This document shows, piece by piece, positions 1 to 27,808 of a DNA stretch of 27,808 bases. The notes below the pieces were generated by a model. It was given only the letters and a program-made list of their open reading frames with translations. It did not search any database and had not been told where the DNA came from. This stretch comes from a virus: positions 1 through 27,808 of IMG/VR virus record IMGVR_UViG_3300023278_002726. One strand, given 5' to 3'. Numbering within the stretch: the stretch's first letter is position 1; the number at the start of each line of letters is the position of its first letter. The position numbers and the translations under genes were made by a program.

Positions 1-52
1 ATGAAAGAACTTCTTGAAGAAGTGAAAAAAGACCTTGAAAACTTGCGTTCTG
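1..52. repeat. Terminal overlap, left copy (genome closure)
   Basis: These 52 bases recur at 27757-27808 with a single difference (A at 27, G at 27783), a silent change in a lysine codon. The reading frame of the scaffold gene runs unbroken across the junction. This is what a circular genome opened inside a gene looks like; a short direct terminal repeat is the alternative. Without reads the two cannot be told apart. Confidence 0.9.
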
Positions 53-303
53 AATTTGATTCAATGCAGTCTGAAAAGATTGGTTTGGAATATCAAGTTG
101 AATCAGTAGAAAAAGAAAAAGAAGAACTTGCAAAACAAGTTGTTGAATTGAGTGCAGAACCATCTGCAGAACCAATCAAAACATCAAAGTTTGCAAAGGA
201 ATCAAATGTGAAAATGAACAACAACAAACCTTCAAAAATGGAATGGTCAAACATGACAACAAAAGAAAGGGTTTCTTGGAATTTATCAAATATTAATAAA
301 TAA
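1..303 (+). CDS. Head scaffolding protein, C-terminal part (continues from 27388)
   Basis: This is the 3' part of the scaffold gene that starts at 27388. Joined across the circle the protein has 223 residues. The part seen here begins with a strongly predicted coiled coil (about residues 1-50 here, repeated E/K/L heptads, e.g. KELLEEVKKDLENL), then a Ser/Pro/Lys-rich linker and a basic tail containing 'TTKERVSWNLSNINK'. A long helical body with a short basic C-terminal capsid-binding segment is the usual scaffold design. The ATG at position 1 is an internal methionine of the joined frame and need not be a real start. The major capsid gene begins 27 nt downstream, as expected for a scaffold. 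The role is inferred from architecture and position. Confidence 0.75.
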   Translation: MKELLEEVKKDLENLRSEFDSMQSEKIGLEYQVESVEKEKEELAKQVVELSAEPSAEPIKTSKFAKESNVKMNNNKPSKMEWSNMTTKERVSWNLSNINK

Positions 304-330
304 AAATTAACTAACTAAAAAACAATTATT

Positions 331-1242
331 ATGGCAGGATTAGTCATCACAGGTTCAACTTACGCAGGGGAATCAGCAGGTCAGTACATAGGTACTGCAT
401 TATTATCTGCAGCATCACTTGACAGTGTTACTGTATTAGAAAACATAAAATTCAAAAGAGTATTAAACAAAGTAGCAGGTGCAGGTCTTGTGACTGCAGC
501 AGATTGTGATTTCTCAAACGCAGGGACATTGACACTGACTGAATCAGTTCTTTCACCAACTGCATTGAAAATCAACATTGACCTTTGTTCTGATACAATG
601 GCAGAAGATTGGATGGCTGCAAGAATGAAAGCAGGAAGAAACAACCAACAAATTCCACAAGATTTTGAACAATTTGTGATTGGTTATTTAGGCGAAACAA
701 TCGCAGACCATGTTGAAACAAACTTTTGGAATGGTGCTGCATCAGGTGGTGGATTCCAAGGTCTTGCAACAGACACAACAGGTGTTCTTGCAACAAATGG
801 TGATGTGATTGACATTGTTCCAACAACTGTGACAATTACAAATGTATTGACTGAATTGAACAAAGTGAAGAATGCAATTCCTGATGCAGTTTATGGAAGT
901 GCAGATTTGAACATCTACATTTCAACAAAAATCATGAGGTTGTACATTGAGAAAATGGCAAATCTTGGATATTTAAACCAATACCATGTTGGTGCTGCAC
1001 CATTAAACTTTGAAGGCATCAATTTAGTACATGCACCTGGTTTAGCAGACAACAGAATGGTTGCTGCAAGAGAATCAAATGTTTTCTTTGGTACTGACTT
1101 ATTCAGTGACATGACACAATTAACAATTTTACCGATGAATCAAATTGATGGTTCTTCAAATGTTAGATTTGTTGCAAAATTCAGTGCAGGTGGTCAAGTT
1201 GCAGATGGTTCACAAGTAGTTTATTACGGAACTTCAGCATAA
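331..1242 (+). CDS. Major capsid protein
   Basis: This 303-residue protein should form the icosahedral shell (HK97-like fold). It directly follows the scaffold gene and precedes a strong terminator, the normal setting of the most abundant virion protein. The N-terminus 'MAGLVITGSTYAGESAGQYI' and the segment with 'DLCSDTMAEDWMAARMKAG' match a capsid family I know from Bacteroidota phages. There is no obvious cleaved delta domain, in keeping with a separate scaffold. The start at 331 follows an A-rich leader with stops in several frames and no Shine-Dalgarno sequence. Composition in the first 150 bases is closer to ordinary AT-rich DNA (more TA and CG) than in most of the window. The assignment rests on family resemblance and gene order. 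Confidence 0.8.
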   Translation: MAGLVITGSTYAGESAGQYIGTALLSAASLDSVTVLENIKFKRVLNKVAGAGLVTAADCDFSNAGTLTLTESVLSPTALKINIDLCSDTMAEDWMAARMKAGRNNQQIPQDFEQFVIGYLGETIADHVETNFWNGAASGGGFQGLATDTTGVLATNGDVIDIVPTTVTITNVLTELNKVKNAIPDAVYGSADLNIYISTKIMRLYIEKMANLGYLNQYHVGAAPLNFEGINLVHAPGLADNRMVAARESNVFFGTDLFSDMTQLTILPMNQIDGSSNVRFVAKFSAGGQVADGSQVVYYGTSA

Positions 1243-1252
1243 TTCAAAAAAT

Positions 1253-1285
1253 GGAACAGGGCATTGTGTCCTGTTCCTTTATATA
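1253..1285 (+). terminator. Rho-independent terminator after the capsid gene
   Basis: A perfect 8-bp stem (GGAACAGG at 1253-1260 with CCTGTTCC at 1270-1277) encloses a 9-nt loop and is followed by TTTATATA. It lies 10 nt after the capsid stop codon. The run of A just upstream would also give some termination on the other strand. The following gene starts only 22 nt after the T-rich tail, so read-through or a new promoter must supply it. Confidence 0.8.
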
Positions 1286-1307
1286 TTAACAAAATAAAAC
1301 CAAACAC

Positions 1308-1847
1308 ATGGCAATTTGCACAGCATTATCATCAGGAAGGGCATTGGATTGCAAAGATGCAGTTGGTGGAATCAAGAAAATCTTTTTTGCACAAACACTT
1401 GGTGCATTGTCAATTGATGCACCTACAGAAATCATCACTGACATTGCAGCAACAACTGTTTTTCAATATGACCTACCTGTGAACACAGGTTCAATGACTG
1501 AAACAATTCAATCAAGTTCTGAAAATGGAACTGTGTTTTTTGAACAATCAGTCAACATCAAACTTCACAAACTATCTGCAGCAGACAGAAAACAAATCAA
1601 ACTTCTTGCACAATCAAGGTTGTACATTTTCGTGTTTGATTCAAATGACAATCTGTTCTTGTTAGGTGAAGAAAACCTTGCAGAAATGACTGCAGGAAGT
1701 GTTGCAACAGGGGTTTCAAAAGGTGACATGAATGGATATGACATGACATTCACTGCATTTGAAAGAATTCCTGCAAGATACTTGACACAGGACAATTCAC
1801 CATTCCAAGGATTGACAACACCTGCAAATATCACTATCACTGCATAG
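1308..1847 (+). CDS. Probable major tail (tube) protein
   Basis: This 179-residue protein belongs to a family I recognise from Bacteroidota phages, with an N-terminus of the type 'ALSSGRALDCKDAVGGIKKI' and a centre 'NIKLHKLSAADRKQIKLL' followed by 'LYIFVFDSNDNLFLLG'. A beta-rich protein of this size that lies next to the capsid gene, between two terminators, is probably an abundant virion protein; a tail tube subunit is the best fit. No other gene in the window looks like a tube protein. ATG at 1308 gives the family's conserved N-terminus. The alternative is a capsid decoration protein. The function is inferred from fold type and context, not from a catalytic motif. Confidence 0.55.
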   Translation: MAICTALSSGRALDCKDAVGGIKKIFFAQTLGALSIDAPTEIITDIAATTVFQYDLPVNTGSMTETIQSSSENGTVFFEQSVNIKLHKLSAADRKQIKLLAQSRLYIFVFDSNDNLFLLGEENLAEMTAGSVATGVSKGDMNGYDMTFTAFERIPARYLTQDNSPFQGLTTPANITITA

Positions 1848-1868
1848 TTTTATCAATATATTCCAAGA

Positions 1869-1896
1869 AAAGGTGCAGAAATGCATCTTTTTTTTT
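1869..1896 (+). terminator. Rho-independent terminator after the tail tube gene
   Basis: A 9-bp stem with one G-T pair (1869-1877 with 1882-1890) is closed by a GAAA tetraloop and runs into nine T (1888-1896). It lies about 20 nt after the stop of the tail tube gene. This is the clearest intrinsic terminator in the window. It separates the capsid/tube pair from the next unit, whose promoter-like element follows at 1917. Confidence 0.85.
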
Positions 1897-1916
1897 GGTT
1901 AAACTTGACAAAAATG

Positions 1917-1949
1917 AACAAAAGATCCATTTTTATATTTAAAAGAAAA
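1917..1949 (+). promoter_or_regulatory. Promoter-like element, copy 1 (AACA-17-TATATTTA)
   Basis: AACA at 1917 lies exactly 17 nt upstream of TATATTTA (1934-1941), which is followed by AAAGAAAA and, 23 nt from the box start, by the ATG of gene 1957. TATATTTA matches the Bacteroidota -7 consensus TAnnTTTG at all but the last base. The element follows a strong terminator directly, which is where a new promoter is needed. Confidence 0.6.
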
Positions 1950-1956
1950 CAAAGAC

Positions 1957-2133
1957 ATGTTGCAGACTAAAAAGGAATTTGTTGGATTGACTTTTTTCAT
2001 TGATGGTGTATATAAAAACACACCTGAATTGACACAAGATGACATGAAAACACTTGGTGAAATGGGTTTTGGAAAGTATTTTGAAGAAGTTGCAGAAGAA
2101 AAACCAATAACAAAAAAGAAATCCAAGAAATGA
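1957..2133 (+). CDS. Small hypothetical protein (58 aa), head-tail region
   Basis: A 58-residue frame starting MLQTKKEFVG and ending in a lysine-rich tail (KPITKKKSKK). It stands between the tail tube and the portal, follows promoter-like copy 1, and its TGA overlaps the ATG of the next gene (ATGA at 2130-2133), a sign of translational coupling. Codon use matches the neighbours. No domain is recognised. Context suggests a structural or assembly accessory. Confidence 0.7.
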   Translation: MLQTKKEFVGLTFFIDGVYKNTPELTQDDMKTLGEMGFGKYFEEVAEEKPITKKKSKK

Positions 2134-2576
2134 TTTTCATCACAAGAAGAAGTGTTGATTCACAAGGTGCAGAAACACCAAAAGCAAACACAATTGTTGT
2201 GACAATCAGTGAAAAATTGAAGTCATCTGCAACAAATTTGTTGTGTGTCTTTGAATCAGACCAACAACACACCATTTCAAAGACTGTTTTTGCAAGTGGT
2301 TCTTCTTTTGTGACATTGGGTGAAAGAACTGATTCAATCAGAATCATTGAAGGTGGTGCATCAACAGAAACATTGACAGGAACTTTGAAAATATCACCTG
2401 CAGGTTTCTATTCTTACAAAATATATCAACAAAACAATTCAACAAATCTTGATGTCAATGATTCAAGTGTTGTTGCATTATTGGAACAAGGCAAATTGAC
2501 TGTTCTGGACACTGATGAACTAACAACAACAGAACACACAAACACTGTGGACAATTTCATTCACATAAATTCATAA
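2130..2576 (+). CDS. Hypothetical structural protein, head-tail region
   Basis: This 148-residue protein has alternating hydrophobic residues typical of a beta-rich virion protein, a central 'PAGFYSYKIYQQNNSTNLD' and a following 'LLEQGKLTVLDTD'. I have seen this pattern in Bacteroidota phage genomes but know of no assigned function. It is translationally coupled to gene 1957 by a 4-nt overlap, and the portal gene starts 1 nt after its stop codon. That tight spacing argues for co-expression with head and connector proteins. No transmembrane segment or catalytic motif is seen. Confidence 0.7.
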   Translation: MIFITRRSVDSQGAETPKANTIVVTISEKLKSSATNLLCVFESDQQHTISKTVFASGSSFVTLGERTDSIRIIEGGASTETLTGTLKISPAGFYSYKIYQQNNSTNLDVNDSSVVALLEQGKLTVLDTDELTTTEHTNTVDNFIHINS

Positions 2577-2577
2577 A

Positions 2578-4626
2578 ATGGCAAAGAAAAAGACAAAAGT
2601 TGTTTCAGATAAAACAACAAAGAACAACATTCCTTTGATGAATGTCCAATTCAGTGAAATGACATCACCAAAAGTGTCTGAAACAAGTCAGGGTGATTGG
2701 ATTGAATATGGAACAAGTGATTTGAAAAATCAATATCCACAATTTTTGATTGAAATCTACAACAATAGTTCAACACATTCAGCAATTGTGAATGCAACTG
2801 CACAAATGATTGCAGGTCGTGGATTCGTTATTGAAAACACTGAAATTCAAACTGCAGAAACCTTGTCAAAAGCAAGGAATTTCATGAATAAGGTGAACAG
2901 GGATGATGAATCACTGCATGATGTTTGGTCAAAGCTTTCACATGACATCAAATTGCAAGGTTCATTTGCAGTCAATGTGATTTGGTCAAAAGACAAAACA
3001 AGAATTGCTGAATTGTATCATGTACCTGTTGAACATTGTCGTGCAGGAAAAGTGAATGAACAAGGAAAGGTTGACACATGGTGGATTTCTGCAGATTGGT
3101 CACAATATAGAAAATCAGAATTTGAACCAAGACCTGTTGCAGCATTCAACACTAATGACAGAACAGAATCTTCACAATTGTTTTATGGTGGAATCTACAC
3201 TGCAGGTCAAGAAATTTATTCTGCACCTGACTACAGGGCTGCAGTGCCATGGATAGTGACAGACAAATTGACTGCAGAATTTCACATGAACAACATTGCA
3301 AATGGTTTTGCACCTTCAATGTGGGTGAATTTCAACAATGGGATTCCATCACAGGAAGAAAGATTTCAGATTGAAAATTCTATCAAGTCCAAATTCTCAG
3401 GAGTGCAGAACGCAGGCTCAATGGTTTTAACTTTCAGCGATGACGCATCCAAAAAACCTGACATCACACCAATTCAACAAAGTGATGCAGACAAACAATT
3501 TGTTGTGTTGAATGAATTGACAATTCAGAACCTTTTCATTTCACACAGGGTGACATCACCACAACTTCTTGGTGTAAAAACTGAAGGTCAACTTGGTGGA
3601 AGAAATGAATTGCAAGAGGCATTTGAATTGTACATGAACACAGTTGTTGAACCATTTCAGATGGTTCTGATGAGTTTTGTGGACACAGTGATGTCAACCA
3701 ACCATTTGAATGTGAAGTTGTCTGTGGAACAAGTTAAACCAATCAATTCAAGATTTGGAACAGATGTGTTGAAAGAGGTGTTGACAGTTGATGAAATTCG
3801 TGCAGAACTTGGATTTGAACCATTGCCAAAAGAAGATGAAACAGTTGAACAAGAAAACACAGAATTGTCACTTAAAAAATGGGATGATTCACTTGTGAAA
3901 TTGGATGAAGATTGCAAAAAAAAAGATGGATCTTGTGATGATTGTTCCTGTGAACAATATGACATGAATGATGACATTGCAGATGAACTTCTTGAAAGAC
4001 TTGATGAAGTTGCACAAGTTGTGAATGTTGATGAATGGGAAGAAATCCATGAATCAGAAGTTTTTGATGCAGAAGGTGAAGATGAAAACATGTCAAATGT
4101 TGAACTTGCATCCATTCCATTCATTCCAAAAGGTGACAAAAGAAAACCAACACCATTTGGTGATTCTTTCATGTTTCGTGTTTTGTACAGATACAAAGGT
4201 GGATTGAAATCAAATTCCAGAAAGTTTTGCAAAAAGATGGTTGACAATTCCAAGTCAAAAGGGTATGTGTATAGAAAAGAAGACATTGACACACTATCAT
4301 CAAAGCCATTGAACAAAGGATTTGGTGCAGGTGGTTCAGACACTTATGACATATTTTTGTGGAAAGGTGGTGTGTATTGTCACCATAGTTGGTCAAGGGT
4401 TGTTTTCATGCGAAGGAGAGTTCCAAAAGATGCAAATCTTGGATTCAATGTGATTGATGAAAATGGAAACAAAATCAATGTTCCTGCAGGTGAACTTTTG
4501 CCAAAAACACTTATCAAATATTATAAAAATAGTACAAACAAAGCATTGAAATCTGCAGGTGTTGTCCTTGAAGACAAGGTTGCACAGACAAGACCGATTG
4601 ACATGCCAAACCAAGGTAAAAAATAA
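2578..4626 (+). CDS. Portal protein with an extra C-terminal domain
   Basis: This 682-residue protein should form the ring at the capsid vertex through which DNA enters and leaves. Residues from about 1 to 430 look like a phage portal: 'VNATAQMIAGRGFVI' near the N-terminus, 'DKQFVVLNELTIQNLFISHR' and 'SPQLLGVKTEGQLGGRNEL' in the wing/stem region. An acidic linker follows (about 430-515, with a small Cys-rich patch KKKDGSCDDCSC). Then comes a separate C-terminal domain (about 520-682) with 'GSDTYDIFLWKGGVYCHHSW'. Portals of this host group sometimes carry such a tail; its role is not known to me. The protein is longer than a minimal portal (around 400-500 residues) because of that domain. A short patch near 3410-3446 has three CpG, unusual for this genome. 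Confidence 0.85.
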   Translation: MAKKKTKVVSDKTTKNNIPLMNVQFSEMTSPKVSETSQGDWIEYGTSDLKNQYPQFLIEIYNNSSTHSAIVNATAQMIAGRGFVIENTEIQTAETLSKARNFMNKVNRDDESLHDVWSKLSHDIKLQGSFAVNVIWSKDKTRIAELYHVPVEHCRAGKVNEQGKVDTWWISADWSQYRKSEFEPRPVAAFNTNDRTESSQLFYGGIYTAGQEIYSAPDYRAAVPWIVTDKLTAEFHMNNIANGFAPSMWVNFNNGIPSQEERFQIENSIKSKFSGVQNAGSMVLTFSDDASKKPDITPIQQSDADKQFVVLNELTIQNLFISHRVTSPQLLGVKTEGQLGGRNELQEAFELYMNTVVEPFQMVLMSFVDTVMSTNHLNVKLSVEQVKPINSRFGTDVLKEVLTVDEIRAELGFEPLPKEDETVEQENTELSLKKWDDSLVKLDEDCKKKDGSCDDCSCEQYDMNDDIADELLERLDEVAQVVNVDEWEEIHESEVFDAEGEDENMSNVELASIPFIPKGDKRKPTPFGDSFMFRVLYRYKGGLKSNSRKFCKKMVDNSKSKGYVYRKEDIDTLSSKPLNKGFGAGGSDTYDIFLWKGGVYCHHSWSRVVFMRRRVPKDANLGFNVIDENGNKINVPAGELLPKTLIKYYKNSTNKALKSAGVVLEDKVAQTRPIDMPNQGKK

Positions 4627-4628
4627 CT

Positions 4629-5210
4629 ATGGCAACACAAGTCCTTTACATATCAGAAAACAGGTTGAAAGAATCAACCACAATCAACCAAAATGTTGAC
4701 ACAGAATTGTTGATTCCAAACATCAAGATTGCACAGGACAAATATATCTTGACTGCACTTGGTTCAAAATTGGATGAACATCTTCAAAGTCTTATTTCTG
4801 CAGGAACACTTGATGATGCAGGAAATGAAAACTTTGAAAAGCTTGTGAACACATACATTCAACCTGCACTTGTTCAGTGGACATTGTATGAATCAATCAT
4901 TTTTCTTGGTTTCAAATTTAAGAACAAGGACATCATGCGAAAATCAAGTGAAACAGGACAACCTGCATCATTGGATGATTTGAAATTCTTGCGTAATGAA
5001 ATCCAAAACACTGCACAATGGTACACAGAAAGGTTGATTGACTATTTATGTCACAACAACAACCTGTTTCCACAATATTCACAGAACACAAATGAAGATG
5101 TCAGTCCATCAAGACACAACTATTTCAATGGAATGAATTTGGAACTGCAACCAAAAAGAAGAATCAACAACATCACCTTGGATGATTTTCTTCCATCAAA
5201 TTTGAAGTAG
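4629..5210 (+). CDS. Probable head-tail connector (adaptor) protein
   Basis: This 193-residue, largely helical protein starts 2 nt after the portal stop. The pattern 'NVDTELLIPNIKIAQDKYIL' followed by a 'LGSKLDEHL' segment and a long helix with 'YESIIFLGFKF' resembles the helical head-completion proteins that dock on the portal (HK97 gp6 / SPP1 gp15 type), common directly after portals. There is no catalytic motif. The C-terminus 'NNITLDDFLPSNL' is an exposed tail. I am fairly sure of a neck role and unsure of the exact component. Confidence 0.6.
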   Translation: MATQVLYISENRLKESTTINQNVDTELLIPNIKIAQDKYILTALGSKLDEHLQSLISAGTLDDAGNENFEKLVNTYIQPALVQWTLYESIIFLGFKFKNKDIMRKSSETGQPASLDDLKFLRNEIQNTAQWYTERLIDYLCHNNNLFPQYSQNTNEDVSPSRHNYFNGMNLELQPKRRINNITLDDFLPSNLK

Positions 5211-5318
5211 ATGGAAAAGAAAACACTTTCAAAATATAAAATTAAAAACAAAAATGAATCTGCATTAAAGACATTTTTGAAGAAAAAAGAATCAAAGACA
5301 TGGACAAAAAAGAAGTGA
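5211..5318 (+). CDS. Very small lysine-rich protein (35 aa)
   Basis: The ATG directly abuts the stop codon of the connector gene (TAGATG). The frame encodes 35 residues, 14 of them lysine, and overlaps the next gene by 19 nt. Tight packing favours translation. The extreme composition could be real (nucleic-acid or membrane binding) or just A-rich non-coding DNA. No function can be assigned. Confidence 0.4.
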   Translation: MEKKTLSKYKIKNKNESALKTFLKKKESKTWTKKK

Positions 5319-5470
5319 TGAAAGATGTTGTTGAAGTTCTTGGATTCAATTCCATGACATTGATGACTGTGACATTTGCAGACATTGAAAACATATTGAA
5401 AGTGATTGTTTTGCTTTTGTCAATTGCATATACAATCCAAAAAATGTATCACTTCAAAAACAAGAAATGA
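5300..5470 (+). CDS. Small single-pass membrane protein, possible lysis accessory
   Basis: A 56-residue protein with one clear hydrophobic segment at about residues 31-45 (NILKVIVLLLSIAYTI) followed by a basic tail (MYHFKNKK), preceded by an amphipathic N-terminal half. Small membrane proteins of this shape are common next to the endolysin in Bacteroidota phages and may be holins or antiholins. The M15 endopeptidase and a 3TM holin lie just downstream. The start at 5300 (MDKKEVMKD) is preferred; a later ATG at 5318 is possible. Confidence 0.65.
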   Translation: MDKKEVMKDVVEVLGFNSMTLMTVTFADIENILKVIVLLLSIAYTIQKMYHFKNKK

Positions 5471-5691
5471 TTTTGTCAATGCACATTTTTTTCAATAAGT
5501 GCAAGAATAAATTGATTTTTTTTAATGGTCAACTTTGTCTTTGTTTCCTATCAAGTGAAATTGTTGTGTTGCCATTTCTCATGTTTTTGATGTACTGATA
5601 TGCCACAAGACACAAAATGCCTTAAAACAAAGGAAAAGTGTGTCAGAAATGATTTTGAATAAAACAAATAAAATCAAATAAAAAGAAAAAG
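5471..5691 (+). other. Non-coding gap before the lysis genes
   Basis: These 221 bases hold no convincing gene. A weak inverted repeat (TGCAC near 5480, GTGCA near 5500) and two T-runs are present but do not form a clear terminator. The last 30 bases are A-rich, with an AACAAATAAAATCAAA segment that resembles the upstream half of the repeated promoter element but lacks the TATATTTA box. Confidence 0.4.
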
Positions 5692-6081
5692 ATGTCAGAT
5701 TCACCATTCAAGTTTTTCAAATATTCTGAATTTGATTGTCCATCAGAAGTTGGATCAGGACAGAAAAACATGGACAAAAGGTTCATTGAATTGATTGATT
5801 CTGCAAGGTCACTTTGCAATTTTCCTTGGAACATTTCAAGTGGTTTCAGAACTAAAAAACACAACCAAGAATTGATTGCAAAAGGGTACAAAGCAAGTCC
5901 AAATTCTGCACATCTTGAAGGAAAAGCATGTGACATCATTTGCACTGATTCACACAAAAGGTTCAAAATCATTCAATCACTTTTGTCAGTTGGCATCACA
6001 AGAATTGGTGTCAGTGATTCATTCATACATTGCGACATTTCAACCAATAACAAACCAAGTGAAGTTTTATGGACATACTAA
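5692..6081 (+). CDS. Endolysin: M15-family peptidoglycan endopeptidase
   Basis: A 129-residue zinc peptidase of the M15 type (peptidase M15_3 / L-alanyl-D-glutamate endopeptidase group) that should cut the peptide stems of peptidoglycan at lysis. Zinc ligands are visible as His74 and Asp81 in 'SAHLEGKACDI' and His113 in 'FIHCDIS', with Asp115 beside it. 'NISSGFRTKKHN' (about 47-58) is the typical substrate-side segment. The length is normal for a single-domain phage enzyme. No signal peptide is seen, so a holin is needed to release it, and a 3TM holin overlaps its 3' end by 13 nt. Confidence 0.9.
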   Translation: MSDSPFKFFKYSEFDCPSEVGSGQKNMDKRFIELIDSARSLCNFPWNISSGFRTKKHNQELIAKGYKASPNSAHLEGKACDIICTDSHKRFKIIQSLLSVGITRIGVSDSFIHCDISTNNKPSEVLWTY

Positions 6082-6449
6082 CAAACTTATTTAGTGGATT
6101 ATTCAAACAAGCTGAAGGAATCCTGGACACAACAATCACCAACAAAGAAGAATTGCAAATTGTCAAAAACGAACTTGAAAGAATCTTGAATGATGCAGAA
6201 AAGAATGCACAGATTCAGGTCACAGACAGATGGAAATCAGACATGCAGTCAGACAATAAGTTGTCAAAGAACATCAGACCTGCAACACTGATTTTCATGA
6301 CTGTGGCATTTGTCATCATTTCTGTGTTTGATGGCAATCTTGGACAATTTCAAATCAATCCTGATTTCATTCCTGTTTATGAAATTTTGTTGATGTCAAT
6401 TTATGGTGCATATTTCGTTGGAAGAACAATTCAAAAAATTAAGAAGTAA
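6069..6449 (+). CDS. Holin, 3TM (GTA_holin_3TM) family
   Basis: A 126-residue protein with an N-terminal helix, the family signature 'RWKSDMQSDNKLSKNIRPAT' (residues 54-73), and two strong membrane segments at about 72-87 and 101-119. It ends in a basic tail (RTIQKIKK). The signature and layout are those of GTA_holin_3TM proteins, which permeabilise the inner membrane and let the endolysin out. It overlaps the endolysin gene by 13 nt, and its stop shares bases with the next start (TAATG at 6447-6451), so the three genes are one unit. Confidence 0.85.
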   Translation: MDILTNLFSGLFKQAEGILDTTITNKEELQIVKNELERILNDAEKNAQIQVTDRWKSDMQSDNKLSKNIRPATLIFMTVAFVIISVFDGNLGQFQINPDFIPVYEILLMSIYGAYFVGRTIQKIKK

Positions 6450-7231
6450 TGTCAGAAGATAAAAGGAACACAATCAGAATGCGATTGAAACCACATGAAC
6501 ACCAACTTGTGATGGATTCAAGAAAAAAACAAAGAAATGTGTTGATTGTGGGTGACTTACATGCACCATTCATCAAAGGTCAATGCAATGATGGTGATTC
6601 CTATCTTCAACACTGTCTTGATGTCTATGAAAAGAACAATTGCAACCAAGTCATTCTGATTGGTGATTGTATTGATTCACACTATTCAAGTTTTCATGAA
6701 ACACATCCTGATGGATATGCAGCAGGTGAAGAACTTGACAGGGCTATTGACCAACTGAAACCATGGCATGATGCATTCCTAAAACTTGGAAACAAAGAAT
6801 GCATTGTGACAATTGGAAATCATGACGCAATAATTTCAAGAAAAGCCGTTCAAATGGGTATTTCACAGAAATGGTTGAAAGGTCTTTCAGAAGTTCTTGA
6901 AGTTCCAACATGGAAATTTGTTGATTCCTATGAACAAGATGGTGTCATCTACACACATGGAACAGGTTCATCAGGTGCAAGAGGTTGTCACAATAGGGTT
7001 GTCAATTGGGGAAAATCAGTTGTTCAAGGTCATATTCACACAGAATGTTCAGTTTCTTGGCACTGCACAAAGACATCAAGACATTTTGCAATGCAAGTTG
7101 GTTGTGGTGTGACTGATTCCAATCAATATGCACTTGCGTATGCAAAGAACTTCACAAAAAGGTCAATCATTGCATGTGGTGTTGTTTTGAACAATGGTGA
7201 ACTTCCAATCACTTATCCAATGCATCTGTGA
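6449..7231 (+). CDS. Calcineurin-like metallophosphoesterase
   Basis: This 260-residue enzyme carries the full set of metal-binding motifs of the calcineurin-like superfamily: GDLHAPF (35-41), GDCIDSH (72-78), GNHD (123-126), YTHG (169-171) and GHIHTE (194-199). It should use two metal ions to hydrolyse a phosphoester; the substrate cannot be read from sequence and may be nucleotides, DNA ends or a phosphoprotein. It closes the rightward block after the lysis genes, with TAATG coupling to the holin. Its last 23 bases overlap, antisense, the end of the C5 methyltransferase gene. A slightly different composition near 6825-6860 (extra CpG) is noted. Confidence 0.9.
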   Translation: MSEDKRNTIRMRLKPHEHQLVMDSRKKQRNVLIVGDLHAPFIKGQCNDGDSYLQHCLDVYEKNNCNQVILIGDCIDSHYSSFHETHPDGYAAGEELDRAIDQLKPWHDAFLKLGNKECIVTIGNHDAIISRKAVQMGISQKWLKGLSEVLEVPTWKFVDSYEQDGVIYTHGTGSSGARGCHNRVVNWGKSVVQGHIHTECSVSWHCTKTSRHFAMQVGCGVTDSNQYALAYAKNFTKRSIIACGVVLNNGELPITYPMHL

Positions 7232-8336
7232 TGTTCTTGATGATTGCCTGAATCACAGGAACAGAAATTGTGTTTCCTGCTTGTTTATAAAGTTGAGTAT
7301 CTGAACAAACATTTGCAGCTTTGTCAAAGTCTTCTTTTGAAAAACCTTGCAATTTCCAACATTCAAAAGGTGTCAATCTTCTGATTCTTTTTGTGTTGAC
7401 AATGTTTCCCTTCCAAATTTCTTGACCTGAATTCAATGCAGGACACAAACCATTGACATCATATATTCTATTCTGTTGGTATGGTTGAACACCACCTGAT
7501 TCTTTTGATGGATTCAATTGTCTGATTTCAATTGCTTGTGTATTTTGTGCATCAATGCAATATGCAGTGCCATCAGTCTTTGACAAACTACCTGAACCAC
7601 CTTTTCCAGTCTTTGAACTTCTTGGAAAAAGTGAATGTGCAACAACATCAGACAATTCACCATTGAATTGAATCAACTTGTCAATCTTTTTTTGTGTCAA
7701 ATAGAACTTTGCATCAACTTCATCTTCCAAAATATCAATCAATTTTGTTTTCAATTCAAAACCTTTTGGAATTCTAAATTCTGCAAATTTATCAAAACCA
7801 ACAATGAAAATTCTTTCCCTGTTTTGTGGCAATCCAAAATCTTTTGTGTTCAACAGACAAGTGTGCAAATGGTATCCAAGACCATCTTCAAACATATCAA
7901 ATGACATTTGTGAATTCACAGTTCCACCACCATTTGACAACAGGTCAATGATTGTTTGATATGTGTTTCCACCATCATGATTCAACAATCCTTTGACATT
8001 TTCCAAAACAAAGACTTTTGGTCTGTTGATTCTGATGAATTCTGCAGTGTCAAAAAATAGTGTTCCCCTAATATCATCAAATCCTTTTCTTTTTCCTGCA
8101 ATACTGAATGCCTGACATGGAAATCCTGCAAAATACATGTCAAGTCTTTCCACCGATCCATGATTCCTGTTCCTTATGTCATCAAAGAAAATATTTGGTT
8201 TGTGTATTTCAAGAAATGACTTCTTTGCATATTCATCAACATCACAAGCAAAGACATGTTCAATGTCAATTCCAAGGTTCTTCAATGCAACTTCAGGTGA
8301 ACCAATTCCTGAAAAATCACTTCCAACTTTCATCAT
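7209..8336 (-). CDS. DNA (cytosine-5) methyltransferase
   Basis: This 375-residue enzyme methylates cytosine at C5. Motif I is DFSGIGSPEVAL (7-18), motif IV GFPCQAFS (71-78, catalytic Cys74), motif VI VLENVKG (110-116), motif VIII QNRERIFIVGF (171-181), and motifs IX-X lie near the C-terminus ('RRLTPFECWKLQGF', 'QAGNTISVPV'). All key residues are present, so it should be active. The target-recognition region (about 200-300) does not reveal the specificity. No restriction endonuclease gene is adjacent, so it is an orphan enzyme, probably protecting phage DNA. The start overlaps the upstream stop (ATGA). It is the last gene of the leftward block and converges on the phosphoesterase gene. Confidence 0.95.
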   Translation of the reverse strand: MMKVGSDFSGIGSPEVALKNLGIDIEHVFACDVDEYAKKSFLEIHKPNIFFDDIRNRNHGSVERLDMYFAGFPCQAFSIAGKRKGFDDIRGTLFFDTAEFIRINRPKVFVLENVKGLLNHDGGNTYQTIIDLLSNGGGTVNSQMSFDMFEDGLGYHLHTCLLNTKDFGLPQNRERIFIVGFDKFAEFRIPKGFELKTKLIDILEDEVDAKFYLTQKKIDKLIQFNGELSDVVAHSLFPRSSKTGKGGSGSLSKTDGTAYCIDAQNTQAIEIRQLNPSKESGGVQPYQQNRIYDVNGLCPALNSGQEIWKGNIVNTKRIRRLTPFECWKLQGFSKEDFDKAANVCSDTQLYKQAGNTISVPVIQAIIKNITDALDK

Positions 8337-8710
8337 TGTGAAAAGTTTTTCAATTGAAAAATCAGTGCATCATGCACTTGTTGTTGTGAATCAATCCTTT
8401 GTCCAAGTCCATCAAGATATTCAAAATATTCATCTTTGGTCTTTGCAACAAAATATCCTTTTTGACAACTGCAAAGATGCAAAAGAACACCTGTCATTCT
8501 GATGTGGTTGATGATTTTCCTGATTCTTGGTGATGTCAATTTGTATTTTCCAAACATCTGTTTTGCATTCAATGTGTCACAAATGAATTTGTTTGACACT
8601 GCACTGTGTTTTCCAATTTTGTTTGACAATCCTTTGATGACTATTGGAAGAACTTTGTGAAGTTCAACATCAGTCAATTCATGTGTGTATTTTTCAAATC
8701 CTTCAATCAT
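8333..8710 (-). CDS. Probable winged-helix DNA-binding protein
   Basis: A 125-residue protein with 'VSNKFICDTLNAKQMFGKYK' and 'SPRIRKIINHIRMTGVLLHL' followed by 'QKGYFVAKTKDEYFEYLDGL'. The helix - helix - beta wing pattern, with 'KGYFVA' as the wing strand, is that of small winged-helix proteins often found in phage replication regions. Both ends overlap neighbours by 4 nt (ATGA), so it is co-translated with the 133-residue protein upstream and the C5 methyltransferase downstream. It could be a regulator or a replication accessory. The fold is inferred by eye. Confidence 0.6.
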   Translation of the reverse strand: MIEGFEKYTHELTDVELHKVLPIVIKGLSNKIGKHSAVSNKFICDTLNAKQMFGKYKLTSPRIRKIINHIRMTGVLLHLCSCQKGYFVAKTKDEYFEYLDGLGQRIDSQQQVHDALIFQLKNFSQ

Positions 8711-9108
8711 GATTTCAATTTTTTGACATGTTCACCAATCAATTTTGTTCTTTCTATCCATTCCAATTGTTGCAATTTTCCTTGTTCAAGTTTTTCTTTC
8801 TTTGCCTTTGATTTGGGTTCAAACTGATGCAACCATTTAAACCAAACTTTCACAGAAAGTGTGAAGTCATCATTGTTCCTGACACCATGGTGAAATGCAC
8901 CTTTGACATCTTCAACATAGAACTTTGCAAACTTTGGTGTGGATGCCAAATCTTCAACCAAGATGTTTGCAAGTGTCACAAAATCTTCTGCAGTGACATT
9001 TCTGACACCAAGTTCCAGAAAAGCTTTGGAAATAATATCAACACAATCAAGTGTCAATTGTTGTTTGTGGTTTTTGTATAGAAACCAAACTTGTTTTTCT
9101 TTATTCAT
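8707..9108 (-). CDS. Hypothetical protein, possible replication accessory
   Basis: A 133-residue, mostly helical, basic protein. The pattern 'EDFVTLANILVEDLASTPKF' and 'VEDVKGAFHHGVRNNDDFTL' followed by 'VKVWFKWLHQFEPKSKAKKE' resembles small proteins found beside replication initiators in Bacteroidota phages, where a helicase-loading role has been suggested. I cannot confirm that from sequence. It ends in a charged helical tail (KLQQLEWIERTKLIGEHVKK). It overlaps its neighbours by 8 nt (upstream) and 4 nt (downstream), and its codon use is typical of the genome, unlike the TpA-rich pair just upstream of it. Confidence 0.6.
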   Translation of the reverse strand: MNKEKQVWFLYKNHKQQLTLDCVDIISKAFLELGVRNVTAEDFVTLANILVEDLASTPKFAKFYVEDVKGAFHHGVRNNDDFTLSVKVWFKWLHQFEPKSKAKKEKLEQGKLQQLEWIERTKLIGEHVKKLKS

Positions 9109-9388
9109 AACTCCCTGATGTTTTATTTCTTATTTCTTCATTTTTATTTGCATTTGAAAATGTTTTTCCTTTGTGTTTGAATCCTGTCTTGACTTTTACA
9201 TCAATAGATTGAACAAACACAATTTCATCTTTAATTTTGTGTTTATTAAAAAAAAATGAATATTCTTTTTCATTAAGTTTTGGAAATTCACAATCATAAC
9301 ATCTTGAAAAAATAACATTTTCAAATTTATATATTTTTTTTCCTTTGATGATTATATCACAAAGAACAATTTCACCTTTTTCTATCAT
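9101..9388 (-). CDS. Hypothetical protein paired with a DNA methyltransferase
   Basis: A 95-residue protein starting MIEKGEIVLCDI, one base after the methyltransferase stop. It has a beta-rich first half (IVLCDIIIKGKKIYKFENVI), one Cys pair in 'SRCYDCEFP', and a basic, Asn-rich C-terminus ending 'RNKTSGSYE'. The start at 9388 is chosen because upstream in-frame sequence lies inside the methyltransferase. Base composition is AT-rich with many TA steps, like the methyltransferase and unlike the rest of the genome, so the two probably arrived together. I do not recognise a family. It could be a specificity or modulating partner, or a passenger. Confidence 0.6.
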   Translation of the reverse strand: MIEKGEIVLCDIIIKGKKIYKFENVIFSRCYDCEFPKLNEKEYSFFFNKHKIKDEIVFVQSIDVKVKTGFKHKGKTFSNANKNEEIRNKTSGSYE

Positions 9389-9389
9389 C

Positions 9390-10097
9390 TTAAAAAAGTG
9401 AAGTTTGATTAATATATGGCAACAATCTTTTATTTGACATGTCAATGTATTCTTGTGTAATTTCTGAACCAATATAATTTCTTTTTAATCTTGCAGCAGA
9501 ACAACATGTTGTTCCTAAACCACTGAAACAATCAAAAACCAAATCACCTTCTTTTGAAAAATACTCAACAAAATAGTCTGACATTTGCATTGGCATTGTT
9601 GCACCATGACCTTTGAATGATTCTTTTTTGTTCCATTTTTTTATGTTTGGAACATAGTTGTTTTTAGGAAAATTATTATATTCAAAATTCATTTTATCAT
9701 CTTTTCCAAGTATTAATACAACTTCAAAACCTGTTGCCATTTTTCCCTTAACAATTTGTGATAAAGAATGTTTGTGCCAAATAAATACATCTTTTATGTT
9801 TTCTGAAAATTCTCCAATTAATTTGTAATATATTTTTTTATTATTTGATAAAAATTGAAAATTGAAAAATGTATAGTGTTTATTAACTCTTATTAATTCA
9901 ATTAAAATATTTTTAATCCATATATAATAATCATCATCAGACAAATTGTCTTTATATTCTTTATAAAAATTACCAACTTCTAAACTTTTTCCACCTGTAT
10001 TGTATGGAGGTGAAGTGATAGTAATGTCAACAAAGTTGTCTGGCATTTTCGCCATTAATTCTAAACAATCACTTTTGTAAATTTTATTTATTTCCAT
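9390..10097 (-). CDS. DNA methyltransferase, TSPPY type (N4-cytosine or N6-adenine)
   Basis: This 235-residue enzyme has the catalytic motif TSPPYNTGG (28-36) near the N-terminus and the AdoMet-binding motif FDCFSGLGTT (about 188-197) near the C-terminus, the beta-class order. TSPPY is usual for N4-cytosine enzymes but also occurs in adenine enzymes. The 'GATMPMQMSDYFVEYFSKEGDL' region preceding motif I is characteristic. ATG at 10097 gives MEINKIYKSDCLELM, the family's normal N-terminus. It follows the upstream gene by 1 nt. Codon use (TTA, ATA, AAT, many TA steps) differs sharply from neighbouring phage genes, indicating recent transfer. No nuclease partner is seen. Confidence 0.93.
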   Translation of the reverse strand: MEINKIYKSDCLELMAKMPDNFVDITITSPPYNTGGKSLEVGNFYKEYKDNLSDDDYYIWIKNILIELIRVNKHYTFFNFQFLSNNKKIYYKLIGEFSENIKDVFIWHKHSLSQIVKGKMATGFEVVLILGKDDKMNFEYNNFPKNNYVPNIKKWNKKESFKGHGATMPMQMSDYFVEYFSKEGDLVFDCFSGLGTTCCSAARLKRNYIGSEITQEYIDMSNKRLLPYINQTSLF

Positions 10098-10098
10098 T

Positions 10099-10734
10099 TT
10101 ATTTTTTGTTTTGTTGTTCAATAATTTGTCTGGCTCTTTGCCATTTGTCAATTCCTTCAGAAATCTTTGATTTTGGTTTGTTGTTTGTCATTGTAGTTTT
10201 TGAAGGGAATGACCTTTTTGACCATGTTGCAAGTCTTCTTGCAGTTGACCATGTTTTTTGCAATTCAAACTTTGACTTTGTTTTTGACTTGTTTGGTTCT
10301 GTCCAATAGGAAACAAAATCATTCAACATTTCTTGATTGTATTCTGTGAATGCAAATACTTCTTTTGCAAACTTTTCACACCTTTCATCAATTGTTGTTT
10401 TCACCTTTGTTTCTTCTTGTTCTTCAACTTGATATGCAGACCACTGTGCAATTGTCACAACACTGAATTTGTTGGTTGTTAACAAATGAATATATCCTTT
10501 TTCCTGCAATTGATTCAATTTGTTTCTGACTGTGGTTGGCTTGATGTTCAGTTCTTGTGATGCAGAAATCCTTCCTGTAATGAACTGACCTGCATTGACT
10601 GTGTGAACACCAACCTGATGTGTCTTGTGTGATGCCTTCAACAAAGACCAAACAAACACTTTCAACAAATCTGAATCACCTGTGAAGATGCCATTGTCCA
10701 ATATTTTTCTGTGCAATTTAATCCATCCTAACAT
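10099..10734 (-). CDS. Winged-helix replication initiation/organiser protein
   Basis: A 211-residue protein with the N-terminal pattern typical of phage replisome organisers: 'MLGWIKLHRKILDNGIF' then 'LLKVFVWSLLKASHK', 'VNAGQFITGRISASQELNI', 'TTVRNKLNQLQEKGYIHL' and 'FSVVTIAQWSAYQ' (to about 102). Together these form a winged helix that would bind the phage origin. The second half is charged and helical, with no ATPase motif, and may contact host replication proteins. The start at 10734 is chosen because the motif begins there; it overlaps the DnaA-like gene by 17 nt. The neighbours (DnaA-like, ERF, DUF3127) support a replication role. Confidence 0.75.
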   Translation of the reverse strand: MLGWIKLHRKILDNGIFTGDSDLLKVFVWSLLKASHKTHQVGVHTVNAGQFITGRISASQELNIKPTTVRNKLNQLQEKGYIHLLTTNKFSVVTIAQWSAYQVEEQEETKVKTTIDERCEKFAKEVFAFTEYNQEMLNDFVSYWTEPNKSKTKSKFELQKTWSTARRLATWSKRSFPSKTTMTNNKPKSKISEGIDKWQRARQIIEQQNKK

Positions 10735-11182
10735 GTGACAATTCTTTGATTTGTTCAACAATCTTTTCTTTCTTTTTTGTCATTGATTCAATCAAGATTT
10801 CCAAAGCTTTCAATCTTTTTGTCAATGAAACATTGTGTCTGTATGAATCAACATCACCTGTTTCCACAATCACCTGTGCCTTCATCAAGTTTTCTTCAAA
10901 TGATGGATTGAATTTTCGGTCATCAAATTTCCGTCTGTATATATAGATGGAAGTTCTGTCCCTGTTCAATATTTTTGCAAGTGCAGTTTCATTGATGTCA
11001 AAATACTTTTCAATCAATATGGATGCAGTTGCAGTGGCATCAGGAATTGGTTTGATTCTTGCTTTGGATTTGATGTCTGCAGGTTTGATTCTGTAAACAC
11101 TGCAAGATGCATCAATAATTTTGTCAATTTCCTGCATTATTTCAGGTGTGACATTTTCAAAAAATCTGTTGGATTTGTTCAT
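10718..11182 (-). CDS. DnaA domain IV-like DNA-binding protein
   Basis: A 154-residue protein whose centre (about 29-85) resembles the DNA-binding domain of the initiator DnaA: 'VYRIKPADIKSKARIKPI' corresponds to the DnaA segment with Y-x-V/I-x-x-x-D-I-x-S-K-x-R, followed by 'ASILIEKYF' and 'LAKILNRDRTSIYIYRRKF', comparable to the DnaA 'IG..F..RDHTTV' helix. There is no AAA+ ATPase domain. A coiled coil (about 118-150) follows. The start at 11182 (MNKSNRFF) is the first ATG; upstream extension uses only TTG. It probably recognises a phage origin or represses host initiation. It is followed by the winged-helix replication gene with a 17-nt overlap. Confidence 0.75.
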   Translation of the reverse strand: MNKSNRFFENVTPEIMQEIDKIIDASCSVYRIKPADIKSKARIKPIPDATATASILIEKYFDINETALAKILNRDRTSIYIYRRKFDDRKFNPSFEENLMKAQVIVETGDVDSYRHNVSLTKRLKALEILIESMTKKKEKIVEQIKELSHVRMD

Positions 11183-11183
11183 T

Positions 11184-11669
11184 TTATAAGAATTTAAAAA
11201 GTTGTTTGTTGTTGTTGTAATATTTAGCACATTGTTCAGGTGTTGCAGGTCTTTCAAAGTCCTGTTTTATCCAAACATTTTGGTTGTTCAATTCTTTCCA
11301 CAATTCAATTGACTGATCCATTGTTGAAACAAATTTCACACCATAGACTGCAGACATATTTGTGTCAACATATTTTCGCAAAGTTAACCAATCAAAATGA
11401 AAACAGACACTTGGATTCTGTGGTTTTTGGAAAATATATGTGAATTGGAAAAGTCCATTCCTTGAATTTCTTTCAATCAATCTGTGTGGTCTTGTTTCAT
11501 GAATGATTCCTTTGGTTGACAAAGGTTCAAAGTCAAATGGCAGTTCTGCACCACCAAGTTTGATGATTGGCATCCTTGTGCCATCTGCATAAACCAACAC
11601 AGGAAATTCACCTGTGTGGTCTTGCAGCATCACTATTCCATGCTTAGAATGGTGCATTGTCAATTTCAT
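11184..11669 (-). CDS. Hypothetical protein in the replication operon
   Basis: A 161-residue protein between DUF3127 and the DnaA-like gene, overlapping the first by 26 nt and 1 nt from the second. It has beta-rich first-half segments 'GIVMLQDHTGEFPVLVYADG' and 'MPIIKLGGAELPFDFEPL', and a helical second half with 'SIELWKELNNQNVWIKQDFE'. It ends in 'AKYYNNNKQLFKFL'. ATG at 11669 (MKLTMHHSK) or 11657 could be the start. I do not recognise a family. Its position suggests a DNA-processing accessory. Confidence 0.65.
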   Translation of the reverse strand: MKLTMHHSKHGIVMLQDHTGEFPVLVYADGTRMPIIKLGGAELPFDFEPLSTKGIIHETRPHRLIERNSRNGLFQFTYIFQKPQNPSVCFHFDWLTLRKYVDTNMSAVYGVKFVSTMDQSIELWKELNNQNVWIKQDFERPATPEQCAKYYNNNKQLFKFL

Positions 11670-11952
11670 TTGATTCAACAACACCAACCAAATCAATCTT
11701 CCAACCATTCACATTTGTGAACCATTTTCCTGACCATTCTTTTGATGACAAGTTGATGTGAACATTGACTTCATCATTGATTTTCAAGTTGTTCAACAAT
11801 GAACACTTTTCACCAAGGAATGAAATTGAAAGGTGTGGATTGTATTCATCACCTGTGTCAATGACAAGATTCTGTCTTGTCCATTCTTTTCCTGATTTTG
11901 AAGTTCCTTTTTGAACTTCACTGATTTGATAAACATTTCCTTTGATTTCCAT
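11644..11952 (-). CDS. DUF3127 OB-fold protein, probable single-strand DNA binder
   Basis: A 102-residue protein with the DUF3127 pattern: 'MEIKGNVYQISEVQKGTSKS' then 'GKEWTRQNLVIDTGDEYNPH', 'ISFLGEKCSLLNNLKINDEV' and 'SGKWFTNVNGWKIDLV'. The family has a single-strand-DNA-binding-like OB fold. It ends in 'ESNEIDNAPF', an acidic tail with a terminal Pro-Phe like that of bacterial SSB, through which SSB contacts other replication proteins. No classic SSB gene was seen, so this probably serves as the phage's SSB. It follows the ERF gene after an 8-nt gap and overlaps the next gene by 26 nt. Confidence 0.8.
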   Translation of the reverse strand: MEIKGNVYQISEVQKGTSKSGKEWTRQNLVIDTGDEYNPHLSISFLGEKCSLLNNLKINDEVNVHINLSSKEWSGKWFTNVNGWKIDLVGVVESNEIDNAPF

Positions 11953-11960
11953 TTGATTAT

Positions 11961-12518
11961 TTATTTAGTTAATTTGATTAATTCCTTTTTCATTTCTGCA
12001 CTGACAACATACTTGTCAAGAACAAGATTGATGTCTGCATTTGGTGTTGATTGAATCCATGAAACAACTTTGTCATAGTTATCAGATGGAAAAACCAATT
12101 TTGGTTTGACTGGGGGTTTGGTTTTGACAGATGGTTTTTCTGAATCTGCATCCTTTGTGTCATCAATCAAGAACATGCCATTCAAAGCATATTTTCTTGC
12201 ATAAGATGATGAAGAACCAAAACATTGTGACATGTCCATTCCTTTCTTGTTGACATCAATTCCTGCATGTGCAGTCACACACAGACTTTCTTTGTCATCT
12301 TGGACACAAACACTTGCCATGACCACAGGAAGACCACAAAGTTCATGTGTGTCATCTGAAATGGTCAATGTCAGTCCATGTTTCAACAATAATGGTTTGA
12401 CAGATTCAAGAATGTCTTCTTGGTTTCTATATTTGTATTTTCCAAATCCATTGAATTGGTTCTTTGGTGCTTTCAATTCACTTTGAATTTTCAGCAATTT
12501 TGATTTCAAGTTTGTCAT
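11961..12518 (-). CDS. erf: ERF-family single-strand annealing protein
   Basis: A 185-residue recombinase of the ERF superfamily, which anneals complementary single strands during phage recombination and genome circularisation. Key family segments are 'FGKYKYRNQEDILESVKPLL' (25-44), 'GMDMSQCFGSSSSYARKYAL' (93-112) and 'NGMFLIDDTKDADS' (113-126). A Lys/Pro-rich linker (about 127-143) leads to a small helical C-terminal part (about 145-185), probably for partner binding. The DUF3127 OB-fold gene follows immediately, mirroring the frequent pairing of annealing proteins with SSB proteins. A RusA resolvase on the other strand completes the set. Confidence 0.88.
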   Translation of the reverse strand: MTNLKSKLLKIQSELKAPKNQFNGFGKYKYRNQEDILESVKPLLLKHGLTLTISDDTHELCGLPVVMASVCVQDDKESLCVTAHAGIDVNKKGMDMSQCFGSSSSYARKYALNGMFLIDDTKDADSEKPSVKTKPPVKPKLVFPSDNYDKVVSWIQSTPNADINLVLDKYVVSAEMKKELIKLTK

Positions 12519-12530
12519 TGATATAAAAAA

Positions 12531-12788
12531 TTAGTTAGTTCCGATAAATAGATAAAAAATGAACATTGTCACAATGCTTGCACCATACATTCCAAAAAGA
12601 ATTGATGCATCAATAGTTGTGACAAAGAAAAGCAATGCAACAATTCCTGCAGGAATCATTGATGAAAGAACAAAGTCATCAAAAGTGAATTTAAAAAACT
12701 GAACTTGTGTTCCATGTTCCAATCTTGCTTGGTCTTTTTGATTGTCAAGAAAATCTTGTCTTGCAAAGTCTTTGAATTTATATTTCAT
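12531..12788 (-). CDS. Small two-pass membrane protein
   Basis: An 85-residue protein with a charged, cytoplasm-like N-terminus (about 1-38) and two adjacent hydrophobic segments at about 41-62 and 63-83 ('PAGIVALLFFVTTIDASILF', 'GASIVTMFIFYLFIGTN'). It overlaps the preceding gene by 11 nt. It lies among the first genes of the leftward block, so it is probably expressed early. That makes it a candidate for host-membrane takeover or superinfection exclusion, but nothing in the sequence proves this. No family is recognised. Confidence 0.65.
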   Translation of the reverse strand: MKYKFKDFARQDFLDNQKDQARLEHGTQVQFFKFTFDDFVLSSMIPAGIVALLFFVTTIDASILFGMYGASIVTMFIFYLFIGTN

Positions 12789-13038
12789 GGCTCATTTTTT
12801 TAAGGATTTCCAATGTAGATTGCAAAGATATTTTTTGATGATTGTATGCTGCAATTCTTCCTTCACACCATTGATTCATATCATTGTCAGTTCTTGTGAA
12901 TTCATCTTTTGTGATTCTTTCATCAATTGACAATTTGTTCCTTTTGATGTGACTTTCCATGCAGTCAATTTCCATGTTCAACCATTGTTCCACAAATCTT
13001 GTTTCAATGACTGAAGTCTTTTTTTCAAATATTTCCAT
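12778..13038 (-). CDS. Small hypothetical protein, early leftward gene
   Basis: An 86-residue, charged, helical protein (MEIFEKKTSVIETRF at the N-terminus, 'QKISLQSTLEILKKM' near the C-terminus). It is the second gene of the leftward block, preceded by a 92-base gap holding a perfect hairpin (13057-13074), and overlaps the membrane-protein gene by 11 nt. No domain or membrane segment is recognised. Confidence 0.6.
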   Translation of the reverse strand: MEIFEKKTSVIETRFVEQWLNMEIDCMESHIKRNKLSIDERITKDEFTRTDNDMNQWCEGRIAAYNHQKISLQSTLEILKKMSHEI

Positions 13039-13054
13039 TTTGTTGTTGTTAAAT

Positions 13055-13076
13055 TGTCAGACACTTTTGTCTGATA
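13055..13076. repeat. Perfect inverted repeat upstream of gene 13038
   Basis: TCAGACA (13057-13063) and TGTCTGA (13068-13074) form a 7-bp stem with a CTTT loop, extendable by one wobble and one A-T pair. It sits between two leftward genes with no T-tract on either strand, so it is more likely an operator or an mRNA structure than a terminator. Confidence 0.55.
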
Positions 13077-13130
13077 CCACAAAAAACCTGCATTTGTTTC
13101 AGTGCAAGTCATTGTGGTGTTTGGTTAATA

Positions 13131-13451
13131 TTAGAAATTTTGCGATTTGATGAATTCCAAAACTTCATTCCAAGTGTCAAATTCACAACCATTGCAAGAT
13201 TCTTCATTGTCATCAAAAAAGATTTGAATTGAAAATGTGTGAAACATTTCTTGTTCAATGTCAGTGATGTCTGCATTTGGAACAAAGATTTTCACTTTGG
13301 TTGATTTGTCTTTTGAAAGGAATGCAATTGAATCACAAACATCATTTGAAGATGTGTCATTCCATGCCATCAGACCAAGGTCATGAAGTTCACTGATTTC
13401 AGTTGCAATGTTTTGGTTGTAAAAAGTTGTATTTTTCATTTCTGTTTTCAT
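13131..13451 (-). CDS. Hypothetical acidic protein, first leftward gene
   Basis: A 106-residue acidic protein; the second half has 'KIFVPNADITDIEQEMFHTF', 'IQIFFDDNEESCNGCEFDTW' and the tail 'NEVLEFIKSQNF', with one CxxC-type pair (SCNGC). The first ATG (MKTEMKN) is used; an ATG four codons later is possible. As the first gene after the divergent promoter region it is probably expressed earliest, where phages often encode small host-takeover or anti-defence proteins. No family is recognised. Confidence 0.6.
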   Translation of the reverse strand: MKTEMKNTTFYNQNIATEISELHDLGLMAWNDTSSNDVCDSIAFLSKDKSTKVKIFVPNADITDIEQEMFHTFSIQIFFDDNEESCNGCEFDTWNEVLEFIKSQNF

Positions 13452-13454
13452 TTA

Positions 13455-13511
13455 GTTGATTAATATGTCTGCAATATACACACTTTTAATTAATTACCAA
13501 CAATAATCAAC
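13455..13511. repeat. Inverted repeat spanning the divergent promoter region
   Basis: GTTGATTA (13455-13462) and TAATCAAC (13504-13511) are exact 8-bp inverted copies separated by 41 bases, in the gap between the first leftward gene and the first rightward gene. Paired half-sites at this spacing could bind a regulator that controls both blocks. Chance occurrence in AT-rich DNA is possible. Confidence 0.4.
13471..13500 (-). promoter_or_regulatory. Candidate leftward early promoter (Bacteroidota type)
   Basis: On the minus strand, TTG (13498-13500) is followed after 19 bases by TATATTGC (13471-13478), close to the Bacteroidota TTG / TAnnTTTG promoter pattern, about 20 bases upstream of the ATG at 13451. 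It is the only such pair noticed in this divergent gap. No equally good rightward promoter was found there. Confidence 0.35.
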
Positions 13512-13549
13512 AAATTATTTTTACTTATTCTTTTTTGTATCTTCCCATC

Positions 13550-13867
13550 ATGAAAAGTGAACATTTTTTTGAGAAAAACAGGAATGGATCAGTGACTGAA
13601 AATGTCAAAACAAGTGACAAAATCATCAGAATTGTTGATGAAGTTGAACAAATGTTGTTGCACAAGAACAAATCTTATGGTGATTCTGCAACCAAACCTG
13701 CAAACATATTTGCCAAAGGAAAAGCATCTGAAAACATCTGTTGCAGAATAGATGACAAACTGATGCGAATCAAAAACAAGGGAATAAATACAGACACAAT
13801 TGACACAGTCAAGGATTTGATTGGATATTTTGTTTTGTTGTTGATTGCAATTGAAGATGAAAATTGA
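13550..13867 (+). CDS. DUF1599 / Nmad1-like nucleotide-modification-associated protein
   Basis: A 105-residue protein with the pattern of DUF1599, named 'nucleotide modification associated domain 1': 'KNKSYGDSATKP' (39-50), 'RIDDKLMRI' (66-74) and 'DLIGYFVLLL' (89-98). The family is linked by genome context to enzymes making modified DNA bases and resembles MazG-like all-alpha pyrophosphohydrolases, but the exact reaction is not settled. ATG at 13550 is chosen; upstream extension uses only TTG. It is the first rightward gene, and its end overlaps rusA by 11 nt. Two DNA methyltransferases in the same genome make a role in DNA modification attractive but unproven. Confidence 0.7.
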   Translation: MKSEHFFEKNRNGSVTENVKTSDKIIRIVDEVEQMLLHKNKSYGDSATKPANIFAKGKASENICCRIDDKLMRIKNKGINTDTIDTVKDLIGYFVLLLIAIEDEN

Positions 13868-14204
13868 GTTAGCACCATTTCCAAAACCAAGGATGACACA
13901 ATCAGACAAGTGGAAAAAAAGACCTGTTGTTGTGAAGTATTGGAATTGGAAATCTTCATTGCAAAAATATGGCATCAACTTTGATTCAGGTCGGGTTGAT
14001 GTCATTTTTTTTGTGCCAATGCCAAAGTCATGGACAAAGAAGAAATGTGTGGAAATGGATGGAAAACCACATCAATCAAGACCTGACATTGACAACTTCC
14101 TGAAAGCTTTGTTTGATGCAGTATGTTCTGAAGATTCACACATTCACACAGTCACTGCAAAAAAAGTGTGGTCAAAAAAAGGAATGATTGAATTGAACAT
14201 TTAG
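13857..14204 (+). CDS. rusA: RusA-family Holliday junction resolvase
   Basis: A 115-residue endonuclease that cuts four-way DNA junctions, needed after annealing-driven recombination and before packaging. Family features are the N-terminal 'PFPKPRMTQSDKW' segment and the metal-binding region 'RPDIDNFLKALFDAV' (75-89) with acidic residues Asp77, Asp79 and Asp87, followed by 'EDSHIHTVTAKKVW'. Length is typical (about 115-130). ATG at 13857 gives MKIELAPFPKPRMT; earlier TTG codons are less likely. It overlaps the Nmad1-like gene by 11 nt and precedes promoter-like copy 2. Confidence 0.88.
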   Translation: MKIELAPFPKPRMTQSDKWKKRPVVVKYWNWKSSLQKYGINFDSGRVDVIFFVPMPKSWTKKKCVEMDGKPHQSRPDIDNFLKALFDAVCSEDSHIHTVTAKKVWSKKGMIELNI

Positions 14205-14228
14205 TTCATTTTTATATTTAAAGAAAAG
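14193..14228 (+). promoter_or_regulatory. Promoter-like element, copy 2 (TTG-AACA-17-TATATTTA)
   Basis: TTG (14193-14195) directly followed by AACA (14196-14199) lies 17 nt upstream of TATATTTA (14213-14220). This fits the Bacteroidota TTG-N17-TAnnTTTG pattern best of the five copies. The ATG of the sigma-like gene is 21 nt after the box start. The left part overlaps the end of rusA. Confidence 0.65.
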
Positions 14229-14233
14229 ACACA

Positions 14234-14821
14234 ATGGAAATGACATCTGAATTTTATGGAAAATTGTTGGTTGCTGCAAGGAACATCACAAACAATCACC
14301 AAGACCATGAAGAACTTCTTCAGGAATGCATGGTTGCACTTTATGAAAAAGACAAAGATTTCATTCAGGAACTTCATGACAACAAATCATTGCAATTCTA
14401 TTGTGTCAGAATAATGTTGAACATGTGGAATTCATCAACATCTTCATATCATTACAAATTCAGATTTCAAAAGAAATTCATGTTTGAATTCTTTGAAGGT
14501 GTTCCTGATGATTATTGTCCAAGTAATAAAAATGTTTTGACACCTACAATCCAAGAAATCAGAAACCAATTTCACAATGACTTTCTTGATGATGCAGTTG
14601 ACACAATGCATGATGTTCTTGGTGAATTGTATTGGTATGATTCAGAACTTTTCAAATTGTACAAATTTGGATCAAACAATGGAAAAAGATGGACATTGAA
14701 TTCACTTGCAGAAAAGACAGGAATTTCAAGAACATCAATTTTTGACACAACACACAGAGTGATGAAATACTTGGACAAACGAATGAAAGAAGAAACAACA
14801 CTTTTGACCTATGACATTTAA
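14234..14821 (+). CDS. Sigma-70-like transcription factor
   Basis: A 195-residue protein with two parts resembling sigma factors. Residues about 8-85 look like region 2: 'AARNITNNHQDHEELLQECM' followed by 'LQFYCVRIMLNMWNSSTSSYHYKFR', which compares with the core-binding and -10-recognising helices. Residues about 150-190, 'SLAEKTGISRTSIFDTTHRV' and 'MKYLDKRM', form a helix-turn-helix like region 4. The middle is acidic. It lacks regions 1 and 3, like ECF-type factors. It would direct host RNA polymerase to phage promoters. Its own gene sits behind copy 2 of the repeated promoter element, hinting at autoregulation. Distant homology is judged by eye. Confidence 0.65.
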   Translation: MEMTSEFYGKLLVAARNITNNHQDHEELLQECMVALYEKDKDFIQELHDNKSLQFYCVRIMLNMWNSSTSSYHYKFRFQKKFMFEFFEGVPDDYCPSNKNVLTPTIQEIRNQFHNDFLDDAVDTMHDVLGELYWYDSELFKLYKFGSNNGKRWTLNSLAEKTGISRTSIFDTTHRVMKYLDKRMKEETTLLTYDI

Positions 14822-15050
14822 AAGAACAAACATATTCATCAAATTGAAGAACTTCACAATTGCAGTGTTCAAACACATTGCAGATGGATTTGCAAAGACA
14901 TCAATTGAAACCAAAGGAAGAAGATTGTCAAAATGTTTGGATTGTCCACATTCCAAAAATGAATGGTTTGAATGCAGGGTTTGTGGCTGCAGCATTAATG
15001 AAAAGATAAAATGGAAATCTGAAAGATGTCCTGAAAACAAATGGAAATGA
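14811..15050 (+). CDS. Small zinc-ribbon-like protein
   Basis: A 79-residue basic protein with an amphipathic N-terminal half and a Cys cluster in the second half: C42-x2-C45, C55-x2-C58-G-C60 and C73 in 'RCPENKW'. The pattern 'C..C....W..C..CGC....K..W....CP..KW' recurs in Bacteroidota phages and is consistent with a zinc ribbon. It overlaps the sigma-like gene by 11 nt, so the two are co-translated, which may hint at a transcription-related role. Confidence 0.7.
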   Translation: MTFKRTNIFIKLKNFTIAVFKHIADGFAKTSIETKGRRLSKCLDCPHSKNEWFECRVCGCSINEKIKWKSERCPENKWK

Positions 15051-15089
15051 GAGAATTTGAATTAGTAGTTATTTATCCAAGTTAAAAAA

Positions 15090-15314
15090 ATGAAAGTGAT
15101 TGAACTATCAACAGACCAAATTGAAAGATTGAAAGTCCTGTTTCCAAAAATAAGGTCAGGAGTTGCACAAGACAGAAATGCAAGGATTGAAATGGTTGTT
15201 CTACACAATGACATCTTTGGTTCTAATTACAGACCAGACACAGGTTGTTCATCTTGTTTGAACACATCATTTCAGGGAATCAAAAAAGTGGCTAAAAAAT
15301 ACAATATCATATAA
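15090..15314 (+). CDS. Small hypothetical protein with one CxxC motif
   Basis: A 74-residue protein with the segment 'HNDIFGSNYRPDTGCSSCLN' (39-58) and a basic C-terminus. I have seen this motif in small proteins of Bacteroidota phages near terminase genes but know no function. A single CxxC pair could bind metal only as a dimer or with a partner. It starts after a 39-base gap. Confidence 0.65.
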   Translation: MKVIELSTDQIERLKVLFPKIRSGVAQDRNARIEMVVLHNDIFGSNYRPDTGCSSCLNTSFQGIKKVAKKYNII

Positions 15315-15316
15315 AA

Positions 15317-15553
15317 ATGGCAATAAAAACAAAACACCAAACAATTGTGAAATATGATTGTGAAGAAACAAATTTTGAATCTTTTGAGAATCAATATTTT
15401 GACATTCCAAAAATCATCAATTCTGACATCACACATCAATTGTACTTTGGACATGTTCCAAACTATTACGCAGATTTAGAAAGGGAATTTTCACATCAAC
15501 ACAAAAACATTCAAATTGAAAAAGATGCAGAATCCTTGGTCAATTATAGATGA
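15317..15553 (+). CDS. Small hypothetical protein
   Basis: A 78-residue protein starting 2 nt after the preceding stop behind an A-rich leader. It is polar, with Asp/Glu and aromatic residues ('NQYFDIPKIINSDITHQLYF') and no recognised domain. Its end overlaps the next gene by 29 nt. Codon use is a little richer in TA steps than its neighbours. Confidence 0.6.
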   Translation: MAIKTKHQTIVKYDCEETNFESFENQYFDIPKIINSDITHQLYFGHVPNYYADLEREFSHQHKNIQIEKDAESLVNYR

Positions 15554-15704
15554 CAAAGATGACCATGAATGTTCTTGGTGTCAATATGAATTCAATGCAG
15601 AAGATGAAGGTGAATTGATTGTTCATGAAAAGCATTGTGACATTTTATGTGGTCAATGTTTGGAAAAATACATCAAAGAAATTATAAAAATATATAATCA
15701 ATGA
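15525..15704 (+). CDS. Small Cys/His-rich putative zinc-binding protein
   Basis: A 59-residue protein with H14-x-C16-x2-C19 near the N-terminus and H34, H37, C38, C42-x2-C45 later, an arrangement consistent with a treble-clef or zinc-ribbon fold. ATG at 15525 is preferred over an in-frame TTG three codons earlier. It overlaps the previous gene by 29 nt and the next by 4 nt (ATGA). No family is recognised. Confidence 0.6.
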   Translation: MQNPWSIIDDKDDHECSWCQYEFNAEDEGELIVHEKHCDILCGQCLEKYIKEIIKIYNQ

Positions 15705-15898
15705 AAGAAGAAACACACAAACTTTTGGAACAAGCACATCACCTTGTCATCAAAGTGACAGGAATTGACATTTCAAAAAAAGAAAGACAAGAAGTCTTGA
15801 AAGAAGTCCGATCCATTTACAAACAAATCAAAGAAATTGACCTTGATGTTTGGAAATTGATAGACATTGATGACAATCACAAGACAATAAATTCTTGA
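15701..15898 (+). CDS. Small helical hypothetical protein
   Basis: A 65-residue charged helical protein ('KKERQEVLKEVRSIYKQIKE' at about 26-45), coupled to the previous gene by ATGA. It ends 30 nt before the terminase small subunit. Probably a small coiled-coil protein; no function is visible. Confidence 0.6.
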   Translation: MKEETHKLLEQAHHLVIKVTGIDISKKERQEVLKEVRSIYKQIKEIDLDVWKLIDIDDNHKTINS

Positions 15899-15928
15899 CA
15901 AAGTGGACACTATAAAAAAAGAAAAGAA

Positions 15929-16264
15929 ATGAGAAAAAATGACAAAGGAACATTCATTGAAGTGTTCAGCAAAAAGGCTGCAAACATTGGTGCAACTTGC
16001 AGAGCAATTGGAATTTCAAGACAGACATTCTACAATTGGAAAAATGATGACCAAGATTTTGCAGAAAAGATTTTCAATGCACAAGAAGATTTACTTGACA
16101 ATGCAGAATCAAAGCTGCAGGAACACATCAACAATGATGACAAGATTTGCACAATGTTCTTTTTGAAAACAAAAGGAAAGTCAAGAGGTTATTCAGAAAG
16201 ACAAGAAATTGAACACCAAGGAAAGAATGTGAACATTGAAATCCAACTTGAAAAACCTGAATGA
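15929..16264 (+). CDS. terS: Terminase small subunit
   Basis: A 111-residue protein with an N-terminal helix-turn-helix, 'NIGATCRAIGISRQTFYNWK' (about 19-38), of the type used by small terminase subunits to bind the packaging site. A helical middle (about 45-85) would form the oligomer ring, and 'FFLKTKGKSRGYSERQEIEH' is a frequent signature in HTH-type small terminases. The basic/acidic C-terminal tail probably contacts the large subunit. Its stop overlaps the large-subunit start (ATGA at 16261), and that partnership strongly supports the call. Confidence 0.88.
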   Translation: MRKNDKGTFIEVFSKKAANIGATCRAIGISRQTFYNWKNDDQDFAEKIFNAQEDLLDNAESKLQEHINNDDKICTMFFLKTKGKSRGYSERQEIEHQGKNVNIEIQLEKPE

Positions 16265-17574
16265 AACCACAGTTGACAAAACAACAGAATGAATGCATGT
16301 GGCATTTGTTGAATGATGACAAGACAACTGAAGTCTTGTTTGGTGGTGGTGCAGGTGGTGGAAAATCATTCATCCTTTGTGCGTATTCAATCACCATGTG
16401 TTTGAAGTATGAAGGAATCAGGGGATTAATTGGAAGGTCTAAATTGGACACATTGAAGAAGACAACACTGAACACATTTTTTGATGTCTGTGGTCAATGG
16501 GGATTGGTTAGTGGTGAACACTACACATTCAATGGTCAGTCAAACATCATTTCATTTTACAATGGTTCTGAAATCATTTTGAAAGATTTGTTTCTTTATC
16601 CATCAGACAGGAATTTTGATTCACTTGGATCGTTGGAAATCACATTTGCTTGTGTTGATGAATGCAACATGATTGTTCAGAAAGGTGTGCAAGTTCTTGC
16701 ATCAAGGATTAGATACAAACTTGATGAATTCAATCTTGTTCCAAAGATATTGATGACATGCAATCCTGCAAAAAATTGGGTATATTCTGATTTTTACAGA
16801 CCATGGAAAGATGACAATCTTCCAAATCACAGAAAGTTCATTCAGACATTGGTTGATGACAATCCATTTGTTTCAAGACATTACAAAGACCAATTGAACA
16901 AATTGGACATTGTGTCAAAACAAAGGTTGTTATTTGGTGACTGGGAATTTGATGAAACCAAAGATTCATTGATTGAATTCAATTCAATTTCACACATGTT
17001 CAATTTCACAGAAAAGTCAAGTGGTGAAATGTTCATCAGTTGTGATGTTGCAAGGTATGGTGCAGACAAGACTGTGGTGATGCTATGGAAAGACCTATCA
17101 GTCAAGAAAATTGTTGTTCTTGAAAGGTCATCAGTTGTTGAGGTTGCACAATTGGTTCAGGATTTGATGAATGAATACAGTGTCAGAAGTTCCAATGTTG
17201 TGATTGATTCAGATGGTGTTGGTGGTGGTGTTTCAGACCTATTGAAAGGAACAAAATCATTTGTGAATAATGCAAGACCATTGATGAACCAAAACTTCAA
17301 CAACATCAAGTCACAGTGTTTCTTCAAACTTGCAGACTTAATCAATGCAGGTGAATTGTCTGTGAATTGTCCTGATTCAAGAATTCAACAATTGATTGTT
17401 GATGAATTGTCAGTCATCAAAAGGAAAGACATGGACAAAGATGGAAAGATGCAAATCATTCCAAAAGACCAAATGAAGGATTTGATTGGAAGGTCACCTG
17501 ACTTTGCAGATTGTTTGATGATGAGGATGTATTATGAATTGAATCCAAATGTTGGAAAATACTTTGTTCAATAG
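16261..17574 (+). CDS. terL: Terminase large subunit (packaging ATPase/nuclease)
   Basis: A 437-residue motor that pumps DNA into the head and cuts it. Walker A is GGGAGGGKS (28-36), Walker B 'ITFACVDE' (127-134), and 'KILMTCNPAKNWVYSDFYRP' is the coupling-motif region. The nuclease half has 'ISCDVARYGADKT' (about 258-270), 'VIDSDGVGGG' (about 316-325) and 'SPDFADCLMM' (about 413-422), supplying the RNase H-like acidic residues. Length is typical. All catalytic residues appear intact. It lies directly after terS and before the tail genes rather than before the portal, which is far away at 2578. Confidence 0.95.
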   Translation: MKPQLTKQQNECMWHLLNDDKTTEVLFGGGAGGGKSFILCAYSITMCLKYEGIRGLIGRSKLDTLKKTTLNTFFDVCGQWGLVSGEHYTFNGQSNIISFYNGSEIILKDLFLYPSDRNFDSLGSLEITFACVDECNMIVQKGVQVLASRIRYKLDEFNLVPKILMTCNPAKNWVYSDFYRPWKDDNLPNHRKFIQTLVDDNPFVSRHYKDQLNKLDIVSKQRLLFGDWEFDETKDSLIEFNSISHMFNFTEKSSGEMFISCDVARYGADKTVVMLWKDLSVKKIVVLERSSVVEVAQLVQDLMNEYSVRSSNVVIDSDGVGGGVSDLLKGTKSFVNNARPLMNQNFNNIKSQCFFKLADLINAGELSVNCPDSRIQQLIVDELSVIKRKDMDKDGKMQIIPKDQMKDLIGRSPDFADCLMMRMYYELNPNVGKYFVQ

Positions 17575-17579
17575 TAACA

Positions 17580-17605
17580 AACTAAAAATTGAATTTTTAT
17601 ATTTA
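17580..17605 (+). promoter_or_regulatory. Promoter-like element, copy 3
   Basis: TATATTTA (17598-17605) follows AAC at 17580 at a distance of 18 nt, one more than in the other copies, and is followed by an A-rich leader. The tail chaperone ATG is 18 nt after the box start. The AT-rich segment just upstream of the box (TTGAATTTT) resembles copies 1 and 2. Confidence 0.55.
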
Positions 17606-17615
17606 AAAAAAAGAA

Positions 17616-18284
17616 ATGAAGACAATCACAATCACAGACAATGACAAGGTGTTCAACTACACAATTCCAGAAACATGGAAACAAGTGTCATTGGCACAAT
17701 ATCAGAAACTGATGTCAGTTGAAATGGATGAAATGACTGAACAACAATTGATGTTTCATTTGATTGAATCATTGATTGAAATTCCTTCACAAAAGATTGT
17801 GGATTTGAAGAAGTCAGATGTTGAAGAAGTGTTCAAACATTTGATGGAACTTGCACAATCCAAACCATCAGAACATTTGAATTTGATTGTTGAAATTGAT
17901 GGTGTTGAATATGGATTCAATTCAAAGCTTTCAGACATCACCATTGGTGAATTTGGTGATTTGGACACATACCTTCAAGATGGTTTCAAGAACCTTGACA
18001 AAGTGATGTCAATCCTTTACAGACCTATTGTTGACAAGGACAAGAAATCATTCAGGGTTGAAAAATATGACTTTGACAAGTGTGATGAAAGAACAGAATT
18101 GTTCAAAAACAAAATGTCAATAGATTCAATTTATGGATGTCTGTGTTTTTTTTTGAATTTAGGTCAAGAATATACACTGACTTCAATCCATTATTTGAAG
18201 AAACAAAACAAGAAAAAGGAATCAAAACAGATGAAGAAAGTTTTGGAAACAAGTGGGGATGGTATGCAATCTTCTACAAATTGA
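17616..18284 (+). CDS. Tail assembly chaperone, zero-frame product (gpG-like)
   Basis: A 222-residue acidic, helical protein beginning MKTITITDNDKVFNYTIPETW, which I associate with tail assembly chaperones of Bacteroidota phages. Such proteins coat the tape measure during tail assembly and are made as a short form and a frameshifted long form. Here the frame crosses nine T (18146-18154), and a -1 frame opens just past it with a chaperone-like C-terminal half. Unshifted translation gives a basic tail ('KKQNKKKESKQMKKV') of 43 residues after the slip site. It is separated from terL by copy 3 of the promoter-like element. The tape measure gene is 6.3 kb away, unusual for a chaperone. Confidence 0.75.
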   Translation: MKTITITDNDKVFNYTIPETWKQVSLAQYQKLMSVEMDEMTEQQLMFHLIESLIEIPSQKIVDLKKSDVEEVFKHLMELAQSKPSEHLNLIVEIDGVEYGFNSKLSDITIGEFGDLDTYLQDGFKNLDKVMSILYRPIVDKDKKSFRVEKYDFDKCDERTELFKNKMSIDSIYGCLCFFLNLGQEYTLTSIHYLKKQNKKKESKQMKKVLETSGDGMQSSTN

Positions 18285-18388
18285 CAGATGGTGATTTTTT
18301 GAAATTGGAAAATGTGATTGAAAGACCATTGACAGAATGTTTGACATGGCTTTCATTCCAAAAAGATATTGAAACAATAAAACAATAA
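18137..18388 (+). CDS. Tail assembly chaperone, -1 frame C-terminal part (gpT-like)
   Basis: This frame lies -1 relative to the chaperone gene and overlaps it by 148 nt. Entered by slippage on T-TTT-TTT at 18146-18152, it would give a fusion of 179 + 78 = 257 residues. It contains 'FGNKWGWYAIFYKLTDGDFL' and 'RPLTECLTWLSFQKDIE', a pattern seen in the second half of tail chaperones (Trp-rich helix, then a short helix). An ATG at 18137 just before the T-run could also allow separate translation (83 residues), but the leader offers nothing special. The next gene begins 2 nt after its stop. Confidence 0.7.
   Translation: MSVFFFEFRSRIYTDFNPLFEETKQEKGIKTDEESFGNKWGWYAIFYKLTDGDFLKLENVIERPLTECLTWLSFQKDIETIKQ
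18146..18152 (+). other. Candidate -1 ribosomal frameshift (slippery) site
   Basis: T-TTT-TTT in zero frame, part of a run of nine T (18146-18154), satisfies the X-XXY-YYZ rule for -1 slippage. It sits within the overlap of the two chaperone frames, where such a site is expected. No strong downstream pseudoknot was found by eye; a homopolymer could slip without one, and transcriptional slippage is an alternative. Confidence 0.65.
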
Positions 18389-18390
18389 AA

Positions 18391-18864
18391 ATGGCAACAA
18401 GTGTTATCACATACAATCAAATCCTGGCAGTTTGGAAACAGATTGCAGAAAATCATCAACAAGTCAAGACATTCACAATCGGTGATATTTTTGAAGTGGA
18501 TGCAAACACTGTGGTCTTTCCACAAGTGCATCTAATCACAGAACAAGCATCAATTTCAAAACATGAATTGACCTATTCATTCAAGTTGATTGCAATGGAT
18601 TTGGTTGAACCTGATGAATCAAATGAAGATGAAGTGTTGTCAGACTGTCTGCAATACATTCAAGATTTTGTTGCAGTGTGGAAAAATGGTGTGACAAGTG
18701 CATCACCAACATTCACAATTGATTCACAAGACTACAGAATCAGTGAAAATGTTTCTTGCAATCCATTCACAGAAAGGTTTGACACAAGGGTTTCAGGATG
18801 GGTTGGTGATTTTTCAATTTCAGTTGATTACAGTGCAAATGCTTGTGTTGTTCCAATAAATTGA
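18391..18864 (+). CDS. Probable tail completion/terminator protein
   Basis: A 157-residue alpha/beta protein: an N-terminal helix ('QILAVWKQIAENHQQVKTFT'), then 'GDIFEVDANTVVFPQVHLIT', 'HELTYSFKLIAMDLVEPDES' and a beta-rich end. A compact protein with this helix-strand order, encoded next to the tail chaperone and the gp10-like gene, resembles tail-terminator proteins that cap the tube and join it to the neck. This is a fold-level guess. It is followed by a 110-base non-coding gap. Confidence 0.5.
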   Translation: MATSVITYNQILAVWKQIAENHQQVKTFTIGDIFEVDANTVVFPQVHLITEQASISKHELTYSFKLIAMDLVEPDESNEDEVLSDCLQYIQDFVAVWKNGVTSASPTFTIDSQDYRISENVSCNPFTERFDTRVSGWVGDFSISVDYSANACVVPIN

Positions 18865-18893
18865 TTGATTGTCAGTGAGTTAAGCAAAACACT

Positions 18894-18931
18894 TGACATC
18901 AATTTGACAACAAAATGACATCAATTTGACA
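18894..18931 (+). repeat. Tandem direct repeat in a non-coding gap
   Basis: TGACATCAATTTGACA occurs exactly twice, at 18894-18909 and 18916-18931, with a 22-bp period (about two helical turns). It lies upstream of the GTG-start gene at 18975, within the 110-base gap 18865-18974. It could be a regulator site or promoter upstream element. Similar words are common in this genome's coding sequence, so chance is not excluded. Confidence 0.6.
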
Positions 18932-18974
18932 CATACAAGAATGAAAAGAATGATAAGATTAATAATTATATATA

Positions 18975-19526
18975 GTGAAGGCATTAATTAGAACTGAAAA
19001 AGTTTTGAATTTATTCGCAAAAAAAGTGGTGAAAGATGCACAAAGCGAATTGGCAAGACAAGGAAAGAACACTTCAGGTGAACTTTCACAGTCACTTGGG
19101 TACACTATCACCAAAAATCAAAATGGTGGTCTGTCGCTTGAGTTTATTGGCTCTAATTACGCAAAATTTGTGGATCAGGGAATGCAAGGGAAATTCAGTT
19201 CTGCAAAAGCACCAAATTCACCTTATAGATTTGGAAGTGGTTCTGCAAGTGGTTCATGGAAATCATTCACTGCATCACTTGACAAATGGATTGTGAAAAA
19301 AGGTCTTGCAGGAATTCGTGATGAAAAAGGAAGATTTGTTTCAAGGAAGTCATTGCGATTTTTGATTCAAAGATCCATTTATCTGTATGGTGTCAAGCCA
19401 TCATTCTTCTTTTCTAATCCTTTAGAAGTTGCCAAAAGTGGCTTAACAAAGAAAATTGGCAAAGCATTCATGGAAGATGCAATTGATTTCTTGGAACAAA
19501 TGAACAAAACAAAATCAAAAAAATAA
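18975..19526 (+). CDS. HK97 gp10-like neck/tail-joining protein
   Basis: A 183-residue basic protein starting at GTG (no nearby upstream ATG in frame). 'NYAKFVDQGMQGKFSSAKAP' (about 60-79) and 'YGVKPSFFFSNPLEVAK' (about 138-154) are features of HK97 gp10-like minor tail/neck proteins, where 'FVDxG' and the C-terminal 'P.FF' segments are conserved. It probably helps join tail to head. Composition in the first 200 bases (four CpG, more TA) is more ordinary than in the neighbours. GTG start and the tandem repeat upstream set it apart. It ends 3 nt before the next gene. Confidence 0.6.
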   Translation: MKALIRTEKVLNLFAKKVVKDAQSELARQGKNTSGELSQSLGYTITKNQNGGLSLEFIGSNYAKFVDQGMQGKFSSAKAPNSPYRFGSGSASGSWKSFTASLDKWIVKKGLAGIRDEKGRFVSRKSLRFLIQRSIYLYGVKPSFFFSNPLEVAKSGLTKKIGKAFMEDAIDFLEQMNKTKSKK

Positions 19527-19529
19527 AAA

Positions 19530-20909
19530 ATGGCTATCACAGTTAATCAAAAAGCATATTCAAGACAACAAATTGGTCAAAACTTTTCTGTTGCACCTGC
19601 ATTTGCACCTGCAGTTTTCGTTGTTTCTTCAACACTTACTGCAAATATAAATTTCAGATATGTTGCAGATGTTTACATCAATGAAGTTTTCAAAGTTCGT
19701 TTGATGTTTTCACCAAATAGTCAAACAAAAGGTGTTGTTGATGTTTCAAATGTTGTGCAAGATTATGTCAGTCAACAAATCAATGGTTTTGACAATGGAC
19801 AAACAGGTGGTTCATCATCAAAAAATGGTGTTCATTCAAATGTTGAACTTCATTCAATCCATCAAATTGACCAATATTCCAGGAACAATGAAGTCATGGT
19901 TGAATTTGAAGTGAAGTTTGGTGAAATGTACCAAGCAGATGCAGGTGCATCACCTATCATCTACAATGGTGCAGGTGCAGTTGGAAATCCATCAATTTCA
20001 GGTGACAAATTCCAAGTGTTCAATTCTGCAATTTGGCAATTTTCAGACTTGCAAGGTTCAAACAATGTTGAAAATGACTATTTCATGGTTGCAGGAACAG
20101 ACCAATTTTTGTCAATTATTGATGGAAGTGTCAAAAGAAAAATCAGTTTGAATCAGTATCACACACTTGCATTTTTCAATGGATTGAACAGAAGTGGAAC
20201 AACATCATTGTCAGACAGAATCAATTTCAGGTTCTACAATGCAGCAGGTTCACAAGTTTTGTTTTTCCAACAAGTCAACAATGATGCAAATGGTGGTTCA
20301 CCATACAATTCAAGTGCATACAATAGTGATGAAAACCTTTTGTTTGTTGGTTGTGGAACACAGAACATCACAAATTCAGGACAGACAATTCCTGCAGATG
20401 CTACATACTACACAATCCAAGTGGTGCAAGGTGGTCAAGGAAAGTCACAATTGTACACATTTGAAATTGACAATTGCAATGCAGACACAGAAAGATTCAA
20501 ACAATACAGACTTGGATGGTTGAATTCACTTGGTGGTTTTGATTACTACAATTTCACAATGAAAAATGAAAAGTCATTCAATATTGAAAGACAAACATTC
20601 ATGAAGACAGTTGGAACATGGCAATCTGATTCTTATCTTTATCAGCAAGGTGAAAGAGGAATTCAAGATTTGAATGTTGATGCGTTTGAAGTATTAAAGC
20701 TGCAGACAGATTGGATTTCTGACAATGAAGTTGAAATGATGCGTGAATGTTTTCTTTCACCAATGGTGTGGATGTTTGAAGGTGAAGATGTTTTTCCTGT
20801 CAATGTAGAATCAACAAACTTCATTGAATACAACCAAAAGAATGACAAGGTTTTCCAATATGAATTGGATGTCAAATTTAGTCACAAATACAGAATTCAA
20901 AACGGATAA
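19530..20909 (+). CDS. Tail protein, putative distal tail/baseplate component
   Basis: A 459-residue, beta-rich protein with no membrane or signal segment. The second half has 'KQYRLGWLNSLGGFDYYNFT' (about 320-340) and 'PMVWMFEGEDVFPVNVESTN', typical of a Bacteroidota phage tail family seen just before the large hub/adhesin protein. The first part carries 'ADVYINEVFKVRLMFSPNSQ' and many Gly/Ser/Asn turns. The large tail protein follows 2 nt after its stop. A distal-tail or baseplate role fits order and size, but no assigned fold can be proven by eye. Confidence 0.55.
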   Translation: MAITVNQKAYSRQQIGQNFSVAPAFAPAVFVVSSTLTANINFRYVADVYINEVFKVRLMFSPNSQTKGVVDVSNVVQDYVSQQINGFDNGQTGGSSSKNGVHSNVELHSIHQIDQYSRNNEVMVEFEVKFGEMYQADAGASPIIYNGAGAVGNPSISGDKFQVFNSAIWQFSDLQGSNNVENDYFMVAGTDQFLSIIDGSVKRKISLNQYHTLAFFNGLNRSGTTSLSDRINFRFYNAAGSQVLFFQQVNNDANGGSPYNSSAYNSDENLLFVGCGTQNITNSGQTIPADATYYTIQVVQGGQGKSQLYTFEIDNCNADTERFKQYRLGWLNSLGGFDYYNFTMKNEKSFNIERQTFMKTVGTWQSDSYLYQQGERGIQDLNVDAFEVLKLQTDWISDNEVEMMRECFLSPMVWMFEGEDVFPVNVESTNFIEYNQKNDKVFQYELDVKFSHKYRIQNG

Positions 20910-20911
20910 AA

Positions 20912-23900
20912 ATGAACAGACTGATTGCATACAAACAACACACAACTGCAAATGTTGTGAATGATGGAACATTTGTCAATTGTCTTGATTCTTGGACACC
21001 ATTGTCATCATCAGGAAATCAGATTCCAATTTGTTCATCACTTGCAAATCCAATCACAGGTGTCCTGGACACAGTCATCAAATTTGATGGACAAACTGCA
21101 GCAACTTCATGGATTCAACAACAAATGCCAACTATCAGTGGCAATGTTTACAGGGTTGAATATAACATCACAAAAATATTTCCAAGTGGTGCACCAACAC
21201 CATCCATCACAATCACAGGTGGAATGGCTGCACCAATAACACCTGCACCTTGTGAAATAGGAACAAATGTTGTGTATTTTCAAAGCACACAAAATGATGC
21301 AACAATTCTTTTCAGACTGAATGCAAATGCACAATTTCAAGGAAACAATGTTGACATTTTTCTTGATTCAATTTCAATTCTTGAAGTCAATCAATATGAA
21401 CTTGACCTTTTCAATGATGAAGAAATTGTTGTCACAAAAGAAATTGATGACATCAGAAACATTGATTCCAAAAATTCAGGTTATTCAAAAAGTTTTTCTT
21501 TGCCATCATCAAAAAATAACAATCAATTTTTTGAACATTTCTATTCATTGGATGATTCAGGAAATTGGAATCCTTATGAAAAAGCAAAAGCAATTCTGAT
21601 TGCTGAAGGTGTTGAAGTGTTCAATGGTTTCTTGAAAATTGATGATGTGGTTTTGAAAGACAATCATTCAATTTATAATGTGACACTTTTTGAAGAACTT
21701 GCAGACTTAAAAACAAGTATAGAAGGCAAAACAATTGGTGATTTGGGTTGGGGTGGATTTGCTCACAATTATACAAAAGAAAACATTGTTGCATCAATCA
21801 ATGGAAATCTTGAATTGTTAGATGGAACAACAACAGATGTTTTCAAATATCCGATGGTAAATTGGATCGGTGACTTTGATGGAAACATTTCAAACATATT
21901 TCTGAACAATTTCAGTGATGCATTTAGACCATGGGTGAAAATAAAGTATCTTTTTGACAAGATATTTTCAGATGCAGGATTTTCATATTCATCAACATTC
22001 TTGAATTCAACAAAGTTTTCAAAGTTGTACATGGATTGGAATTTTGGAGAAGACTTTTTGATGTGGGGTGGTGGTGAAAATGACCAAGGTCTTTTTAAGG
22101 TTGACACAGAAGTCAAAACAGACAATACAGGACAACAAATTCCTGCATCAAATGTTTCTGCAGTCGTTGATTTTGATTCAATTGAACAATTGCAAGGTTC
22201 ACAAAACAACACATCTGACTTCTTCAGTTTGACAACCGACACATATACTGCAACAGAAGACAATCAACAAGTTAAAGTCAATGTGAATGGATATGTTCAG
22301 GCATTGTCAGATTTTGGAAACACCATTGAAGTTCAAATGATTCACAATTCAAGTGTTGATGGATGTTTGCCAAGTCAATTTTTCCAACAGAATGCACCAT
22401 GGGTGAACAATTCATTCACAGAACCTGATGGAACAAATTATCAATTTGGTCTTTCTTTGTCAATGGGTTTTTCTGCAACATTCACATTGAATCAAGGTGA
22501 AACAATTCAAATCAAAATAAGAAGATATGGAGGTGGTACACCTATTGTGTACACAGTCGGATTGTTAAGAACACAATTCAGGGTGAATGGTGGTGAAATC
22601 TTTGTTCCTTCAACAATACAATCAAGAACATCAATCAAGCAATTTGACTTGATTAAGGGATTGACACAGATGTTCAATCTTGTGATGATTCCTGATGAAT
22701 CAAATTCCAGTCATTTAAAAATTGAACCTGCATCTGATTACTATGGAAGTGGTCAAACACTTGATTGGACAGAAAAAATGGATGTCAAAGAAATGACAAT
22801 CATGCCACATGAAGTTGCAAGGGAATACAGATTCAAGATGCAGCATGATGACAAAGATTTTAATCTTGATGCATACAAATCAGAGAATCCAAAAGAATAT
22901 GGTGAACACATAAAAAGACACAATTTTGATGTGATTTCAGAAGAAATTGAAGTTCATGAAAATGTTCTTTTTGCACCAACATTCATGCAACTTGTTTCAG
23001 GTGAATTGTTGCCATGTATTTATGGAAAAAAAGAAGGTGAATTCATAAACATTGAAAACAAACCAAGGATTCTTTATGACAATGGTCAAAGAATTATCAA
23101 TGCTTATCAATCAAATTCTGAAAATGGTGCAGCATTCAACAACATTGAAATTGGCTATTTTGCACCATTCAATGACCAAGAACCTGATTCAGATACATTG
23201 CAAGTTGACTATGGTCAAAGCTTGACACAATCACTTGGTGGTTTGTTACCTTTCAAAACTTTGTTCTATCAGTATTACTTGAAAATTCTACAGCAATTGA
23301 CTGAAAAACAATCAAGGATTTTGAAAGCAAAAGTGAATCTGCAACCATCTGACATCTACACATTCAAATTCAGTGACACAATTTTCTTTGAAAATCAACT
23401 TTATAGAGTTAATAAAATAGACTACAACACAACAAAGGGTGAATTGTCCACAGTTGAATTGATAAAACTTGGAACAAATGCAAGATTTGTCAATGGAAAA
23501 GAAGGAAAGAAATGTGAAGATGTTCCAACTGCAATTGCATTGAATGGTGATGTTTATTTTGTGAATGGTACAACAGGAAATGCAGTTCAACCAAACCAAC
23601 AATGTTGTGAGGATTATGGTTATTTTTGGTATTCTGATCCAAATGGAAGATGCAACATGAAACAACAAAACATTGGTCATGGTCATCATCATGTTGGTCA
23701 ATCACATTTTTCATGGTCGGGTGGACATAGTTTGGTGATAGGACAAAAATCAACAAATGGTTTTGGTCATGGAACAAAGAATTCTTTTGTTGTTGGAACA
23801 AAAAATGTTGCACAACAAAACACAAGAAATCTTGGTGTGATTGGTGAATCAAACAAACTTGGTGAAAATCTGGAAAACATTCTTGTGGTTGGTAAAAACA

Positions 23901-24436
23901 ACAGGGTTGATGAATTAAGAACAACAGATGAAACAACTGCAAACATTCAAAATTCATTTGTTTCAGGAATTGGTGGTTTTGTTAAGGCATCAAACACAAG
24001 AACATTTGCAATGACAACTGCATCTGATGGTCTTTGTCAAAAAACAGAATGCATCTATAAAGGAACACAAGTGTCTGATGCATTGGTTGAAATATTTTTA
24101 AATGGTGAAAGTGGAAAAAGGTTTCCATTGCGACAATTGAATTCATTTTTGACAATTGTTGTTGACATTCATGGAATTGTTTCAGATAGTGCATCAAGGG
24201 ACTATGGTGACTATACAAGACACAGATACATTGTGACAGGTTCTGCAATAGGAACAAATGCAATCAGGGTTGATGACATAGATGAAGTGTCAACACATTC
24301 AAATCATGGTTCAAGTTGGACAATTTCATTGGATGTGACTGCAGTGAATGAATTCAGAATTCGTGTTCGTGCAAATGGCATCAGGGATGATGTTGAATGG
24401 ACTGCACATTGTGAAGTAATTGAACAAAATATATAA
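20912..24436 (+). CDS. Large tail tip/receptor-binding protein
   Basis: At 1174 residues this is the largest protein of the phage. Residues about 10-155 look like a carbohydrate-binding-type beta sandwich ('NDGTFVNCLDSWTPLSSSGN'). The segment 'ELDLFNDEEIVVTKEIDDIR' and 'SGYSKSFSLPSSKNNNQFFE' (about 165-210) opens a hub-like core continuing to about 860. A Cys pair 'QCCEDYGYFWYSD' (near 897) introduces a His-rich stretch 'GHGHHHVGQSH' (near 921), then short repeats 'NSFVVGTKN', 'NLGVIGESN', 'NILVVGKNN' like YadA-type adhesin heads, and a C-terminal beta domain. This order - hub, repeat stalk, terminal domain - fits host recognition. It precedes the tape measure gene, the reverse of the usual order. 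Confidence 0.75.
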   Translation: MNRLIAYKQHTTANVVNDGTFVNCLDSWTPLSSSGNQIPICSSLANPITGVLDTVIKFDGQTAATSWIQQQMPTISGNVYRVEYNITKIFPSGAPTPSITITGGMAAPITPAPCEIGTNVVYFQSTQNDATILFRLNANAQFQGNNVDIFLDSISILEVNQYELDLFNDEEIVVTKEIDDIRNIDSKNSGYSKSFSLPSSKNNNQFFEHFYSLDDSGNWNPYEKAKAILIAEGVEVFNGFLKIDDVVLKDNHSIYNVTLFEELADLKTSIEGKTIGDLGWGGFAHNYTKENIVASINGNLELLDGTTTDVFKYPMVNWIGDFDGNISNIFLNNFSDAFRPWVKIKYLFDKIFSDAGFSYSSTFLNSTKFSKLYMDWNFGEDFLMWGGGENDQGLFKVDTEVKTDNTGQQIPASNVSAVVDFDSIEQLQGSQNNTSDFFSLTTDTYTATEDNQQVKVNVNGYVQALSDFGNTIEVQMIHNSSVDGCLPSQFFQQNAPWVNNSFTEPDGTNYQFGLSLSMGFSATFTLNQGETIQIKIRRYGGGTPIVYTVGLLRTQFRVNGGEIFVPSTIQSRTSIKQFDLIKGLTQMFNLVMIPDESNSSHLKIEPASDYYGSGQTLDWTEKMDVKEMTIMPHEVAREYRFKMQHDDKDFNLDAYKSENPKEYGEHIKRHNFDVISEEIEVHENVLFAPTFMQLVSGELLPCIYGKKEGEFINIENKPRILYDNGQRIINAYQSNSENGAAFNNIEIGYFAPFNDQEPDSDTLQVDYGQSLTQSLGGLLPFKTLFYQYYLKILQQLTEKQSRILKAKVNLQPSDIYTFKFSDTIFFENQLYRVNKIDYNTTKGELSTVELIKLGTNARFVNGKEGKKCEDVPTAIALNGDVYFVNGTTGNAVQPNQQCCEDYGYFWYSDPNGRCNMKQQNIGHGHHHVGQSHFSWSGGHSLVIGQKSTNGFGHGTKNSFVVGTKNVAQQNTRNLGVIGESNKLGENLENILVVGKNNRVDELRTTDETTANIQNSFVSGIGGFVKASNTRTFAMTTASDGLCQKTECIYKGTQVSDALVEIFLNGESGKRFPLRQLNSFLTIVVDIHGIVSDSASRDYGDYTRHRYIVTGSAIGTNAIRVDDIDEVSTHSNHGSSWTISLDVTAVNEFRIRVRANGIRDDVEWTAHCEVIEQNI

Positions 24437-24442
24437 AAAAAA

Positions 24443-24607
24443 ATGAATGAATTTGAAATTATAGGAAAATCAATGCAGTCAATGATGAAGGTCATGAAAT
24501 CTTCACTTGCAATGATGACACAAATGAAGTTAAAAACAGAACACAACAAGATTGTTCTTGGTGAATTCTACAAAAAACCAAAAAGATGGCAGAAAAGCAA
24601 ACAATAA
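24443..24607 (+). CDS. Small methionine-rich helical protein (54 aa)
   Basis: A 54-residue frame starting MNEFEIIGKSM with nine methionines, mostly in one helix (10-28), then a basic tail. It starts 6 nt after the tail protein stop and overlaps the tape measure start by 22 nt. Such tight packing suggests a real, co-translated gene, perhaps a small assembly helper. The composition could also arise by chance; no family is recognised. Confidence 0.5.
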   Translation: MNEFEIIGKSMQSMMKVMKSSLAMMTQMKLKTEHNKIVLGEFYKKPKRWQKSKQ

Positions 24608-26244
24608 ACATTGACATTGTTGTCAATGATGGAAAAGCAAAACAATCACTTGACAAGGTAACAAAATCAACAGGTGATTTGAACAAAGAATCACAACAAT
24701 CACTTGACAATTTTGGTGCATTTGGTTTGACACTTGGTGGTGTGAAAACTGCATTTGCAAAAATTATTCCAACATCAAAACTATTATTCAAGTCATTGAA
24801 AATGGGTTTGATTTCAACAGGAATTGGTGCATTTGTTGTTTTGATTGGTTCACTTGTTTCATACTTTACAAACACACAAAAAGGTGCAGACAAACTTGCA
24901 GTTGTGTTTGCAGGTCTTGGAACTGCAGTTGCAGTCATTACAGACAGAGTTTCACAATTTGGTGAGGCAGTCACACAATTTTTCACAGGTGACTTCAAAG
25001 GTGCAGCAGAAACAGTCAAAGGTGTTGTTTCAGGAATTGGTGAAGAAATAAAAAATGAAGTTGCAGCAATCACAGAAATCACAAAAAGAGTACAGGAATT
25101 GCGTGATGTTGAAAGGGATTTTGGTGTTGAAAGAGCAAAGACAAACCAAGAAATTGCAAAAGCAAGACTTCTTGCAGAAGATGAAAATCTGACACTTCAA
25201 GAAAGAATCAAACATCTTGAAACTGCAAACAAATTAGAACTTGAAACAACAGAAGATGCAATAAAACTTGCAGAAGAAAAACTTCTTTTGAAACAAAGAG
25301 AAGTTGACCTTGGTGAATCTATGGCAGAGGATTTGGATGAAGTTGCACAATTAGAAATTGCACTGATTGACCTGCAAACACAGTCATTCAGCACAAGAAA
25401 AAGACTTGCAACAGGAATTGAAACATTGAGAGTTGAACAAAGAACCAAAGAAAAAGCAGATGCAGATGCAAGACAAAAAGAAATTGATGATGAACAAAAA
25501 GCATTGGACAAAGCTGCAGAAGATGATGAAAAAAGATTGAAAAAAGAAGTTGCAGAACAAAAGAAAGCAGAAACAGAAAGACAAGCAATCAGACAAAAAA
25601 GGTTGCAAGATGCAACAATACTTGCACAGGCAGAACAACAACTTGAAATGGCAACTTTTGATGCAGTGAAAACAGGTCTTGATGTTGTCAAGAATGCATT
25701 GAAAGAAGGTTCAAAAGCACAAAGGAATTTTGCACTTTTTCAAATTGGTGTGGACACTGCAAAAGCAATTTCAACACTTGTTTCAGGTTCTGAAATAGCA
25801 GCAGCTCAGTTTGCTGCAGCAACAGGGCCAGCAGCACCATTTACCTATGCAGCAACAAAGATTTCACTTTATGCAACAGGTCTTGCGTCAATTATGGGAA
25901 ACATCAACCAAGCAAAAGAATTGCTTTCATCAGAACCTGCATTTGCAAGTGGTGGAATGGTTGGAGGTTATGGATCAGGAACATCAGATTCTGTTTCTGC
26001 AAGACTTTCAAAAGGTGAATCAGTAATCAATGCAAGGTCAACTTCAATGTTTCAACCTTTATTGTCTGCAATGAATGTTGCAGGTGGTGGTGTTGGATTT
26101 GCAAGGGGTGGTGTTGCAGGTGGTTCATCTATTCCAACCAATGCAAGTGCATTCATGTCACCTGTCAAGACTTATGTGGTGACTGATGAAATGACAAATT
26201 CACAAAATCAACTTGCATCAATAAGAAGAAAAGCAACATTCTAA
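24586..26244 (+). CDS. Tape measure protein
   Basis: A 552-residue protein with hydrophobic segments at about 65-115 ('LISTGIGAFVVLIGSLVSYF', 'LAVVFAGLGTAVAVITDRV'), a long charged coiled coil (about 160-345, Ala/Glu/Lys/Gln-rich) and a second Ala-rich hydrophobic stretch (about 385-440). The C-terminal 'FASGGMVGGYGSGTSDSVSA' followed by 'RLSKGESVINARSTSMFQPL' is a hallmark of tape measure proteins in this host group. Tape measure length sets tail length; at about 0.15 nm per residue this predicts a short tail of roughly 80 nm. The gene lies after the hub/tip genes. Confidence 0.88.
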   Translation: MAEKQTINIDIVVNDGKAKQSLDKVTKSTGDLNKESQQSLDNFGAFGLTLGGVKTAFAKIIPTSKLLFKSLKMGLISTGIGAFVVLIGSLVSYFTNTQKGADKLAVVFAGLGTAVAVITDRVSQFGEAVTQFFTGDFKGAAETVKGVVSGIGEEIKNEVAAITEITKRVQELRDVERDFGVERAKTNQEIAKARLLAEDENLTLQERIKHLETANKLELETTEDAIKLAEEKLLLKQREVDLGESMAEDLDEVAQLEIALIDLQTQSFSTRKRLATGIETLRVEQRTKEKADADARQKEIDDEQKALDKAAEDDEKRLKKEVAEQKKAETERQAIRQKRLQDATILAQAEQQLEMATFDAVKTGLDVVKNALKEGSKAQRNFALFQIGVDTAKAISTLVSGSEIAAAQFAAATGPAAPFTYAATKISLYATGLASIMGNINQAKELLSSEPAFASGGMVGGYGSGTSDSVSARLSKGESVINARSTSMFQPLLSAMNVAGGGVGFARGGVAGGSSIPTNASAFMSPVKTYVVTDEMTNSQNQLASIRRKATF

Positions 26245-26259
26245 TCAAAAATATATTTA
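26235..26259 (+). promoter_or_regulatory. Promoter-like element, copy 4
   Basis: AACA (26235-26238) lies 17 nt upstream of TATATTTA (26252-26259), followed by AAAGAAAA and the protease ATG 21 nt from the box start. Its left end overlaps the last codons of the tape measure gene. Confidence 0.6.
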
Positions 26260-26272
26260 AAAGAAAATAATC

Positions 26273-27355
26273 ATGGACAAAAAACCATTCAAAATTATTG
26301 AATTAGTAATTGATGAAGAAAATGAAGATGTGTCAATTGATGCAATCAGTCTTGTGACTGAACCTGCAATCATGGTTGATTTTCTCTATTTCAATAAGCA
26401 AAAAAAATCAAATGTTTGTCTTGCAAAATTAGATGAAGAACAACAGATGTTGGTTTCACCTGCATTGATTCCAAACAAACAGATTTTCAGAGTTGGTCAA
26501 GATGGTCAAGAATACTATGTGTATTTTTCAAAAGAAACAGTTCGAAAATCTGCACATTCTTATTTGAAATATCAGAACAACCACAATGCAACCATTCAAC
26601 ATGAATCAAAGGTTTCAGGTGTTTTCACAGTGGAATCTTGGATTGTTGAAGACAAGGAAAATGACAAGTCAACAAAGTATGGTTTTGATGTTCCTGAAGG
26701 CACATGGATGGTTGCAATGAAGATTGAAAATGATGAAGTGATTCAAGGCATCAAAGATGGTGTTTTGAAAGGTCTGTCAATTGAAGGTTTCTTTGTTGAC
26801 AAGATGCAAAAGATGTCAAGTGAAAAGATGGAACAGATTGGTGAAATGGATGGTTTTCCAATATTTGACACCAAAGAATCTGCAATTGAATATGCAAAGA
26901 CAATTGGTTGTGATGGATTCCATTCACACATTCTTGATGATGGATCAGAAGTCTTCATGCCATGCACAGACCATGAAGTTCTTGATGCATTGGTTGAATT
27001 GATTGAAGAAGAAGAAATGAAAGACATCTTGATGGAAAAACATGAATTTGCATCCTACACAAACTATCCAAAAGGTGCATCTGCAAATGCAGAAAAAGGA
27101 ATGATGGAAAATGAAGAAAGAGGAAACAAATGTGCAACACAAGTTGGAAAAATTCGTGCATCACAATTGGTTGCAAGAAAACCGATTTCATTCAAAACTG
27201 TGAAAAGGGTTTATTCCTATTTAAAAAGGGCAAAGACTTATGATTCAGGAAATTGGAATGATTGTGGAACAATATCATTTGCACTTTGGGGTGGTGATGT
27301 CATGTTGAGGTGGTCAGAAAAAATCATCAAACAAGAAGAAAACAAAACAAAATAA
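26273..27355 (+). CDS. XkdF-type prohead protease with an extra C-terminal domain
   Basis: A 360-residue protein. The first 185 residues match XkdF-like putative serine proteases (S78-type head maturation enzymes): 'AISLVTEPAIMVDFLYF' (25-41), a His-containing 'NNHNATIQHE' (about 102-111) and 'VIQGIKDGVLKGLSIEGFFV' (about 155-175, with the candidate catalytic Ser). A second domain (about 260-355) carries 'ASANAEKGMMENEERGNKC', 'QVGKIRASQLVARKPIS' and 'ALWGGDVMLRWSEKII', a module often attached to phage proteases or other head proteins, with unknown role. It sits before scaffold and capsid genes, as a maturation protease should. Confidence 0.8.
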   Translation: MDKKPFKIIELVIDEENEDVSIDAISLVTEPAIMVDFLYFNKQKKSNVCLAKLDEEQQMLVSPALIPNKQIFRVGQDGQEYYVYFSKETVRKSAHSYLKYQNNHNATIQHESKVSGVFTVESWIVEDKENDKSTKYGFDVPEGTWMVAMKIENDEVIQGIKDGVLKGLSIEGFFVDKMQKMSSEKMEQIGEMDGFPIFDTKESAIEYAKTIGCDGFHSHILDDGSEVFMPCTDHEVLDALVELIEEEEMKDILMEKHEFASYTNYPKGASANAEKGMMENEERGNKCATQVGKIRASQLVARKPISFKTVKRVYSYLKRAKTYDSGNWNDCGTISFALWGGDVMLRWSEKIIKQEENKTK

Positions 27356-27378
27356 ATCAATTTATATTTAAAAGAAAA
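27346..27378 (+). promoter_or_regulatory. Promoter-like element, copy 5
   Basis: AACA (27346-27349) lies 17 nt upstream of TATATTTA (27363-27370), followed by AAAGAAAA and, 25 nt from the box start, the scaffold ATG. The left half overlaps the end of the protease gene. A promoter here would drive scaffold and capsid expression up to the terminator at 1253. Confidence 0.65.
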
Positions 27379-27387
27379 AGCAAAATC

Positions 27388-27808
27388 ATGGATTTGAAAG
27401 ACAGATTAAAAATGATGCTTGGAATTGAAGAAAACACTGAAGAAGTGACTTTGATGCTACAGGCAAGACTTGAAGATGGAACAATCATTTCATCAGATGC
27501 AGAAGAAATGGCAACAGGGATTGTCATCAATGTTGTTGCAGAAGATGGTTCAGTTTTTCCATTAGCAGAAGGAAACTACATCTTGGAAGATGGTGGTGAA
27601 TTCAGTGTTGATTCTGAAGGTGTTGTTCTTGAATTCAATCCATCAGAAGAAATTGATGAAGTGACTGAAGAAGATGCAACAGAAGATGAAGTTGATGCAG
27701 AAGAAGAAGTTGAAATGTCAGAAAATTCTGCAATTCTTGATGCAGTTGGAATGGTAATGAAAGAACTTCTTGAAGAAGTGAAGAAAGACCTTGAAAACTT
27801 GCGTTCTG
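27388..27808 (+). CDS. Head scaffolding protein, N-terminal part (continues at 1)
   Basis: The frame is open to the window end and continues in frame at base 53 (or 1), giving 223 residues in all. The N-terminal part has 'LEDGTIISSDAEEMATGIVI' and 'AEGNYILEDGGEFSVDSEGV', two beta-rich motifs of a scaffold family found between protease and capsid genes in Bacteroidota phages, then a very acidic linker (about 86-110). The C-terminal coiled coil and basic tail lie in the part at 1-303. It starts behind promoter-like copy 5. Scaffold proteins guide capsid assembly and then leave the head; the call rests on order and composition. Confidence 0.8.
   Translation, partial: MDLKDRLKMMLGIEENTEEVTLMLQARLEDGTIISSDAEEMATGIVINVVAEDGSVFPLAEGNYILEDGGEFSVDSEGVVLEFNPSEEIDEVTEEDATEDEVDAEEEVEMSENSAILDAVGMVMKELLEEVKKDLENLRS
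27757..27808. repeat. Terminal overlap, right copy (genome closure)
   Basis: Right copy of the 52-base overlap with 1-52, differing only at 27783 (G instead of A). See the left copy. If the molecule is circular, the unique length is 27,756 bp. Confidence 0.9.

Follow-up and report, generated by a model that had tools for sequence, protein, structure and literature searches.

Putative late promoters of a Bacteroidota phage and the phage sigma factor that probably reads them

The stretch of marine viral DNA analyzed here (27,808 nt of IMGVR_UViG_3300023278_002726, the window) contains five copies of a two-part element. We interpret these, with a probability of roughly 0.84, as late promoters of a Bacteroidota phage that are read by RNA polymerase together with the phage's own two-domain, ECF-like sigma factor. 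The original prediction, made from the window, had proposed a phage-specific promoter class for late structural genes, and this is now strongly supported by comparison of sequences across relatives: elements precede orthologous genes, lie on the late strand, and have boxes that change in concert with sigma. What that prediction missed is that the class of box is variable and clade-wide, and that the sigma gene likely encodes the reader. The comparison covered about a hundred relatives, and further relatives were counted in two scans (498 and 334).

RESULTS AND DISCUSSION

Five copies of a two-part element in the window

The box, TATATTTA, occurs as five exact copies, all on the plus (late) strand and each shortly before an ATG (Table 1), and a scan of the whole window found no further exact copy on either strand. 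The expected number was 0.12 (SD 0.33), and at least five copies were found in 0 of 100 dinucleotide shuffles. Gaps from the end of the box to the ATG are 15, 13, 10, 13, and 17 nt in coordinate order, and the distance from box start to ATG, measured at all five sites, is 18–25 nt as claimed originally. Also as described, AACA lies exactly 17 nt 5′ of the box at four sites (promoters 1, 2, 4, and 5), and scanning the window for AACA-N13-TATATTTA returned four forward matches, none in reverse, and none for a reversed-pattern control.

The fifth site had been described as off by one. It does have AACT at −18, and because AACT-N14-box also precedes the orthologue of the 17616 gene in many relatives, this offset is a property of that gene's promoter. 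The site nevertheless also has ACTA at −17, which fits the half-site consensus of the relatives (A(98%)-[AC]-[CT]-A(93%)-A-A at −17 to −12, based on 41 dereplicated sites), and is therefore in register. Accordingly, A[AC][CT]A-N13-TATATTTA describes each of the five sites in the window (Markov expectation 0.005), using a consensus (AMYA) that was drawn up post hoc, after the sites were known.

Table 1. Putative promoters and associated genes in the window, with relatives in which each promoter site is kept before the orthologous gene
Feature	Position	Strand	Composition or evidence	Gene served or context	Site kept in relatives
Late promoter 1	1917..1941	+	AACA 1917-1920, N13, box 1934-1941; predicted TSS ~1946-1947	g1957	G003, L052, G019, G021, G006, TCTATTAT phages
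g1957	1957-2133	+	58 aa, function unknown	Downstream of promoter 1	
Late promoter 2	14196..14220	+	AACA 14196-14199, N13, box 14213-14220	Sigma gene 14234-14821	Near-identical relatives L001-L005 only
Phage sigma factor	14234-14821	+	195 aa	Proposed reader of the five promoters	
Late promoter 3	17581..17605	+	ACTA 17581-17584 (AACT at 17580), N13, box 17598-17605	17616-18284	
Promoter 3 gene	17616-18284	+	222 aa, phrog_32199, function unknown	Directly after TerL	
Late promoter 4	26235..26259	+	AACA 26235-26238, N13, box 26252-26259	26273-27355	L015, G001/G002 (L031/L037), TCTATTAT phages
Prohead protease-like gene	26273-27355	+	Peptidase_S78_2, E = 4e-18		
Late promoter 5	27346..27370	+	AACA 27346-27349, N13, box 27363-27370	Scaffold-position gene	L015, L031, L037, L052, L053, most TCTATTAT phages
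Scaffold-position gene	Starts 27388, crosses contig end into 1-303	+	Position		
Major capsid protein candidate	331-1242	+	phrog_11320, position	Downstream in scaffold transcription unit; clade marker	

Conservation of the element among relatives

Related phages had been suggested as a check, and in those with 25%–50% capsid identity the two-part element recurs ahead of four orthologous genes (g1957, the scaffold and protease genes, and the one that follows TerL). Each phage has one main box variant across its sites: TATATTTA, TCTATTAT, TACATTAT, or TCTATTTA. Counts of exact TATATTTA over all relatives resemble the coding background, and the signal emerges when the box is read per phage. For many relatives, a search for enriched intergenic 8-mers with no preset motif also singled out the box (TCTATTAT, for example, with 5 of 5 copies noncoding), and credible sites numbered approximately 88 on the plus strand versus one on the minus strand. 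In one relative (G009), the register of the box is unsure. No comparable set of TATATTTA sites was present in the stretches fetched from the cultured phages 11b and phi10:1 (TerL 47%–48%). As all boxes of a phage change in concert, the reader appears to act in trans.

Two gene-level claims fared less well. The box before the sigma gene is present in the window, but was elsewhere found only in near-identical relatives, ruling out sigma self-activation as a general feature. The gene behind promoter 3 had been called a tail chaperone, and it has no family match of that kind.

A candidate reader and its covariation with the box

An AF2 model of the putative sigma factor (pLDDT 80.8) has two domains: sigma2 (helices 5–66 and 71–86, with loop 67–70 including T69) and, beyond a flexible low-confidence linker, a C-terminal fold (104–188) with a sigma4-like helix-turn-helix (134–188). 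Sigma1.1, sigma1.2, and sigma3 are absent from the model, which is the layout of ECF (group 4) sigmas. The Pfam match to Sigma70_r2 (E = 4e-4) scored 20.5 bits, below the gathering cut-off of 24, while sigmas of relatives match Sigma70_r4_2 (down to 6e-7) and Sigma70_r4. Sigma factors were the best matches both in a PDB profile search (1h3l, E = 0.41) and with Foldseek (including ECF sigL and sigH; E ~0.09, with differing domain orientation). Homologues were identified in 21 of 27 records of relatives, five of the six records without a match being contigs of <17 kb. Four supposed sigma relatives (L006–L009) were dropped as terminase fragments of an unrelated phage.

Distances between boxes were correlated with those between sigmas (Mantel r = 0.61, p = 0.0004, by permutation, which corrects incompletely for shared ancestry). 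With each of eight other (virion) proteins controlled for in turn, the partial correlation with sigma was 0.36–0.70 (p ≤ 0.007), and these eight added nothing to the box correlation once sigma was given. When restricted to 14 dereplicated sigmas, r was 0.38 (p = 0.007), and the partial correlation given g4629 was not significant (p = 0.19).

The covariation also extends to a single position. T or N at sigma residue 69 is paired with A at box base 2, and R or K with C or T, an agreement found again in a set gathered afterwards and then in 56 of 56 dereplicated phages overall, although this represents three independent switches on the tree, too few for an independent-pairs sign test to inform. 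Residue 69 sits in the modeled loop between helices 53–66 and 71–86, and that sigma2 loop is where ECF sigmas read a flipped base (PMC6411747). Within the TCTATTAT clade, two sigmas carry N69, and the phages concerned have boxes TATATTAT (L217, two sites; L228) or TACATTAT (G017, four sites). G001/G002 retained TATATTTA despite a very diverged sigma (24%–27%).

Transcript starts and proposed mechanism

The box lies 4–5 nt before the ATG at 44 of 89 sites (full range 4–22 nt), and this commonest gap equals the distance from the −7 box to the transcription start site (TSS) in the host (4–5 nt, PMC6847099). Such clustering is seen in most relatives and implies leaderless late mRNAs. Applying the same geometry, leaders in the window phage are predicted to be about 5–13 nt, so the very short leaders proposed originally stand as a prediction from sequence. 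Assigning box positions 3–8 to −12 to −7 was rejected because it would place the TSS inside the ATG at gaps of 4–5 nt, and the host-like register of −12 to −5 is preferred.

Under the mechanism we propose, the conserved upstream half would be read by sigma domain 4 and the box would be melted by domain 2, whose specificity-loop residue 69 would read flipped base 2 (approximately −11). The TSS would then fall 4–5 nt past the box. The first sigma probably comes from read-through out of genes located upstream, after which promoter 2 may amplify its production in the window's lineage. Host-type promoters seem to drive the early genes on the minus strand.

On balance, we also favor a broader reading, in which marine Bacteroidota phages form a large clade with one-sigma late regulons and a promoter code that switched repeatedly. 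Residue 69 and box base 2 would change together, the promoters of the whole genome would follow in concert, and the predicted +1 would coincide exactly with the start of many late genes in most of the phages. Virion mRNAs would thus be leaderless even though such messages are rare in the hosts.

Alternative readings of the element

The boxes could instead be host primary-sigma promoters read by host sigma A (TAnnTTTG with a final A), making the phage sigma irrelevant. Host geometry is compatible with the box–ATG gaps (PMC6847099), and TATATTTA agrees with the Bacteroidota consensus at five of six fixed positions, although the last base of every box in the window is A rather than the G of a TAnnTTTG −7 box. 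We nevertheless consider this unlikely. At the same gene positions, relatives have TCTATTAT, TACATTAT, and CGTTAATA, which break the host consensus, and within one phage the boxes vary as a set and in step with its sigma. Moreover, the window shows no enrichment of the host-type box (32 copies versus 26 expected), and the fixed-spacing AMYA half is absent from the host promoter, as the original prediction had recognized for AACA.

It is less probable still that the elements are translation signals, namely A-rich initiation regions for hosts without Shine-Dalgarno sequences. An ATG is close by, the boxes of the window are followed by AAAGAAAA, and A-rich upstream regions help initiation in F. 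johnsoniae (PMC6847099). However, the constant distance is that between AMYA and box, whereas box to ATG varies, and the box precedes only some late genes and essentially none on the early strand. AAAGAAAA is also not conserved in relatives, and a pattern scan that included it mixed true relatives with chance matches in coding sequence. We give a similarly small chance to sites for another phage DNA-binding protein (an activator, or one for replication or packaging) that recruits host polymerase indirectly. That the boxes change in concert shows that a phage product reads them in trans, but does not by itself identify that product as sigma, and the comparison of box distances covered sigma and eight other proteins. 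A sigma factor best fits the −35/−10-like layout and the fixed one-strand placement before ATGs, and the correlation is specific to sigma, with the covarying residue in the predicted specificity loop.

Significance and comparison with known systems

If recognition by the phage sigma is correct, these promoters would constitute a defined late-transcription switch for Bacteroidota phages, of which we found no earlier description in the open-access literature. The roughly one hundred sigma–box pairs read here would form a natural data set of sigma–promoter co-evolution, and suggest orthogonal expression parts for Flavobacteria. Since the R69 clade includes N69 sigmas with matching boxes, the code can be tested directly by point exchange. 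The 4–5 nt spacing sharply predicts that virion-gene messages are leaderless, and a cultured relative, Nonlabens phage P12024S (Inhavirus), is available for testing this.

P12024S has a capsid homologue (25%–26% identity) and a gene near TerL with Sigma-70 region 2 (gp33), which was not detected by the clade's sigma profile. It has six box copies 4 nt before an ATG, with AAAACA upstream of most, but differs in its box (CGTTAATA) and wider AACA-N16 spacing. Compared with the Bacteroidota primary-sigma promoter (TTTG/TAnnTTTG), box position and composition are similar and the box-to-TSS distance is presumed identical, whereas AMYA and a 13-nt spacer replace the weak TTTG near −33, the last box base is A for G in the window phage, and boxes of relatives are entirely different. 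T4 late promoters (TATAAATA) likewise combine an AT-rich 8-bp box with a small, highly divergent phage sigma and late genes. They have no upstream element, and gp55 shares recognition with gp33, a mimic of sigma4, with activation by the sliding clamp (PMC2988020), unlike the window phage, where an upstream half is present and both sigma domains are predicted in one protein.

The closest known kind, compared by description only, is the ECF sigma regulon of phiEco32-type phages (phiEco32, 7-11, and SU10 of the Kuravirus group; gp36). In those phages the box is tAATGTATAtA, 6–8 nt upstream of the TSS (PMC4281155, PMC4331800), in extended −10 promoters with no recognizable −35 (PMC5333181). Shared features are a small ECF-type phage sigma, a few copies of a phage-specific box before structural genes, in the window on the late strand, and divergent gene clusters. 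The window phage and its relatives are distinguished by an upstream half that is conserved and lies at a constant distance from the box (A−17 98% and A−14 93% of 41 sites), Bacteroidota hosts, many genes that are probably leaderless, and a box that differs between phages.

A repeated, probable promoter element in the window and its relatives

Five copies of the box TATATTTA occur in the window (0.12 expected), each of them in plus-strand orientation with an ATG 10-17 nt downstream, as the original prediction of five promoter copies had it. The AACA noted exactly 17 nt upstream of four of the boxes is confirmed at those sites (AACA-N13-TATATTTA), while the fifth, noted as off by one, fits only the wider form A[AC][CT]A-N13-TATATTTA. 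All five sites fit the latter (0.005 expected), although it was drawn up after they had been seen and takes its support from relatives, where 41 dereplicated sites give the half-site consensus A-[AC]-[CT]-A-A-A at -17 to -12. The label "tail chaperone" for one served gene found no support, and the name "scaffold" rests on gene position.

The two ends of this 27.8-kb record share a 52-nt overlap with a single mismatch, and the window is therefore probably a complete genome, circularly permuted or terminally redundant. IMG/VR classes it as linear despite the overlap; the scaffold gene crosses the junction (see table). The closest named phages are Cellulophaga phi10:1 and Flavobacterium 11b by TerL (47-48%) and Nonlabens phages P12024S/L by capsid (25%), which points to a Bacteroidota host, probably flavobacterial. 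Capsid relatives of the clade also lie on two contigs filed under a Pseudooceanicola MAG (PAPR01000004.1, PAPR01000049.1), which are probably misbinned phage contigs.

Features of the window and of related phage records
Record	Feature	Coordinates	Strand	Remarks
Window	End overlap	1-52 and 27757-27808
Window	Replication- and methylase-type genes	13451 down to 7209	minus
Window	Sigma-like gene, TerL, tail, protease, scaffold, capsid and portal genes	13.5 kb via junction to 7.2 kb	plus
Window	Sigma-like gene	14234-14821	plus	195 aa
Window	Host-like promoter TTG-N19-TATATTGC	13471-13500	minus	Ahead of first early gene g13131; similar to TAnnTTGY motif SM5 of F. psychrophilum
Window	DNA methyltransferase-type genes, early cluster	7209-8336 and 9390-10151	minus	C5-cytosine by Pfam; second assigned by sequence appearance only
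Window	DnaA C-terminal-domain protein, early cluster	10718-11257
Window	Portal protein	2578-4626		682 aa, long C-terminal extension; L015 orthologue (404 aa) lacks it
L031	Separate gene similar to portal extension	8296-8874
L031	Second, longer sigma-70-like gene	11202-11867	minus	In addition to the window-sigma homologue
P12024S	Six CGTTA[AC]TA copies	167, 3019, 5400, 23949, 25189, 26790		AAAACA upstream of most
L033	Boxes TATATAAA/TATATATAG	Upstream of 1083, 2228, 4879		Abut ATG; TGAGCCA upstream of two; perhaps another variant of the promoter system

Site 2, before the sigma gene, was found only in near-identical relatives. Ahead of the protease and scaffold genes, ACA-N13-TATATTTA recurs exactly in the related phage L015 (portal 41% identical), and the same element is found there in L031 and L037 (capsids 26% identical). 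A capsid-profile scan yielded 80 further relatives, nearly all of which carry, ahead of the scaffold gene, an AT box preceded by an AAACA-type half. Intergenic 8-mer enrichment, run without a preset motif, picked out the box in many genomes, and in several relatives 5 of 5 copies of TCTATTAT were noncoding. Credible sites were split between about 88 on the late strand and 1 on the other.

Reading the box at four orthologous genes in 24 relatives showed mostly one variant at all sites of a genome, with variants differing between genomes: TATATTTA, TATATTTT, TATACTTA, TCTATTTA, TCTATTAT, TACATTAT and TTTATATA (register unsure). The P12024S box is CGTTAATA; its register and that of G009 are unlike the rest. 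Close variants were mixed in G018 (one TATATTTA among TATACTTA sites) and L015 (one TATATTTT).

A sigma factor as candidate reader

Within a genome, boxes at separate sites change in concert, which implies a reader acting in trans. The proposed reader is the sigma-like product of the gene that follows site 2. It matches Sigma70_r2 weakly, and its relatives match Sigma70_r4. Homologues were found in 21 of 27 relative records, and five of the six without a match are contigs under 17 kb. Box distance correlated with sigma distance (r=0.61, p=0.0004). The correlation held when the distances of eight other phage proteins were controlled for one at a time, and none of these proteins accounted for the box given sigma. 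Among 14 dereplicated sigmas the correlation was weaker (r=0.38, p=0.007) and, given g4629, not significant.

Residue 69 ranked second among sigma columns for match to box base 2. In 43 dereplicated phages, whose sigmas were gathered after this residue was picked, all 22 phages with T69 had TATATTTA/TATATTTT boxes, every readable R69 phage had TCTATTAT, and N69 was accompanied by A as the second box base. When the phages examined before and two further boxes that had been located were added, 56 of 56 agreed. Parsimony gave three residue-69 class changes, each accompanied by a box change. We regard as most telling two N69 sigmas nested among R69/TCTATTAT sigmas, those of L217 (two sites, TATATTAT; L228 in agreement) and G017 (four sites, TACATTAT). 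The case that residue 69 goes with box base 2 appears strong but not conclusive, since three events are few.

AlphaFold2 models of 55 sigmas have two helical domains with a low-confidence linker and place residue 69 in the loop that connects helices 53-66 and 71-86. The corresponding loop of ECF sigmas holds the flipped -10 base, contacted in M. tuberculosis sigma H by T76 and N77 (PMC6411747). The best Foldseek matches were sigma factors, including ECF sigL and sigH, though at an E of about 0.09, because domain orientation differs.

Predicted leader lengths

Transcription in F. johnsoniae starts 4-5 nt 3' of the -7 box (PMC6847099). By such host geometry the window leaders are predicted at about 5-13 nt, in keeping with the very short leaders originally proposed. 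Box-to-ATG gaps at 89 sites formed two peaks: 44 of them measured 4 or 5 nt, few fell at 6-9 nt and the remainder were mostly 10-22 nt. A 4-5 nt gap puts the ATG at the predicted RNA start, and such genes should therefore probably be leaderless; about 5.5% of F. psychrophilum mRNAs are (PMC9723704). The gap is exactly 4 nt at all six sites of P12024S, a phage in culture and hence suited to testing the late-promoter idea.

Comparison with known systems

The system resembles mechanistically the ECF sigma regulon of phiEco32-type phages, whereas the promoters of the latter are said to lack an upstream half-site (PMC4281155, PMC4331800, PMC5333181). It is also unlike T4, which has no upstream element and a split sigma (PMC2988020). 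Its unusual features would be the shared, switching sigma-promoter code and the probably leaderless virion genes.

Follow-up and report, generated by a model that had tools for sequence, protein, structure and literature searches.

A predicted sigma factor and its probable late promoters in a family of marine flavobacterial phages

The question raised by this locus is what a sigma-70-like protein of 195 residues does in a phage genome where its gene lies directly behind one of several copies of a short promoter-like element. The stretch examined here (hereafter the window), a virus record in IMG/VR, is 27808 bases long with 34% G+C, and a first-pass annotation had proposed that region-2-like and region-4-like parts of the protein make it a sigma factor, that it takes over the other copies of the element, and that it does so after a switch initiated by the host. 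We regard it as very probable that the protein is a dedicated late sigma factor reading promoters of the form AACAwww-N10-TATATTTAAA, in the manner of gp36 of phiEco32 or gp47 of 7-11, and the switch fares less well than the assignment of the protein and of its promoters.

The ends of the window (1-52 and 27757-27808) form a repeat of 98% identity, and the gene starting at 27388 runs past the window end while relatives of its product also match positions 1-303; the record is thus close to a full circle or a terminally redundant genome. The leftward genes between 7209 and 13451 encode an ERF protein, a DUF3127 protein (single-strand binding according to the annotation of phage P12024S), a DnaA-C-like protein and two methyltransferases, and by this content we consider them early. 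The rightward genes encode RusA, the sigma factor, terminase, tail proteins, protease, scaffold/capsid, portal and an M15 peptidase (Table 1).

Table 1. Position, strand and context of the features discussed in the text.
Feature	Position	Strand	Remarks
Predicted phage sigma factor, ECF-like architecture	14234..14821	+	195 aa; regions 2 and 4 only
Parts of the sigma factor			region 2.2-like DHEELLQECMVALYE; region 2.4-like NSSTSSYHYKFR; region 4 at residues ~112-190
RusA-like resolvase gene	13857..14204	+	last codons hold the TTG earlier read as a -33 box
Terminase large subunit	16261..17574	+	synteny anchor for the sigma gene ~2 kb upstream
Probable major capsid gene	331-1242		reached from the scaffold-like gene 27388-end
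Putative late-promoter core TATATTTAA	1934..1942	+	box AACAAAA 1917-1923; unit 1957-2133 / 2130-2576 / portal 2578-4626
Putative late-promoter core TATATTTAA	14213..14221	+	before the sigma gene; box AACATTT 14196-14202
Putative late-promoter core TATATTTAA	17598..17606	+	box ACTAAAA 17581-17587; between terminase and gene 17616-18284
Putative late-promoter core TATATTTAA	26252..26260	+	box AACATTC 26235-26241; before the capsid protease gene 26273-27355
Putative late-promoter core TATATTTAA	27363..27371	+	box AACAAAA 27346-27352; before the scaffold-like gene 27388-end
Terminator-like hairpin GGTGCAGAAATGCATC, then T9	1872..1896	+	directly upstream of the 1934 element

The sigma reading frame can be taken as real, since it is included in the codon-usage gene call and is kept at 95-99% in five other contigs. 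Its sequence match to known families is weak: Pfam Sigma70_r2 is reached at E 4e-4 and 20.5 bits, below the curated cut-off of 24 bits (E 1.5e-4 for the best relative), and the match to PHROG 1740 ('RNA polymerase sigma factor') has E 0.005; among curated families, no Pfam entry is reached above its cut-off and the PHROG matches are weak. A profile search of PDB sequences likewise gave no significant sigma match, with a region 4 chain of rpoD reaching E 0.66. The fold, however, is clear. An AlphaFold model built on 28 relatives, which took the place of an earlier 10-sequence model, has a mean pLDDT of 68.5 (about 80-94 in the region-4 part) and consists of two helical parts, with helices at 5-66 and 106-190, joined by a linker (70-111) of low confidence. 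All 50 of the PDB matches listed are sigma factors, the best among them being sigmaE (6jbq_F, Z 9.6). The helix-turn-helix of region 4 (model residues 114-190) superimposes on 2h27_D, sigmaE region 4 on -35 DNA, with an rmsd of 2.1 A over 69 residues, and on 7lq4_A equally well (69-70 residues for the two), and the structural alignments to sigma factors begin at residue 1, which covers region 2; the large inter-domain rmsd in these alignments reflects a linker whose position is not fixed. A length under about 200 residues, regions 2 and 4, and a short linker are the layout of the ECF (group 4) sigmas. The model thus bears out the two-region architecture proposed earlier, and confirms the product as a sigma-70-family protein on the strength of its predicted fold. 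The segment most conserved among the sigmas of this family, N-x-x-x-S-x-T-S-x-Y-x-Y-K, follows the expected region 2.3, and from its position after the Sigma70_r2 match we infer that it is region 2.4.

When both strands of the window were searched, TATATTTAA was found in five copies, all on the plus strand and none more than 25 nt ahead of the called start of a rightward gene, against an expectation of 0.06 copies for the window as a whole; the largest count in 200 shuffles was 1. The upstream placement of all five has a Bonferroni-corrected p of about 7e-6, and the word ranked top in an unbiased count of upstream 9-mers; a de novo ZOOPS-EM motif search returned no usable motif, and it was unbiased word counts together with equivalent positions in relatives that worked. 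At positions -17 to -14 before TATATTT stands AACA (4/5) or ACTA (1/5), and given this fixed spacing the promoter looks bipartite and can be written AACAwww-N10-TATATTTAAA; when 28 distinct elements drawn from several sigma clades are compared, they show a similar upstream box. The five copies head structural and packaging units, namely those running from 1957 to portal, from sigma to terminase and from 17616 into the tail genes, and those of protease and scaffold/capsid, and none faces the leftward early-strand genes of the window. The copy after terminase is the most widely conserved in the family. Immediately before the 1934 element, and before several elements of relatives, stands a terminator (the same order is seen in G021, G022, G027, G032 and group II, the latter comprising G023, G024, G025, G026 and G028), as expected where transcription restarts.

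Some further features of the window are recorded here. A candidate sixth copy, TATATAT before gene 1308, was rejected as it is not conserved in G012; a hairpin, GGAACAGGGCATTGTGTCCTGTTCC followed by TTTATATATTA, occupies 1268-1303 before the same gene. A short inverted repeat, TGAACATTTAGTTCA, lies at 14194-14208 within the spacer of the sigma-gene promoter, with one arm base different in L004-L006. Iterated TTGACAtcaa repeats at 18893-18931, upstream of gene 18975-19526, are perhaps an operator, and similar TTGACA stretches occur in L016, L020 and G011 (L124).

The switch proposed in the first-pass annotation, in which the sigma gene is first transcribed by host sigma at a TTG-N17-TAnnTTTG hybrid promoter and the phage sigma then takes the other copies, draws on an element directly before the sigma gene and on a TTG at N17 that is indeed present in the window clade. 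We nevertheless consider it unlikely. The copy before the sigma gene had been taken as the best fit to this hybrid form, but the -7-like part reads TATATTTA in all five copies and the Bacteroidota box TAnnTTTG is found in none, so that this copy, lacking the G like the other four, is no closer; it also shares the AACA box with three of them. The TTG is a Leu codon in the C-terminus of RusA (...IELNI, then stop) and is absent from L020, whose sigma is 70% identical. The self-amplification that formed part of the proposal is plausible in the window clade and in L020, which also has TATATTT before its sigma gene, but does not extend to distant clades, where no TATATTT stands close before the gene. 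As the sigma gene begins 29 nt after RusA and no terminator was found in the gap, read-through from the divergent early region (13452-13549) may be the simpler source of the first sigma. In five genomes listed from the distant clades, a conserved TATAAT stands 5-6 nt before the sigma start codon (L111 10257, L113 740, L115 13558, L120 9078, L133 9993), which suggests that a promoter of host type gives rise there to a leaderless sigma message.

Relatives of the sigma factor fall at 95-99%, 70% (L020) and 31-37% identity, and their genes lie upstream of terminase, about 2 kb off, wherever the contig includes terminase. The family was widened by a second scan with the capsid protease as query, in which a sigma homologue was present in 13 of 13 records of at least 23 kb; for this family of 28-38 kb phages the earlier remark that small phages rarely carry a sigma factor is not supported, and a search for a sigma-less phage within the family found no near-complete example. 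The second-round records without a sigma match (n=12) are all under 21 kb and are probably fragments. No significant match to the sigma of the window or of L018 was found in a cultured phage collection, and a scan of genome contigs with A1 gave no relative; L007-L010, from the first sigma scan, were rejected as chance matches inside a terminase. The cultured Nonlabens phage P12024S shares protease, DUF6712 and capsid genes with the family, and its gp33, for which the annotation reads 'containing Sigma-70 region 2', precedes terminase as in the window; this protein of 160 aa is, however, too divergent to match the sigma profile, and in the P12024S genome TAnnTTTG is enriched and the excess of TTTATATTT only slight.

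Relatives sharing no more than 31-37% sigma identity with the window have the same element, at equivalent positions. Upstream-region word counts were compared against dinucleotide shuffles: TTTATATTT occurs 4 times in window upstream regions against 0.04 expected (0/300 shuffles), and was likewise reached in 0/300 shuffles in G001, G004, G005, G007, G010, G011 and G012, while TAnnTTTG is not enriched upstream in the window nor in excess in the sigma-bearing low-G+C relatives. The reverse-complement word, AAATATAAA, shows no enrichment in low-G+C sigma-bearing genomes. The terminase-related, sigma-less controls instead show TAnnTTTG (seen/expected 6/0.7 in G015, 8/1.3 in G016, 9/1.3 in Flavobacterium phage 11b and 10/1.6 in Cellulophaga phi10:1) with TTTATATTT at background, a comparison in which sigma presence is confounded with ancestry because the two groups are different phage families; sigma-less G017 and P12002L gave no clear TAnnTTTG excess. 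At the site following terminase, TTTATATTT or something close to it is present in the low-G+C phages with the sigma, and TAACTTTG in L034, L035, L036, L037, L038 and L041.

The main new evidence that the other copies are promoters for the phage factor, as had been supposed, is that sigma and element change together across relatives. Sigmas with SxTSxYxYK pair with TATATTT/TTTATATTT at equivalent positions, with clade-specific tails AAAA, TATAkT and ACTA. G031, whose segment reads SRNSKYYYTY, pairs with TATATATTA (3 seen, 0.04 expected), and GTTATwTA occurs in two or more copies in 5/5 group II genomes, whose sigmas are without the SxTS motif, as against 0/16 others; since the genomes used to derive the G031 and group II motifs also served for counting them, these counts are descriptive, and it is the contrast between groups, not the counts, that is the evidence for co-divergence. 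By sequence comparison, change in the predicted promoter-reading segment is accompanied by a change in the element (TATATATTA, GTTATwTA), and the window sigma probably recognises TATATTTAA. The GC-rich clade (G008, G009, G014) is a weaker case, with near-identical region 2.4 residues, a looser element, TCTATTTkAkAGC, and some excess of TAnnTTTG; in the family members G029 and G030 neither word is in excess. L122, which belongs to this clade and to the same phage family, has 56% G+C, suggesting a different host lineage, and carries TCTATTT elements at 4950, 6449 and 11797, each 6 nt before a GTG start.

Two other accounts of the elements were weighed against a late sigma. That they serve a primary or alternative host sigma, the phage protein having some other role, might be argued from the fact that TATATTTA equals the TAnnTTT of the Bacteroidota -7 box save for the last base, and that F. 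psychrophilum has several sigma motifs (PMC9723704). This is quite improbable in our estimation, as the G is missing from all copies, TAnnTTTG is what the sigma-less phages with related terminase carry instead, and the element changes along with region 2.4 of the phage sigma. We give still less credence to the notion that the elements are A/T-rich leader signals for translation initiation. They are close to start codons, and A-rich leaders matter in Bacteroidota, which are without Shine-Dalgarno sites; yet anywhere from 5 to 36 nt separate element and start codon, where a small gene comes in between the element keeps its place at the head of the operon, terminators directly precede several elements, only a few genes per genome have one, and a second box stands at fixed spacing.

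For a dedicated late sigma, the sequence of events would be as follows. Early genes, the first sigma included, would be read by host sigma, the latter probably through read-through from the rightward early unit 13550-RusA-sigma. The two-domain sigma would then bind host core RNA polymerase and direct it to the AACAwww-N10-TATATTTAAA promoters, from which the packaging genes and sigma itself, the post-terminase tail genes, capsid protease, scaffold/capsid and portal/lysis genes would be started; in the window clade, the element before the sigma gene would add self-amplification.

The T4 late promoter consists of a -10-like element, TATAAATA. Phage late sigmas are already known in phiEco32 gp36 and 7-11 gp47 (PMC8948821) and in T4 gp55 (PMC2988020). 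Like the window protein, gp36 and gp47 are small phage sigmas dedicated to middle/late promoters, and there, too, related phages are reported to have different elements at similar genome positions (PMC8948821). They belong, however, to podophages of E. coli and Salmonella with elements tAATGTAtA or GTAAtg-(16)-aCTA (PMC8948821), no sequence relation to the window sigma family was seen, and gp36 is without region-4 homology, in contrast to the window protein with its region 4 fold. T4 gp55 is likewise a small phage sigma for late genes, but works with the sliding clamp gp45 and with gp33 (PMC2988020, PMC7892883). The ECF sigmas (E. coli sigmaE; M. tuberculosis sigmaH and sigmaL), which also have regions 2 and 4 only, are the best structural matches, and differ in that the window protein is phage-encoded, shares about 10-20% identity with them and has no anti-sigma factor that we could see. 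Start sites of the phiEco32 and 7-11 sigmas lie 6-9 nt from the element (PMC8948821); with such spacing, many messages of the relatives may begin at or adjoining the ATG.

Our literature search found nothing on late transcription control in phages of marine Bacteroidota, which seems to be uncharted, and what is new, as far as our searches reach, is the sigma family and its place in Bacteroidota, together with the element and several pairs that have diverged jointly. We lean, if only slightly, towards the broader view that in this family of marine flavobacterial phages a core late sigma and its promoters have diversified together into several mutually distinct pairs (TATATTT, TATATATTA, GTTATwTA and TCTATTTkAkAGC), the promoters lying so near the start codon that many late messages would be leaderless. 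A predicted sigma, predicted promoters in the window and natural variants that change together make the specificity of region 2.4 directly testable, and the element could predict late operons in uncultured marine phages. If the broader view is true, the family would constitute a naturally occurring set of orthogonal sigma-promoter pairs from Bacteroidota, and a possible supply of such pairs for Bacteroidota genetics.
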